Below are positions 1 to 50,582 of a DNA stretch of 50,582 bases, one piece after another. Origin of the DNA: a virus; IMG/VR virus record IMGVR_UViG_3300044718_000018, positions 1 through 50,582 of that record; one strand, written 5' to 3'. Below the pieces are notes generated by a model. That model was not told the origin of the DNA and did no database searches. It saw only the letters and a program-made list of their open reading frames with translations. How positions within the stretch are numbered: position 1 is the first letter of the stretch; every line of letters begins with the position of its first letter. A program made the position numbers and the translations under genes.

Positions 1-2
1 CG

Positions 3-236
3 GGAATCATTAAGCACTGGGAGGGGAATCATGGCCTGCCTGTGCGGGTTCCGGTAAGCCCTTTCATTTGGGTCAGCGCGCAAGCTGAATATATCCGCGC
101 AACTGGCCCTCATCGGGCATGGAAGTATCTCTACTTTTTGGAAGTAGATGGCAAGAAGTCAGGCGGCTATGATCGCCGGGATTCGTTCGTATCATGGGCC
201 ACCCCCAAAATTAACGAAAGAATGGGTGCACTATGA
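3..236 (+). CDS. Partial hypothetical protein, cut by left edge
   Basis: The reading frame is open from the left edge to a TGA at 234-236. A GTG at 42 could start it, but coding-like residues continue upstream (GIIKHWEGNHGLP), so the gene probably begins outside the window. The visible 77 residues are rich in aromatic residues (FIWV, WKYLYFLEVDG). No family is recognised. It overlaps the next gene by ATGA, showing that an operon enters from the left. Confidence 0.6.
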   Translation, partial: GIIKHWEGNHGLPVRVPVSPFIWVSAQAEYIRATGPHRAWKYLYFLEVDGKKSGGYDRRDSFVSWATPKINERMGAL

Positions 237-391
237 GAAATCTACTCACTGAAAGAGAAATAGATTTACTGTTGGCCGCGATTAAAGGGCACCAATGTCC
301 AGAAGGAAAGCGCTGGGTTGCTACATTCTCGGTTAGCGAAGTTGCCGAAGTACAGCGCAAGCTCGAAGCCAAAAAACAGGAAGGAGCATAA
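233..391 (+). CDS. Hypothetical 52-aa protein
   Basis: An ATG at 233 overlaps the previous stop (ATGA). The product starts MRNLLTEREIDLLLAAI, a mixed-charge helical protein ending in a Lys/Glu-rich tail. Function unknown. Its tight coupling on both sides supports it as a real early-operon gene despite its size. Confidence 0.65.
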   Translation: MRNLLTEREIDLLLAAIKGHQCPEGKRWVATFSVSEVAEVQRKLEAKKQEGA

Positions 392-393
392 AC

Positions 394-597
394 GTGCAAA
401 CGAAACCTAGAGCCAAGAAGCGAGGTCGCCAGCACGTCGGCTCGCTCACTCGTACTCTGGCGTGGGAATGGGTCAAATTCAACCATTCCAAGATCGCAGA
501 GAGAATCAAGGAGGTTGCCTATAAGGAATGCGGACTTGAACCGCCTAAACCGAAAGGCCCTGATGCGGCCATGCGCGAGTTGCTAAAGAAGATATGA
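394..597 (+). CDS. Hypothetical 67-aa basic protein
   Basis: GTG start two bases after the previous stop, TGA end overlapping the next ATG. The N-terminus is strongly basic (QTKPRAKKRGRQH), followed by a likely helix (TLAWEWVKFNHSKIAERIKEV). A nucleic-acid-binding role is possible from charge alone. No family recognised. Confidence 0.65.
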   Translation: MQTKPRAKKRGRQHVGSLTRTLAWEWVKFNHSKIAERIKEVAYKECGLEPPKPKGPDAAMRELLKKI

Positions 598-857
598 CTA
601 TTGCTGTAAAATCCGAGGTCATGACCCCAATTGTTGAAGAGACAGTCCAGAAATGGAAATGCCGCCACTGTAAGCATCGGTGGCCAATTGACAACCCGGA
701 AGCCATTACCAACCCGGAACTTCGCCCAAAGCAGTGCGCGAATCGAGATTGCAGAGCGATGGATTGGGACAGGCCTAAGAAAAAAGAGGGCAGACCGTCA
801 AAGCGCAAGAAGGCCGTGGTTCGCCCCAAGGGAACCAAGAAGAAGAAAGGAAAATGA
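594..857 (+). CDS. Small zinc-ribbon-like protein with basic tail
   Basis: 87 residues, ATGA overlap with the preceding gene. One CxxC (CRHCKHRW, residues ~23-30) is followed by a second Cys pair (CANRDC), consistent with a single zinc-binding site. The last 30 residues are Lys/Arg-rich (KKKEGRPSKRKK and KGTKKKKGK), a typical nucleic-acid-binding tail. Probably an early DNA- or RNA-binding protein; exact role unknown. Confidence 0.65.
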   Translation: MTIAVKSEVMTPIVEETVQKWKCRHCKHRWPIDNPEAITNPELRPKQCANRDCRAMDWDRPKKKEGRPSKRKKAVVRPKGTKKKKGK

Positions 858-858
858 G

Positions 859-1140
859 ATGCCAGACGGAACAAGTTGTATTTGCCAGTATCCGGGGGCG
901 TGGTCTATCGGGTTGGTGCCTCTGTATTATGGCAAAATCCGCGACAAGGCTTGCCCGGTTCATGGCGACAGGAAATTACGTCGCCTGTGTCAGGAGCATT
1001 TCGACGAATACGTCAAAGGTTATGGCAATGATGGCGAAGCAGTTTTTGATGCGGATAACTGCCAAGATTGCGAACGACACCAATCCGGCTGCATCTGCGC
1101 GGACTGCTCAGGCGCGGAACTGACAGCAGATAACGATTAG
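859..1140 (+). CDS. Cys-rich hypothetical protein (93 aa)
   Basis: The ATG at 859 lies just after the TGA at 855-857. The product, MPDGTSCICQYPGAWSIGLV onward, is acidic and has about nine cysteines, with CxxC pairs near the C-terminus (CQDCERHQSGCICADC), consistent with zinc binding. A competing frame from ATG 854 gives an Ala/Thr/Met-rich, unnatural protein and is not favoured. Function unknown. Confidence 0.65.
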   Translation: MPDGTSCICQYPGAWSIGLVPLYYGKIRDKACPVHGDRKLRRLCQEHFDEYVKGYGNDGEAVFDADNCQDCERHQSGCICADCSGAELTADND

Positions 1141-1170
1141 CCGATTTGCGGGCGCATAGGAGGGAAGCCA

Positions 1171-1356
1171 ATGGCGAAAAAGAAGATAGTTGAGACTTTT
1201 CAGGCGCGAGTAGTGGGCGGAATTATTACAGGCCCGGAACTTAATCGCATCTATTTGACTGCACAAAAGGGTTGGGCGCTCGGCGATTCCGTCCGCATTA
1301 CTGTTGAGCGCGTACCACCAAAACCAAACGAATCCACCAAGGAAAAAACACGATGA
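1171..1356 (+). CDS. Hypothetical 61-aa protein
   Basis: Preceded by a strong Shine-Dalgarno (AGGAGGGAAG, about 1158-1167). Begins MAKKKIVETFQARVVGGIIT and looks like a small beta-rich domain (GWALGDSVRITVERV) with a Lys/Pro-rich C-terminus. No family recognised. Confidence 0.65.
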   Translation: MAKKKIVETFQARVVGGIITGPELNRIYLTAQKGWALGDSVRITVERVPPKPNESTKEKTR

Positions 1357-1386
1357 AAAATCAGCAGCTTGCGGTAAAATACGGGC

Positions 1387-1527
1387 ATGAAAACTCGTAT
1401 TTTATTCGCAATCATAATTCTCGCCGCCGTGAGCTTTGGAACCTGCAAAGCCTCAAAAACACGTCAACTCAAACAGTCATTCGACGGGCCACCCTGCATT
1501 CCGCACATGATCTGCCCTGTGGGGTAA
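1387..1527 (+). CDS. Small secreted or membrane-anchored peptide (46 aa)
   Basis: MKTRILFAIIILAAVSFG is a clean signal-peptide pattern: positive N-terminus, hydrophobic core, small residues, then Cys20. The Cys context is not a perfect lipobox. The mature part is about 27 residues with further Cys (PPCIPHMICPVG). No strong ribosome site is seen. It ends five bases before the ATG of the membrane-protein gene that follows. Function unknown; another frame over the same bases (1353-1535) looks non-coding. Confidence 0.5.
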   Translation: MKTRILFAIIILAAVSFGTCKASKTRQLKQSFDGPPCIPHMICPVG

Positions 1528-1531
1528 TAGC

Positions 1532-2197
1532 ATGACGGCGGCTTATCTCGCATGGGCCGCCGAGTTGCTCCTTGAATGCGCCGGGGCATACTGCAACCTT
1601 AAACGCTCCAAACTTCTCTCGCTGATCCTGATTCTCTGCGCCATCTCAGATATGGCCACGTTCCTGGTCTTCCAGTTTTTCAGCCGCACGGTTTACGCAT
1701 GGTCTTATTGGGGTGCGCACGCTCTCAAAGGCTTACTGCTGATCTGGCTGGGCTGCTCCATCTGTGGCATGTTCGTTGCCGAGCGCGACAAGATCAAAAC
1801 TGTCTTTATGTCCGGCTTCGTATCCGTTGCCAGCATATCTTTTGTGATGTTCGCGTTTTTCCGTGGCGACTCGCTGAAAGATCGGCTGCTTGATGCGGAG
1901 ATCGTCGCCAGCATGATTCTCTTGGGCATGATCGCGCTGGGCTGGCTGGGCAGAAGCTCCTACCTCTCGCCAGCGTGGAAGATCATCACGGCGGGATTCG
2001 TGCTCATGGTGGGCAGTGATTTGATTTTCACGGTGCTCTGGAGCTTCTGGGATGGAGCGCGGCACTGGTATCCAATCGGCACGATTGCAGCGTTAGGTGT
2101 TTGGGTAGCAGGGCCATTGATGCCACACAAGCTGAAGGATTGCCGCCTGAGCCTAGGCCGTAAAATAGTGGAAGCGGAAAGGGTTAGTGTGTGCTGA
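1532..2197 (+). CDS. Multi-pass inner-membrane protein (221 aa)
   Basis: Six or seven hydrophobic helices are visible: YLAWAAELLLECAGAY, LLSLILILCAISDMATFLVF, ALKGLLLIWLGCSICGMFV, TVFMSGFVSVASISFVMFAF, IVASMILLGMIALGWLG, IITAGFVLMVGSDLIFTVLW and a final GTIAALGVWVAGPLM. No catalytic motif stands out. Inner-membrane location is secure from composition; function is unknown. An integral membrane protein among early genes might alter the host envelope or exclude other phages, but that is inference. Confidence 0.75.
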   Translation: MTAAYLAWAAELLLECAGAYCNLKRSKLLSLILILCAISDMATFLVFQFFSRTVYAWSYWGAHALKGLLLIWLGCSICGMFVAERDKIKTVFMSGFVSVASISFVMFAFFRGDSLKDRLLDAEIVASMILLGMIALGWLGRSSYLSPAWKIITAGFVLMVGSDLIFTVLWSFWDGARHWYPIGTIAALGVWVAGPLMPHKLKDCRLSLGRKIVEAERVSVC

Positions 2198-2198
2198 T

Positions 2199-2573
2199 AT
2201 GAGTATTTATTGCAGCATTTTCGGATTTGGAGATGAGCATTCCCTCCGCTGTAAGCGCATGAGCAAGATGCGCAATGGCATGTACAGACAGGACGATTCA
2301 AGGCCATGCACTTGTAAAAGTTCCCCGATCAAATACCAGCACAGCGGGATTCTGCCATCAGGCAAAGACGAGCGCGGCGGCATCTTGGGGATTGCCGCAA
2401 TACCGGGTCATATAAAGCGCAGAGGGCGCAAAGCATTGAGCGATGACATGACCCCTTGGCATCCATGGCTGAGAATCAGCATGTTCGAGGCTGATGATTC
2501 AGTCATTCTCGCCAAAAAGCAGGTTGAAGAGTTGAGGGATGCCCTTAATAACTGGCTGGAAAAGTCCCAATAA
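2199..2573 (+). CDS. Conserved phage hypothetical protein (124 aa)
   Basis: ATG 2199 is preferred over the in-frame GTG 2187 inside the previous gene. The order of motifs (MSIYCSIFGFGDEHSLRC, CTCKSSPIKYQHSGILPS, a GGxxxIAAIPGHI segment, a PWHPWLRISMF segment, then a QVEELRDALNNWL helix) matches a small family I remember from phages and actinobacteria, of unknown function. Several Cys and His could bind metal. Confidence 0.7.
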   Translation: MSIYCSIFGFGDEHSLRCKRMSKMRNGMYRQDDSRPCTCKSSPIKYQHSGILPSGKDERGGILGIAAIPGHIKRRGRKALSDDMTPWHPWLRISMFEADDSVILAKKQVEELRDALNNWLEKSQ

Positions 2574-2607
2574 ATCCAATTTTGGACGTGAGAGAGGCGG
2601 TGCGGAT

Positions 2608-2757
2608 GTGACGGCGTGGATTATGTTCAACGAAAAGGGTGAGCCGGAATTCATAGATGCCACCCTGAGCGAAGACAAATTCAAATCGTGGTATGCAAAG
2701 TACATGGATCAGGGCTGGAAAGCTGAGCTCTGCGAAATAAAACCAGTTGCAAAATAA
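2608..2757 (+). CDS. Hypothetical 49-aa protein
   Basis: GTG 2608 is chosen because AGAGAGGCGG (2590-2599) is a well-placed ribosome site; an upstream in-frame ATG at 2539 lies inside the previous gene. Begins MTAWIMFNEKGEPEFIDATL, an acidic alpha/beta product. Last gene before an 87-base gap and the methyltransferase. Confidence 0.5.
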   Translation: MTAWIMFNEKGEPEFIDATLSEDKFKSWYAKYMDQGWKAELCEIKPVAK

Positions 2758-2823
2758 ACAGAACGTGCTAGTTTAAATCCCAGAGCTTCCCGGCTCCCTT
2801 TTTAAAAGCAAGTCCACTTCAGG

Positions 2824-2841
2824 CAAACCGAATCAGGTTTG
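2824..2841 (+). other. Stem-loop just before the methyltransferase start
   Basis: CAAACC (2824-2829) pairs with GGTTTG (2836-2841) around a 6-base loop, ending three bases before ATG 2845. It includes the only purine-rich stretch that could serve as ribosome site, so folding could limit translation of the methyltransferase. Confidence 0.35.
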
Positions 2842-2844
2842 TCG

Positions 2845-3507
2845 ATGCTCCCGAACTCACAAAACGGAATTAAGCCGCGCATGGTTGACATGTTCTGCGG
2901 TCGTGGTGGCTGGACTAAAGGATTCCAAGCCCATGGCTGGCATTGCATCGGCATTGACCTGAATCCTCAGCCTGATTATCCGGGCGAAGAATTTATCCAA
3001 GCCGACATCGCGCAACTGATAGAGCTTCCGCCGGCAGATTTCTACTGCTGCTCAAGTCCATGTGAGAACTTCAGCATATTTGGAATGCCCAAGGGCTTCC
3101 ATAAAAACCCAAAGTGGCCTTGGATTGGCATCGCCCTTTTCAATCACGCCAGAGAGCTTCTTGAAGCAACTGGCAAGCCGTACGTCATGGAAAACGTGCG
3201 CTGCGCTGAGTGGTTCGTCGGACAGTCCATAAATCACTGCGGACCGTTTTACCTTTGGGGCAGCGGAGTGCCAGCAATATTCCCCGGCGAAGCCTACAAG
3301 GTCAAGAAAGGCCTTTACATCGGCGCTGGCAAGCAGGTTAGGACCATGACGCGGGAACAGCTACGAGAAACCCGCAAGGCTGCCAGAATCGCGGCTGGCA
3401 ACTGGACAAGCTCAAACAGCAAGGCCAGAAAAGAAGAAACGGCACGGCTGGCCGAAATACCGACTCTGGTTTCCTCTCACATCGCTCTAATGGCAGGTGC
3501 CCTATGA
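2845..3507 (+). CDS. DNA (cytosine-5) methyltransferase-like protein
   Basis: 220 residues. SAM-binding motif I is VDMFCGRGGWTKGF near residue 13; the catalytic Cys sits in SSPCENFS (motif IV, Pro-Cys with Glu for the usual Gln); MENV is motif VI. This is a short phage form, lacking most of a target-recognition domain compared with 320-450 residue bacterial Dcm enzymes. It probably transfers methyl groups to cytosine in phage or host DNA, which could protect against restriction. The neighbouring HNH nuclease overlaps its end by 4 bases. Start: ATG 2845; TTG 2839 lies within a hairpin. Confidence 0.8.
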   Translation: MLPNSQNGIKPRMVDMFCGRGGWTKGFQAHGWHCIGIDLNPQPDYPGEEFIQADIAQLIELPPADFYCCSSPCENFSIFGMPKGFHKNPKWPWIGIALFNHARELLEATGKPYVMENVRCAEWFVGQSINHCGPFYLWGSGVPAIFPGEAYKVKKGLYIGAGKQVRTMTREQLRETRKAARIAAGNWTSSNSKARKEETARLAEIPTLVSSHIALMAGAL

Positions 3508-4013
3508 AGCGCATAGCCGGCATGAGCGCGCGCAAGTTGGCAGAGTACAAGGCCAAACACGGTCGGCTTCCCTATTCCACGATTCAGCGAAAGGAAAAGC
3601 CATGCACCAGCACTGGTGTCCGCTCTGCGAAGAGTTTTGGATGTGCAGCGAAGACGGCCACGCTTGGACAAAAATCACGGATCTCATTTGCGAAGACTGC
3701 GAAGACGAAATCGCCAATCCGCAAGCGTAAGCCCATCCCATCCCGCAAGAAGCGCCCACGTCCTGTTTCTAAAACTCAGCGCCTTCGCCTGAAAGCTCTC
3801 AAGCTCATCCGCGATAGATGGTGGGCAGAGGGTAAGCGTACCTGCGGGATCTGCGGGAAAGAAATCCTTGAGCGCAGCGAATACACGCTAGACCACATAG
3901 AGCCAGGATCGGCGAAGTCAGACGCGGAAGACAATCTCCAGCCTGCTCACTGGCTCTGCAATCACATCAAGGGCAGTCGCAGAAATTTTACCTTGAAAGG
4001 AAAACGGCCATGA
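3504..4013 (+). CDS. HNH endonuclease
   Basis: 169 residues, ATGA overlap with the methyltransferase. The C-terminal third carries the HNH core: CGICGKEI (zinc CxxC), YTLDHIEPGS (catalytic His), NLQPAHWLCNHIKGSR (Asn and the third His with CxxxKG). Residues ~34-85 are a Lys/Arg-rich linker (RKRKPIPSRKKRPRPVSK), part of which is encoded opposite a convincing zinc-ribbon ORF in another frame. Likely cuts DNA as a homing or packaging-associated nuclease; next to a methyltransferase it could also be part of a modification pair. Confidence 0.8.
   Translation: MKRIAGMSARKLAEYKAKHGRLPYSTIQRKEKPCTSTGVRSAKSFGCAAKTATLGQKSRISFAKTAKTKSPIRKRKPIPSRKKRPRPVSKTQRLRLKALKLIRDRWWAEGKRTCGICGKEILERSEYTLDHIEPGSAKSDAEDNLQPAHWLCNHIKGSRRNFTLKGKRP
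3602..3730 (+). CDS. Zinc-ribbon peptide nested inside the HNH gene
   Basis: In a different frame from the HNH gene, ATG 3602 follows GAAAGGAAAAGCC, a good ribosome site. The 42-residue product (MHQHWCPLCEEFWMCSEDGH, then TDLICEDCEDEIANPQA) has two CxxC pairs and looks like a natural zinc ribbon, like many neighbours. The HNH frame over the same bases is low-complexity and basic. Either both are used or the HNH gene arose by fusion across this ORF. Confidence 0.5.
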   Translation: MHQHWCPLCEEFWMCSEDGHAWTKITDLICEDCEDEIANPQA

Positions 4014-4050
4014 GCAAAGAGCCCGGTATCACGCCCCGAAAAGGAGATTT

Positions 4051-4239
4051 ATGCCGCGTTACAAAGTAGGTGGGCAGTTAAGTTTTATTACTGAAGTCCG
4101 CGCAAAAAACCCGATAGAAGCCGAACAAAAAGGACTCAGGAAAGCATGGCGGGAAGGCTCCTGCTATTTGGACGTTTCTTCCGTGCAGCGGATTGTGAAG
4201 CGCGACGGCGAAGACGTGGAATTGCCAGATGGAGAATAA
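4051..4239 (+). CDS. Hypothetical 62-aa protein
   Basis: Strong ribosome site (AAAAGGAGATTT then ATG). Begins MPRYKVGGQLSFITEVRAKN, resembling small phage proteins with one beta-alpha-beta unit in which an EAEQKG helix follows the first strands. Function unknown. Confidence 0.65.
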   Translation: MPRYKVGGQLSFITEVRAKNPIEAEQKGLRKAWREGSCYLDVSSVQRIVKRDGEDVELPDGE

Positions 4240-4243
4240 AACC

Positions 4244-4606
4244 ATGAAACCCTCAATTCCCGGTATCACGCCCACGCCCGCGAAAAGCTTCTCTGAATTA
4301 TTAGCAATGGCTTTGGAGTGTGCCATGCGATTCGGGCAGGGCAAGAGTAGTAACGAATCCAAGGCCAAAGAACTTCAATCCCAAATACTTGAGCGTCATG
4401 CCTCTCTGGTATCCCGCGTCACTGAGCTGGAGAAGGCGCTGCGGGAATGTCTGAGCTGGATTTGTAATACGCCAGCGGTAGGTTCGGCAATGGGTAGAGA
4501 GAAATTCAGAATCGTTACCCGTGCTGAATCCGTTCTCTCCTCTGAACGCGCGATTAAGCATGCGCTTGGGGCCGAACCTGCCCCGCATGAGGAGGGAAGA
4601 AAGTAA
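4244..4606 (+). CDS. Hypothetical 120-aa helical protein
   Basis: ATG 4244 is preferred to ATG 4229 because GGAG (4231-4234) is correctly spaced. MKPSIPGITPTPAKSFSELL begins a mostly helical protein with a coiled-coil-like part (LVSRVTELEKALRECL). The PGITP segment repeats a 15-base stretch found at 4020-4034. No family recognised. Confidence 0.6.
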   Translation: MKPSIPGITPTPAKSFSELLAMALECAMRFGQGKSSNESKAKELQSQILERHASLVSRVTELEKALRECLSWICNTPAVGSAMGREKFRIVTRAESVLSSERAIKHALGAEPAPHEEGRK

Positions 4607-4845
4607 TGGGAGTACATGAAAATATTGGGCTAGATAGGTTTCCGAAGCAAGGCATATACCTGAATGCGGAAGTTGATGTTTGCTTTAACTATCAATCTCA
4701 TCTTAGCATCCCCGGCGTGATTGTCCGCGATGACATGGAAGAACCATACCGCACGATCATCAAATTGGCGGACGGAAGATTTATAGAGGCCGTTGAATGC
4801 CAGTATTCATTGCGGGGCGCGGCCACTCAGGGAGATACGGAATGA
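4606..4845 (+). CDS. Hypothetical 79-aa protein
   Basis: TAATG coupling with the previous gene and GGAGGGAAG upstream. Product MGVHENIGLDRFPKQGIYLN onward looks like a beta-strand-rich small domain (VIVRDDMEEPYRTIIKLADG). Function unknown. Confidence 0.65.
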   Translation: MGVHENIGLDRFPKQGIYLNAEVDVCFNYQSHLSIPGVIVRDDMEEPYRTIIKLADGRFIEAVECQYSLRGAATQGDTE

Positions 4846-5009
4846 GCCAGACAACACAAGCCGAACGACTTATTGAACTCAACAAACAGGACGCAGAGGG
4901 CGAACTTATATGCCCATTTTGCGGCGATGACGATTATGACCGTATCGGACTGAAAGCACACTTACAGAGAGGATTTTGCGATGCCTACGAAAACACAGAA
5001 CGAATCTGA
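4842..5009 (+). CDS. Zinc-finger protein (55 aa)
   Basis: ATGA overlap fixes the start at 4842. MSQTTQAERLIELNKQ is followed by a C2HC-type finger: CPFCG, then HLQRGFC. A small DNA- or RNA-binding protein is likely; target unknown. Confidence 0.65.
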   Translation: MSQTTQAERLIELNKQDAEGELICPFCGDDDYDRIGLKAHLQRGFCDAYENTERI

Positions 5010-5295
5010 AGCAACTTGCAAGCACTGCGGCGAACCTATAAGTGATGCTCCCGGAATTTTTATACATATCCGCGATGGCGAGAAATTTGCCAATGAAACT
5101 ATTCCAGAAAAACGGCGGTGTTTTTTGTTTGCGCAGCGTGCATCGCAGCCAAATAGTTTAGATGAAATCGCGGAATATCTTGACGAGCAGCGCATACCGG
5201 GATTCGAGCCGTTGCAGGCTGATTCTTGTCCAATGGCATATACAACGCTTGAGCGCGTAAAAATTCTCAAGGCAAGAAGTAGCGAGGATATTTGA
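4981..5295 (+). CDS. Zinc-ribbon hypothetical protein (104 aa)
   Basis: ATG 4981 follows GAGAGGATTTTGCG and overlaps the previous gene by 29 bases. An N-terminal CKHCGEPI motif resembles half of a treble-clef zinc site; two further Cys lie downstream. The rest is a mixed alpha/beta sequence ending in ERVKILKARSSEDI. No known function. Confidence 0.6.
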   Translation: MPTKTQNESEATCKHCGEPISDAPGIFIHIRDGEKFANETIPEKRRCFLFAQRASQPNSLDEIAEYLDEQRIPGFEPLQADSCPMAYTTLERVKILKARSSEDI

Positions 5296-5296
5296 T

Positions 5297-5719
5297 ATGG
5301 CGACTACACCGGAGCAGAAAAATATGGACGCAATCTTAAACGCAATACCGTGGCGGTGCTTTCATTGTGACTTCATTACGGCAGACCCACTAGAGGCGCA
5401 AGCACACTTTGGCGACAGAGATGACGCGGAAGAGTTCAAGCCAATCTGTAAATGGTGGGCTTCGATGACTGCCGATGAAAAGCTGTTTCACTTCCAGCAG
5501 GCGCTAAAGGATTTGGAAGCGGAGCGGAGAGAAACAGACCGGCAGCGGGTTGCGATAGAAGGCTTGGAGTATCAGGTCGACTCATTCCCGCAGCAGATCA
5601 AAAGCTACAAGCCTTTTCGCGGCTGCAATTCTATCTATGACGTGTTCTGCGTTTTCGATTCAATGGAAGGCAGAGCACTCGCCGCAGAAGAAAAGTTAAC
5701 TCTGGAGCGTGAACCATGA
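5297..5719 (+). CDS. C2H2-like zinc-finger phage protein (140 aa)
   Basis: CFHCDFITADPLEAQAHFGD (residues ~20-39) is a finger seen in many phage early proteins (CFHC ... HFG). A second half has a helix with charged heptads (ALKDLEAERRETDRQR). Starts two bases after the previous stop and ends in a 4-base overlap with the next gene. Probably nucleic-acid binding. Confidence 0.7.
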   Translation: MATTPEQKNMDAILNAIPWRCFHCDFITADPLEAQAHFGDRDDAEEFKPICKWWASMTADEKLFHFQQALKDLEAERRETDRQRVAIEGLEYQVDSFPQQIKSYKPFRGCNSIYDVFCVFDSMEGRALAAEEKLTLEREP

Positions 5720-5952
5720 CGCCGGAGCAGATTGTGCAGAAGTGGGCCGAGCGGCTAATTGAGCGGGTCAACTTCCAGAGCGCCAAGGAAACTGAAGCCA
5801 GATTCAAAACCGAACTTCAACCCCTGGCTGATTTGATTCGAGCAGCGCAGGGAGTTATGGCGGATGCGTATGACTTTGACGGGATGTACTTGTGCGATCC
5901 CGATCCAATCAATTCATTACGGGCCGCGCTGGAAAAGCTGGCGGGAGAGTGA
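5716..5952 (+). CDS. Hypothetical 78-aa helical protein
   Basis: ATGA overlap. MTPEQIVQKWAERLIERVNF and later ALEKLAGE form amphipathic helices. Acidic, no Cys, no known family. Confidence 0.6.
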   Translation: MTPEQIVQKWAERLIERVNFQSAKETEARFKTELQPLADLIRAAQGVMADAYDFDGMYLCDPDPINSLRAALEKLAGE

Positions 5953-5961
5953 AGGGGGATT

Positions 5962-6252
5962 ATGGCAATACGAATACAGCGCAAGCGGACTAAGGGCTGG
6001 AAGATGCCGCCAAACACGGGCTACGTTGGCAGGCCGACGAAATGGGGAAATCCGTATCTGGTAACGGAAGGCGGATATACCCGCGAGGCCGCTACTGAAC
6101 TATTCCGCAAGTTCATGGAAAAGTGCGGCGGCTATGTCGGCAATGAAGAAGTGATCGCCCAATTGCGCGGCAAAGATCTTGCGTGCTGGTGTCCAATTGG
6201 GCAGCCATGCCACGCAGATGTACTGCTGGAAATTGCGAACAAAACCGAGTAA
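5962..6252 (+). CDS. DUF4326 family protein, copy 1
   Basis: 96 residues with the family signature: RIQRKRTKGWKMP, YVGRPTKWGNPY, LRGKDLACWCPIGQPCHADV and LLEIAN. The CWCP...CH set suggests a metal or nucleotide site; biochemical function is unknown to me. A second copy lies inverted at 45985-46299, with 76 bases about 92% identical. GGGGG upstream gives a ribosome site. Confidence 0.85.
   Translation: MAIRIQRKRTKGWKMPPNTGYVGRPTKWGNPYLVTEGGYTREAATELFRKFMEKCGGYVGNEEVIAQLRGKDLACWCPIGQPCHADVLLEIANKTE
6164..6239 (+). repeat. Inverted long repeat, left copy (DUF4326 3' part)
   Basis: These 76 bases match the minus strand of 46013-46088 with 6 mismatches by eye. Both sit in the coding part for the CWCP-CHADVLLEIAN end of DUF4326. 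They are in opposite orientation on the two arms. Confidence 0.8.
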
Positions 6253-6269
6253 GGAAAAGGTGATTACCT

Positions 6270-6509
6270 ATGGCGACGAAACGGGCGGCGCGAAAGAAAT
6301 ATAAGGCGGATGAAAATCGAGCGGCCATAAGATGCGTGGATTGCCCTACCTGCGGAGCGGTTAAAGGGAACCAGTGCCATTACGTAGGATTTGATCCATT
6401 GGTTTATACGGTTAGCAATGTGACCACTACCCACAGGCACAGAGTGGACAAATATTATTCACGAGACATTTCAGAAATCGAGAAGCGGGAGGCCCGTGAT
6501 GCCGGATGA
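6270..6509 (+). CDS. Zinc-binding phage protein (79 aa)
   Basis: CPTCGAVKGNQCHY followed by TTTHRHRVDKYY matches the pattern CPxCGAxxGxxC ... HxxR used by a family of short phage and actinobacterial zinc-binding domains. The start is basic (ATKRAARKKYK). Likely binds nucleic acid. Confidence 0.7.
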   Translation: MATKRAARKKYKADENRAAIRCVDCPTCGAVKGNQCHYVGFDPLVYTVSNVTTTHRHRVDKYYSRDISEIEKREARDAG

Positions 6510-6675
6510 ACGCCGCGATTGGGAAGTTTGGCAGAATGGCCGCGCTGTGTGCTGTGGCATGACGAAAGCAGCAGCCGAAAACAAGGTCGAGAATGAACGG
6601 CGCTTGGGATGGATCATGGAAGTACGCCGAGCCGCTAAACCTCAAGTATGGGTGGAGGAAGTTTGTGAAGACTAA
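6499..6675 (+). CDS. Hypothetical 58-aa protein
   Basis: ATG 6499 overlaps the previous gene by 11 bases behind GCGGGAGGCC. Begins MPDERRDWEVWQNGRAVCCG. The start region repeats at the start of the next gene (TGCCGGATGAACGCC at both). Function unknown. Confidence 0.55.
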   Translation: MPDERRDWEVWQNGRAVCCGMTKAAAENKVENERRLGWIMEVRRAAKPQVWVEEVCED

Positions 6676-6676
6676 C

Positions 6677-6988
6677 GTGCCGGATGAACGCCTGAGAGCC
6701 GCAAGAGAGTTTGCCAAGGAACTTGAGGAAACGCTGTATTGCGGAAGCGGAGACGCCGCATGGAAGCATGAAATCCAGGCTGACAAGATCATTGCTCACG
6801 ACCAATCAGTTTACGACTCCGCTCTGCTGGAAGCAGCGGGGCTGGTGTGCGGATTGTGTAAGAAGGGTATTCCGGTTAAGCGCATGACCGTAGAAGATCG
6901 TTATTTTTGGCACCACACAGGCAAGGAATGGGCCGACAATGACGATTGCGAGGCTGGCCCGATCCACGAGCGGCTGGCGCAGAAATGA
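6677..6988 (+). CDS. Hypothetical protein with zinc-ribbon end (103 aa)
   Basis: GTG 6677 is chosen because it follows the previous stop directly and gives MPDERLRAAREFAKELEETL, parallel to the MPDER start of the previous gene; an upstream ATG (6593) lies deep in that gene. The C-terminal half has CGLCKKGIPVKR, then FWHHTG and DDCEAGPIHERL, a pattern of a small Cys/His metal site found in phage early proteins. Confidence 0.6.
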   Translation: MPDERLRAAREFAKELEETLYCGSGDAAWKHEIQADKIIAHDQSVYDSALLEAAGLVCGLCKKGIPVKRMTVEDRYFWHHTGKEWADNDDCEAGPIHERLAQK

Positions 6989-7386
6989 GCGACTTCGGTA
7001 ATTACTCTAATCCGGTTGCCGCGAAAATCCATGTCTGCGAATGGTGCGCCGGAGAGATCAACAGAGGCGAGAAGCATGTGCAATTCAAGGGCATGTTCGA
7101 GGGAGATTGGCAGAACTGGAGAATGCACAACGAGTGCAAGGCGGTGGCGGAAGCAGATGACTCACTGAATGAAGGATTTGCGTTTGGTGCAGGCGAGATG
7201 CCGGAAGCAGTAAAAGCGCGACAGAAAGGAACCTCATGCAGTAGCCATACGCAGTCTGGGGCGCGGAGAGAAGGGGAAACAATCATGAAGCGTAAATGGT
7301 TTAAGTGTAATGAGTGCGTAAAGGGAAATCACGCCGAATGCATCATGCCTAAAGCGTGCGGATGTAAATGTGAGGGGAAACAATGA
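6985..7386 (+). CDS. Zinc-ribbon protein (133 aa), two Cys modules
   Basis: ATGA overlap. Module 1: HVCEWCAGEINRGEKHVQFK, then RMHNEC and a FGAGEMPE end, matching a common phage protein of the type CEWC...GEKYV...MHxEC. Module 2 after residue ~95: a Cys-rich tail (FKCNECVKGNHAEC and CGCKCEGKQ). It looks like a fusion of two small metal-binding modules through a Ser/Arg linker. Confidence 0.65.
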   Translation: MSDFGNYSNPVAAKIHVCEWCAGEINRGEKHVQFKGMFEGDWQNWRMHNECKAVAEADDSLNEGFAFGAGEMPEAVKARQKGTSCSSHTQSGARREGETIMKRKWFKCNECVKGNHAECIMPKACGCKCEGKQ

Positions 7387-8450
7387 TTTGTAAGAATTGC
7401 AAGCTGGCAATAAAACTAATTGGCGAGAACTACTACGCCGTGCGGTTCAATCACGGACGGGGGCATGGTTGCTACAACAGTGATTCAGGAAAGCACGAAC
7501 CAGCGGGGCCAGTAGTAGTCGTACCGCAAGATTACTGTCCCAATTGCCTAAGTGCTAGCCGTGAGGCGCGTTTGCAGCCGATAGCAACGATGCAACGGCA
7601 TAATCCTCCGAGAACTCCATGCACTGACTCTTGGCATGAGCAGGCAGCCCCAGCCGATAGTACGCCGCCCAAGGGGAATAGGACTGCTTCGGGAATTGAA
7701 GCGTTCAAGCAACAGCAATATCTTAAGCCCGAGTCCGGGAGTACGCGCCCAGAGTCCGATTATGAATTGGACGATAGAAATGCCGGCAGTAAGCGCACGC
7801 ACAAAGTAGTTTTTGATGGAATGTCGGAGCCGGTAGAAAATACGCGCACGGAGCCGCTGAGTGGAAATTATCAATTGCTTCAAGATTCAACAGATGATGC
7901 TGCACGAATGGAAGCAGCGCGCTTAGATCGCTACATGCGCTATGCCGCAGCGCCACGTACTCAGGGGAGCGAACCGGAACACGCGCATCCGCCGATTCCT
8001 GCATACCTGACCAATCCAACAGTATTTGCTGATGCCAATTTAGGCACTGCAATGATTGCGACTTGGAATAAAGAGCAGTGGGTATTCAGGATCGTTAATG
8101 GCGGCTGGGTGTCTTATCGCCGCACAGACCCATGGTTCATTGATACTAGCTGCCCCGGATGCATAAGCGATAACGCACCGCATTTCGCAAAGTGCACAAC
8201 CCCCAAAAAGCCCGTCAATACCGATACCTCTAGCGGAGATTTCCAGAAAGCGGTTGCGGCCCAGCCTCAGCCAGCTCCGCGTCCAAACTTAGAATTGATT
8301 TCAGCGGCGATATGCAAAGAGGTTTACGGCCCATACATGGCAACGGTGGATGCTGGACACCGTGAAATCGCCGTCAAGTCCATAGTAAAAATCTTGGAAC
8401 CGTTCTTCACCGCCATCCCAGCCCAAAAAAGAGGAGAAATAATTGAATAG
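7383..8450 (+). CDS. Modular early protein with N-terminal zinc ribbon (355 aa)
   Basis: ATGA overlap. Residues 1-60 form a CKNCK...C...CPNC module. The middle is low-complexity and hydrophilic. After a Pro/Gln linker (AVAAQPQPAPRPN) a C-terminal helical domain follows (LELISAAICKEVYGPYMATV). Such linker-joined mosaics are usual in phage early arms. No enzyme motif is seen; function unknown. Confidence 0.65.
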   Translation: MICKNCKLAIKLIGENYYAVRFNHGRGHGCYNSDSGKHEPAGPVVVVPQDYCPNCLSASREARLQPIATMQRHNPPRTPCTDSWHEQAAPADSTPPKGNRTASGIEAFKQQQYLKPESGSTRPESDYELDDRNAGSKRTHKVVFDGMSEPVENTRTEPLSGNYQLLQDSTDDAARMEAARLDRYMRYAAAPRTQGSEPEHAHPPIPAYLTNPTVFADANLGTAMIATWNKEQWVFRIVNGGWVSYRRTDPWFIDTSCPGCISDNAPHFAKCTTPKKPVNTDTSSGDFQKAVAAQPQPAPRPNLELISAAICKEVYGPYMATVDAGHREIAVKSIVKILEPFFTAIPAQKRGEIIE

Positions 8451-8649
8451 ACTCGTTGCTTTTTGGAAAGCAGATATAGCTCTGGGTAAGCGCCAATTTT
8501 GGCAAGTAATTCACCACATAGTTGCCCATCCGCTCATCGGTTTATCCGGTGGCAGGTTATGGGCCTGGAAGTTTCACGATTGGACTTTGCCGAAAGCATG
8601 GCCTGATCAAAAACATGAAGTTGCTCAGAGATGGGCGGGACTGGAGTAG
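8443..8649 (+). CDS. Small conserved phage protein (68 aa)
   Basis: TTG 8443 follows GAGGAGAAATAA, an excellent ribosome site, and overlaps the previous gene. HHIVAHPLIGLSGG and FHDWTLP are the hallmark of a small phage family I recall, of unknown function. The aromatic, partly hydrophobic sequence may associate with the membrane. Confidence 0.65.
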   Translation: MNRLVAFWKADIALGKRQFWQVIHHIVAHPLIGLSGGRLWAWKFHDWTLPKAWPDQKHEVAQRWAGLE

Positions 8650-8651
8650 AT

Positions 8652-8900
8652 ATGTCGTTTTTATCGGAATATCGTCGAGAAATTAAGCCCAGCAGTAGCA
8701 AAATAGATGCCTTTGGGCGTATGCATTATTACGCTGCCAACGGGGAAGAGGTAATCCGTGTTCTAAGTATAGCTGCTTGGGCCGGGGAAGGCGGGATGGT
8801 CAATTCCAATTATGGAACCTATCCCGGAGAATGGGTTTACAAAAGTACTTTTCATTACCGGGATAAAGGAACGCAGGGAGTCAACCGCGACAGAAAGTAA
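8652..8900 (+). CDS. Hypothetical 82-aa protein
   Basis: ATG 8652 is taken over the in-frame ATG 8631 because GGAG (8643-8646) is correctly spaced. MSFLSEYRREIKPSSSKIDA is followed by Gly/Tyr-rich strands (GGMVNSNYGTYPGEWVYKST). No family recognised. Confidence 0.55.
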   Translation: MSFLSEYRREIKPSSSKIDAFGRMHYYAANGEEVIRVLSIAAWAGEGGMVNSNYGTYPGEWVYKSTFHYRDKGTQGVNRDRK

Positions 8901-8988
8901 AAAAAGTTTAGCTAATCCAAACCACATGGCTCCGCGTGTTGTGTTTGACGCACTCCGTTTCGCGGCCTGTAGGCACAGATGAGGAGAA

Positions 8989-9456
8989 ATGGAGCAAATG
9001 AACTTTGAATCGATTGCAAATGAGATTATTGACCTCGATTGCATTGTTGAAGTACGCGATTATGCAAGTGCAGAGATTGTTTCTGTGCTCAAGAAGCATT
9101 TCTTGGCCAACCCAGCCGCACAGCCCGCGCCGGGGTGGATCAGCGTGAAAGAAGTAAAGCCGGAGCGCGGAGAGTGGTATTGGGTCGTAATCGGCGGACA
9201 CGTCCAACATCAGGCCGCAAAGCTATTGCTCAATGATGAAGATGATTTGATATGGGCATGGGCCGATGAAGACGCGGATTGCGCTCCGGGTGAAATAGTC
9301 ACGCACTACAAGCCCATTGGCGCTGCCCCACCTGAGCCCGCGCCGGGGGACACGAAGTGTAAATGTACGCATAGCTGGGGCGATCATGGCGTTACGAATG
9401 GCGGGCCTAAGCCATGCTCTCTATGTGGCTGCAAAGATTACGCAATAAATAAATAA
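8989..9456 (+). CDS. DUF551-like protein fused to a zinc ribbon (155 aa)
   Basis: Residues 1-35 are helical, then a linker (NPAAQPAP), then GWISVKEVKPERGEWYWVVI to VTHYKPIG, which matches the short DUF551 domain (WISV ... PxxG ... ITHWxPL). A second linker (PPEPAPGD) leads to a Cys/His module (CKCTHSWGDHG, CSLCGCKDY). Function of DUF551 is unknown. The composition repeats the linker style of the 7383 and 10335 genes. Confidence 0.7.
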   Translation: MEQMNFESIANEIIDLDCIVEVRDYASAEIVSVLKKHFLANPAAQPAPGWISVKEVKPERGEWYWVVIGGHVQHQAAKLLLNDEDDLIWAWADEDADCAPGEIVTHYKPIGAAPPEPAPGDTKCKCTHSWGDHGVTNGGPKPCSLCGCKDYAINK

Positions 9457-9514
9457 AAGTAGCGCGTTAATTCTGGCGGCTATGCGCAGTATGGTCAATG
9501 TAGAGGTGCTGAAA

Positions 9515-9757
9515 ATGTACTGGTTTGTGTTCGAAGCTGGAGAAGAAGACGAGTATAAGGTAGACCATCTGCATTCCTACTCAGATGCGGTTAAGGATGC
9601 GCAGGCAGCAGGGCAAACTAGCCGCCGACCTAAGCGATTGACTGCTGGATTTTATGAGCTTAAGGGCGCTTCCCGCAGCTACTACATTGCCACCGAACAG
9701 GGTATGCGGCAAAACGGGTATGGCGATCTATTGCTAAACAAAGGCGAGACACATTAG
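9515..9757 (+). CDS. Hypothetical 80-aa protein
   Basis: ATG 9515 has AGAGG upstream; the earlier in-frame ATG 9482 has none. MYWFVFEAGEEDEYKVDHLH continues into an alpha/beta sequence (SYSDAVKDAQAAGQ; GFYELKGASRSYYIATEQ). Function unknown. Confidence 0.6.
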   Translation: MYWFVFEAGEEDEYKVDHLHSYSDAVKDAQAAGQTSRRPKRLTAGFYELKGASRSYYIATEQGMRQNGYGDLLLNKGETH

Positions 9758-9782
9758 TGTGCGCGCCGGGGGAGGAGTAACC

Positions 9783-9998
9783 GTGAGCGAGATAGAAGAA
9801 CTTTGTATGCAGCTTGAGATTAAGGCCACTGGTGCGAATGCCCACACAGCGAGTAAAGCACGTACCTATCTACGTAAGTTTGCGACATCTCCTGATTTGT
9901 CGGCAGGGGCGCTAGATAGATTCGTTGTGTTGGTACGCAAGGCGATTTACAGCGGCGAATGGCAAGCCTTGAGCGACAGGATGGCTAGATGGTGGTAA
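9783..9998 (+). CDS. Hypothetical 71-aa helical protein
   Basis: GTG 9783 has a near-perfect GGGGAGGAG ribosome site. Entirely helical in appearance (SEIEELCMQLEIKATGANAH, then ALDRFVVLVRKAIYSGEW). No family recognised. Confidence 0.6.
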   Translation: MSEIEELCMQLEIKATGANAHTASKARTYLRKFATSPDLSAGALDRFVVLVRKAIYSGEWQALSDRMARWW

Positions 9999-10039
9999 GC
10001 GAGGCCGCACCCCCAGGAGCCCACAAGGATGGCGAGTAA

Positions 10040-10342
10040 ATGGACTTGTGGAGAAGTTCTCAAAGTCCGTGCCATGACTGGTATTGGCACTATCCTGAAT
10101 TTCCTAACGGCTGGTCGCCACTGGTGAGCGATCATTCACAGGCAAGCGCTCCCACGCGGCCCACGAGCTATCAGGTATCGGCGGCTTCACGGCATCAACT
10201 TGTGCAGAGCGCGGCATATCCAACACTGGCAGAGGCCAAGAGTGCGGCAATTCTATTCGCCATGGAGCAGAGAGACGCGGAAGAAGTATATGCCGAATGG
10301 ATTCGATTTCACGAGGAGCGGAGGAAACCGAGCGATGGGTAA
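10040..10342 (+). CDS. Hypothetical 100-aa protein
   Basis: ATG 10040; the following gene starts 8 bases inside its end. The N-terminus is Trp-rich (DLWRSSQSPCHDWYWHYPEF); the C-terminus is a helix typical of small domains (TLAEAKSAAILFAMEQRDAE). Function unknown. Confidence 0.55.
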   Translation: MDLWRSSQSPCHDWYWHYPEFPNGWSPLVSDHSQASAPTRPTSYQVSAASRHQLVQSAAYPTLAEAKSAAILFAMEQRDAEEVYAEWIRFHEERRKPSDG

Positions 10343-11330
10343 CCCAAAGTGCCACTACCAGGGAGCGGATGGAGTAGTCTGCGGCCAGCCGAAAGCACCA
10401 ATAGACAGACGGCATAACTTTGTTGAGGCATGGGAGGTGACGATAGAGAATCACCCATTTCAGCCCGAGCCAGCCGCACAAAGCGGAGAACAGCCGTGCA
10501 GGTTCAAGATTGGTGAGCGGGTGCAATGGCGTGGGCAGCTTGTTGACATGTGCCAAGGAACCATCATGCGGATTACCCATCCTGAAAACAGCGGTTACGT
10601 GCTGCATTTGAAAATAAGTGATGACGTTGACGATTTCCCGATTTCTGAACAAAGTGTAGAACTGTCTCAAATGTGCCCACATGGCCATACAGCGGATATT
10701 CCCTGCATTGAATGTGAGCCTGCCTATCCAACACGAAACGAAGCGCAGCCGGAACCTTCCGCTCCCGATGCCACAGCAGAGCGTTTGCAGCAGATCGCAG
10801 AACGGGAAGCCCTCGCGACCAAGGGGCCATGGGCTGGCGACAGCGTTACTGTTAACAATTGGCCGAGCGACGTAGATCAGCCAGAAGTATTGATGGAATG
10901 GCTTTGTAATGGCGATGGAGTTGTGCACACAGGCGACGAGCCATATGCCAATGCTGAACATGATGGTCAATTCATCGCCCATGCACGCTCCGACATCCCC
11001 TACCTGCTCAAGCTGGTAGAAGAGCTGCGCCAGAAAATTAACGAGAATCGCGGCAAGCTGATTTGCTCATTCTGCGGAACAATTCATAGCTACGATCCAG
11101 AACAGGAGCACGGCATGGTGGATGCTGTTCTGGCACACATCGAAATTTGCGAAAAGAGTCCGCTTGTGCAATTGCTTGATGCGAACCGAGAAAACCTGAA
11201 CTTGAAGGCCCGAGCAGAGAAGGCAGAAGCAGAGCGGGATTCTCTATACAAGAGAGTTGAAGAATTGACGCGGCAGCCTATTACAGCAGAGGAAAACGCG
11301 AAGCTGGTCACCCCGCCGGCAAAGCCCTAG
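10335..11330 (+). CDS. Modular early protein (331 aa)
   Basis: ATG 10335 follows GGAGGAAACCGAGCG. Domains: a Cys/His module (PKCHYQGADGVVCGQPKAP), a beta-rich part (FKIGERVQWRGQLVDMCQGT), a CPHGHTADIPCIEC module, and a domain seen in phage early proteins (DGQFIAHARSDIPYLLKLVE). It ends in a zinc finger (CSFCGTIHSY...HIEIC) and a coiled coil (KARAEKAEAERDSLYKRVEE). Last gene of the left operon; its stop overlaps that of the opposing gene. No enzyme motif. Confidence 0.65.
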   Translation: MGNPKCHYQGADGVVCGQPKAPIDRRHNFVEAWEVTIENHPFQPEPAAQSGEQPCRFKIGERVQWRGQLVDMCQGTIMRITHPENSGYVLHLKISDDVDDFPISEQSVELSQMCPHGHTADIPCIECEPAYPTRNEAQPEPSAPDATAERLQQIAEREALATKGPWAGDSVTVNNWPSDVDQPEVLMEWLCNGDGVVHTGDEPYANAEHDGQFIAHARSDIPYLLKLVEELRQKINENRGKLICSFCGTIHSYDPEQEHGMVDAVLAHIEICEKSPLVQLLDANRENLNLKARAEKAEAERDSLYKRVEELTRQPITAEENAKLVTPPAKP

Positions 11331-11662
11331 TGCCAAACAAACTTAAACAGCAGTTGAATTGAAACCTGAAGCGCAGCCAGTCCGCCGGCTGCCCATGCAA
11401 TGTTTCGCTCTACGCTCCGCAATCGTCGTTCATGGTCCTGAGACGTGGCCAGGTCTGCCTTATGTGAGCGCATGTTCTCCATGGTGGCCCTCAGTAGCGT
11501 TAGATCGCTCTGGGCTGCCTTTTCTGACCATAGGCGCGCACAATCTGAGCGAAGGCCTTGAATATCGGTTGTTTGGACTTCTTGCAAGGTGACAATGCGG
11601 ATGAGTAAATCGTGGTCTGTGTAGCCGTCGAAGTTGCGCGCTGTTTTCTGTCCGGTTTCCAT
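11327..11662 (-). CDS. Coiled-coil protein with C-terminal membrane anchor
   Basis: 111 residues: soluble, charged helices (LLIRIVTLQEVQTTDIQGLR ... LLRATMENMRSHKADLA), then a basic stretch and one hydrophobic helix at the end (NIAWAAGGLAALQVSIQLLF). This is the layout of the XhlA family of phage lysis-associated proteins, but no sequence identity can be claimed. It is a lone minus-strand gene whose stop overlaps that of the convergent gene by 4 bases. Confidence 0.6.
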   Translation of the reverse strand: METGQKTARNFDGYTDHDLLIRIVTLQEVQTTDIQGLRSDCARLWSEKAAQSDLTLLRATMENMRSHKADLATSQDHERRLRSVERNIAWAAGGLAALQVSIQLLFKFVWH

Positions 11663-11701
11663 GGGCTGTAGGGTTTCCTTGGGTTTTGAGAGTTGCTGGA
11701 A

Positions 11702-11729
11702 TTGGGTTTCGCTTTTAATTCGGTATAAT
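11702..11729 (+). promoter_or_regulatory. Sigma70-type promoter with perfect TATAAT
   Basis: TTGGGT (11702-11707), 16 bases, TATAAT (11724-11729). Transcription would begin near 11736 and run into the zinc-ribbon gene at 11761. The minus gene at 11662 begins just upstream, so the promoters may be divergent. Confidence 0.5.
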
Positions 11730-11760
11730 CATCGGCCCGTGGGTTACTTTGGGCTGAACT

Positions 11761-12006
11761 CTGAAATACGGTACCTGGTCTGTCACCTGTAAACGGTGCC
11801 GGGAAGCAATCAACTTTGCGCTGTATGATTCGGATGGCCGGCAGTATGACAAGATCGCCTGCGTGGTGGCAGTTGAATGCCCCAGGTGTCACGATCGGCG
11901 GCGCTATCTGCACACTGAAATATGGAAACACAGGATTTCTGAGACTTCCAAAATATCCCTGAAGTATGTGGTTACCGAGCCGCTGTTTATTAAGATTGGG
12001 CAATGA
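11761..12006 (+). CDS. Zinc-ribbon protein lacking an ATG, GTG or TTG start
   Basis: From CTG 11761 to TGA 12006 the frame encodes 81 residues that look clearly natural: KYGTWSVTCKRCREAINFAL, then CVVAVECPRCHDRRRYLHTE, giving two CxxC pairs around beta strands. An in-frame TGA at 11755 rules out an upstream start, and the only early near-start codon is CTG 11761. A perfect TATAAT lies 31 bases upstream and a terminator hairpin lies directly after the stop, so transcription appears designed for it. Either CTG is used or the start codon has mutated. Confidence 0.55.
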   Translation: MKYGTWSVTCKRCREAINFALYDSDGRQYDKIACVVAVECPRCHDRRRYLHTEIWKHRISETSKISLKYVVTEPLFIKIGQ

Positions 12007-12030
12007 AAAACCCGCCGTGATTTGGCGGGT
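12006..12030 (-). terminator. Rho-independent terminator shared by convergent genes
   Basis: ACCCGCC (12010-12016) and GGCGGGT (12024-12030) form a 7-bp stem with a 7-base loop. On the minus strand it is followed by TTTTT, giving a good terminator for the leftward pair of genes; on the plus strand it lies 4 bases after the zinc-ribbon stop but lacks a T run. Confidence 0.75.
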
Positions 12031-12056
12031 GGAAAATCGTTTGTTTGTTAAATGTT

Positions 12057-12401
12057 CTATGAGGCGTGCGCGTGCACGTGTCCCGGCCTGCGCTCTTCTA
12101 TCTTCAGTCCTGCGCATATGGAAGCCATTACAAGCTCAAGGGCGTGTTTCGCGCTTGCCATCCGATAGCGCCAAAGCAGCTTCCTTTTAAAACTACTTGC
12201 GTTTTGAATCGTCAGTCCGTAAAGGACTTCATTTTCATAATCGACACGTGCCAAAATCTGTCCAGGGAATCCGAGCATCTCCCCGACATCAATGGTTGTT
12301 ATTTTGGTGCCGGGCGCTGGAATTTTTATATCCACAAACATAAGATCCGTGGATTTGTTGTGCTCCAGGGTCATGTCCTCGCGTTTTATTTTTTGGGCCA
12401 T
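12057..12401 (-). CDS. Hypothetical 114-aa protein, second gene of a two-gene unit
   Basis: ATG 12401 has an AAGGGAGAACGTT ribosome site and overlaps the upstream gene by 16 bases. The N-half is beta-rich (DLMFVDIKIPAPGTKITTID, GQILARVDYENEVLYGLTIQ); the C-half is helical (KHALELVMASICAGLKIEE) with a His-rich end. No family recognised. It is co-transcribed with the nuclease/toxin-like gene upstream and could be its partner (antitoxin or immunity), by position only. Confidence 0.65.
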   Translation of the reverse strand: MAQKIKREDMTLEHNKSTDLMFVDIKIPAPGTKITTIDVGEMLGFPGQILARVDYENEVLYGLTIQNASSFKRKLLWRYRMASAKHALELVMASICAGLKIEERRPGHVHAHAS

Positions 12402-12739
12402 AACGTTCTCCCTTTGGGATAGCAACCCTTTTCTATTCCATATATCGTCGAAATCTGGCGGCGCTTTAACCATCCGTGCTTAATGGCAACCAAGGTCCAA
12501 GGATGTTCGCCGCAGGCCAGATTGTAAATCGCGTTCTCAGAACGCTGCTTTTTATTTTCAATGACAATATGAGGTTCGCTGAGTGATGCTTTAATCGCAT
12601 CAACAATAAAGGCAGCCTCATAATGATACCGGAGAATATGATCCTTAAGCGTCTGCCGGTCAAGTGTTACTTCTCGGCCTTCCCAATCACGCGTTGTCCA
12701 AACAATTTCCTTCTTCTTCAGACGTACTAACCCGTGCAA
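12386..12739 (-). CDS. Possible BECR-type nuclease or toxin-like protein (117 aa)
   Basis: The order LKDHILRYHYEAAFIVDAIK, SEPHIVIENKKQRSENAIY, WTLVAIKHG, RRQISTIYGI resembles small phage and toxin proteins with a pattern HIxxRHPE ... I..P..V ... VV ... TAY (Barnase-EndoU-colicin-RelE-like folds), but the match is by eye and weak. TTG 12739 is the only good start and lies about 6 bases from the predicted transcription start (TATAAT at 12757-12752), giving a near-leaderless message. It is overlapped by the following gene. Confidence 0.55.
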   Translation of the reverse strand: MHGLVRLKKKEIVWTTRDWEGREVTLDRQTLKDHILRYHYEAAFIVDAIKASLSEPHIVIENKKQRSENAIYNLACGEHPWTLVAIKHGWLKRRQISTIYGIEKGCYPKGRTLWPKK

Positions 12740-12751
12740 GGTTTGTATGCA

Positions 12752-12757
12752 ATTATA
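12752..12757 (-). promoter_or_regulatory. TATAAT -10 box for the leftward two-gene unit
   Basis: Perfect TATAAT on the minus strand, 12 bases before the TTG start of the nuclease-like gene. No good -35 is seen at 16-18 bases, which suggests an activator or repressor-controlled promoter. Confidence 0.45.
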
Positions 12758-12777
12758 GTGCCCAAACGTGATCCCTT

Positions 12778-12854
12778 AATTGTCATACACTTAGACACCT
12801 TAGCAGGGCGCAATAATAACAGAAAATGTGACAATTTGACCATTTTGGACAATT
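12778..12854. promoter_or_regulatory. Operator-like cluster of GACAATT motifs
   Basis: Three copies of GACAATT: inverted at 12778-12784, direct at 12830-12836 and 12848-12854 (18 bases apart). They lie in the AT-rich non-coding gap (12740-12984) between the leftward pair and the rightward Cys-rich peptide gene. Apart from these motifs I see no gene in this gap. Confidence 0.45.
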
Positions 12855-12984
12855 GTTTTCCCCGGCGAATCAAAAATACGACCAGGCACGGTGGGGTTTC
12901 ATTTTTGGGAACTTTTTGATTCTCTAACAATCCAGAGACAGCCGCTTACCCTTAATTTGCTCTGCCGTGCTATCATTTCGCCCC

Positions 12985-13143
12985 ATGAAAGCCTTGATCG
13001 TCTTTGTGCTCTGCCTGGAATCCTTTGTGCTCGCTCCACCACGTAAGGTCTGTACTCACGGTTGCGAATCCAAATATTGCAAGAAAGCCAACTGCGGAGA
13101 TAAGTGCAAGGGTAATCCGTGCCATGGGTGCTGGAAAGAGTGA
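12985..13143 (+). CDS. Secreted Cys-rich miniprotein (52 aa)
   Basis: A signal peptide (MKALIVFVLCLESFVLA, likely cut after Ala17) precedes a 35-residue basic mature peptide with seven Cys (positions 23, 27, 32, 37, 41, 46, 49) and several Lys. Spacing C-x3-C-x4-C-x4-C-x3-C-x4-C-x2-C resembles disulfide-rich or metal-binding peptides. ATG 12985 lies 8 bases after a TATCAT box (12971-12976), so the message may be leaderless. Role unknown; an exported toxin, metal scavenger or envelope factor are options. Confidence 0.6.
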   Translation: MKALIVFVLCLESFVLAPPRKVCTHGCESKYCKKANCGDKCKGNPCHGCWKE

Positions 13144-13184
13144 GGTGAAATCAGCTACTCACCTGTGATACCATTCCCGGCGCT

Positions 13185-13400
13185 ATGAAAGCTCGAGTTT
13201 TGGTAGTTCCATGCAAAACGCCCGGTTGCACTACTGACCTTTCTCTTCAAAAAACCTTGCCAGCATTTGATTCAAGTCAGGCGTATAAGGTGCTGGTTAA
13301 AACCATACTTCCACATCCTGGTCAACTGCTGTGCCCAACGTGCGGCCAGATTCATGAATATGTTAATGAAGAAATTACCGAGAGATTGCAAGATCTATGA
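13185..13400 (+). CDS. Zinc-ribbon protein (71 aa)
   Basis: Two Cys pairs, VVPCKTPGCTTDL and LLCPTCGQIHEYV, separated by about 40 residues, form a zinc-ribbon-like arrangement. Lies 41 bases after the Cys-rich peptide gene and overlaps the next gene by ATGA. Function unknown. Confidence 0.65.
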   Translation: MKARVLVVPCKTPGCTTDLSLQKTLPAFDSSQAYKVLVKTILPHPGQLLCPTCGQIHEYVNEEITERLQDL

Positions 13401-13582
13401 GCCCATGGAAAATAATTCAATCAACCGGGCCAGTAGGCCCACGCGCTGAATCTGGCAATGCTCCTAGCCGCATGTTTAAAACTAGAGAAGAGGCCGAAAC
13501 CGCGAGGACTGAAGAGTACGGCGATCCGAAAGGCGAACGTTACAGCATCGAAGAAGTTGATGAAAACGGCTTCCTCATATAG
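13397..13582 (+). CDS. Hypothetical 61-aa protein
   Basis: ATGA overlap. MSPWKIIQSTGPVGPRAESG then a charged helix (MFKTREEAETARTEEYGDP). Similar short proteins with a KTREEA segment occur in phages; no function known. Last gene of the 12985-13582 plus-strand unit. Confidence 0.6.
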   Translation: MSPWKIIQSTGPVGPRAESGNAPSRMFKTREEAETARTEEYGDPKGERYSIEEVDENGFLI

Positions 13583-13586
13583 TTGG

Positions 13587-13982
13587 CTATTTCAAATTCC
13601 AGTGCCACGATTCGTCACCGTTCGTATACTTCAATTCTCTAAAGCCGAGCGCGATCATCTCAGCCCTAAGCACAGCATTTTGCCCAATCTCGCGTGCGCG
13701 GACTCTTCCGGCTAAAGCGTCTTCAATTACCAGGGTGTCTGCTTTTACTCCCGTTGTCACGGTGCGTGATTCTATTTTCATATCAAGCAACTGGCTGTCT
13801 AGTTTTTTGGCGTAGGCTTTTCGCGCTGCTATCTTTTCCGGCTCAGTCAGTTTGGGGAGTGGCGCTGATGCCGCATTTGCTGTAGCTATCTCCACCTGCC
13901 TGTTATTGAGGCTGTTTTCGACTATCACGCCCAACCCAACCACAAGCACGATGCCCATGCCGAGAAACCCTAAAATCTTCAT
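13587..13982 (-). CDS. Membrane-anchored or exported protein (131 aa)
   Basis: An N-terminal hydrophobic helix (MKILGFLGMGIVLVVGLGVI) is followed by a hydrophilic domain with charged helices (EKIAARKAYAKKLDSQLLD) and a C-terminal region ending DESWHWNLK. Probably inner-membrane anchored with a periplasmic domain. GGAGGAAAG precedes ATG 13982. No family recognised. Convergent with the previous unit, 4 bases apart. Confidence 0.65.
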   Translation of the reverse strand: MKILGFLGMGIVLVVGLGVIVENSLNNRQVEIATANAASAPLPKLTEPEKIAARKAYAKKLDSQLLDMKIESRTVTTGVKADTLVIEDALAGRVRAREIGQNAVLRAEMIALGFRELKYTNGDESWHWNLK

Positions 13983-14028
13983 TTCTTTCCTCCCGAAGTC
14001 CAGTAGCTTACATCAGAGTACCGGGAAT

Positions 14029-14229
14029 TTACACGGCAACTTTTACGGCAGCGGATGATTCCACGGGATCGCTCACCGTGATTGTGCCAACCTGGACGGT
14101 CTTAACCGTCTGGTAAATGGTGAACGGCAGCTCGCCGGGGCGGCCCTGACAGTAGGCAATTGCCGCGTCAACTGTGTCAAACTCATCAGGATAGAGAAGG
14201 GCTTGCGCTTTGCTGGATACCTTGAACAT
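14029..14229 (-). CDS. Hypothetical 66-aa protein
   Basis: ATG 14229 has AGGAGCTAT directly upstream; an in-frame ATG at 14274 lies in the promoter region of the divergent regulator gene. MFKVSSKAQALLYPDEFDTV then a Val-rich beta end (VQVGTITVSDPVESSAAVKV). Function unknown. Confidence 0.6.
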   Translation of the reverse strand: MFKVSSKAQALLYPDEFDTVDAAIAYCQGRPGELPFTIYQTVKTVQVGTITVSDPVESSAAVKVAV

Positions 14230-14261
14230 ATAGCTCCTAACGGGCGAACAAAAATAGAGGC

Positions 14262-14296
14262 TTGACCTATACACCTAAAATGCACATACTATGCAC
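14262..14296 (+). promoter_or_regulatory. Promoter with three 11-bp-phased operator repeats
   Basis: TTGACC (14262-14267), 17 bases, CATACT (14285-14290) is a good sigma70 promoter; transcription would start at about 14297, next to the ATG at 14298. Repeats ATACAC (14269), ATGCAC (14280) and ATGCAC (14291) are spaced exactly 11 bases and cover spacer, -10 and start site. This suits cooperative binding by the ribbon-helix-helix protein encoded just downstream. Confidence 0.65.
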
Positions 14297-14297
14297 C

Positions 14298-14435
14298 ATG
14301 AAACGGGTTCCTTTTAACGCTAACGAAAAAGATGAGTCGCGGCTAGAAGATCTGACAAAGAAGCTTGGAATTACCGTGACCGCTGTTATTCGTGAAGCAA
14401 TTCGAGATATGCACAAGAAAGAGATAGGCAAATGA
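14298..14435 (+). CDS. Ribbon-helix-helix transcriptional regulator (45 aa)
   Basis: MKRVPFNANEKDESRLEDLT followed by KKLGITVTAVIREAIRDM fits the CopG/Arc-type fold: one beta strand then two helices, within the usual 43-50 residue length. ATG 14298 lies 7 bases after the -10 box, implying a leaderless message. The phased repeats over its promoter point to autoregulation. It is translationally coupled (ATGA) to the secreted PEGA protein, which it probably co-regulates. Confidence 0.7.
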   Translation: MKRVPFNANEKDESRLEDLTKKLGITVTAVIREAIRDMHKKEIGK

Positions 14436-15115
14436 AAGTTATACGTGCAGTGCTGCTCATTCTGTTCTCGTCTCTGAGTCTGGCTGCTCAAAACCTATAT
14501 TGCACCGGTGATACCTGCACGTCTTCTCTGCCGGATGGAAACGTTATTACATGCCGCCACTATCCAAATGGTGAGCTAGAATGCTTCGACTCTACAGCCG
14601 ATGTTAATTTTCAGGCATGGCGGAAGCGACAGATTGAATCATTCCGCAAGCCAGGCATGACTGACAAACAAGCTGAAGCGGCTTTTGAAGCAGCTATGAA
14701 CAAAGAGCCAGCATCCGTTCTCGCGGCACGCCATGAGTTATGCAATAAAGGCATCTTAAAAGCTGACCGCTGTGATTTCTCAGAAGATCACTCTCTGGGA
14801 TACAAAAAGCTTGAAACCCCGTCGCCTCGCTATTCTGAAGGAACGCCGGATGAATTAGCAGCAGCAGAGAAAGACGGGAAGGCGTCCAAATGCATCATCA
14901 ATATCTATCCAGACGGTGCCGATGTTTATCTGGACGATGTGAAGATCGGCGTTTCTCCGCTGCCACTTCTTACGCTGACTCAGCATGAAAAGCCGAGAGC
15001 ATTGCTTATCAAGATGACCGGCTACAAGGATGAATCTCTAGCAATCAACCCCGATGGGTCCATTAAATCTATCGGAGTTTCTCTAAAAAAACAGCAAATT
15101 GCAGACCACACCTAA
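14432..15115 (+). CDS. Exported protein with C-terminal PEGA domain (227 aa)
   Basis: Signal peptide MKVIRAVLLILFSSLSLAAQ, then a Cys-containing region (LYCTGDTCTSSLPDGNVITC), a helical part, and a PEGA-like beta domain (KCIINIYPDGADVYLDDVKI ... LLIKMTGYKDESLAI). PEGA domains occur in surface and periplasmic proteins and are thought to bind envelope partners. Coupled to the regulator gene. In a phage it may be lysogenic-conversion or envelope-modifying cargo; that is inference. Confidence 0.7.
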   Translation: MKVIRAVLLILFSSLSLAAQNLYCTGDTCTSSLPDGNVITCRHYPNGELECFDSTADVNFQAWRKRQIESFRKPGMTDKQAEAAFEAAMNKEPASVLAARHELCNKGILKADRCDFSEDHSLGYKKLETPSPRYSEGTPDELAAAEKDGKASKCIINIYPDGADVYLDDVKIGVSPLPLLTLTQHEKPRALLIKMTGYKDESLAINPDGSIKSIGVSLKKQQIADHT

Positions 15116-15123
15116 ACAATAAC

Positions 15124-15157
15124 GGCCAGCCCGGATGCTTCAACATCCGAACCGGCC
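15124..15157 (+). other. Stem-loop after the PEGA gene
   Basis: CGGATG (15132-15137) and CATCCG (15144-15149) form a 6-bp stem, extended by GGCC (15124-15127) and GGCC (15154-15157). No T run follows, so it is not a standard terminator; it may protect or punctuate the message before the lipoprotein gene. Confidence 0.4.
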
Positions 15158-15169
15158 TAACCGTAACTC

Positions 15170-15186
15170 GGGGTGATAAGGACCCC
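15170..15186 (+). promoter_or_regulatory. Hairpin presenting the ribosome site of the lipoprotein gene
   Basis: GGGGT (15170-15174) pairs with ACCCC (15182-15186); the 7-base loop GATAAGG contains the AAGG ribosome site for ATG 15192. Access to the site could be controlled by this fold. Confidence 0.35.
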
Positions 15187-15191
15187 AAATC

Positions 15192-15779
15192 ATGGCTAAA
15201 AATATTTTACTCGCTCTTGTCATTTCTTCCGCGCTGTTTCTTGGCTGCGGATCATCTACACTTTCACAACTCAATCCAATCAACCCACCAGCCGTTAGCG
15301 CGTCATCTCTGCCCGTTGGCTGCGATGCGACAGGAACCTGCGTTGGCACCGTGAACCACACCTGGGGGTATTGCCAGTACAGCGTCTATCAGACTGCTCA
15401 AACTTTTGTTCTTGCACTGGAAATCGGCATTTCTTCCACTCCAACAGACCCCAGCGATTCACTCTGCTATGTGCCGATGGCTACAGGTGGAATCATAAAA
15501 TCAATCAGCGGCAATACAAACTATGTGCCGTGGACTGCCAACCTGAGCAGCATGTTCCTTGACGTTCGCGCCTGCACAAATGTGGGCTGCACATGGCCAG
15601 CCGGACAAGAGCACATTGCCTCTCAGAAATATATGGTGAAAGGCGCGCCACAATCTTTGCCTCTATCTGGTTCATTCACAAATGGCATCAGCACAAATGG
15701 CTTCATGGTGGTTTTTAACGATGATCTTAATGTTAAGCCCACAACCATCAGCGTTGCTTTTGCTGGAACTTTTCAGTAG
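15192..15779 (+). CDS. Lipoprotein (195 aa)
   Basis: MAKNILLALVISSALFLGC is a lipoprotein signal with lipid attachment at Cys19 (box LFLGC). The mature part is Ser/Thr/Gly-rich with beta character and three more Cys pairs (SLPVGCDATGTCVGTVNHT, VRACTNVGCTW). No enzyme motif. Exposed on the cell envelope if expressed; a superinfection-exclusion role is possible but not shown. Confidence 0.7.
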   Translation: MAKNILLALVISSALFLGCGSSTLSQLNPINPPAVSASSLPVGCDATGTCVGTVNHTWGYCQYSVYQTAQTFVLALEIGISSTPTDPSDSLCYVPMATGGIIKSISGNTNYVPWTANLSSMFLDVRACTNVGCTWPAGQEHIASQKYMVKGAPQSLPLSGSFTNGISTNGFMVVFNDDLNVKPTTISVAFAGTFQ

Positions 15780-15790
15780 CATTCTCGACA

Positions 15791-15925
15791 ATGAAATGGC
15801 TGCTTATTCCCGCCGTGATTCTGTCTTATGGTGCAGCCTGTTCCGCATTTCTCAAGCTCCGCTTCGCTCTGATAAAAGACGAAGCGGAGAGGATTGAATC
15901 TCTCGCAAGGTTCGGTGGCAATTGA
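15791..15925 (+). CDS. Small membrane or lipoprotein-like peptide (44 aa)
   Basis: MKWLLIPAVILSYGAACSAF is a signal-like hydrophobic start with a weak lipobox (GAAC), followed by a charged helix (LIKDEAERIESLARFGGN). It lies 11 bases after the lipoprotein gene. Function unknown. Confidence 0.5.
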   Translation: MKWLLIPAVILSYGAACSAFLKLRFALIKDEAERIESLARFGGN

Positions 15926-15943
15926 CAAAAACAGGTATTAAAA

Positions 15944-16150
15944 ATGAAAGAAGCACCAAAGGACGGGGCAACCGTAACCAAATTTTCGGATGGCTCACTG
16001 CATGTGGTCTGCAATCAATGTGGTGCTGATTTATTTATGGTTGAAAGCGTGAGAGGCGCAATCTTCAATATTGGCCGCGTTTCAGATCATTACCACGATG
16101 TTCACGGTAGACCCTACCAGAATACAGCCATTATACCCCCTCAATCTTAA
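15944..16150 (+). CDS. Hypothetical Cys/His protein (68 aa)
   Basis: Begins MKEAPKDGATVTKFSDGSLH; contains VVCNQCGADLF and DHYHDVHGRPY, suggesting a CxxC...HxH zinc site. Its stop overlaps the stop of the convergent fibre gene by 4 bases. Function unknown. Confidence 0.6.
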   Translation: MKEAPKDGATVTKFSDGSLHVVCNQCGADLFMVESVRGAIFNIGRVSDHYHDVHGRPYQNTAIIPPQS

Positions 16151-17784
16151 TTCTCTCGCGTCAGCCAAGCATCACAGGCGTAAACCGATGTTCCGAACGT
16201 TCCTGACACATTCAGGTTAACCGCGCCTGAAGTTGGATGAATCGGGAATATTCCGTTGTCGTAGCCCGTAATGGTCGTTGAATTTAGGGCGATGGCTGCC
16301 AATGTTAAAGTTTTTGTTCCGCCCGCGTCTGTCCATGAAATCGTAGGCGTTGCTGTTGTCCCGGTGCCACTGGTGGTGGTTATACAAGATGCATGAGCGC
16401 TGTATGTTCCCGCAGAAATGTCCGTTCCAATCGTGCCAATCGCCGAATTTGTGATAGCTGCCGTTTGGCCAGTAAGGTGTTTTGGGGTGCCTGTTATAAC
16501 CTGAATGCACAGATCCGCGCAGGTGATTCCTTGCAGCGGCGTAGCAAGGGTTTTGGCGCTTAAGATCTGCGTAAGGCCGTCTTCAATGATGGTGCCAGAG
16601 CCTACTGGGAAAGTTACAACGCTTGTACCAGCTGCGGCTCCAGACTTAACCGTTGTGGTGCCAGAGGTTGAACCATTAAATACAAGCCCCGTACCTGGTA
16701 TTGGTGAATTGGTGGTTCCGCATGAAAAGCTATCAGAGCTTTGAGTGTAATTGAGATGATTTCCGGATGAGTCCTGGCAGTCTGGAATCGTTTTATAGGT
16801 GACCACGTTTGCAGCCGTGGCCACACCAACTTGATGAGCTGCTACACCCACCGGATAACTTACTCCATTGAGTGAACCAACCCATACGGGCTGTGCAGTG
16901 CCGCCCGCATCAAACATGAAAAACTGCATAGTGCAGGACAATGCCGCGCCGGGAATGGTAGTCCATCCGCCAACGTTTGCTGGGGGAACGAAGGTGCGTC
17001 CACCGGTGGCATCCTGACAAACCTCTATTGCCAAGGGCTCACCCGCAACGGCGTTAGAAAGCGTTGAACTGGTAACGTTGGCCGTCAAGGTGATCTTGAA
17101 CGCTGAAGAGACAGAAGCGTCAAAAGTGGGAGTGGCAGAAAAGGTAACTGTGGTCATTCCGCCGATGCGGCAATCCGTGCGCGAAGTCCCGGCATTATCA
17201 GAGCAGGTGATTCCAGCGGTGACGTTGAAGGCAGTTCGCTGTGTAAGCCCCGTACCGCCGCTGAAAATCTGTTGAAGGATGCTTGATGGAATATTTGAGC
17301 CTGTCACGGTCCCCGTGGCTGCCACGTTACCAGTAACACTCAGATTGCCAGTGACAGAGTTTCCGGTGAGCGGAGCCGGACTGCCCAGATTCAGAGGCGC
17401 GTAGTTATCAAAATTGAACGTTGCTCCTGTGAAAGAAACGGTCGTATAGCGCAGCACTTCCAAGCCTGAGGACGAATCTTTCACGGTGACGCGATAATAG
17501 ATGCCGCTGGGCAAGGTGGCTGAGGGATTCGGCACGGTAAAGCCGGTAATGACTCCTGCAGTTACAGGAGAGCAGTATCCCCGCTTGAGCGCCTGGCCGC
17601 CGCCGCCGATGGATACTGAAATGGGCTGATCGCTCTGGTCAGTGATGAGAAAGCACACCTGCCCCGCTGCCAGTTTGGTTCCGTTGATGTCAGTGATGTT
17701 TGAGCCTGAAACCGTGGTCAAATTCTGGCCGCGCGCGCCGATAGACAGACACACGAATGCGACGAATACTAGAAGTTTTTTCAA
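16147..17784 (-). CDS. Probable tail fibre or surface protein with signal-like N-terminus
   Basis: 545 residues, 18 bases after the tail-tip gene on the same strand, so probably the last tail gene. The N-terminus (MKKLLVFVAFVCLSIGARGQ) looks like a Sec signal peptide, unusual for a virion protein. The body is Gly/Thr/Ser/Val-rich with tandem beta repeats (NSVTGNLSVTGNVAATGTVT), typical of trimeric fibres, and scattered Cys. Receptor binding is the likely role. Alternatively it is an exported phage-encoded surface protein. Confidence 0.6.
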   Translation of the reverse strand: MKKLLVFVAFVCLSIGARGQNLTTVSGSNITDINGTKLAAGQVCFLITDQSDQPISVSIGGGGQALKRGYCSPVTAGVITGFTVPNPSATLPSGIYYRVTVKDSSSGLEVLRYTTVSFTGATFNFDNYAPLNLGSPAPLTGNSVTGNLSVTGNVAATGTVTGSNIPSSILQQIFSGGTGLTQRTAFNVTAGITCSDNAGTSRTDCRIGGMTTVTFSATPTFDASVSSAFKITLTANVTSSTLSNAVAGEPLAIEVCQDATGGRTFVPPANVGGWTTIPGAALSCTMQFFMFDAGGTAQPVWVGSLNGVSYPVGVAAHQVGVATAANVVTYKTIPDCQDSSGNHLNYTQSSDSFSCGTTNSPIPGTGLVFNGSTSGTTTVKSGAAAGTSVVTFPVGSGTIIEDGLTQILSAKTLATPLQGITCADLCIQVITGTPKHLTGQTAAITNSAIGTIGTDISAGTYSAHASCITTTSGTGTTATPTISWTDAGGTKTLTLAAIALNSTTITGYDNGIFPIHPTSGAVNLNVSGTFGTSVYACDAWLTREN

Positions 17785-17802
17785 TGTTTTCTCCCTGAAA
17801 AA

Positions 17803-20694
17803 TTACATGCCCGGCAGCGGACGCCCCGGAGCGCCTGAGCCGCCACCTACGCCGCCGCCCTGACCGCCGCCGGTGCCACCTGTACCACTGGAATTGACTG
17901 TGGTAACGATGCTTAAGCGCATCTGGCCGCGACCCACAGCTTGAACGTAATTGTTGTATTGCAACCAAGCACGGTGAGTGCTTTGGTCAAAGTCATACGA
18001 AACCCAATAGGTAGTTGAAACTTGCGGGGCGGCGCCAGTCTCTTCAACTACCGTGATGGTCTGCGCTGGAATCGTGCGCGTGGTCTGATCCCTTTTCCAT
18101 GCGGTGTATGAAGCTCCCACCGAAGCGCCATAAACCCGGATGCTATCCGCCGAACCTGATACAAAGACTGAATCCACGGTGGCATTGTTCGCCGGCGGAT
18201 CGCCGATGTTTCCAAAGGTCCCATTGAATCCGAAGCTGTACGGCGTGGCATTGGCTAAAGATTGTTCCATCAGCCCAAAAGTATTAAAACTTGTGAACTT
18301 GAAAGAGATGGTGGTTCCTACCAAAGTAGGATCAGCTTCCCAGACGAAAACGCCGTCGTCCAAACGAAGGAATTGAGCGCCGATGTTATGAGTGGTAATC
18401 GGCGCGCCAAAAACGCCTCTGCGCAACCGAGTTCCCAGGTTGTAATGAAAAGAACTAGTCAGGCTGGCTGTCTGGAAGCTGACTAATTCTCCATCAACAA
18501 AGCAGATGGTTCTAAAGTTGTCCGCGTCGGCTGCCAGGCCGCCCGCCAGGGTGCCCAGAGATTGAGTAACGTCTACTGCCAACGTGTGAGTGGTATCAGG
18601 GTCAGCGGAAGAGACAAGCTGCGCTGTAAGCGCTCCCATACGCGAAGGGCCGTATATTGTGCCAACCTTCACATAGTTGGTTCCGTCCGGAGAAACCCAA
18701 ACCGAGCAACCGCCCCAGTCCGCATTGACGGCCACGCCGCCCGAGGTGTAAGCGCCTGAGCCCACGGAATTATTCAGCGTAAAGTTGCTGGAATCTACCG
18801 CTGTAACCGTCCAGTTACCGTTTGCCGCGGTATTCCCGCCAACCGCGGCAATCGTCACTTTTTGGCCGTTCTTATAGCCGTGGCCTGCCGCCGTGATCTG
18901 GATAGGCGTGGCATTGGAAGCCGCCGTAATGGCCACGGTGGGCCCGCATGCGCCAATCCATACCTCATAGTTGCCAGTGAGTGAGAGCCGATCATTCGCC
19001 TCAAAGATAACGGGCGTTGAAATAGAGCCCGGATCAGAATTGGCTTGGGTGACGAATCCAGCGCCTGTCTGATGCGGGTAAAGCGTCGGGGTAGCAGTGC
19101 CCCACGGGAAATCTTCCGCATCAATTTCAATCTGTCCGGAATCGTCTTCGCGCATGGCTGTGATGCGCACCGGCTTTTTGTTGTAGCCCAGTTCTGGAAT
19201 GGTCAGCGTTACCAGGTCCATCGGCTCAAGCAGGTTAAATTGCCAGCCCAGAGTGAACGTGTAGGTTGCCCTGATTTCAACATTGCGCTTGCGAATGAGG
19301 TTGGCCGCGAATTTTGCCACTGCGGCAGTGGTGATCTGATGCGCCGTTATGGGGTCGGCTTTTCTCAGCCCATATTGCGCAATCATGGCATCATCTTTAT
19401 CTTCGGCAATGTCCGGGTTGTAATCGAGCGCGCGATTAGAGAACTCAATACTCACATCGTTCATTACGTCTGCCACGGATGGCCGCTTAATCAACACCTG
19501 GGTTAGCAGATCAGAGGTGGTCAGATCATAAATGGGCGTGGTATTGGGAATGAATGTTGCGCCGTTGCCCACGGCAGTTGTGTCCGCATAAGGAATGATC
19601 TTTAGAACGCCTTCACTCCACACTGCCGCCGCATTGGTAACGTCAAGAATGCTCTGTATCCATGCACTCGCGGCTTGCTGAGAATCAAGCACGGGCGACA
19701 TAAACAGCCCGTTTGCTGTACAGAAGTTGCGGTATTGCGTGAGGTCGCCGGGAGTGATTACGCCACCCATGGCATAGAACGGATTGGCCAGCAGATCAGC
19801 AACTATGGCCGATGGTTCCGCGTCGGTAATTCCGGCGCCAAACGGAAGCAATCCTAAAACTTCAAAGCTAAGATTTGGTAGCGTGCCTGATTCGCCTAAA
19901 TCCATCGCAGAAGCGGCAACGTAAGCTATTCCGTTATAGCCAAGATCCTGACCGGGATGCGCCGAGGTGAGATAAGACCATGGCGTCTGTGGACGTGAGC
20001 CAGTAAAGAGCGTCAGGCTCAATTTGCTTACCGGATCGCCGTTAGAGTTGGAATCAGGAACGGAATAAACGTAACTTATCGTCATCTGCTTTCCGGCATC
20101 AGCAGCAGAGAAAGTAAACGTTGCGCCCGATTGTGTATACTGCCCCGCGCCGGGAGAGCTTCCAACCAGCGCCATGCGGGTTTGCTGATTGCCGATGAAG
20201 CTTTTTGAGCCGTCAGAGCCAAAATCATTCTGACTGAAACTGAAAGCGTCCAGCCGTCCAATGCCGGTATGCAACTTGAAGATTCCCGTACCCGGTGGCG
20301 CAATGGTGGTCGAGCCCCCCGGACCAGGCACGGTAAATGTCTGCGTAGTGGAAATGAGCGTCAGTTTGCCCTTGGTGTCCCACACGTTGCCGATGTTGAC
20401 GATTTGCCCAACACACAGGCCCATGGCCACAGCAGTCTGATAGGTGTACGTGGTGTTTGAGATGGCATTGCCGCCGCCCGAGCCCAAGCCCTTGCCGCCC
20501 ACTTTGGTTGTGCTGGTGTGCGGGATGGAGGTGAAATCACCAGCCCAGAGCAGCCGCGCAGCAATGCGGAACTGGCCATAGCCAATAGGCATTCCTTGAC
20601 CATACGAGCTGGTCTGAACATTCAGCGCCTTTAAAATATTGGGAGTTGAGGCGAGAGCATTCTTGCCCCCGCCTTTCCCGCCAGTCATTCCCAT
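17803..20694 (-). CDS. Large tail-tip (host-specificity) protein, 963 aa
   Basis: Position after NlpC/P60 and two small genes, and size, match the GTA/lambda J-like central tail-tip protein. N-terminal tail-assembly part (IGYGQFRIAARLLWAGDF), a beta module at residues 175-210, a phage-tail-3-like region around residues 280-560 (SAIVADLLANPFYAMG ... FANLIRKRNVEIRATYTFTL), then a beta domain of the FCCH-like kind (TAAGHGYKNGQKVTIAAVGG, ~590-660). The end is Gly-rich (GTGGTGGGQGGGVGGG). It should form the distal tail tube and contact the host surface. Confidence 0.75.
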   Translation of the reverse strand: MGMTGGKGGGKNALASTPNILKALNVQTSSYGQGMPIGYGQFRIAARLLWAGDFTSIPHTSTTKVGGKGLGSGGGNAISNTTYTYQTAVAMGLCVGQIVNIGNVWDTKGKLTLISTTQTFTVPGPGGSTTIAPPGTGIFKLHTGIGRLDAFSFSQNDFGSDGSKSFIGNQQTRMALVGSSPGAGQYTQSGATFTFSAADAGKQMTISYVYSVPDSNSNGDPVSKLSLTLFTGSRPQTPWSYLTSAHPGQDLGYNGIAYVAASAMDLGESGTLPNLSFEVLGLLPFGAGITDAEPSAIVADLLANPFYAMGGVITPGDLTQYRNFCTANGLFMSPVLDSQQAASAWIQSILDVTNAAAVWSEGVLKIIPYADTTAVGNGATFIPNTTPIYDLTTSDLLTQVLIKRPSVADVMNDVSIEFSNRALDYNPDIAEDKDDAMIAQYGLRKADPITAHQITTAAVAKFAANLIRKRNVEIRATYTFTLGWQFNLLEPMDLVTLTIPELGYNKKPVRITAMREDDSGQIEIDAEDFPWGTATPTLYPHQTGAGFVTQANSDPGSISTPVIFEANDRLSLTGNYEVWIGACGPTVAITAASNATPIQITAAGHGYKNGQKVTIAAVGGNTAANGNWTVTAVDSSNFTLNNSVGSGAYTSGGVAVNADWGGCSVWVSPDGTNYVKVGTIYGPSRMGALTAQLVSSADPDTTHTLAVDVTQSLGTLAGGLAADADNFRTICFVDGELVSFQTASLTSSFHYNLGTRLRRGVFGAPITTHNIGAQFLRLDDGVFVWEADPTLVGTTISFKFTSFNTFGLMEQSLANATPYSFGFNGTFGNIGDPPANNATVDSVFVSGSADSIRVYGASVGASYTAWKRDQTTRTIPAQTITVVEETGAAPQVSTTYWVSYDFDQSTHRAWLQYNNYVQAVGRGQMRLSIVTTVNSSGTGGTGGGQGGGVGGGSGAPGRPLPGM

Positions 20695-20937
20695 TTATTT
20701 CAGGTAATCCTTTACGGTTGAATCCGCCGGCCACTCCCAATAAGACGGAGCGCCAGACCTGGATTTGTGAGAGAACGTGTTCAGAACATCATCCACCTTC
20801 ACAATCACGGCGGGTGCGTATGGGCTGTGCAGATCGGCTTGCGGGGAATCGCCTACCACTTCCGCTGTAATGGTGCGATTGGGCAATATGATGTTTACAG
20901 TGTCGCCTGCTTCTGGTTTGCGAACCTCGCTCATCAT
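20695..20937 (-). CDS. Small tail-region protein (80 aa)
   Basis: Directly abuts the genes on both sides. MMSEVRKPEAGDTVNIILPN starts a small beta domain (ITAEVVGDSPQADLHSPYAP) ending WPADSTVKDYLK. Function unknown; tail assembly by position. Confidence 0.6.
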   Translation of the reverse strand: MMSEVRKPEAGDTVNIILPNRTITAEVVGDSPQADLHSPYAPAVIVKVDDVLNTFSHKSRSGAPSYWEWPADSTVKDYLK

Positions 20938-21123
20938 TTATCCTTCCTTTTCCTGTTTCTTACCTGCTGGTTTGGAATTGGGCATGGTGGCGACCTGAGT
21001 TGCAAGTTCGCGCATCATTTCCGACATTTCCATGAATGCCTTGGCCCAGCCAAAACCTTGATTGGCATGGACTTCAGACATCTCTTTTTCGAACTGGTCG
21101 ATTCTGTTAAGCAGTTGTTCCAC
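20938..21123 (-). CDS. Small coiled-coil protein (61 aa)
   Basis: Mostly one charged helix (MEQLLNRIDQFEKEMSEVHA, FMEMSEMMRELATQVATM) with a Lys-rich end. Its start overlaps the end of the NlpC/P60 gene by 17 bases. Unknown function. Confidence 0.55.
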   Translation of the reverse strand: MEQLLNRIDQFEKEMSEVHANQGFGWAKAFMEMSEMMRELATQVATMPNSKPAGKKQEKEG

Positions 21124-21550
21124 TTTTCACCTCAAAAAATTTCATTTCCCTGCCAATCAATTCGCCGTCTCGGAGCGCGTCGCCCAGCAGAACTCCGTGC
21201 GGGATGTAGCTGTGAATAATGATTGGCCAGTCCACCACGATTGCGCCGTGAGAAAATGCGCGCCCGAATTTGAAGACAATGAAATCACCGGGCAGTGGCG
21301 ATTCTGTTTTCTCAACACAAAAAGGTTCAATCGTCTGAAGATACTTTTCTTCAGAATGGTGCAGGTGCCATTGCATGGAATAATCCGGCGGCACGAAATC
21401 AGCCGGAAGAATGCCGCACTCCTGATACACGGCCAGCGGAAACATGGCGCAATCCACGCCACAGCCTTTTACTTTGCCCATGTGGTGGTAGGGCGTGCGC
21501 AACCACTCTTTTGCTGCCTTGACCACTTGCGCGCGCTTATCGGCTGTCAG
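21107..21550 (-). CDS. NlpC/P60 tail-assembly protein (lambda K-like), CTG start proposed
   Basis: The catalytic triad region is visible: KGCGVDCAMFPL (Cys34 by CTG numbering), FSHGAIVVDW (His) and a following HSY. Such proteins are cysteine peptidases at the tail tip that cut peptidoglycan during infection. GTG 21526 is possible but has no ribosome site and drops eight residues that align with the usual N-terminus (ADKRAQVVKAAKEWLRTPYH). CTG 21550 has GGAG eight bases upstream and overlaps the DUF2163 stop as CTGA. 147 residues from CTG. Confidence 0.75.
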   Translation of the reverse strand: MTADKRAQVVKAAKEWLRTPYHHMGKVKGCGVDCAMFPLAVYQECGILPADFVPPDYSMQWHLHHSEEKYLQTIEPFCVEKTESPLPGDFIVFKFGRAFSHGAIVVDWPIIIHSYIPHGVLLGDALRDGELIGREMKFFEVKSGTTA

Positions 21551-22413
21551 ATTGCCGTCTCCGGAACAGGTATGTACGGGAAGCCCTCAAAGTTCACCAG
21601 ATTGGAAAACTTGTTCGTGCAGGTGGCCTGTGTTTTGTCGCAACCTGGATAAGCCGTGAACAAGTCGCCAGCACTGGGTGTGAACGGCAGCGGAGAATTG
21701 AAAGTGAACTGCTGCCCCAGATATTGCTTGACGGCTTTTACCAGTCCGGCATTTGCGCCGGTGGTAAAAACAAGCTGGCCGTTATCGTAATAGTCATCGG
21801 CTTTGGCAGAGAGTGAAATCAGTTTGTTGACCGTGCTTCCAGCTTGTACCGTGTTCGCTTCCGCGAAAGCTGCTTTGCTCAATCTACAGCGCGCATCAAA
21901 GAGAGTGTTTGTGCAGCCCGGCTGAAGAATGATTTGCGGCAACTGCATCGTCAGAAGTTCAGTACCGGAGTTCACTGTGATCTTGGCATAGCTCCTGCTC
22001 AATTCATCCACTGGCCCGACGAAGCCAGAGAAGCGGATCACCGTACCGATCTGCACGCCGGTTGCATCCATGAAGAGCCGCTCAACCTTGAAGGCAGCGC
22101 CATCAAATAGCCCAAGCCCGATGGCCTGAAGTATGGGAACGCCGTTCAGAAGATCAGAGAGGCTGGCCAGAATCGTAACTTCAATGGTGGAAACATCCAT
22201 ACCGATCTGCTCTTCAATGGCAGTGCGTGAGATGTCCGGAGGCCCGGTCAGGAACTTATTGCCCAGCACGGTAAGCGTAGTGTCCCATGTGGTGTATCTG
22301 AGCACCGTTCCGCCAACCAGAGTGATGGTGTAAAGGTCAGCCATGCGGAACTCAGTATTGTTGGCGAGGAACGTGATCAGGTTGTTGCCGCCGATGTTGG
22401 TGGGGGTCTTCAA
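21547..22413 (-). CDS. DUF2163 / BR0599-type tail protein (288 aa)
   Basis: The middle region (FSGFVGPVDELSRSYAKITV) and the C-terminal pattern (LVFTTGANAGLVKAVKQYLG ... LPFTPSAGDLFTAYPGCDKT ... NFEGFPYIPVPE) are diagnostic of the GTA hub-type protein family. It lies between DUF2460 and NlpC/P60 as in gene transfer agents and many siphophages. Forms part of the distal tail hub. Confidence 0.85.
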   Translation of the reverse strand: MKTPTNIGGNNLITFLANNTEFRMADLYTITLVGGTVLRYTTWDTTLTVLGNKFLTGPPDISRTAIEEQIGMDVSTIEVTILASLSDLLNGVPILQAIGLGLFDGAAFKVERLFMDATGVQIGTVIRFSGFVGPVDELSRSYAKITVNSGTELLTMQLPQIILQPGCTNTLFDARCRLSKAAFAEANTVQAGSTVNKLISLSAKADDYYDNGQLVFTTGANAGLVKAVKQYLGQQFTFNSPLPFTPSAGDLFTAYPGCDKTQATCTNKFSNLVNFEGFPYIPVPETAI

Positions 22414-22414
22414 T

Positions 22415-23086
22415 TTATTTCCTCACGCTGATTAGCTGCACTTCTTTGCACTCATAAAGCTGGTAATAGAAGTTGGAAAACTCAATTCCTTCACGCGTCC
22501 CGCTGGAGGCTGAAGAGTTGCTGCGGGCTGTGCCCAGATCGAAGCGGACACGATGCAGAAAAGTAAAATCTGCTGTGATGGCTGCGTTCAAAGCTGGTGC
22601 CACGGTGAAGGTAACGAGCCCCAGAGAAACGGTGTAATCCGTGGTTGGAGTTTTCTTTACCCCTGCCACATAGACCGTTACGCCCGCTGGATTCTGGCAT
22701 GCTTCCAGAAAGCCGCCGAAGTTACGAACAAGTTGAAAGTTGAGCGTAACGCCGTCGCCTATCCCTATCGGCTGGCCTGAAAAAACAGAGTCCTCTAAGC
22801 GTTGCGTGAGGTCGCTTTCATTCAAAAGGAAATCATCAAACTGTCCACCGCGCGAAAGGAAAAAGCCGACAAGCTGCTCCAGTGGAGTAGAGCCTGTATC
22901 ATCTCGAAACCGGGGATCATTTAAAAGGTATTCGTAAGTGAGAGTAAATTCCCAGATGGGATTCTGAAAGTTCTGGATTCTCACCTCGCGTCCGGCAAGC
23001 GAGATTTGAATATCGGTTGAGAGCGTAGGATTCTTAACCACTTCCCATCCCAGGCCACGAATTTTGGGGAAGAGAATATTGCTCAC
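22415..23086 (-). CDS. DUF2460 distal tail protein (223 aa)
   Basis: FPKIRGLGWEVVKNPTLSTD, then WEFTLTYEYL, GGQFDDFLLNE, DGVTLNFQLVR and the C-terminal RVRFDLGTARSNSSASSG are the DUF2460 signature. In gene transfer agents this is the distal tail protein (Dit-like), forming the hub ring under the tube. ATGA-type overlap with the tape measure. Confidence 0.85.
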   Translation of the reverse strand: MSNILFPKIRGLGWEVVKNPTLSTDIQISLAGREVRIQNFQNPIWEFTLTYEYLLNDPRFRDDTGSTPLEQLVGFFLSRGGQFDDFLLNESDLTQRLEDSVFSGQPIGIGDGVTLNFQLVRNFGGFLEACQNPAGVTVYVAGVKKTPTTDYTVSLGLVTFTVAPALNAAITADFTFLHRVRFDLGTARSNSSASSGTREGIEFSNFYYQLYECKEVQLISVRK

Positions 23087-25254
23087 TGGCCAAAGCCTTT
23101 TTTCTTGAGCACCTTTGCCACCTTATTCCCCAGCATATTGCTGTGCCGATCAATCACACTTTCGAAAGAAGCTGCATCCATAGCCTGAACATTGTGGTGA
23201 ACAACTACGGTTATTCCGCCTCCTGACCCGCTGTAAGCTGCGCCCTGTTTACTGGCTGGAATCACCGTTTCACCTTTGTGAAGATAGGCAAGTCCATCCT
23301 GGGGAACGTAGTTGGTGCCAACGTCGTAAGAGCCCATAGACTCAACAGCGATGAAGGCGGCAGCTGCGATGGGAGCGGCCAGGACAGGGCCAACATATTG
23401 CGATGCCCAATCGAAGGATTTCTTGGCTGCATCATAGGCGGCACGCATGCCGCTTTTTGCATAGTACGCAGCATCCACAGCCTCTTTTGTGGCTGCATGC
23501 GCAATCATCTCAACCAACTGGCGCGCCAGCGATGCGATAAATTTAGCGGCCATGTTGTCAGCCATTTTTGCCCACGCCTGCCCCATGGTTTCAGTCCCTT
23601 GCAAAATTCCAGTGGCAAAGGTGCTGAACTCAGAAGAGATGCCCTGCACCATTTTTTGATACTGGGCCTGCGTTGCCTTTGTCTGATCCGTTACAGACTT
23701 GGTCGCGACCAGATTCCCCTGGGCAACTATCTTGTCAATCTGCGCCTGAATTTCAGCCTTCTTCTTTACGTCGCCATCCCAGAGCGCAAAACGCAACTGC
23801 TGATAACTTCTTTCTATAGCCAGTTCTGTTTCTTTGGCACCAGCAATCAATTTAACTTCCTGCTGCTGGGTGATCTGGCCCCTTTCAAAGCGTTGCTCGA
23901 TTAACTGAATCTGAATATCGCTATTTGTTTTGGCGGTAGCAATCTGCCCCTTATAACTTTCGTCCCACGCCTCAAGCTGTTTTTCGCTGCCTTTGAGCGC
24001 GGCTTGGTTCTGTTTCTCGATGTCGGCAATTGCTTCTTTGCTGGCACGGTCCGCCGCTTCCGTCTGGGCCTTCTCTCCGGATTCAGCTTCCTTGCGGATG
24101 GCCTGACCAGCCTGGCCTAGAACGTCCTGCAGTTTGCGCAGTTGTTCCGCTGCTGATTCCGCGCCCAGTAAATCGGAATGCTTAGCAAGTTCGGCTTGAG
24201 TTTTGCCGAAATTGGTCAGCATGATCTGAAGGCTGCGAAGCGTTTGATCTCGCTTGTCGTATTCGTTATTTACGTTCTTGAGCTGGGCTTCTAGCCCCTT
24301 TTCTTCCTCCTTTAGATAGGACGTTTGCTTCGCAGCGTTTTTGTCCGCATCAATAAACCCTTGGATCGCGCTGGCCTTTGTCTGCTGTGTTTTGGTATTG
24401 GCAGCAATCTGGTCATTCAAATATTTCTGGTAAGCTGCCACCTGCGTATTCAGTTCAGCCTGAAATTCCGCAGTCTGTCCTTTATTGTTCTGCGCCTGCG
24501 CAAGACGAAGTTTGGTCAAGGTTTCATCGACCTGCCCCTGATACTCTTTTACCTTGCTGAGGATGTCATTGATTCCAGAATCGCCAAACAGCAGCTTATT
24601 AAAAAGCCCCTGCTCCTGACTGGTAAGGAGTTCGTTTTCTTTTCCAATGGCATCCTGAAATGACTTGATCAGCTCTTCTACGGCACGCTTGCCTTCCATC
24701 GCGGCAATTGCAACGCCATTCTGGGCTGGTTTGCGCTCCAGGGTGCTGATATGATCCTGCAGTTTGAGATTACTGATCTGTACAGATTCAGCTTGTTTAT
24801 CGAACGAGAGGGAGAGGTCGAGGCTTTCACGAACGGCCTTAGCCATCTTCTCGCTGTGTGAATCCATCTTTTCCCCGGCCTTAAAGATGGAATCAGCAAA
24901 AGAGATGATGGCCACAACAGGAAAAGCAAGAGAGAATGCAGCGCCAAGTAAAGGCAATTCAGCCAGCCAGCGCGCAACATGACGGTTGACGGCAATGCCA
25001 GTGTCTTCAAATGCCAGCTTTAAGCCCCCTACGGCCTCGCTAGAGCGGCCAACATGGGCACGCGTGGAATCTTCAAGTTCAGCAAGTCGCACTTCTAGCG
25101 CGGAAATCTGGGCAGACGTATCGGCTTGCAACTTTGCAAAAGCACCAGTTATGTCCGCAAGGGCCTTTTCGGTAGCTGCCGCTGCCGCGTCCATCGCGGT
25201 TTTTAATTGTGAACCGTCAAAAACCGCTCCGACTTGTATCAGATTATCTGGCAT
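23083..25254 (-). CDS. Tape measure protein (723 aa)
   Basis: Long coiled-coil protein with one hydrophobic patch near residues 90-120 (LPLLGAAFSLAFPVVAIISF) and a C-terminal Ala/Gly-rich region with hydrophobic turns (AQYVGPVLAAPIAAAAFIAV type). It follows the tail chaperones and precedes the distal-tail genes, the standard location. It sets tail length and probably helps DNA entry. At 723 residues a tail of roughly 100 nm would be expected by the usual 1.5 Angstrom per residue rule. Confidence 0.85.
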   Translation of the reverse strand: MPDNLIQVGAVFDGSQLKTAMDAAAAATEKALADITGAFAKLQADTSAQISALEVRLAELEDSTRAHVGRSSEAVGGLKLAFEDTGIAVNRHVARWLAELPLLGAAFSLAFPVVAIISFADSIFKAGEKMDSHSEKMAKAVRESLDLSLSFDKQAESVQISNLKLQDHISTLERKPAQNGVAIAAMEGKRAVEELIKSFQDAIGKENELLTSQEQGLFNKLLFGDSGINDILSKVKEYQGQVDETLTKLRLAQAQNNKGQTAEFQAELNTQVAAYQKYLNDQIAANTKTQQTKASAIQGFIDADKNAAKQTSYLKEEEKGLEAQLKNVNNEYDKRDQTLRSLQIMLTNFGKTQAELAKHSDLLGAESAAEQLRKLQDVLGQAGQAIRKEAESGEKAQTEAADRASKEAIADIEKQNQAALKGSEKQLEAWDESYKGQIATAKTNSDIQIQLIEQRFERGQITQQQEVKLIAGAKETELAIERSYQQLRFALWDGDVKKKAEIQAQIDKIVAQGNLVATKSVTDQTKATQAQYQKMVQGISSEFSTFATGILQGTETMGQAWAKMADNMAAKFIASLARQLVEMIAHAATKEAVDAAYYAKSGMRAAYDAAKKSFDWASQYVGPVLAAPIAAAAFIAVESMGSYDVGTNYVPQDGLAYLHKGETVIPASKQGAAYSGSGGGITVVVHHNVQAMDAASFESVIDRHSNMLGNKVAKVLKKKGFGQ

Positions 25255-25256
25255 TT

Positions 25257-25577
25257 TTATTTGTCTCTGTACACTGCTGGCAACGGTCCGCGCACTGAGC
25301 CGCCAAGGGCCATGACTTCACTGCGGAGTTCATCTGCCATGTTGGGCTGTTCAATTGATTTTCTTTTTTTACTGCGTTGCGGCTTCATGTGGACCGCCGC
25401 GAGAATGATATGTGCAGGCGGGTGATCGGCAAGATACTCCATCAGTTCGTTTACATCCCAGAGAGTGAGCGCGTCTACCTCTCTGGGCGTGTAATGAAAT
25501 GAGGCGGCGAGGTGGCCATAGAGGAAAGAAAACTCTATGCCGTCGCCGCTGGTGCTTCCCCCGGCGTGGCCTTTTTG
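25257..25577 (-). CDS. Tail assembly chaperone extension, made by -1 frameshift
   Basis: In the -1 frame the stretch after 25571 is open for 104 residues (EFSFLYGHLAASFHYTPREV, then LTLWDVNELMEYLADHPPAH) and has no start of its own near the beginning. Joined to the first 92 residues of the upstream gene it would give a fusion of about 196 residues, the counterpart of lambda gpGT, which binds tape measure and tail-tube protein. Stop at 25257-25259, two bases before the tape measure. Confidence 0.7.
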   Translation of the reverse strand, partial: QKGHAGGSTSGDGIEFSFLYGHLAASFHYTPREVDALTLWDVNELMEYLADHPPAHIILAAVHMKPQRSKKRKSIEQPNMADELRSEVMALGGSVRGPLPAVYRDK

Positions 25578-25846
25578 ATCCCAGAAATTTCAATAATCGC
25601 CCCGAAGCATGCAGTAAAATCTTCACTGTCAATGCCGTTTTCAAGCTGCTCTGATGTCATGTCCTGATGAACCTTGCGAACACTGCAAAGGACTATTGGC
25701 AAATATTTGAGGATTGCGCCAACGCCCATATTCTCATCTGGTGGAGTTTCTTTAAAGAGCGCGTCGAGTTGTCGGAGTTCGCCCAGATTGAGCGATGTAA
25801 AGGTAAGGTCGCCCATAGAAGTTTTGACGGTTTGCTGTTTCTTCAT
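25535..25846 (-). CDS. Tail assembly chaperone (lambda gpG-like), 103 aa
   Basis: MKKQQTVKTSMGDLTFTSLN followed by helices (ELRQLDALFKETPP; DSEDFTACFGAIIEISGIKK) fits the small tail chaperone just downstream of the tail-tube gene. Good ribosome site (AAGGAGGCAATAAA). A -1 frameshift at codons 91-92 would extend it. Confidence 0.75.
   Translation of the reverse strand: MKKQQTVKTSMGDLTFTSLNLGELRQLDALFKETPPDENMGVGAILKYLPIVLCSVRKVHQDMTSEQLENGIDSEDFTACFGAIIEISGIKKATPGEAPAATA
25571..25577 (-). promoter_or_regulatory. Candidate -1 programmed frameshift site
   Basis: C AAA AAG in the zero frame (codons 91-92 of the chaperone). The A-site Lys tRNA can re-pair with AAA after a -1 slip; P-site re-pairing is imperfect. 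The stop of the short frame lies about 36 bases downstream, as in other tail chaperone genes. Confidence 0.6.
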
Positions 25847-25878
25847 TTTATTGCCTCCTTGAATTTTGTGAAGTGGAA

Positions 25879-26631
25879 TTATTCGTTCGAGTAGATGTCG
25901 ATAACCTGGCCGCCAGCATTGGCGAAACAGGAAAAATCAAATTCGGGAATAATGAAGTCTTCCTGCTTGGTGGCAATCGAAAGCTTGGAAGCCACTGCCT
26001 GATACAACAGCACGTTCATCTGTTGCAAGTTGTAATTCGTGGTCAGAAGCGCCTGAAACGTGGGAGCGAAGCCCATGAATTGATTTGTAATATTCAACTG
26101 AGTCCCGGCAGCCGAAAGCGTGTACATGTAACTGATCAGTACCGCCGTGCCTACATCGGTTGCGTTAAAGGTGTAAATACCGGTTGACGTGGCTACTGAA
26201 TACTGACCTACGGCTGGCGCTGAAGCCACCTTAACTAGTGGGATACCGGTAGCCTGGTAAATCACGCCCTGATCTCCGCGAGAATCATTCACAAATACGC
26301 CAGAGCTGGGCGGCGTGATGGTGACTGATGTGGCAACAGTATGCAACTCGTCAACTGCCGTGGCCTTCATGCCGGTGCCCATGGTCTGTCCAAAGAACAG
26401 ATCATTGAGCATCTTCCCATTGATGCGTGCGAACTTTGCTTTTCCGGTGAGTTTGATTTTGCCGCGAGCAACAGCCTCTGGAAACTGCTTCTGGCCATAC
26501 AGTTCCTTGATGTCGCCTGAGATGTCCAGTGAAACATCCTGCAAGGTGCCAAATTTAATGGGCGTTGGATTGGCAGCTGTGTTGCCACTGACCGGAAATC
26601 CAAAGAGTGAACCTGAGCCAAACTCAAACAT
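25879..26631 (-). CDS. Major tail (tube) protein (250 aa)
   Basis: Position between the tail terminator-like gene and the chaperones, and a beta-rich sequence: GTLQDVSLDISGDIKELYGQ, then KIKLTGKAKFARINGKML. Residues 131-170 (VGQYSVATSTGIYTFNATDV) form a beta module similar to one in the tail-tip protein. This protein polymerises into the tail tube. Confidence 0.8.
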   Translation of the reverse strand: MFEFGSGSLFGFPVSGNTAANPTPIKFGTLQDVSLDISGDIKELYGQKQFPEAVARGKIKLTGKAKFARINGKMLNDLFFGQTMGTGMKATAVDELHTVATSVTITPPSSGVFVNDSRGDQGVIYQATGIPLVKVASAPAVGQYSVATSTGIYTFNATDVGTAVLISYMYTLSAAGTQLNITNQFMGFAPTFQALLTTNYNLQQMNVLLYQAVASKLSIATKQEDFIIPEFDFSCFANAGGQVIDIYSNE

Positions 26632-26653
26632 GATGTTTCTCCTGAACTAGAAT

Positions 26654-27103
26654 TTAAGAACCTTGAACCAAAATCACTGGTATTACAGCCATTGCCATTG
26701 CGCCGGCAACGTTTTCCACGATTTCTACCTTGCCATCAATGCGCGCGGTGTAAACCTTGCCGCCGAGCGTCTGCGCAATGCCGCGAGAGACGTTAGGCAG
26801 TGCATTCTCTACCGCATCAAGCAAGGCGTTTAATTCAGTGGACGGCACCACGCCGGGATCTGTTGAGCCCGTTGTGTAGAGAACCAAATCAACCTTGGCA
26901 TCCCACTTGACGGGCAGCCCAGCAATCTTTTGTGTGGTTGTGCTGACTTCACCGGTCTGTACCTGAAAGAGCGCGGGCCGGTCTGGTGGCGCAACCTGAT
27001 CCGGTGGCAACCAGTGGCGGCTGCTGGTTTTTACAGCGGAGCCAAGTGCGGTCTGCCATTGCGTGAACAATGCGGCATAAAGTGTTTCGCGGGGAACGAT
27101 CAT
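26654..27103 (-). CDS. Tail terminator-like / tail completion protein (149 aa)
   Basis: MIVPRETLYAALFTQWQTAL, ALFQVQTGEVSTTTQK, WDAKVDLVLYTTGSTDPGVV and helical PSTELNALLDAVENAL match the alpha/beta pattern of lambda gpU-like proteins preceding the tube gene. It would cap the tail and join it to the head. Confidence 0.65.
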   Translation of the reverse strand: MIVPRETLYAALFTQWQTALGSAVKTSSRHWLPPDQVAPPDRPALFQVQTGEVSTTTQKIAGLPVKWDAKVDLVLYTTGSTDPGVVPSTELNALLDAVENALPNVSRGIAQTLGGKVYTARIDGKVEIVENVAGAMAMAVIPVILVQGS

Positions 27104-27310
27104 TTACATGTACACGTTCGGCGCGAAAGTTCCGCCGGTTAGCCCTGTTCTGTAAACAGGATCGCGCTTCCAGCGCAATACGTTTGCGACAAGCTCACCA
27201 GTTGGCGAGAGGATCACCGTTTTGTTCTGACGTTGCGCAAGGTATGCGACAACCTGTCCACACTCGCCGCGAATTGGCCGTCTCTGCGGCTGCTGAATAA
27301 AACCAATCAT
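27104..27310 (-). CDS. Small head-tail region protein (68 aa)
   Basis: MIGFIQQPQRRPIRGECGQV, then KTVILSPTGELVANVLRWKR. Beta-rich, basic; stop precedes the following start by one base. No family recognised; a head-tail joining role is inferred from position. Confidence 0.55.
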   Translation of the reverse strand: MIGFIQQPQRRPIRGECGQVVAYLAQRQNKTVILSPTGELVANVLRWKRDPVYRTGLTGGTFAPNVYM

Positions 27311-27325
27311 TCCGTGTCTCCCTGC

Positions 27326-27787
27326 CTATGCTGCTATGGCCTTGTCTACTGCTTCCTGAATCGCTGCCATGAGGTCAGGCCGTACATCGTTCAGTGCTGG
27401 CCCAAGGTAAGGCCGTGGCGGGATGTAGGCAGCGTGGTTTCGTCCTGCATAGCCGCCATATTCTTGAATCCGCGCGTAAGGAGTAGCAGCGCCCCAAATC
27501 TGAGTTGCTGTGGTTTCAGTTTCGGAATAGCCCGGCGCAACGGATGCCGTGATTGAACGCGTGAGTGTGCCAGTTCGAGAAAACAAAATGCTGCCGGTAT
27601 TGCGTGCGCCTTTTTTTACCGATTGTCCAGCAGCAAAGTATTTCGTAACGCTGATATTTGCGCCCTTGTAGCCCCATAGCTTGAGAGCCTGCTTTATGTT
27701 GGCGAATATGCGCGGAGAAATAGCTGAGAGATAGAGCACTACTTTCTGATCGCTCTGCTGAACGATGGAGAAGGTTACGCCGCTCAC
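27326..27787 (-). CDS. HK97 gp10-like head-tail protein (153 aa)
   Basis: The C-terminal pattern YARIQEYGGYAGRNHAAYIP then PRPYLGPALNDVRPDL is typical of the gp10/minor-capsid family (GxxYAxxxExG ... PxRPFLxPAL). It acts in the neck between connector and tail. Overlaps the connector gene by 4 bases. Confidence 0.75.
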   Translation of the reverse strand: MSGVTFSIVQQSDQKVVLYLSAISPRIFANIKQALKLWGYKGANISVTKYFAAGQSVKKGARNTGSILFSRTGTLTRSITASVAPGYSETETTATQIWGAATPYARIQEYGGYAGRNHAAYIPPRPYLGPALNDVRPDLMAAIQEAVDKAIAA

Positions 27788-28353
27788 AGAGCCAATCTCC
27801 GATACTGGTTAAAGACATTCAGGCTTCGCTTTGGTACATCGCTCATATCGAAACTCACCGTTACCTGTCCGCCCATAGAATTTGATTTCTCGCCAATGTG
27901 ACCGCGCTGGCGATAGGCCAGAGCAAACGATTCGATGGCCGCCTGCTTCAAGTCCAGCGGTACAGATGTGTAGCCAGCCGTGTAAGTCAGGACAATGTTT
28001 TGCAGGCCGCGATTAAAGCGGAAGCCGCGCAACATGACACGGCGCTTATCAAAAAGAAATCCTGGCACAAAAGGAGCAGACGAAACGGGTAACGATGCGC
28101 CATCAACAGAGACGGCGGTTACAGAGATAATCGGATAAAAGTGAGGCAACAGCCGGTCCGCGCCATTACCGTCATAGGTTTCAGTCAGATCGCCAATAGC
28201 GTCGGCCAGAATGTGAGCGCGGCTCAGGTATTGCAGAATCTGCGCACTGCCGTTGGTAATCAAGCCCTGAAGCGCAGCATCCGTATTAGTCAGGCCGGGA
28301 AGCCATGCTTGTAAGTCCGCAACTGTACAGAAATCATCAGGACCAGTGGCCAT
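27784..28353 (-). CDS. Head-tail connector, gp6-like (189 aa)
   Basis: Helices with CTVADLQAWLPGLTNTDAAL and ITNGSAQILQYLSRAHILAD, then TETYDGNGADRLLPHFYPII and a beta arm LQNIVLTYTAGYTSVPLDLK match the HK97 gp6-like adaptor family. It forms the ring under the portal. Confidence 0.75.
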   Translation of the reverse strand: MATGPDDFCTVADLQAWLPGLTNTDAALQGLITNGSAQILQYLSRAHILADAIGDLTETYDGNGADRLLPHFYPIISVTAVSVDGASLPVSSAPFVPGFLFDKRRVMLRGFRFNRGLQNIVLTYTAGYTSVPLDLKQAAIESFALAYRQRGHIGEKSNSMGGQVTVSFDMSDVPKRSLNVFNQYRRLAL

Positions 28354-28394
28354 CGGTCAACCTTTCCGGTATGTTGAGGGATCAAAATAAACAT

Positions 28395-28464
28395 GCGGGG
28401 CGCAATGAAGGAGGGACATTGCAGCCCCGCGATTCAGCAGTCTCCGGGCTGGAAAGCTGCTGAA
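28395..28464 (-). terminator. Two hairpins after the capsid gene, probable partial terminator
   Basis: First hairpin on the minus strand: TTCAGCAG/CTGCTGAA (28433-28440 with 28457-28464), four bases after the capsid stop. Second: GCGGGGC-GCAATG with CATTGC-A-GCCCCGC (28395-28407 with 28417-28430), a 12-13 bp stem with one bulge, followed by ATGTTTATTTT. This could damp transcription so capsid is made in excess over neck and tail proteins. Confidence 0.65.
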
Positions 28465-28467
28465 GAC

Positions 28468-29931
28468 TTACCCGTTAAGTACGTTTTGGATCAATCCGCA
28501 GGCAAACGGCGCGCGGCAGACCAGGACTTCATCGGCATACACGCCATAGACGTACTGGCGTGAGACGATGGGCCATTCGATCTGGTAATAATCGCGCCGG
28601 CACTGGATGTAATTCACCTTATCCACGCCAGACAGCGGGTAAGGAATCTCATCCGTGGTGAAGAGGATTGTTCCGGCAACCTGGTTGGGATGGATGTTGA
28701 GGCTCAAGTACTGCTGGGTGTACTTGTTCCAGTATTTGGCAGTGGAGGTGCCGCCCATGATTTGCGGAGTAGGCCCGTTGCCGCCGATTTCCTGCACAAA
28801 GCGGAACAGGGGAACGCCGCCATTGTTGACAATCTTCTTATTGATGTTCTGGGCTTCCTGCGAGTTCACCCAGATATCGGTTGGGCTGAGGCGTTTGAGA
28901 TCCCAGAAGGATTGCAGCGCAGCGTCAATTTCCTTAACTCCGTTTGCGCCATCTGACGTGAGCGCAGCGCCATCCAGCGATTTGATGTAAGCGCCGGAGC
29001 CGGACTTTGCAGCCTGGCTGGCGAATCCATCAAAGATGGTGTTATTGGTGGAGTGATCGCTGGAGATGGCAGCAGCGTTTGCGGCCTGTGATCCAGTTGG
29101 GTTGGCCAAGAAAGTCTGAGTGTTGACCGTGGTGATGGAGTGAAGCAATGCTGTACCGGCGGCATTGCCGATATACCACGCATAAGCCACAGCGCCGGGA
29201 ACAGAGGCGACAGTAGCAGACACGCCAAGGTTTGAGCCCGTGGTGGTTACGGCGTTTGAGCCAGCGCTTACCTGAGATGAACCGCCGCCATAGGTCAAGC
29301 TGGTGCCATCAATGTTGGCGCGCGTCACGGAACCTGGTACGCCACCAGCAACAGTTGCGTTGAGGAACCCGCGCGCGGTCAAGGCTACGCACCACACCTG
29401 AGTTGCCTGTGCGGTAAGAGCGCCCTGACTGGTAAGAAGGGTGGCAACGGGAGTGGGGCAGGTTCCGAAAGCAACAGAAGCATTGCCGTTCAGAATGATG
29501 CCTTCCTCGCCAATCATTACAGAGCGCAGCAGCGAAGTTGAAAGAGTCGCCTTATTATCGAACTCCTGACCGCCAGACCAAACGGCCTCCCAGTCGATTG
29601 AACCTTCAAGGCCGATTCCTGCGTATGCAGCCAGAAAATCTGCCTCAGTGATCTGGACTTCAGCGGAGCGCCGTCCGCCAGCCACGCCGATATCAAGATT
29701 GGTTGTGTTAACGCCGGTGACTGCTTTCCAGCGGGTTGCCGTGTCGCCACGGTCACTCAGCACGCGCGAAAGTTTATTGCGCAGTGGCGTGAGAACGGGG
29801 TAAAGCTGCAATGCCGGGCCGCGAAGATCGAAGGCATTAAAGGCGTTGCCAGGTGTGGTCTGGGTAATGGTGGTCTTTGCCAGTGACCGTTTGAGCAATT
29901 CTTCTGTCTGTTGTGTGAGGTCGCCAAACAT
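28468..29931 (-). CDS. Major capsid protein with Ig-like insertion (487 aa)
   Basis: Follows the protease/scaffold gene. N-terminal arm MFGDLTQQTEELLKRSLAKT, then RWKAVTGVNTTNLDIGVAGG and FLAAYAGIGLEGSIDWEAVW of a HK97-fold core; the C-terminal half has FWDLKRLSPTDIWVNSQEAQ and the end YADEVLVCRAPFACGLIQNV. Residues ~160-278 form an Ser/Thr/Val-rich beta insertion (VSATVASVPGAVAYAWYIGN) like the Ig-like domains displayed on some capsids. AAGGA precedes ATG 29931. Confidence 0.8.
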   Translation of the reverse strand: MFGDLTQQTEELLKRSLAKTTITQTTPGNAFNAFDLRGPALQLYPVLTPLRNKLSRVLSDRGDTATRWKAVTGVNTTNLDIGVAGGRRSAEVQITEADFLAAYAGIGLEGSIDWEAVWSGGQEFDNKATLSTSLLRSVMIGEEGIILNGNASVAFGTCPTPVATLLTSQGALTAQATQVWCVALTARGFLNATVAGGVPGSVTRANIDGTSLTYGGGSSQVSAGSNAVTTTGSNLGVSATVASVPGAVAYAWYIGNAAGTALLHSITTVNTQTFLANPTGSQAANAAAISSDHSTNNTIFDGFASQAAKSGSGAYIKSLDGAALTSDGANGVKEIDAALQSFWDLKRLSPTDIWVNSQEAQNINKKIVNNGGVPLFRFVQEIGGNGPTPQIMGGTSTAKYWNKYTQQYLSLNIHPNQVAGTILFTTDEIPYPLSGVDKVNYIQCRRDYYQIEWPIVSRQYVYGVYADEVLVCRAPFACGLIQNVLNG

Positions 29932-29998
29932 GGTGGTGCGTATCCTTCTCAGCCCGGAGAAAAATATTGGTTAATGGTTTATTTGTGGGGTTTCGATC

Positions 29999-30361
29999 TT
30001 AAGCGTACTGGCGCGGGTTCTGCGGAGTCTGCAAGGCGGTTTTCATGGCCGTATGCGCGTCTTTCGCCTCGGCCTCTTTGTTGACCACAGTGTCATCGCG
30101 CTTGAAAACGGTTGGATTCAGGTCAGTGCGTGCCACACGCTGCTCTGAGCTGTCTGCCTTGGGTGCCAGCGTTTCCAAAAGCTTCAGGATGTTGCCCAGC
30201 GTTTTACCGATTTCGCCGTTGTTTTTTTCGGTTTCGGCTTTCAACTCGGTCATTGACGCTTGCACCGCAGTGACCGTCTTTTCCACTTCCGCGAATTTCG
30301 AGAGCGTGGAAGCGGAATCGGCGGCTGCCTTTTCCAATTGCTTTACTTGAGTTTCATTCAT
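29999..30361 (-). CDS. Nested scaffold protein from internal start (120 aa)
   Basis: In-frame ATG 30361 is preceded by GGAGAGCAAC, a proper ribosome site. The product would be exactly the coiled-coil end of the protease polypeptide (MNETQVKQLEKAAADSASTL ... MKTALQTPQNPRQYA). This mirrors lambda C/Nu3 nested organisation. Shown by sequence position only. Confidence 0.6.
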   Translation of the reverse strand: MNETQVKQLEKAAADSASTLSKFAEVEKTVTAVQASMTELKAETEKNNGEIGKTLGNILKLLETLAPKADSSEQRVARTDLNPTVFKRDDTVVNKEAEAKDAHTAMKTALQTPQNPRQYA

Positions 30362-31582
30362 GTTGCTCTCCGTTGTTTCGATTTTCGGCTCAACATCAGC
30401 CGGAACTTGTTTGGCTAGTTCTGCCTTAACATCATTTGGCAGTGCTGCTCTAATTTCAAATACCGTGACGCCACTCTTTAGCGCTTTTTGATAAGTCGCT
30501 TGGCTGATGACGCCGCGTTGGTGGGCAGAGGATGTATCGATAACTTCGCATGGAAATTCAGGCTGCCAATCCTTCTGGAACTTTGTTAGCAGTGGGCCAG
30601 GCTCAATGACTATATCGTTATTGGCAACAGTTGCTTTTGTTGCTGATGGCATCGCCGCTGAATCCATGTCTTTGCCCATCAGTGCATCGCAATGGTTCTG
30701 AGCTGTTGCAGCGGCTCTGCTGATTGTGCCCATACACTTTGCAATCGCCGCGTGGTGGGCCTTGGTTTCAGCAGAATGCTTTGCGCCGACCTTTTCAAAA
30801 GGGCCGAACGATATCAAATCTATGCCAACGCGTTCAGCGCCATGTTTTTTACCAATTTTGTCTGTAGCTGCTTTCATGCGCGCGGTCAGTTCGTTCAATT
30901 CTTCCTCGGTCATGCGCGCCAGAATGTCCGCGCCCAGCTTGACCCAAGTTTTCAGGTCTTCGGGAATTTTGGAATCGTCTGCCTCGTATTCCGCTTCATA
31001 CGTGGCATCCATTTGTAAGTAAACGGCTGATTGCAAGAGAGACGCTAGGCTCGAAACTGAGTACATGTCTTTCTTGAGTTCGCGCGGTGCAAATTTGCAA
31101 ATCTCGATTGAGCCGTCCAGCTTGACTGCGGTAAAGTGCGCAGTTGGAACGCAGGGGTTATCGACCACGGAAATCTCCACTGGTTTTGCAGTGAACCTGA
31201 TGGCCTCGCCATCCTTCCACGCTTTCACGTATGAGCCACCAATAGAGAAACCGGTGTACACGCCCTGCAAGCATTTTTGCCATGCGGCCTCATCCACGAT
31301 CTTTGCCACAACCTGAATCTGTTTGAGGTCGTCATCGAAAGTGATATCCGTTAGTTTGCCCACGGCTGACGGCTCATGCATCTCGCGGATATTGCCAAGA
31401 GACTTTCCGTCAGTGGCCTTGGAGATTTCATCACTCCAGTTTTTGAAGTAAGGGACGGAAGAGGCGTAATCAAAAATCTCGCCTTCTTTGTCGATGACTT
31501 CTGCCGTGGCAATGCCGGATACCTCGCGCTTGGCATCATCGCGCTTGGCAATTTGTACGAACATCGAAAGAGCTTTTGACAT
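29999..31582 (-). CDS. XkdF-like prohead protease fused to scaffold (527 aa)
   Basis: ATG 31582 follows GTGAGGTTAAATCAA. Residues 1-170 carry the protease: GIATAEVIDKEGEIFDYASS, MHEPSAVGKL (His69) and YTGFSIGGSYVK (Ser113), as in XkdF/HK97 prohead proteases. The middle is helical; residues ~410-500 form a coiled coil (LEKAAADSASTLSKFAEVEK) typical of scaffolds. It should shape the procapsid and then cleave scaffold. An internal start makes a separate scaffold likely. Confidence 0.8.
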   Translation of the reverse strand: MSKALSMFVQIAKRDDAKREVSGIATAEVIDKEGEIFDYASSVPYFKNWSDEISKATDGKSLGNIREMHEPSAVGKLTDITFDDDLKQIQVVAKIVDEAAWQKCLQGVYTGFSIGGSYVKAWKDGEAIRFTAKPVEISVVDNPCVPTAHFTAVKLDGSIEICKFAPRELKKDMYSVSSLASLLQSAVYLQMDATYEAEYEADDSKIPEDLKTWVKLGADILARMTEEELNELTARMKAATDKIGKKHGAERVGIDLISFGPFEKVGAKHSAETKAHHAAIAKCMGTISRAAATAQNHCDALMGKDMDSAAMPSATKATVANNDIVIEPGPLLTKFQKDWQPEFPCEVIDTSSAHQRGVISQATYQKALKSGVTVFEIRAALPNDVKAELAKQVPADVEPKIETTESNMNETQVKQLEKAAADSASTLSKFAEVEKTVTAVQASMTELKAETEKNNGEIGKTLGNILKLLETLAPKADSSEQRVARTDLNPTVFKRDDTVVNKEAEAKDAHTAMKTALQTPQNPRQYA

Positions 31583-31593
31583 TTGATTTAACC

Positions 31594-31728
31594 TCACCAG
31601 GGATCTAATCCCCAAAGTTTTATAAGTGCTTCCTTGATGGCCAGCTCGCCGCCTGCCTTGGCTGCGGTAATCACAGGTGGCGTAGGCGGTGCAGATTTTC
31701 CTTTAGCCGATAGAAGGTCGAGCAACAT
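31594..31728 (-). CDS. Small head-region protein (44 aa)
   Basis: TAATG overlap with the upstream fibre gene. MLLDLLSAKGKSAPPTPPVI then AAKAGGELAIKEALIKLWGL: a hydrophobic helix, Pro linker and amphipathic helix. Ends 11 bases before the protease start. Function unknown. Confidence 0.55.
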   Translation of the reverse strand: MLLDLLSAKGKSAPPTPPVITAAKAGGELAIKEALIKLWGLDPW

Positions 31729-33500
31729 TAGTAAGCGTTGACCTCACTCCAATCAACCTCAAGGTAGGTCTGCTGGGTAAACCCTGTTGGCATCGTGTCT
31801 TTTCCGACGCGAACAATAAAGCCTTCATTCTGTGCAAGCACCAGAGGATAAGTTTGCCCGTTGGTGGCGTTGAGCAAATCAATCCAGTTTCCGCCTACAC
31901 ATACCCATCCGGCGGCAGTTGCAGAAGATCCTGCCCCGCCAATATCCACACCAGTAAAGTTAGGGCCAAGCCATGCTACTGCGCTGGCAATCGGGTTGGC
32001 ATCAAGCGTTCGCGTACCGGCTGTGATTGTGGTGCCGAAGCGCATATCTGTTACAAGGCTGGTGCCCTGGGACGTGCGCATTTTTTGATTGTTGCCAGTG
32101 AGCGTAACCGCAGTGCCACCTGTATCTGAGGCGGTAAAAGCACGGGCGACAATTAGTTCACGTTCAACCTGCCCCGAATTGGTGGTTGACGTTACAGTGG
32201 TGGCCACCATGACACGCACGCGCATAATGACAGCCAAGCGGGTTGCGTCTGCCCATCGAAAAGAAAACAGCGGCGTTCCGGCGCTCAACCCGGCATATGT
32301 ACTGGTTCGTCCGTTCACCATGTAAGCGCCCAGAACATTGGGCGGATGGCCATAGATGCGGAGATTTCCCGCAAGATCCATTGAAACTGCTTGCTGGTCG
32401 CCTTCCGTCAAACTCTGCGGAGCAGCATTTGCGACGGCTGGCAGCGTTCCAAAGTTTGTGGAGCCGGGCGCTGCATTATTGTTAGTTTTCGCGCCCTGCA
32501 TGTTAAGCGGAGTGGTAAGCGCCGGCTGATTTGGTGAAATCTGGATTACTGAACTTGTATCTGTTGAGGCCGCCGCCGTTGAAGCCGCTTTAACTGTGGA
32601 TTGATTTGCCGAGCTCGCCGCCCCGGTTGGTAATGGTAATGAGGCCGCGCTTACTGCAAAGGTCCCTGTTCCTGCATTCGCGGTTACAGTTCCGTCAACA
32701 GTGAGCGATCCGCTATTGTCATCGACGCTGATAACGCCGGTTGAATCACTTGCAATTGTGACGCGCTGCGCGGTGGCTTCTGTGCCTCCACCTACAACCT
32801 TGACTGATGCCAGAGAAGCATCTAGCGCCAAGCTCCCTGATGTTCCAATGTTTGCGGTGACTGTCCCGCTGACCGGCTGCGTGCCTGGGAAATTATTTAC
32901 AGCAACCGTTCCTGACACCGGCTGAGTGACTGCCGATCCGTCCACCTTGAGCGGTGTCATTCCCGCTTCGCCCTGAATGCTTATTACATCCGCGCTGGGC
33001 GTTCCTGCTGTTCCTATGGCTGGCTGCTTTGCTGCCGTAGCGGCACCGGACGGGAGAGGCAGAGCTGACGCGCTAACAGCCATCGTCCCAGTGCCAGCGT
33101 TGGCCGTCACTGTACCCGATACAGGTTGCGTTGTCGGGAAATTGGAAACAGCCACGTTGCCACTCACGGGCTGAGTAGTGGGAAAGTTTGAAACCGCAAC
33201 AGATCCCGAGAGTGCCAGAGATCCCGTTACCGGAATAGCGCTTTGATCTGAGGCAAGGACAACCGGCTGAGAGTTTGCCGATGTCTGCTGGCCTTTTTGC
33301 GCCTCGCGCACAACCAGGCCCATTTCCGTTCCGGCCGGCTGCGCTGCCTGTACTGCTGCAATCGCCTCAGCATCCGTGGTCTGAGGGCCGCCAATTACGG
33401 TGGCTTGGCGCTTATTGCCACTTACGTCAACGTTGTCAACGGGAACGACTGTTACCCCGTCGGCATCTGTGACGGTAATGGTGCTGTGAGCAATTGTCAT
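31728..33500 (-). CDS. Head fibre or decoration protein with NFP-TQPVSG repeats
   Basis: 590 residues. Residues 100-131 and 191-215 contain tandem VAVSNFPTTQPVSGNV-type units, and further VTANAGTGT(M/F)AVSASALPLP units follow, a repeated beta pattern common in trimeric phage fibres. The C-terminal ~200 residues are a non-repetitive globular domain (LFSFRWADATRLAVIMRVRV ... WVCVGGNWIDLLNATNG). The location between head genes suggests a capsid-attached fibre, but a tail fibre is possible. No clear ribosome site at ATG 33500. Confidence 0.65.
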   Translation of the reverse strand: MTIAHSTITVTDADGVTVVPVDNVDVSGNKRQATVIGGPQTTDAEAIAAVQAAQPAGTEMGLVVREAQKGQQTSANSQPVVLASDQSAIPVTGSLALSGSVAVSNFPTTQPVSGNVAVSNFPTTQPVSGTVTANAGTGTMAVSASALPLPSGAATAAKQPAIGTAGTPSADVISIQGEAGMTPLKVDGSAVTQPVSGTVAVNNFPGTQPVSGTVTANIGTSGSLALDASLASVKVVGGGTEATAQRVTIASDSTGVISVDDNSGSLTVDGTVTANAGTGTFAVSAASLPLPTGAASSANQSTVKAASTAAASTDTSSVIQISPNQPALTTPLNMQGAKTNNNAAPGSTNFGTLPAVANAAPQSLTEGDQQAVSMDLAGNLRIYGHPPNVLGAYMVNGRTSTYAGLSAGTPLFSFRWADATRLAVIMRVRVMVATTVTSTTNSGQVERELIVARAFTASDTGGTAVTLTGNNQKMRTSQGTSLVTDMRFGTTITAGTRTLDANPIASAVAWLGPNFTGVDIGGAGSSATAAGWVCVGGNWIDLLNATNGQTYPLVLAQNEGFIVRVGKDTMPTGFTQQTYLEVDWSEVNAY

Positions 33501-33519
33501 TTTGGTTGGTGCAACAGAA

Positions 33520-33545
33520 AAGGCAGCCCATTCAAGAGCTGCCTT
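33520..33545 (-). terminator. Rho-independent terminator before the head fibre gene
   Basis: AAGGCAGC (33520-33527) and GCTGCCTT (33538-33545) form a perfect 8-bp stem; on the minus strand TTTTCTGTT follows. It lies between the small Cys protein and the fibre gene, 20 bases before the latter's ATG, so it may attenuate fibre and downstream head genes. Confidence 0.7.
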
Positions 33546-33566
33546 ACGCTTTAAACTTTTGATTAT

Positions 33567-33740
33567 TTATTGAACGGTTTTCTTTAACTCGCGGTCAATC
33601 TCACTCTGCTTCACTGATAAGAAAATCACTCCGCATTTACAAAAGTGTGATGGGCCTTTGTGGCCTGAATCCTGGTTGCAGATGTGCATATGATCTGCGT
33701 TTTCGTCTTCCGCTGTGGCGTTACAGAGTGCCTTTTGCAT
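33567..33740 (-). CDS. Small Cys/His protein (57 aa)
   Basis: MQKALCNATAEDENADHMHI then CNQDSGHKGPSHFCKCGVIF suggests a zinc site. Ends TAA at 33567. It sits between the homing endonuclease and the terminator, its ATG only 29 bases from the divergent endonuclease start. Possibly part of the same inserted segment. Confidence 0.55.
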   Translation of the reverse strand: MQKALCNATAEDENADHMHICNQDSGHKGPSHFCKCGVIFLSVKQSEIDRELKKTVQ

Positions 33741-33746
33741 TTATGG

Positions 33747-33752
33747 TATACT
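33747..33752 (+). promoter_or_regulatory. TATACT -10 box for the homing endonuclease
   Basis: TATACT lies 16 bases before ATG 33769, with GAGGG (33760-33764) as ribosome site. No good -35 at usual distance. It gives the inserted gene its own expression against the direction of the late operon. Confidence 0.4.
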
Positions 33753-33768
33753 CGCAATTGAGGGTACA

Positions 33769-34446
33769 ATGCCAAGATCGCTAACGGACGAACAAGTTAA
33801 AGAGTTGCATCGCGAATATATGGCTGGTGCCAGCAGCACTGAACTCGCCAATAAAACCGGACTGGCCAACTTGACCATACGCAGAAATTTCCTTCGCCTC
33901 GGACTAACTGTACGCTCACACTCTGATGCGCGCAAGAACATGTGGAAATCGGTAACGCCAAAAGAAAAGGCACACTATGTTAAAGCTGCGCATGATAAAG
34001 TTCGCGGCCAAAAACGGTCGATGGATGAACTATGCAAACGCGCACTCACTCGCGAAAAATGGCCTACTGCCTTCAGTGACCAAGAAAAACATCTGGCGAG
34101 AAGCTTAAAGCTTTCCACGCTTGAGCACTCTTTCCAAAAAGCTTGCGGGCCGTTCAATATTGATTTTGCCGTTGAAGGCAAGGTCGCCATTGAAGTATTC
34201 GGCGGCAACTGGCACGGAACCGGGCGACATGCGCAGCGATTCAAGCGCCGTAGTGAATGCCTACTCAAAGACGGTTGGCACATTATCATCATCTGGCTAG
34301 TGAAGCAGCGCCACAAACACTGGCCAGCAATTCTCCGCAATATGTACGCACTGATTGACGAATTAAAAAACGATAAGACTCCATCAATCAGAACTATCCT
34401 TGCTGACGGAAAATACAAGGGTACAGGCGCAGTTAGGATGGAATAG
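33769..34446 (+). CDS. EDxHD/Vsr-like homing endonuclease (225 aa)
   Basis: N-terminal DNA-binding part with an HTH (SLTDEQVKELHREYMAGASS ... TIRRNFLRLGL). The C-terminal nuclease core has STLEHSFQKACGPFNIDFAV, GKVAIEVFGGNWHGTGRHAQ and LLKDGWHIIIIWL: Glu119, Asp132, Glu142 and His149 fit the EDxHD family related to Vsr and PD-(D/E)XK nucleases. It is the only plus-strand gene within 28 kb of minus-strand genes, and its 3' end overlaps the Mu F-like gene by 63 bases antisense. Likely a free-standing mobile gene. Confidence 0.75.
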   Translation: MPRSLTDEQVKELHREYMAGASSTELANKTGLANLTIRRNFLRLGLTVRSHSDARKNMWKSVTPKEKAHYVKAAHDKVRGQKRSMDELCKRALTREKWPTAFSDQEKHLARSLKLSTLEHSFQKACGPFNIDFAVEGKVAIEVFGGNWHGTGRHAQRFKRRSECLLKDGWHIIIIWLVKQRHKHWPAILRNMYALIDELKNDKTPSIRTILADGKYKGTGAVRME

Positions 34447-35145
34447 AGGAGCATCGTCGCCGCTGGAAAAGTCCTCATCCAGTCCGATTTCTCCATCATC
34501 TTCATTGTCGCCGCAAATGTCACAATCATTATCTTCTGAGCCGCGAACTACTGATTTTACCAGATCAAGGCCAGATGCTTTTGCACCTTCGAGTGCCCCG
34601 GCCATGTGAGCGTTGCCAATCTCAGTCCGCGCTATCATCTCCGCGCGATCAGCCGAAAAAGCCTCACTGTCTTCAATGGCTGATTTTAATTCGTTAACGC
34701 CGTCCGCGTTTTGGATGGCATCGCGCACCAGCACTTGCAAGCGTTCCCGTGTGGTTTCTGTGATGCCGGTTACCAGTTCCGCGCCGGATTCAGCAGCATA
34801 CTTTACTGAGTCCTCATTAACCAGATCAAATACGTCTTGATCCGTGATGCCCAGCTTGCCCAGAATCACTTGCGCCGTCTGCTCGTATGCCCCGCCCAGA
34901 TCATCTGCCAACTCTTCTGAGATGATGTCCCATGCTTCCATGTCAGTCGAATCTACAATAAGCTTGGCTTTCGCTTCGGGATCGTCGGCCTTCTTTGTGG
35001 CCGATTCGTAAGCCTTCGATACCTGTGCCGCAATCTTTTTGCCCTGCTCTGCAAAGAACTTCGTCAGGTAAGCCGTGATGTTGCTGACGGACTTACGCTG
35101 TTCTTTTGATAGGTCACTGACGGGATGGACGCTGACCGGCTTCAC
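34384..35145 (-). CDS. Mu F-like head morphogenesis protein (253 aa)
   Basis: The C-terminal signature is clear: RAEMIARTEIGNAHMAGALE, then CDICGDNEDDGEIGLDEDFS and PLFHPNCACTLVF. Helical N-terminus (YLTKFFAEQGKKIAAQVSKA). It follows the portal as usual and is a minor head protein, possibly injected. Complete despite antisense overlap with the homing endonuclease. Confidence 0.85.
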   Translation of the reverse strand: MKPVSVHPVSDLSKEQRKSVSNITAYLTKFFAEQGKKIAAQVSKAYESATKKADDPEAKAKLIVDSTDMEAWDIISEELADDLGGAYEQTAQVILGKLGITDQDVFDLVNEDSVKYAAESGAELVTGITETTRERLQVLVRDAIQNADGVNELKSAIEDSEAFSADRAEMIARTEIGNAHMAGALEGAKASGLDLVKSVVRGSEDNDCDICGDNEDDGEIGLDEDFSSGDDAPLFHPNCACTLVFSVSKDSSD

Positions 35146-35345
35146 GATTGCGCTCTCAATGAATATCTCTTAACGCGATCCCACCACTCACCCCATTCCG
35201 CAAAGTGCCATCCACTCCATTGCTTTGTGTTGAGGCACGATAGGCGGTCGTTGCCGTCGATGTAAAACTTCCATCCGTCAGGGAACACCCTCAGGCGCGT
35301 AGGTAAGCAGGAGAAAAGCAATCTTTTGAGCTTGCTCATCTTCAT
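35142..35345 (-). CDS. Hypothetical 67-aa protein between portal and Mu F gene
   Basis: Overlaps both neighbours by 4 bases. MKMSKLKRLLFSCLPTRLRV has a basic, partly hydrophobic start; Trp-rich middle (WSGWHFAEWGEWWDRVKRYS). No family recognised. Confidence 0.6.
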   Translation of the reverse strand: MKMSKLKRLLFSCLPTRLRVFPDGWKFYIDGNDRLSCLNTKQWSGWHFAEWGEWWDRVKRYSLRAQS

Positions 35346-36877
35346 TGACCGCGTGGCTCCGTGTACCCACGAAACGCCTTGCGCGCATATTTCTTTTTCG
35401 GTGGCTTGGCTGGTGGCTTGCCGTCTTCGTGATCTTCATGCGGCGCTATTGGCTTACCGTCCGGGCCGACTTGCTGCACGGTTGGCGGTTCTGGTGGATT
35501 GTCGGCATTCTCAATCACCTTATCCACCGGAACAGCGCCCATTGCTGTGTAAATCATGTTGCGCGCCCCTGTGCCGTTTGGCAAAGGTTCATAGCCCAGC
35601 GTATCTGCGGCCTGGTCAATCGTCATGGAACCGTTGCGGAGATATTTGTCGATAATCTCAGCCTGCTCTACCGGGTTTTCGTCCTTCGCGGCAACAAAGG
35701 AAAACTCAATGTCATTCCAGCCAAAATACCGCAGCACCAGCGTGTTGACCGCGTCTTCAAACCACAGCATGATTGGCGATAAGCCTTCTGCCGCTGCCTG
35801 CTCAACTGAAGTCTCAGCCGTTGCCCGGTTCATCTGCGTAATAAACGGTTGTGGGCTCAAGCTGAAGCCATAGCAAACAATTCTCGCTAGCCATTCGTCC
35901 AGCGGGTCTTTCAACTCCGGGGCGCGGGTAAACGTAAATTCGCCGGCCTCTGGGATAAACGTAATCTTCCGGCGCTGGGCAAGGTTGCCGGAAAGCGAAG
36001 CGTCAAACCAATCCTGAAATTCCTTGATCTGATCAGCACCCCATGATGCCGGGGTTTGTGCGATGGCTTCCGGTATGTTGCCTTCCGTGTAATAGTTCAG
36101 CAGATGGATTTGCCGACGCAGACCAATATTGATGGTCATGATGATCTGCTCAACTGGCGAGTATCCGAAAAACTTGTGCGTGCGGAGATTGCGCGGCTTA
36201 AAAAGTAACTGTGAGCGCATGAAATCTACCGCCGGCAAACCTTTGATGATCTGCTGGTAGGCAACGGCTGGCTCTGCTGGCGTGCGGCCCTGCGTGTCAA
36301 TCTTGCGAGCAATGGTCGCGCCGTCAATTACGTCCAGCCCGTAAAGCTTTTTGCCCTTTGTCCATAGCGTGCCGTTTGCGTCTGTAGTCGGAACAATTGC
36401 AGCCGCATCAATCACCAGCATTTCCTCAAGCAGCATGCGCGCCCATTCCGCCCATGTGTGCTCTTTGTCAGGCGAAGCAAAGAAGTCTATCAGTTGTGCG
36501 ATGCGGTCATCAGATCCTGCCCGTGCTTTGTATTCCCCGTTTTTCTCGTTGACGTTACGCTTTACCGTGAACTGCCATTGCATTTTGGCGAGCTGGTCTT
36601 TGCGTGTTTCAATGCACAGGCGTACCAAGTCGAAAGAATCAGCCAGGTTCCGCATCTGGTGGTAGCTGACCGACTCCAGATTGTGGGGCTGGATGTTGAG
36701 GTTGTAGCCAGTCGGATAATCAAACTGGCGTGGTGGCGTTCCTGATGGCGCACTGATGCCTTGAGGGGAATCAGGCCCAAAGAACGCGTTGAGCGCAGAG
36801 CGGAATCGCGAGGCCACGCTGCGCCCTTGTTCAATCTTTGCGCCCCCAGCGGGAGTGTTAACTGGTTGATTAGGCAA
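35342..36877 (-). CDS. Portal protein (511 aa)
   Basis: RNLADSFDLVRLCIETRKDQ, YGLDVIDGATIARKIDTQGR, LLFKPRNLRTHKFFGYSPVE and LARIVCYGFSLSPQPFITQM follow the conserved order of HK97/SPP1-type portals. The Pro/Lys-rich end (KPPAKPPKKKYARKAF) is probably flexible. It forms the dodecameric DNA channel and docks terminase. Overlaps TerL by 8 bases. Confidence 0.85.
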   Translation of the reverse strand: MPNQPVNTPAGGAKIEQGRSVASRFRSALNAFFGPDSPQGISAPSGTPPRQFDYPTGYNLNIQPHNLESVSYHQMRNLADSFDLVRLCIETRKDQLAKMQWQFTVKRNVNEKNGEYKARAGSDDRIAQLIDFFASPDKEHTWAEWARMLLEEMLVIDAAAIVPTTDANGTLWTKGKKLYGLDVIDGATIARKIDTQGRTPAEPAVAYQQIIKGLPAVDFMRSQLLFKPRNLRTHKFFGYSPVEQIIMTINIGLRRQIHLLNYYTEGNIPEAIAQTPASWGADQIKEFQDWFDASLSGNLAQRRKITFIPEAGEFTFTRAPELKDPLDEWLARIVCYGFSLSPQPFITQMNRATAETSVEQAAAEGLSPIMLWFEDAVNTLVLRYFGWNDIEFSFVAAKDENPVEQAEIIDKYLRNGSMTIDQAADTLGYEPLPNGTGARNMIYTAMGAVPVDKVIENADNPPEPPTVQQVGPDGKPIAPHEDHEDGKPPAKPPKKKYARKAFRGYTEPRGQ

Positions 36878-38612
36878 GCCCCACCTGCACCCCAGCGGCC
36901 GCGCTGCTCCATTTCATCTCAATATCCAGCCGGTTTACTTCGGCTAATGCGGCTTCACTCCCAATATCCAATAATGCCTGCCTGACTTCCTGGTATTGGC
37001 GTGCGCTGCATGAAATCCTTCCACCATTGGCCATAGTTTCTTTCGCAATATTCGTTAGGCCGGTTTCCGGCACGCGCTTGCCATCTCTTTTGGGAACGCC
37101 CTTAACCTTGTCAGCGGCTTCTTTCAGTTGGCTGGCTTGCGTGCGATAGAAGTCCATGATGCCCGCGCCCATTTTGTGCCGAATATAAATCAATGCTTGA
37201 CTGGTTGCGTCCACGTCATCGTCATGCGCAGCTTTTGGGAAAGCGCAGAGGTTATGAATGTAGTCATCCATCCAAGGAACGTTAAACACCTGAGGATCAG
37301 GCAGTTCAATAGAGCCCGCCTCAAATAGAGGCGATATGCCCTGCAAGCGTGAAAATTTGTCGCCTTCAGGATTGACCGCAACCACGCCAGACAATTCCTT
37401 CCGCAGTTCACTGATGATTGCAGGGCCATTGGCCTTATCTTCAATCAAGATTGCGTGGGCTTGTGGAAACTTGGCGCGGCAACTCTTTATGGCATCCTTC
37501 GTGGGGCCAAAGTCTAACTGGTCATATGTACGATGCGGCAACATCAAAAGCTTGCCACCGGCCTTTCCCCAAACTTGTCCAGCCACGTAATCATTGGTTG
37601 CGCCACCCTTGAACGTGCAATCCCAGCTCTGCACCATTAAGTCAAATTTCTCAGGTAATTCCCTATAAAACCGAATCCAATTGCGCTTAATGATTCCGCC
37701 TTCAATAGCGGAAGGGCGTTGCTGATAGAGCGATGCCCACACCTGGCTGCCCACGGCAGTCTTGATTGCGTTTAATTGCTCAAGAGGGAAACGTTCAGCA
37801 TGCAAAGGCTCACCGTTTTTGCGGTGCTTTTCGTCTTTTTCAGCTATGGCAGGGTAGGTGACCACTTTCCATTTGTCCCCACCAACCAATTCACGCTGAA
37901 GTAAGCGCCCAGCCAAATCATCTTCATGCCAGCGCGTAAGCACGATAAGTATGCCGCCACCAGATTCAAGCCGCGTGTAGGCTGTGGACGTGAACCATTC
38001 CCAAACCTTATCGCGATAAACCTCCGAATACGCCTGCTCAGCATCCTTGATCGGGTCGTCCACGATGAGGATATTGCAACCCATGCCCGTAATGCCACCA
38101 CCGACGCCAGCAGAGCGGTAACTTCCGCGATGGCCAACAATTTCAAAAATCTCAGAGTTGCGGAGAAATGATCCATTGGCAATTGTGCGTATGTTCTTTC
38201 CGAAAAGCTCAGTCCCCGGAAATATCTCACCATATTGAGGCGCTTCTATGATCCGCTGTACATCTCTATTCATTCTCGATGCAAGATCAGCGCCGTATGA
38301 AGTACTGATTATCTGTAGCTCAGGGTTGCGACCAAAAGCGTATGCCGGGAATCGCCGGGAAACCAACTCGCTTTTTCCGTGGCGAGGCGGCATAAATAAC
38401 ATAAGCCTTGGGCTCGCGCCAGCTTCAACGGCGCGAAAGAACTCATCGAGTTCGGAGCATATCTCTTTGTGTACCCATCCAGCCCTGTAGCGAGAGTTGG
38501 TAAAGCGAGTAAACGACTCGATACTTCGGCGCGCACGTTCAGCCTTAATTTGCTGGAGGGGCGGGAGTTGCTGTCTCGACAAGATATTCGAGTTCGGCGA
38601 GCTGCTCATCAT
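36870..38612 (-). CDS. terL: Terminase large subunit (580 aa)
   Basis: ATPase: MPPRHGKSE (residues 74-82) as Walker A, ILIVDDP (181-187) as Walker B, VLTRWHEDD as coupling motif. Nuclease: QSWDCTFKGG (Asp331), LIEDKANGPA (Glu391/Asp392) and AHDDDVDA (Asp464-468), the three acidic clusters of the RNase H-like fold. Full length. It pumps and cuts phage DNA at the portal. Starts inside the small-subunit gene (68-base overlap). Confidence 0.9.
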   Translation of the reverse strand: MMSSSPNSNILSRQQLPPLQQIKAERARRSIESFTRFTNSRYRAGWVHKEICSELDEFFRAVEAGASPRLMLFMPPRHGKSELVSRRFPAYAFGRNPELQIISTSYGADLASRMNRDVQRIIEAPQYGEIFPGTELFGKNIRTIANGSFLRNSEIFEIVGHRGSYRSAGVGGGITGMGCNILIVDDPIKDAEQAYSEVYRDKVWEWFTSTAYTRLESGGGILIVLTRWHEDDLAGRLLQRELVGGDKWKVVTYPAIAEKDEKHRKNGEPLHAERFPLEQLNAIKTAVGSQVWASLYQQRPSAIEGGIIKRNWIRFYRELPEKFDLMVQSWDCTFKGGATNDYVAGQVWGKAGGKLLMLPHRTYDQLDFGPTKDAIKSCRAKFPQAHAILIEDKANGPAIISELRKELSGVVAVNPEGDKFSRLQGISPLFEAGSIELPDPQVFNVPWMDDYIHNLCAFPKAAHDDDVDATSQALIYIRHKMGAGIMDFYRTQASQLKEAADKVKGVPKRDGKRVPETGLTNIAKETMANGGRISCSARQYQEVRQALLDIGSEAALAEVNRLDIEMKWSSAAAGVQVGLA

Positions 38613-39000
38613 TCAATCTCTTAAGGTCAACTACTTCATGTTGTATCGGGCCACCGTCTGGGCCGCTAACTTCATGCTTGTCCCTCTGGCCGAGGTATTG
38701 CTTACCAAGCCAAATAAGCATCGTCACGCTTGCGGATTCTTTATCTTTGCTGCCTTCGTTGGCCACCTTTAATTGCTTGCGCCGAAGGCTCATTTTCATT
38801 TCTTCGCGGCCTTTTTCTATGACATCCGCAAAATTGCGCTCCAGGGTGTCTACTGAGCACTTGCAAATCTTCGCAATCTCAATCATGGTGCAGCCAATCC
38901 CAGCCAAGTCCTCGATAAGTTCGGGGTTGAGGTCAAGCTTGGGACGGCCTACCGGGTTGGTATTTTCTATGCTTTCTTCGTTATGCACGTTTTTATTCAT
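38545..39000 (-). CDS. terS: Terminase small subunit (151 aa)
   Basis: GRPKLDLNPELIEDLAGIGC then TMIEIAKICKCSVDTLERNF forms an HTH typical of TerS DNA-binding domains; helices KGREEMKMSLRRKQLKVANE and SASVTMLIWLGKQYLGQRDK are conserved in this family. Ends in an acidic tail. Recognises the packaging site and loads TerL. A cluster of TGCATAAA repeats lies just upstream. Confidence 0.85.
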   Translation of the reverse strand: MNKNVHNEESIENTNPVGRPKLDLNPELIEDLAGIGCTMIEIAKICKCSVDTLERNFADVIEKGREEMKMSLRRKQLKVANEGSKDKESASVTMLIWLGKQYLGQRDKHEVSGPDGGPIQHEVVDLKRLNDEQLAELEYLVETATPAPPAN

Positions 39001-39022
39001 ACAAGTACGTGTTTTAGGGTAC

Positions 39023-39055
39023 TTTATGCACTCACCTACTGCATAAATGCATAAA
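39023..39055. promoter_or_regulatory. TGCATAAA repeat cluster upstream of terS
   Basis: TGCATAAA occurs in tandem at 39040-39047 and 39048-39055, and inverted at 39023-39030. The array sits 23-55 bases before the terS start in a 103-base non-coding gap, the likely place for a late promoter or packaging-site element. No convincing -35/-10 pair is visible. Confidence 0.45.
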
Positions 39056-39103
39056 TATGCTGTGTTTCCTTACCCTGCAATCTGCAACTGAGGGAAGCCC
39101 CGG

Positions 39104-39811
39104 TTACTTCTTTCCCGTGAATGGGATAGAGATGCCCAGAATTTTTGCCTTGGGAACTGCGATCTTGGCTTTCTCCTGCGTGCTGCAAAGTTTATTCCAG
39201 TGCTTTGCAATGTCACGCGCTGAGAATTTGGGCTTGACGGAAGTTTTGATTACCTGCCCTGCCGGAGTTCCTTCAATGGCGATCATGTCTGTGCCCGAGA
39301 TGTGCCAGCCGTAGATGGCCGGAAGTTGCGTTTGCAGATTGAGTGCTACTGCCGCTGGCTGCTGGTTGACCAGGATGACGATGTTCTGCGCGATCAGGCC
39401 GATCAGGCCAGCGAAGCCGTTGACGATGCCTGCGGTCTTTGCGTCTTTGATTCCCACTGTTGAAACAATGCTCTGCAAGTTCGTCTGAATATCCAGCCAT
39501 GCCGCGTTGATCTTTTGCAGCACAGTGGGATTCGGGACTGCTGGGTTATAGCCGGCGATCAGTGACTCCAGTAGTTTGCCGTCTGCCGCAATCAGTGCCG
39601 CTGCTGGCCCGATGGCTGGCGCGTATTCCGGCGCAACCAACAGAGTGAGCCCGGTTGCCATCTGTGCGATCTGCGGAATCTGCTGGTCCAGGGTATCAAT
39701 CACCTGCACGATCTGGGCTTGTGAGCATCCGGCCATGGGGACAATGAGGCTGAAGATGGCGAGGAACAATGCCAATGAGCTGAGTAAACACTTATTTGCT
39801 GACGTTTTCAC
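39104..39811 (-). CDS. Lipoprotein (235 aa)
   Basis: MKTSANKCLLSSLALFLAIF continues to a lipobox MAGC (Cys29). The mature part is helical and rich in Ala/Ile/Gln (IVQVIDTLDQQIPQIAQMAT), with a region GLIGLIAQNIVILVNQQPAA. No family recognised. Located between the packaging and lysis-type genes. Confidence 0.65.
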   Translation of the reverse strand: MKTSANKCLLSSLALFLAIFSLIVPMAGCSQAQIVQVIDTLDQQIPQIAQMATGLTLLVAPEYAPAIGPAAALIAADGKLLESLIAGYNPAVPNPTVLQKINAAWLDIQTNLQSIVSTVGIKDAKTAGIVNGFAGLIGLIAQNIVILVNQQPAAVALNLQTQLPAIYGWHISGTDMIAIEGTPAGQVIKTSVKPKFSARDIAKHWNKLCSTQEKAKIAVPKAKILGISIPFTGKK

Positions 39812-39850
39812 GTTGAATAATCTCCTGAAATTGAATTTGTCTTGAATGAG

Positions 39851-40045
39851 TTAGGCCGGGTTGACGGTGGCGAGAATGCCTTCTTTTTCTGTCTTCAGTG
39901 CTTCGATGGAGGCATCAACTTCTGCATTCGCCGCCTCGAAAGCCTTCTGTGCATCTGCCGTGATCTGCCGCTTCTGCAATAGATCGGAAGCCGCGCTGTT
40001 CATTACATCCACTGCCGCTTTTGCTCTGTCGCTTGCTGTGCTCAT
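39851..40045 (-). CDS. Coiled-coil protein (64 aa)
   Basis: Almost entirely one charged helix (MSTASDRAKAAVDVMNSAAS ... ADAQKAFEAANAEVDASIEA). AGAGGAGC gives a ribosome site. No known function. Confidence 0.6.
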   Translation of the reverse strand: MSTASDRAKAAVDVMNSAASDLLQKRQITADAQKAFEAANAEVDASIEALKTEKEGILATVNPA

Positions 40046-40223
40046 GAAATTTGCTCCTCTGAAATTAAAGATTTTGCTGGGCTTTCCTCATCCCAGCGCG
40101 ACGGCCCCTCAGGCTGTACTAGCGTTTTGACGTACCATGATTCCTAGAATCCTGTCGTTTCAAACCGCTGAAGTGATCTAATTCACTTCCATCTGAATGC
40201 CGCTACCCGGCCTGTTATTGAAC

Positions 40224-40415
40224 TTATTTAGCGGGAACTCCGCCGTCCGGGTGTACTCCGCTTGTGTCCGCTGCTTTGTGGGTCGCCAGTGCGCTCAAAA
40301 TTCCGCCACCAGTACCGACAACGCTGCTGTACTTTCCAAATGCTCCGTTGGCCGCGAGTCCGGTGATTGCTGCTCCCACCCACGCCAGAATCTTTGCCCA
40401 TGTGTTCTTTGTCAT
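40224..40415 (-). CDS. Candidate holin (63 aa)
   Basis: One clear hydrophobic helix (WAKILAWVGAAITGLAANGA) and a second weakly hydrophobic Gly-rich segment (SSVVGTGGGILSALATHKAA), with polar ends. Size and layout fit a small holin; this is by position and hydropathy, not homology. The adjacent upstream 178-base gap (40046-40223) holds only a weak 6-bp stem-loop at 40170-40189. Confidence 0.5.
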   Translation of the reverse strand: MTKNTWAKILAWVGAAITGLAANGAFGKYSSVVGTGGGILSALATHKAADTSGVHPDGGVPAK

Positions 40416-40439
40416 CGCGTTATTCGTCCCATCCTTGTT

Positions 40440-40631
40440 TCATTTGGTTCCCTTCACAATCTTGATTGGCGCATCCTCTGAGCTGCCATCCCGTACCACC
40501 ATGGTTTCGCCTACGCCCAGCCGGTCTATTTCCGCTTGCGCTTTCTCGCGTGAATCGAAGTTGGTAAAAACCAGATAAGCCGCTGCTGGCGGTATCGTGA
40601 TTCCGTCTTTAGGGGATACGTGGAAGGTCAT
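40440..40631 (-). CDS. Hypothetical 63-aa protein
   Basis: MTFHVSPKDGITIPPAAAYL then VFTNFDSREKAQAEIDRLGV. Small alpha/beta domain. ATG 40631 is taken rather than an upstream GTA-rich extension that overlaps the preceding reading frame. Confidence 0.55.
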   Translation of the reverse strand: MTFHVSPKDGITIPPAAAYLVFTNFDSREKAQAEIDRLGVGETMVVRDGSSEDAPIKIVKGTK

Positions 40632-40639
40632 AAGTTTTC

Positions 40640-40768
40640 TTAAATGCTTTCCGCAGGTTGAGCAGCAACCCGCGCCAGTTTTGGATTCGTCATCTGGAAC
40701 CATCCGGCAGTACAAGTTTTGCTATTCCAGCCTTTTGTTTGCGGCCACTCCCCGAGAGGAATGGTCAT
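40640..40768 (-). CDS. Possible 42-aa protein
   Basis: ATG 40768 to TAA 40640: MTIPLGEWPQTKGWNSKTCT then AGWFQMTNPKLARVAAQPAE. Composition is natural and Trp-rich, but the ribosome site is weak. The segment 40769-40912 upstream contains only a 26-residue ORF. Confidence 0.35.
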   Translation of the reverse strand: MTIPLGEWPQTKGWNSKTCTAGWFQMTNPKLARVAAQPAESI

Positions 40769-40912
40769 GCTTACGGCGCTGCCGACTTCACCCTCTGCTG
40801 ACTTCCAACGCTCTGAACATTGGCGGCCCTATGGCGCGTTTTCGGACTTCAAAGCCTTGCGGCTCCATCCCGGCTAACTGCCACAACCGTTACGTCTGCT
40901 TTTTGCGGAAAC

Positions 40913-41107
40913 CTATTTCGCGACGAGGGCTCTAGCTTCTTTGTGGGTGGCCCTGAATGCCTGAAACTGAATGAAATTGCGCCCGCGCTTATCTCGCACA
41001 ATTCGAAAATTCATCCGATGCAGCAGCCCACAATCGCAGCACTGCATGATGTAATTCTTCCGGCGGGGCTGAACCCACTCTCCCGGCTTCACCTGAGTGC
41101 ACTTCAT
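40913..41107 (-). CDS. Zinc-ribbon-like protein, copy 1 (64 aa)
   Basis: KPGEWVQPRRKNYIMQCCDC followed by GLLHRMNFRIVRDKRGRNFI is a small phage family with a CCDCG zinc site. A close paralogue (copy 2) lies at 41892-42092 beyond the hydrolase gene. ATGA-type overlap with the hydrolase. Confidence 0.65.
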   Translation of the reverse strand: MKCTQVKPGEWVQPRRKNYIMQCCDCGLLHRMNFRIVRDKRGRNFIQFQAFRATHKEARALVAK

Positions 41108-41886
41108 GCGCTCGCCGCCTGCTTCTTAGCCAGAAAGCCGCATACCACTTCCCAGCACGCCCCTGATCTGAAATAGTCGCCATGCAGATCAACTGGATTC
41201 AGCTCTGCTGGTAGCAAGCCAATACAGTTAACCGATTGGCAGTTCTCAGGTGCATGTCCCGCGCCCACCAAGCCAAGCCTTGCGCCAAGGTGAATAATTC
41301 CTGAGCCCAGCAACGCGCCATCCGCCGGGCAGTACATCACCAGAACTTTGTTGCTCATCTCTGCGATGTTTGAGGTATTCAGCGCATCAAAGGGAACGTC
41401 TGCCGCCACCATCACAAGTTTGTCCACACACGGCGCTGTGCCGGCGGATTCCAGGGCTTTCTGTAACAGGAAATTGCCCATGCTGTGAGCAATTACGTTC
41501 GGGCATTCCAGATCCCGCAGGCATTGCAGCAAGTCTGTTGCGCTGCGCTCTGCTTGCACGCGATCCTCAAGGTATTCGAGAATGTTGCCCTGAGATGGCC
41601 ACGAATAGCCGACGAGCGTTACATCTGGGCCCAGTCCATCGAATACAGCCTGCATCACGTCCATATCTCGCTGCCACGATTCGTTGAAGCCGTGAATGAA
41701 AAGAACGACTGGCTTGCCTTGGGCCTTGATGTCCGCAAGTGCGATCGATCGATCTACGGGCATCCAGTCGATTGTCTGATCGAAAGGCTTACCCGGGGCG
41801 CTCCACCATGTATTCCCAAAGGCGTTACGCTCTGAGCTGAATTGTCCCGGCTGGTACTTCCGGTTGGTACAGAGAAAGATGCTCAC
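41104..41886 (-). CDS. DUF900-type alpha/beta hydrolase (260 aa)
   Basis: VVLFIHGFNESWQRDMDVMQ (oxyanion strand), GYSWPSQGN, then VIAHSMGNFLLQKALE with nucleophile Ser, MVAADVPFDAL (acid turn) and NPVDLHGDYFRS with His. Matches the DUF900 esterase/lipase fold. In a lysis-type neighbourhood it could cut envelope lipids or esters, as LysB does in mycobacteriophages; there is no signal peptide. Function inferred. Confidence 0.7.
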   Translation of the reverse strand: MSIFLCTNRKYQPGQFSSERNAFGNTWWSAPGKPFDQTIDWMPVDRSIALADIKAQGKPVVLFIHGFNESWQRDMDVMQAVFDGLGPDVTLVGYSWPSQGNILEYLEDRVQAERSATDLLQCLRDLECPNVIAHSMGNFLLQKALESAGTAPCVDKLVMVAADVPFDALNTSNIAEMSNKVLVMYCPADGALLGSGIIHLGARLGLVGAGHAPENCQSVNCIGLLPAELNPVDLHGDYFRSGACWEVVCGFLAKKQAASA

Positions 41887-41891
41887 GGAAG

Positions 41892-42092
41892 TTAGAATTT
41901 CCCACCCTTGGTGCGATGTTTTATGCGGAATGCCTGCATGAGAACACGTGCTTTACCCTCGCTATCAATCCTCACGCGAAAGTTCATGCGATGGACTAGG
42001 CCGCAATCACAGCAAGCCAGCAGATAGCCTTTCATTTGCGGCTGCACCCACTCTCCCGCTTTCACCTTCTTGAACTTCTTTGGAATCTTCAG
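41892..42092 (-). CDS. Zinc-ribbon-like protein, copy 2, CTG start proposed
   Basis: KKVKAGEWVQPQMKGYLLAC then CDCGLVHRMNFRVRIDSEGK is clearly homologous to copy 1 at 40913. CTG 42092 overlaps the previous stop as CTGA and has AGAGG 8 bases upstream. The alternative GTG 42065 would give 57 residues but has a poor ribosome site. 66 residues from CTG. Confidence 0.55.
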   Translation of the reverse strand: MKIPKKFKKVKAGEWVQPQMKGYLLACCDCGLVHRMNFRVRIDSEGKARVLMQAFRIKHRTKGGKF

Positions 42093-42493
42093 GCTTCCGC
42101 CTCTGTGTACGTGATAGTGATTGCTTCCCCGCGCTCTACTGCGTCTGTCATCAACAAAAAGAGCCGATCAAATGCCTGCTTACTGCCGCCGATGAAGTCA
42201 GGGTTTGGGCCTGGACCATAGCCCACAAGTAGACATCCTTCCGTATCTTTCGGGAAGTTGCCGATGTGAATTTCTATTTCTTCAAAGCCGGGGACATTGA
42301 GCACATGAGGCAGCAATCTTTCGTGCTTCGGACTCCACAGAATCTCTACGTCATAGCTGCCCAGTGGTATGCAGCAGGGCTTTTCGTCGCGCTTCGGAGG
42401 CTCAAGGCAAAAGCCGAACTGCTCTCCATTTACGGCCAAATTGCCGACAGTAGAGAGCGCTGTAAATGTGTGCCGCGTGACAAGAAGGTTCAC
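42089..42493 (-). CDS. DUF5675 family protein (134 aa)
   Basis: GFCLEPPKRDEKPCCIPLGS, YDVEILWSPKHERLLPHVLN, VPGFEEIEIHIGNFPKDTEG and CLLVGYGPG follow the family pattern (LEPP ... IPxGxY ... VPGF..I.IHxGN...DTxGC.LVG). Function unknown; the family occurs near lysis genes and the His/Cys set could be catalytic. Overlaps the preceding gene by one base. Confidence 0.7.
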   Translation of the reverse strand: MNLLVTRHTFTALSTVGNLAVNGEQFGFCLEPPKRDEKPCCIPLGSYDVEILWSPKHERLLPHVLNVPGFEEIEIHIGNFPKDTEGCLLVGYGPGPNPDFIGGSKQAFDRLFLLMTDAVERGEAITITYTEAEA

Positions 42494-42750
42494 TACTGCT
42501 TTACTCTCGCCTCATATTCAGCAATGGGAACTTCTGTCGCGTGAGCCTTTTGGATTTTATTCCTGCACTTTTCGCAAGCATTTGGGCGAACTTCAACATT
42601 CCTGTGGCTTTCCATGCAGCGGCATTGCGCGATTAAATCGCCACACGAACAAACTATTTTCCCGTGACCTAGCATATTTTTTATACACTCCAGTTTTGTC
42701 AGCTTGCCTGCTAAGTGCGCTGCGTGCCGTAGTGCGCTCTCGAAGTCCAC
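42493..42750 (-). CDS. Zinc-binding protein (85 aa)
   Basis: GTG start. Helix (FESALRHAAHLAGKLTKLE) then VCSCGDLIAQCRCMESHRNV and CEKCRNKIQKAH: six Cys and one His for one or two zinc sites. Function unknown. Confidence 0.6.
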   Translation of the reverse strand: MDFESALRHAAHLAGKLTKLECIKNMLGHGKIVCSCGDLIAQCRCMESHRNVEVRPNACEKCRNKIQKAHATEVPIAEYEARVKQ

Positions 42751-42754
42751 ATCG

Positions 42755-43750
42755 TTAAATCCAGTACGTCTGCATATCCCAGACTTTGGTTTTCATGGAA
42801 AGAGCTTTCAGTGGATCCATCTGCCAGCCTTGCTGAATGTATGGATCCCAGGTCGTCACCTTTGGCTGTGTGGTCTTATTGAGCAGATGAGTTACGCCGT
42901 TGATGGTCAGATTCAGGTTTGTCATGCTGCCGTCCGGATTTTCCACGAACTCGCTGATTAGTTGGATCCGCTTACCGGTGCCGAACATTGTCCGATCCAG
43001 CGGGATACCGGTATAGAACCAGTGGCCGGCTGAAATGTCGTAATAGCGCCATTGGTTTGAGACGATCGCACCGGTTACAGCGTCTTTGTCCTGTCCCAGA
43101 AGGGCTTGGATCCCTGCATTTCTACGCGTGAGGCTGATTGAATGTTCGAAGTTGGTTTCAATACCGGTCAGGTTCGGTAAATCCTCATCTGCCACTTCGA
43201 ACACTGTCACCTGAAAAGCGTGCTGCAATGGCACCGCTGATTCAGTGAAGTTCAAGCCCCAGATGTAATCATCGAACGGAGCAACCGGCGAGATTGCGTA
43301 ATCCGTGGATCCGTCCGCATTCTGAGTGATTGTCCATAGTCCGTGAGTCGCTGCGCTTGCGCCGCCGGTGTTCCCTGAGTTCCCAGGCTGAAACCATTGC
43401 AATATTGGCCGCGCATTGGGATCCGCGACATTCGGCAACCGGTGCAGACCGGTGTGACAATTAACCAGCTTCTGAAGCAGTGCGGATGGGGCTGCGGCCA
43501 ATTGCGATTGCAAAGCTGCTACCTGAGCTTTAGCGGCTGCCAATTGAGGCGTAAGGCTCGCTACCATCGCCTGTGCCGTTTCGTCATCCAAGTTCAGCGC
43601 CGTAATTGTGTTTTGGAGCGCGGCCACTTGCTGCTGCGCTTTCCCAAGCTGGTCAGTCAGGTCGGTAATCTGCGCGCCCCGAGCGTCATCTTGGGCGCTC
43701 TGCTGCGCTAGTGCTGCTGAAAAATCATTGAGGTTTTGAACTAAAGCCAT
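42755..43750 (-). CDS. Coiled-coil plus lectin-like beta-domain protein (331 aa)
   Basis: Residues 1-95 form a Gln/Ala-rich coiled coil (LGKAQQQVAALQNTITALNL), after which a domain rich in Trp, Asp and beta strands runs to the end (HGLWTITQNADGSTDYAISP, VSNQWRYYDISAGHWFYTGI, KVTTWDPYIQQGWQMDPLKA). The layout (trimeric stem plus globular head) suits a virion-attached carbohydrate-binding or degrading protein. No catalytic motif can be assigned. Confidence 0.6.
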   Translation of the reverse strand: MALVQNLNDFSAALAQQSAQDDARGAQITDLTDQLGKAQQQVAALQNTITALNLDDETAQAMVASLTPQLAAAKAQVAALQSQLAAAPSALLQKLVNCHTGLHRLPNVADPNARPILQWFQPGNSGNTGGASAATHGLWTITQNADGSTDYAISPVAPFDDYIWGLNFTESAVPLQHAFQVTVFEVADEDLPNLTGIETNFEHSISLTRRNAGIQALLGQDKDAVTGAIVSNQWRYYDISAGHWFYTGIPLDRTMFGTGKRIQLISEFVENPDGSMTNLNLTINGVTHLLNKTTQPKVTTWDPYIQQGWQMDPLKALSMKTKVWDMQTYWI

Positions 43751-43751
43751 A

Positions 43752-43982
43752 TCAGTTTTGTATCCAGTATTCGACGCGCGGGTGATTCAGCGGCAGGTTG
43801 AAAAAGAGAAAGAATTGCTGCCTGTCTTCAACCCCAAACGCTTTGTAAAGCTGTACGGCCATTGCTTTTGTTGTCACTACCGATAAGCCGATCTCTTCCG
43901 CGATTGCTGCCATGCTGGGCTGAAGATCAGACTTCAGCAGCCGTGCAAGATGCTTTTCCTTTGGGCTCAGAGCCAGAGGCAT
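43752..43982 (-). CDS. LuxR-type helix-turn-helix regulator (76 aa)
   Basis: ALSPKEKHLARLLKSDLQPS, then MAAIAEEIGLSVVTTKAMAV and QLYKAFGVEDRQQFF match a stand-alone GerE/LuxR HTH (helix, IAxxxGxSxxTVKxH, YxKLGV). No ligand domain. It sits among lysis-type genes and could regulate late or lysis timing. Overlaps the next gene by TAATG. Confidence 0.7.
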   Translation of the reverse strand: MPLALSPKEKHLARLLKSDLQPSMAAIAEEIGLSVVTTKAMAVQLYKAFGVEDRQQFFLFFNLPLNHPRVEYWIQN

Positions 43983-44209
43983 TATTTCGGCACCGGCAGG
44001 AAGATCGGGACTAACTGCACACGCTTACACTCAAGTCCGGGCTGAAAGTTCGGCAACGGCTTACATTCGTTGAGGTTATAGTGCGCTGTTACCGGGCCCT
44101 GTATAGGCTGCAATGGCTTCTTGGCTGCGCAGCCGGTCACAGTTCCTATCGCGAGCACTGCCAGCCCGATTACGGCACCTGTGAGGGCATGTGTGACTGC
44201 CTCTCTCAC
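43982..44209 (-). CDS. Small lipoprotein, candidate outer-membrane spanin
   Basis: GTG 44209 overlaps the preceding stop (GTGA); TTG 44224 is an alternative. The lipobox is VTGC (Cys27 from GTG). The mature part is Pro-rich (AKKPLQPIQGPVTAHYNLNE) and short, as in Rz1-like o-spanins. No matching i-spanin was found, so the call stays tentative. Confidence 0.5.
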   Translation of the reverse strand: MREAVTHALTGAVIGLAVLAIGTVTGCAAKKPLQPIQGPVTAHYNLNECKPLPNFQPGLECKRVQLVPIFLPVPK

Positions 44210-44331
44210 GGAATCACCTGCCAACCCAGAGGCTTAGTTATCATCTGCCACACGCTTATGTCTGCTGCTGGCAAGCCCTTACGTTTGCAGTCTGCTACAT
44301 ATTCGAGATAGGCCCGTTCGTCGTGGCTCAT
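44206..44331 (-). CDS. Hypothetical 41-aa protein
   Basis: ATGA overlap with the previous gene and GTGA overlap with the next. MSHDERAYLEYVADCKRKGL then PAADISVWQMITKPLGWQVI. Small helical product; function unknown. Confidence 0.55.
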   Translation of the reverse strand: MSHDERAYLEYVADCKRKGLPAADISVWQMITKPLGWQVIP

Positions 44332-44660
44332 AGTTCAAACTGCTGCATCCGGTCAAAGTTACTCAGCCTGCGGAATCGCGGCATGGTTGGAAGCTTATTG
44401 GGGTCTTCAAAGCGCACGCCCAGCCGTCGGTCGATTACTGGCGGCATGTCCACAGGGATGTAGATTGTGGGCGCAGGCTGGCGCTCTACGTGGTTGCGTG
44501 GTGCCATGGCGCGAACGTCCACCATTTGCAGCAGCACGTTTTCAATAATCCAGAAGGCCTTCATCTGCCGGACAAGGCTCTGCCCTCCGGAGCGTTTTAT
44601 TCTCCGCGCTGGCTTATCTGTAGGATTTTGAGAGGCTTCTAAGACGTTGCAGTTAGCCAT
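44328..44660 (-). CDS. Hypothetical 110-aa protein
   Basis: MANCNVLEASQNPTDKPARR, basic N-terminus, then a helical middle (MKAFWIIENVLLQMVDVRAM) and a Pro/Arg-rich part (MPPVIDRRLGVRFEDPNKLP). No family recognised. Confidence 0.55.
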   Translation of the reverse strand: MANCNVLEASQNPTDKPARRIKRSGGQSLVRQMKAFWIIENVLLQMVDVRAMAPRNHVERQPAPTIYIPVDMPPVIDRRLGVRFEDPNKLPTMPRFRRLSNFDRMQQFEL

Positions 44661-44684
44661 GGATGGAATTGTCCGCTGGCAGCA

Positions 44685-44939
44685 TCAGTTACCAGCGGGT
44701 GACGCATCATTGTTCGGGGCATATCCGTCAGAAGTAATCATCCGTTTCGCTTCAAGTACTCGCTGATACCCGAGCATCGCCTGAATGTCGGTCACTCTCG
44801 CCTTCTGCCGGTTGAGTGACATGTAAACCATCGGAATTGCCGCCCCTTCTTTGGGGTATTTCAAACTTTTGGCGACACTTACCCTACCCGTTACCGGGTC
44901 TACCCGCTTTATTCTGTGCGGTGCAGATATTGCTTTCAA
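44685..44939 (-). CDS. Hypothetical 84-aa protein
   Basis: TTG 44939 with AAAGG upstream; an internal ATG is possible. MKAISAPHRIKRVDPVTGRV then SLNRQKARVTDIQAMLGYQR. First gene downstream of a promoter-like element. Function unknown. Confidence 0.55.
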   Translation of the reverse strand: MKAISAPHRIKRVDPVTGRVSVAKSLKYPKEGAAIPMVYMSLNRQKARVTDIQAMLGYQRVLEAKRMITSDGYAPNNDASPAGN

Positions 44940-44999
44940 GCGCGGAACCTTTTACAGTCCCGCGCCCCTGAGTTCAGATCAAAGGAATGAGATGAGACA

Positions 45000-45049
45000 A
45001 CTATAGGCAGGTACTTAGAAAATGCAATAGAGTTACGTAACAAACGTTT
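45000..45049 (-). promoter_or_regulatory. Promoter with adjacent palindromes upstream of the lysis-type operon
   Basis: On the minus strand TTGCAT (45027-45022), 16 bases, TATAGT (45005-45000). Immediately upstream are two palindromes: GTTACGTAAC (45032-45041) and AAACGTTT (45042-45049). Likely a regulated promoter for the leftward 44.9 kb operon; the RHH gene next to it is a candidate regulator. Confidence 0.5.
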
Positions 45050-45059
45050 CTCGTGGAAC

Positions 45060-45245
45060 CTATTCGGCGGGTACAGAGTTCTTTTCGCGGCGCAGCATGT
45101 GGTTTATGACCGCCGCCATTGATACCTTGGCCTGAGCTGCCAACCGATAGAGAATGTCATAGTTCTCAGTCGTGAGTAGGCATTCAAAGCGCGCCTTTTC
45201 TGCACGCTTACCTTGGCGGCGAACCTTTTCCGGCTTCTCGCTCAT
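45060..45245 (-). CDS. Ribbon-helix-helix-like regulator (61 aa)
   Basis: ATG 45245 follows AGGAGTATCGAGT. The basic N-terminus (EKVRRQGKRAEKARF) precedes RFECLLTTENYDILYRLAAQ and AKVSMAAVINHMLRR, a strand-helix-helix pattern of the CopG/MetJ fold. Lies directly upstream of the palindrome-bearing promoter. Confidence 0.6.
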   Translation of the reverse strand: MSEKPEKVRRQGKRAEKARFECLLTTENYDILYRLAAQAKVSMAAVINHMLRREKNSVPAE

Positions 45246-45343
45246 ACTCGATACTCCTAAGGCTAAAATCGAAAAACTGTACAAAATGCATATTTGCAAC
45301 ATTTTTGGTACTTTAGCCCTTCATACCCTGTACTCCCTCACGG

Positions 45344-45736
45344 TCAAACTTCTTTAATTTCAATGCCATGGATGGCCTTCATTAGTTTGCGTTTTAGGCG
45401 ATATGCCGGAGTTTTGAAGCCCTTGGAATCTTCAATCACTTTTCGGACTTTGCCCACATCCGCCGTTTCGATGATGTTGCCGCGTATGATTACTTTCAGC
45501 GTTTTGCCATCGACATGCACCCAATAAGAGAAGTCTGCCTCATAGGTGCAAATCAGTTCGCCATTGACCGCTAGAGGCCAGCGCAACTGCTTTTTGTCAT
45601 ACACCAGCCCAGCGATCTGACCGGCGCGCTCCAGCAGCTTCAAATCCTGGTAACGTTTTGCTTCCCGCTTGCTGGCGAAGCGAATCCCGTCCACCACGGT
45701 TGGCACTGCTCGATATTTGCTGCGGTTAGAGGGCAT
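45344..45736 (-). CDS. DUF1064 family protein (130 aa)
   Basis: SKYRAVPTVVDGIRFASKRE then AKRYQDLKLLERAGQIAGLV, CTYEADFSYWVHVDGKTLKV, and KVIEDSKGFKTPAYRLKRKL match DUF1064, a phage family with a PD-(D/E)XK-like layout: Glu of SKREAKRY, Asp of ADF, and E/D-x-KG. Possibly a DNA endonuclease or resolvase; the usual VKDVKG motif is VIEDSKG here. Confidence 0.75.
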   Translation of the reverse strand: MPSNRSKYRAVPTVVDGIRFASKREAKRYQDLKLLERAGQIAGLVYDKKQLRWPLAVNGELICTYEADFSYWVHVDGKTLKVIIRGNIIETADVGKVRKVIEDSKGFKTPAYRLKRKLMKAIHGIEIKEV

Positions 45737-45773
45737 AGGCTCCTTCGTCTAGGTCGAGGCAATCAAGAGCACA

Positions 45774-45992
45774 TTATCCGCCTCTGGTTGTATCCAGAAC
45801 GCCATATAAAACGCCGTGGGGAGTTTTGCAGTACATGCAGCGCATCACTGCCGAATCGGTGTCCGCCAGATCGACAACTATCTCGCCGATACTCTGATAT
45901 GCCTCTCCAAATGCAGGGCAGCACTTCGCCCATTCCGGCAAATGCTCAAGCGCTTTTGGCCTGGCCTTCACAAGCTTCCGCGTCTCAGTGGG
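45774..45992 (-). CDS. Zinc-finger-like protein (72 aa)
   Basis: ATG 45992 has GGGAGGCCACGG upstream and overlaps the DUF4326 gene by 8 bases. MPTETRKLVKARPKALEHLP is followed by EWAKCCPAFGEAYQSIGEIV and MRCMYCKTPHGVL, with Cys pairs for one zinc. Function unknown. Confidence 0.6.
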   Translation of the reverse strand, partial: PTETRKLVKARPKALEHLPEWAKCCPAFGEAYQSIGEIVVDLADTDSAVMRCMYCKTPHGVLYGVLDTTRGG

Positions 45993-46299
45993 CATCCGTG
46001 GCCTCCCGTTGATTCGCAATTTCCAGCAGCACATCTGCATGGCACGGCTGCCCGATTGGGCACCAGCACGCAAGGTCTTTGCCGCGCAGTTTCTCCCGTA
46101 TGTACCCATGCTGATGGGGCTCTCGCCACATGCTGCGGAACCCATCTACTGCTTCTTGAGCAGTCGCCACCACTCCCAATCCCGTTCCCGGAGTTCCTAC
46201 TACATAGCGATTGCCCCAGACTGTGGGCCTGCCAACGTAGACCGCGTTATCTGGCATCTTCCAGCCCTTCGTTCGTTTGCGCTGAATCCTAGTGGGCAT
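45985..46299 (-). CDS. DUF4326 family protein, copy 2
   Basis: 104 residues; shares RIQRKRTKGWKMP, YVGRPTVWGNRYVV and LRGKDLACWCPIGQPCHADV with copy 1 at 5962-6252 but has a longer middle (VGTPGTGLGVVATAQEAVDG). Placed between Gp37/Gp68 and a zinc protein. Function unknown. Confidence 0.85.
   Translation of the reverse strand: MPTRIQRKRTKGWKMPDNAVYVGRPTVWGNRYVVGTPGTGLGVVATAQEAVDGFRSMWREPHQHGYIREKLRGKDLACWCPIGQPCHADVLLEIANQREATDAH
46013..46088 (-). repeat. Inverted long repeat, right copy (DUF4326)
   Basis: Partner of 6164-6239 in inverted orientation, 6 mismatches in 76 bases by eye. Similarity also extends into the N-terminal coding part. Confidence 0.8.
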
Positions 46300-47122
46300 G
46301 GGAGGGCTCCGCTGGCCACTGGCGTATTTGTAAGCCGGTTGGAAATTGCTTTATGTCGCCGCGTTTATCGGCTTTGCCGCCAAGTTGCTTCATGAAAAAT
46401 GGGGTTTTAGCCTCAATGCATTGTTCGGCAATTTGATGCGCCCATATCATTTCCATTGGCCGCGATTCAGAGCCGCTCTCGCCGCCGACCACGATCCAGT
46501 CAAGCATCCTTAGTCCGTCCAAATGGTCAACTGCGCCCGCAATAACTTTTCCGTCACGCTCCACATTGGCAAGTTGCTTCACCCGCCGGGAATGAGTTTG
46601 ATGCTTGTCCCATGCTGCCCACCTGAAAGTTATCGGGCCCAGCAATGGCTCTGCGCTGACCCACCGCACCGCCGCTGGGGTATTCAGAAGAATTGGGATG
46701 CGCTCATCCGCATACTCTTGATTCTCAGCGCTCACGCCCAGCCACACGTTTTTGTAGCCTTGGCCCCAATCTGCGGGAAGATGCTCAAGCACGCGATCAG
46801 GCCGCTTTGTGAGAATCTGATATGTGATCTGTGGAGTCGCCGCGATGATTTTCCACGCCTCTGCGCGCCATTCATCTGCCTGCTCAATGAAGAAATCGGA
46901 CCATGAGCACGTAAAGCAGAACTTGGGCTCATTGCCAGCCTTCACCCATTTCAGTGGATCATTGAACTTGGTTTTGGAGCGTGTCACCGTGCGCGGATCG
47001 CGGCCATAGCGCGCCATCTCGCGGTACATGTAGCAAAGTTTGCAGCCCGGCGAAACCTTCAGGCACCCATACCAGGGGTTCCATGTCGCCTCAGTCCATT
47101 CGATGTTTGATTTCTCAGCCAT
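46289..47122 (-). CDS. Phage Gp37/Gp68 (DUF5131) family protein (277 aa)
   Basis: Signature: SNIEWTEATWNPWYGCLKVS, then PGCKLCYMY (Cys cluster C-x6-C-x2-C), PKFCFTCSWSDFF, ILTKRPDRV, WLGVSAENQEYADERI and VVGGESGSESRPM. The Cys cluster resembles radical-SAM-like iron-sulfur binding, and the family often sits near DNA-modification genes. Chemistry is unknown. Overlaps DUF4326 by 11 bases. Confidence 0.85.
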   Translation of the reverse strand: MAEKSNIEWTEATWNPWYGCLKVSPGCKLCYMYREMARYGRDPRTVTRSKTKFNDPLKWVKAGNEPKFCFTCSWSDFFIEQADEWRAEAWKIIAATPQITYQILTKRPDRVLEHLPADWGQGYKNVWLGVSAENQEYADERIPILLNTPAAVRWVSAEPLLGPITFRWAAWDKHQTHSRRVKQLANVERDGKVIAGAVDHLDGLRMLDWIVVGGESGSESRPMEMIWAHQIAEQCIEAKTPFFMKQLGGKADKRGDIKQFPTGLQIRQWPAEPSHAH

Positions 47123-47169
47123 TACCTTCCACCTTTCTCCCGCTCTCTAAAACTGGAATACCTCTTGGC

Positions 47170-49362
47170 TCACTGCGCTGCAAATAATCCGTGCTCATTC
47201 ACCATCTCTGCCGCCTTTAGGTTGGCCGTGGCCTCTTTCCAGTACGATTCCTTTAGCTCACATCCTATGAATTGCCGACCCATTTTCACTGCCTGGTAGC
47301 CTTCCGAGCCGATTCCCGCATATGGCGAGAAAACCGTATCGCCCTCATTCGTCCAAAGCCGGATGCCGCGCTCGATCACTTCTAGTTGCAGTGGGCAGAT
47401 GTGGCGCTCGTCTTCGTCCTCGCGCGCACCCTCTTTGTTGAGCGTGTTCGATGGGTTGATGTCCATCCAAACCGGCGAAGCGTAACGTTGCCAGACCTGG
47501 ACCGGGAAAGATTCGTTTGTGTTTGTCACGCGCTCAAGGTTTTCCCCTGGCTTGCGCATTGTCACCAGATAATCTGGTATCCCCTGGCGGCTCATACACG
47601 CGTCTTTCTTGAGTTGCTTGTGCAGCAGTCCTAGAGCCTTCGTGCGCTGCATTGCCGTAACCGGGTCTTTCCAGATACAGACTTCAGAATGGAAGATGAA
47701 TCCAACCTCTTTAAAAATGCGGATGAGTTCGCCGCGAAAGTCTGAAATTCCTATAACGCCATCCCGCTCTTTGGATGTGGGCAGGTTCATGCAATGAAAA
47801 CTCATCAGTCGCCCAGGCTTAAGGATGCGCAGCAATTCAGGGGCGAGAAAACGGAAGTGCTCATAAAATTCTGCGTGGGTCCGGCAGTTTCCCATGTCGC
47901 GCTCGCTCGCGGAATACGTGTACAGGCTGGCGAACGGCGGAGAATAAATCTGGTAATGCACTGAGTCCGTGCGTAGGTCTTTGATCTTCTCAACCGTATC
48001 CGCGCAGTGAAGTGTCCATGTTCGGCCAGCGGACATACGTGGAATGTAAATGTCTCCTTTTCTGCTCTGGCCGTGAATTTCTGCCTGATTCAAATCGTGC
48101 ATATTGTTGACCATCTCCTCTGCCATCTTTTGTGCGTCCGCTTCTTTCCGCTTGATATTGGCCACTACTTCGCCCTCGCCCGTGCTCGTCACGATGTAGC
48201 AGTCAACCGGCGACTTCTGCCCAAATCGCCAGCAACGCCTAATCGCCTGATAGAACTGCTCATAAGAATCAGAGAGTCCGAGAAAAACCACGTTATGACA
48301 CGATTGGAAGTTGAGGCCGAAGCCACAAATGGAAGGCTTGGAAACCAGCACGCGAATGTTCCCCTGCGCGAAATCCAGCATGGCCTTTTCTTTGAAGGCT
48401 GATGAATCAGAACCGCAAACCTCAACCGCGCCCGGTATCAACTTCGCCGCTGCATTCGATTCGCTATTAAGGTTTGTCCATATCAGCCATTGCTCGTCCG
48501 GCTTCATGGCGGCGATTCTGGCGACCTCGGCGGCCCGTTCATCGGTACTGCCTGACCGCGCTCTCTGGCGCTCTTGTAGCGTCACAGCAGGCAGGGCAAA
48601 CAATGCTCCCTCTGGTGCGCGGTCAACTTCTACGGTGCGTTCGTGAATGGTCAACTCAGGCAGAATGAAACCGGCATCGTCATACCCCAAATCAGAGGGC
48701 TTGCGAATCATCACAGCCCAGGAGCAAACCCACTTCCAGAAATCTTTTTGCGCGTGACCTTTGAGCCGCCATTTGGAAGTGTCCCCGCCATCATGCACAA
48801 AGAATGTGCTCAACATCTCCGTGCGCGTGAGATTTCCCAAAAACTCTGAGTGATTGCCAAGTTCCATGTAATCGTTTGGCGAAGGGGTTGCCGTGCATTC
48901 CAGCTTGTATTCTGTCGCATGGAAATCTTCAACGATGGCGTTTTTGAATTTACCTTCAAACGATTTCAGGATGCTGGATTCATCGAGCACTATGCCGGCG
49001 TAATCCGATGGCCGAAAGTGGTCAAGCATCTCGTAATTGGCGATCGTGATTTGAGCGTCAACCGACTGGCGCGCATAAACTACTTCAATGCCAAGCTTCT
49101 TGCCTTCGCGGACGGTCTGCGGGGCTACAGCCAGCGGAGCAAGGATTAATACCTTGCCCGGTATCTGGCGCGCCCATTCAAGCTGCATAAAGCTCTTGCC
49201 CAATCCGCAATCAGCGAAGATGGCCGCTCGGCCTTTGCGCAAGCACCAGCGCACAATATCCCGCTGCACAGGAAACAACATCGGATTGATTGGTCCAGGC
49301 TCAATGCCACTGGCCAACACGCGAATCCGTTTAGAGTCTAAAAATTGCTGGTACGCAACCAT
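47170..49362 (-). CDS. Helicase fused to m4C-type DNA methyltransferase (730 aa)
   Basis: Numbered from an upstream ATG at 49407. SNF2/DEAD-type helicase: GLGKS (68-72), LDES (141-144), TATP (172-175) and QAIRRCWRFGQ (387-397). C-terminal methyltransferase with permuted order: SPPF (489-492, the N4-cytosine type motif IV) then FSPYAGIGSEG (693-703, motif I) and Glu717. The fusion suggests ATP-driven translocation linked to DNA methylation. I use ATG 49362, which leaves the first 15 residues out because a short gene overlaps there and CGGGAG lies upstream; ATG 49407 is an alternative. Confidence 0.85.
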   Translation of the reverse strand: MVAYQQFLDSKRIRVLASGIEPGPINPMLFPVQRDIVRWCLRKGRAAIFADCGLGKSFMQLEWARQIPGKVLILAPLAVAPQTVREGKKLGIEVVYARQSVDAQITIANYEMLDHFRPSDYAGIVLDESSILKSFEGKFKNAIVEDFHATEYKLECTATPSPNDYMELGNHSEFLGNLTRTEMLSTFFVHDGGDTSKWRLKGHAQKDFWKWVCSWAVMIRKPSDLGYDDAGFILPELTIHERTVEVDRAPEGALFALPAVTLQERQRARSGSTDERAAEVARIAAMKPDEQWLIWTNLNSESNAAAKLIPGAVEVCGSDSSAFKEKAMLDFAQGNIRVLVSKPSICGFGLNFQSCHNVVFLGLSDSYEQFYQAIRRCWRFGQKSPVDCYIVTSTGEGEVVANIKRKEADAQKMAEEMVNNMHDLNQAEIHGQSRKGDIYIPRMSAGRTWTLHCADTVEKIKDLRTDSVHYQIYSPPFASLYTYSASERDMGNCRTHAEFYEHFRFLAPELLRILKPGRLMSFHCMNLPTSKERDGVIGISDFRGELIRIFKEVGFIFHSEVCIWKDPVTAMQRTKALGLLHKQLKKDACMSRQGIPDYLVTMRKPGENLERVTNTNESFPVQVWQRYASPVWMDINPSNTLNKEGAREDEDERHICPLQLEVIERGIRLWTNEGDTVFSPYAGIGSEGYQAVKMGRQFIGCELKESYWKEATANLKAAEMVNEHGLFAAQ

Positions 49363-49508
49363 CTGCTGTTTTTCTCCCGCTCTCTCTGCACCACACACGC
49401 CGCACATGGGCAGTAAATAGCGTGCAACTCCACCATGGGCTCTCGCTGCTGGTCTTGTATCAGCGCTATCTCATCTAATTTCTGCTGCCCGTATGTTTCA
49501 AAGCTCAT
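49338..49508 (-). CDS. Hypothetical 56-aa protein
   Basis: ATGA overlap with the previous gene; ends 25 bases inside the helicase start. MSFETYGQQKLDEIALIQDQ then AIYCPCAACVVQREREKNSR. A short Cys motif (CPCAAC) is seen. Function unknown. Confidence 0.55.
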   Translation of the reverse strand: MSFETYGQQKLDEIALIQDQQREPMVELHAIYCPCAACVVQREREKNSRWLRTSNF

Positions 49509-49687
49509 GCGTGTTTCGCCGCTCCGCCTTTAACCTGCGCCAGCGTCCAATGCCCGTCAATGTCTTTGGTTTTTATCGCTCCACATTGGCAGCGATAGAG
49601 AACCGTTGTGACCAAGCCGCCAAATATCTGATAGGTGTAGGGCTCAGCAGCCGCAATCTCCCATTTGTGAAAGTGAAACCATTTCAT
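49505..49687 (-). CDS. Hypothetical 60-aa protein
   Basis: MKWFHFHKWEIAAAEPYTYQ begins a small family seen in phages, ending CQCGAIKTKDIDGHWTLAQV with a single CxC metal-type site. The FHFHKW N-terminus is typical. Function unknown. Confidence 0.6.
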   Translation of the reverse strand: MKWFHFHKWEIAAAEPYTYQIFGGLVTTVLYRCQCGAIKTKDIDGHWTLAQVKGGAAKHA

Positions 49688-49710
49688 AAGACCTTCTCTC
49701 CTGTGCCCCT

Positions 49711-49935
49711 CTATCTCGCTCCCGCTGCCCGCCCGCGTATTCTGTTCATGGCCCTGTAAACCGTGGTCGGGTCTCTGCCTAAGTCCTCAGCGGCCTTGTA
49801 ATAGCTGCCGCCGCATCTCTGAATTGCTGCTAGAAAGAACTGTCTCTCCATCAGGTTGAGCATTTCATCCATCGGCATATGTGCTGAATGTGCCGCTATT
49901 TCCAATTCACGAAGTTTCTGTTGTATGGCATCCAT
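49711..49935 (-). CDS. Fis-type helix-turn-helix regulator (74 aa)
   Basis: ATG 49935 with AGGAG upstream. The C-terminal ERQFFLAAIQRCGGSYYKAA then EDLGRDPTTVYRAMNRIRGR matches the HTH-8/Fis DNA-binding motif. Probably a transcription regulator or DNA-bending protein in the early minus-strand operon. Confidence 0.75.
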   Translation of the reverse strand: MDAIQQKLRELEIAAHSAHMPMDEMLNLMERQFFLAAIQRCGGSYYKAAEDLGRDPTTVYRAMNRIRGRAAGAR

Positions 49936-49963
49936 GGCTGGTGGACTCCTGTTTTGGTTTTTG

Positions 49964-50554
49964 TTACTGGATTCCTTTCGCTTCCAAGTCGGCCTTCTGG
50001 CGCTCAAGTTCAACCTGCCGCCGCCGGTGGTCAGCCTCTGATTGCTCCTGCCTGGGTGGGAATCCTTTGGCCGCTATCCCGATGCCTGTTTTGGCAGCAA
50101 CCCGTTTCAGCAATTCCGCCGGCTCAATTTGTGCCGCTGGCAATGCCTTTTGCTCTGGCTTAAACTTCTGGCCTTCATATTCGATTGCCACGCAATAGCA
50201 ATCTGTCACCCGCTGCGCTTTCTGGCCTTCGTGGATCAAGCTATCCACCAGGATCGTGCGGAATCCAGAACCTGAACAATCTGGGCAGTCCGGATTTTTC
50301 ACCTTGCGCGGTTTGTCTGTGGCTTCTGGCGCATTGGCGATGATGTCCGCTGGTGTAGGCTTAAAACTTCCGCGCTCTGATTTCATGTACAAGAGCAGAC
50401 CTTCACGTATTTGTTGCGGACTTTGCTCCTTGAGGGCTTCCTTCCAAAACGACACCAGCCCCGGTGTTAGTTCCACTCCGTTGTACGTTTGGCTCACAAT
50501 GTCCAGCAGGTGCGCAATCGCCCTGGCCTGTGAGTCCAAGTACAATTGCTTCAC
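49964..50554 (-). CDS. Helicase-loader-like protein with zinc knuckle (196 aa)
   Basis: GTG 50554. N-terminal helices (SQARAIAHLLDIVSQTYNGV, LTPGLVSFWKEALKEQSPQQ, REGLLLYMKSERGSFKPTPA) follow the pattern of phage G39P-type helicase loaders. Then CPDCSGSGFRTI and DCYC form a DnaJ-like zinc knuckle. The last 50 residues are a charged coiled coil. Loader function is inferred; no helicase is in the window. Confidence 0.6.
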   Translation of the reverse strand: MKQLYLDSQARAIAHLLDIVSQTYNGVELTPGLVSFWKEALKEQSPQQIREGLLLYMKSERGSFKPTPADIIANAPEATDKPRKVKNPDCPDCSGSGFRTILVDSLIHEGQKAQRVTDCYCVAIEYEGQKFKPEQKALPAAQIEPAELLKRVAAKTGIGIAAKGFPPRQEQSEADHRRRQVELERQKADLEAKGIQ

Positions 50555-50556
50555 GG

Positions 50557-50582
50557 TTACGATTGAGTTTTTCCCCTGCGGC
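50557..50582 (-). CDS. C-terminal end of a gene cut by the right edge
   Basis: Eight codons of a minus-strand frame (ending in Arg-Arg-Gly-Lys-Thr-Gln-Ser, TAA at 50557) precede the loader gene. Too short to identify; shows that the minus-strand operon continues to the right. Confidence 0.3.

Follow-up and report, generated by a model that had tools for sequence, protein, structure and literature searches.

Probable CTG start codons at two CTGA gene overlaps of a tailed phage

Two minus-strand gene junctions of a phage genome raise the question of whether a gene can begin with CTG where its start codon overlaps the stop codon of the preceding gene. The window, by which we mean the whole stretch analyzed, spans one viral record of 50,582 bases from end to end. 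The phage is of the tailed type and carries genes for terminase, portal, head protease, tape measure, hub and tail. CTG starts are already known but very rare: among annotated bacterial starts CUG makes up 0.024%, and its expression in an E. coli reporter reached 0.86% of that obtained with AUG, compared to 58% for GUG and 30% for UUG (PMC11497404), while reconstructed AUG-to-CUG switches number 2 in 61,358 (PMC5622118). There is good documentation of reinitiation where stop and start codons overlap as ATGA or TGATG (Huber et al. 2019, PMC6728339).

The initial annotation had placed a CTGA on the minus strand at 21550-21547 and at 42092-42089. This is confirmed by the sequence, since at both positions the upstream gene terminates at the TGA and the downstream frame (hereafter gene 1 and gene 2, respectively) begins with the CTG, giving the overlapping stop and start codons of termination-reinitiation pairs.

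21547..21550, minus strand: CTGA stop/start overlap 1 (CTG 21550-21548, TGA 21549-21547), read directly from the sequence; start region homologous in 158 relatives.
42089..42092, minus strand: CTGA stop/start overlap 2 (CTG 42092-42090, TGA 42091-42089), read directly from the sequence; ATG of homologue L096 at the aligned codon.

The ribosome sites, which had been described as correctly spaced, are indeed found as GGAG (21562-21559) 8 nt before the first CTG and AGAGG 7 nt before the second. The preceding stop in the CTG frame lies 13 codons upstream for gene 1 (21589) and 26 codons upstream for gene 2 (42170), with no ATG, GTG or TTG in between in either case, and the first canonical codon downstream of CTG is a GTG at 21526 (codon 9 of gene 1) and at 42065 (codon 10 of gene 2). 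The upstream proteins do not force the use of CTG, because a C-to-A change at either site would create ATGA without altering the residue encoded upstream (ATC to ATA and GCC to GCA, respectively). Predicted mRNA folding around the two junctions was not unusual (z 1.1 and -0.05).

As the tetramer CTGA is present in 522 copies in the window, its frequency is useless as evidence, and weight was placed on the reading frames instead. Accordingly, every NTGA stop/start junction was given a coding score and kept if a coding signal was present on both sides. Twelve junctions of the window were kept, namely six ATGA, four GTGA and two CTGA, the latter being exactly the two reported. The same scan of six related phage records (140 kb) kept 24 junctions (15 ATGA, 7 GTGA, 1 TTGA and 1 CTGA), among which there was no lone CTGA, as the single case has an ATG two codons later.

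The reading that best accommodates the comparisons described below, and which we consider fairly probable, is initiation at CTG at both junctions. Genes 1 and 2 would be translated from CTG, read as fMet, within a four-base overlap with the preceding gene; initiation would be helped by a good Shine-Dalgarno site located inside the coding sequence of the upstream gene, and ribosomes finishing that gene would presumably reinitiate at the CTG.

Gene 1 and its surroundings comprise the following features:

21547..22413, minus strand: baseplate/tail hub protein upstream of gene 1, 288 aa, ending in PETAI before its stop (Phage_phiJL001_Gp84_N and Phage_BR0599).
21107..21550, minus strand: gene 1, putative NlpC/P60 tail peptidase, 147 aa counted from CTG (phrog_329, Pfam and structural model).
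21524..21526, minus strand: GTG (Val9), rejected as a start; an internal Val codon common in relatives.

The hub gene matches its two Pfam families with E values of 4.6e-31 (Phage_phiJL001_Gp84_N) and 2.9e-25 (Phage_BR0599) as well as phrog_778, and a PETxx C-terminus likewise precedes the NlpC gene in most homologues. Gene 1 matches phrog_329 (E 5e-11) and Pfam NLPC_P60 (E 1.8e-4, 21.9 bits, below the cut-off of 23), and its AlphaFold2 model (pLDDT 93.7), in which the first helix spans residues 3-15 and is confidently predicted, matches PDB entries for NlpC/P60 enzymes, for example 8i2d (E 1.2e-6). D33-C34, H101 and H113 are invariant in 41 sequences, and the window protein keeps C34, H101 and H113. 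The predicted fold and the catalytic Cys/His residues are thus those expected of an NlpC/P60 (C40) tail-tip peptidase. In view of these retained residues and of the short tree branch on which the protein lies (0.14), gene 1 is without sign of decay. Its closest relatives come partly from other viral contigs and partly from genomes of Acidobacteriaceae and further Acidobacteriota, where they probably belong to prophages; for this reason Acidobacteriota is probably the host phylum.

To define the N-terminus, we located the conserved W.xTP motif in 159 distinct homologues, including the window, and listed the canonical starts at least 9 codons before it. Such a start is available at least 9 codons before the conserved Trp in 158 of the 159, the window being the only exception. 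The usual junction is a four-base overlap of the hub stop, mostly after PETxx, with the NlpC start (ATGA in 58, GTGA in 10 and TTGA in 4 homologues, cases with a second ATG not being counted). At the position of the CTG, a 66% identical relative (L002) has GTG within a GTGA overlap, its upstream ORF being a different one, and L012 and L013 have ATG; in L025 the overlap is TTGA, with a spacing after GGAG equal to that of the window. The initial annotation had also proposed that CTG restores the N-terminal residues expected of an NlpC/P60 protein. This holds, in that translation from CTG would include the nearly invariant R6, located just before GTG 21526, and the complete helix 3-15.

For the second junction, the features are as follows:

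42089..42493, minus strand: DUF5675 protein upstream of gene 2, 134 aa, ending in TEAEA before its stop (Pfam PF18925, E 1.3e-28; phrog_1501).
41892..42092, minus strand: gene 2, 66 aa protein with the motif EWVxPxxKxYLxxCCDCGLVH; relatives L092-L171 in viral contigs.
40913..41107, minus strand: paralogue of gene 2, with its start ATG at 41107 in an ATGA overlap.

Gene 2 has no family match in Pfam or PHROG, and none of its relatives was found in the records holding the nearest NlpC relatives. The alignment of L096 (MKLPKRYHSPKAGQWVQP) with gene 2 (LKIPKKFKKVKAGEWVQP) is gapless and places the ATG of L096, which lies in a TGATG overlap, exactly at the CTG, so that the residue aligned to CTG is Met, an exact alignment provided by one homologue only. 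A further homologue, L099, reaches further upstream and has PKKFKKV in common with gene 2; as this stretch lies almost wholly upstream of the GTG, the region between CTG and GTG looks like protein. The similarity to a paralogue "at 40913", which had been put forward in favor of the CTG, proved to be a partial argument. The paralogue exists, but it runs from 41107 to 40913 and its start is therefore at 41107. The codon equivalent to the GTG of gene 2 is internal, after the ATG, in the paralogue and in L095, whereas the start of the paralogue comes four codons later than the CTG position and hence agrees only roughly with a start at CTG. Two other start codons were considered for gene 2 and rejected: GTG 42065, at which no homologue examined begins, and an AUU (42086), since the ATG of L096 aligns with CTG and not with ATT. 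As a separate observation, short proteins with the CCDCGLVH motif (40913-41107 and 41892-42092, both minus strand) occur in many viral contigs and have no Pfam or PHROG entry.

An alternative is that translation starts at the downstream GTGs (21526 and 42065) and that the CTGA overlaps are coincidental. GTG is a normal start codon which standard gene finders would pick, as did the ORF list for gene 1, but annotation habit alone is no guide, because the RepFIB rep gene, whose CTG start was proven by a CTG to CTC change, is usually given a wrong start in annotations, a GTG located 14 codons further on (PMC11983097). Like rep, genes 1 and 2 combine a CTG that follows a good ribosome site with a later GTG in the same frame; they differ from rep in that their CTGs share bases with the upstream stop codon and are predicted as starts from comparison. 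We consider starts at the GTGs improbable, as none of the 158 gene 1 homologues depends on a start so late, relatives have the GTGs as Val codons inside the gene (for gene 1, a GTG is found at -7 or -6 from the Trp in 65 of the 159 homologues), a start at 21526 would lose R6 and half of helix 3-15, and neither GTG is preceded by a good ribosome site. Homologues beginning at these GTGs, which the initial annotation had named as a refutation of the CTG starts, were not seen among those examined.

How the first CTG may have arisen is suggested by the nearest relatives. In L172, from an Acidobacteriaceae genome, the hub gene closes with PETAI-TAA, after which the sequence continues A ATG GCG CTC ACT ACA GAA AAG (MALT...), whereas in the window PETAI is followed by a TGA lying within CTG ACA GCC GAT AAG; compared to L172, about 11 nt are missing at the junction, the part that holds the old stop and the ATG. 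In L015, L017 and L174 the junction reads ATG CAx CGA CTG AC, and altogether the position of the gene 1 CTG is an internal Leu codon after ATG in seven near relatives (L014-L017 and L172-L174). Hence, an internal Leu codon was likely promoted to start codon by a deletion of about 11 nt, which we infer, rather than observe, because the tree leaves the order of changes open (open forks).

These comparisons also bear on the suggestion of the initial annotation that CTGA is a variant of the ATGA coupling used throughout the genome, and they do not support it. A scan for PETA[IVFL] followed by CTGA retrieved further NlpC genes in the CTG frame, all with an ATG directly after (CTGATG, a TGATG overlap), and the other CTGA cases in the homologue set (L049, L084, L179 and L180) have an ATG two codons later. 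In total, an in-frame CTGA occurs in 10 other NlpC homologues, and in each of them ATG follows one or two codons on; a lone CTG is thus avoided at the hub/NlpC junction, and CTGA is no recurrent variant of the overlap in this gene family, in which the window stands alone. Since the nearest relatives carry the CTG codon as a Leu codon inside the gene, the CTGA of gene 1 looks like the accident of a small deletion rather than a variant in use, as judged from the sequences. A pattern scan for the hub motif PETA-x-NTGA followed by a TxExR-type start returned one record, with ATGA. Independently of this, the hub/NlpC junctions of L009, L193, L278, L279, L296, L297 and others were seen to alternate between NTGA (4-base) and TGATG (1-base) overlaps, and in these records the GGAG ribosome site is embedded in the conserved codons for PET at the C-terminal end of the hub.

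A third gene had been noted as having only CTG available:

11761..12006, plus strand: gene 3, zinc-ribbon-like protein (CxxC...CxxC), 81 aa from CTG 11761-11763, in the stop-to-stop frame 11758-12006.

This statement was borne out, as a stop is present two codons before the CTG, no canonical codon occurs before the first CxxC, and CTG is the only near-cognate codon in that stretch; CTG would thus be the only option left. Gene 3 is not a stop/start overlap, as no ORF of at least 45 aa ends at its TGA, and no clear ribosome site was found. Its matches were confined to Acidobacteriaceae genomes, with none in viral contigs and phages or in the records holding the nearest NlpC relatives. Both CxxC are conserved in seven such relatives, six of which have an ATG 9 to 14 codons before the homology. 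Gene 3 may be a decayed gene. In one relative, L255 (~1480-1740), a stop lies five codons upstream of the homology, and the stretch up to the first CxxC contains neither ATG nor GTG nor TTG.

Across genes 1, 2 and 3, then, no ATG, GTG or TTG is able to give the conserved N-terminus. Against initiation at CTG, CUG performs very poorly as a start, the codon is an internal Leu in the seven gene 1 relatives, other phages with CTGA at the hub/NlpC junction have an ATG close by, and exact support for gene 2 comes from one homologue. It is also conceivable, although in our view unlikely, that the start codons were misread (A as C in the contig) or lost by a recent inactivating change, leaving no working start. 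A single C-to-A would indeed give ATGA at either site with a silent effect upstream, a lone CTG is otherwise avoided at the hub/NlpC junction, and gene 1 differs from L172 by the ~11 nt at the junction. However, the same type of error would be needed in three separate genes of one 50 kb contig, the difference from L172 is an indel and as such unlikely as a read error, and gene 1 shows nothing abnormal in its frame, catalytic residues or branch length, with the long structural genes open throughout. Production of fusion proteins by -1 ribosomal frameshifting from the upstream gene is scarcely credible: each downstream frame is in the -1 position with respect to the gene before it, with overlaps of 13 and 26 codons, and the tail chaperone pair of the same phage probably frameshifts, but the gene 1 overlap contains no slippery heptamer and that of gene 2 only two imperfect ones, and relatives have ordinary start codons at the equivalent junctions.

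Initiation at CTG would share with the ATGA/TGATG coupling of Huber et al. the four-base stop/start overlap and a Shine-Dalgarno site within the upstream gene, and would differ from it in the start codon and in that coupling is here presumed; CTGA or GTGA was not found in the text of that study (PMC6728339). Among phage genes, ORF10 of Bacteroides phage phiB124-14 is likewise annotated with a CTG start (PMC3338817), which, in the portion of that report drawn on here, is an annotation only and not tied to an overlap.

If CTG initiation is true, gene finders allowing only ATG, GTG and TTG would mis-annotate or miss CTG-start genes, and stop/start overlaps would be a place to search for hidden CTG starts, with homologues as a check. 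A further reading, which we consider unlikely, is that either reinitiation at an overlapping stop relaxes start-codon discrimination, or CUG starts are better tolerated by the phage and its host, probably one of the Acidobacteriota, than by other bacteria. The former would mean that CUG, though almost inactive in de novo initiation, suffices for a virion protein; the latter would account for the presence of three CTG-only genes in a single 50 kb record. The junction offers a compact test case for whether reinitiating ribosomes are less strict on the start codon than freshly recruited ones, a strictness that bears on the rarity of CUG starts (0.024%, PMC11497404).

Two other regions of the window, both on the minus strand, deserve mention. 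Directly ahead of the tape measure gene, 25257-25846 holds two small overlapping ORFs, the second of which lacks a start codon close to its beginning and shares with the first an overlap extending past C AAA AAG / G GGG GAA; the pair resembles the usual tail chaperone G/GT -1 frameshift pair, and the phage probably frameshifts there. At 47170-49407, a single protein of 745 aa joins a helicase domain to an N6/N4 DNA methylase domain.
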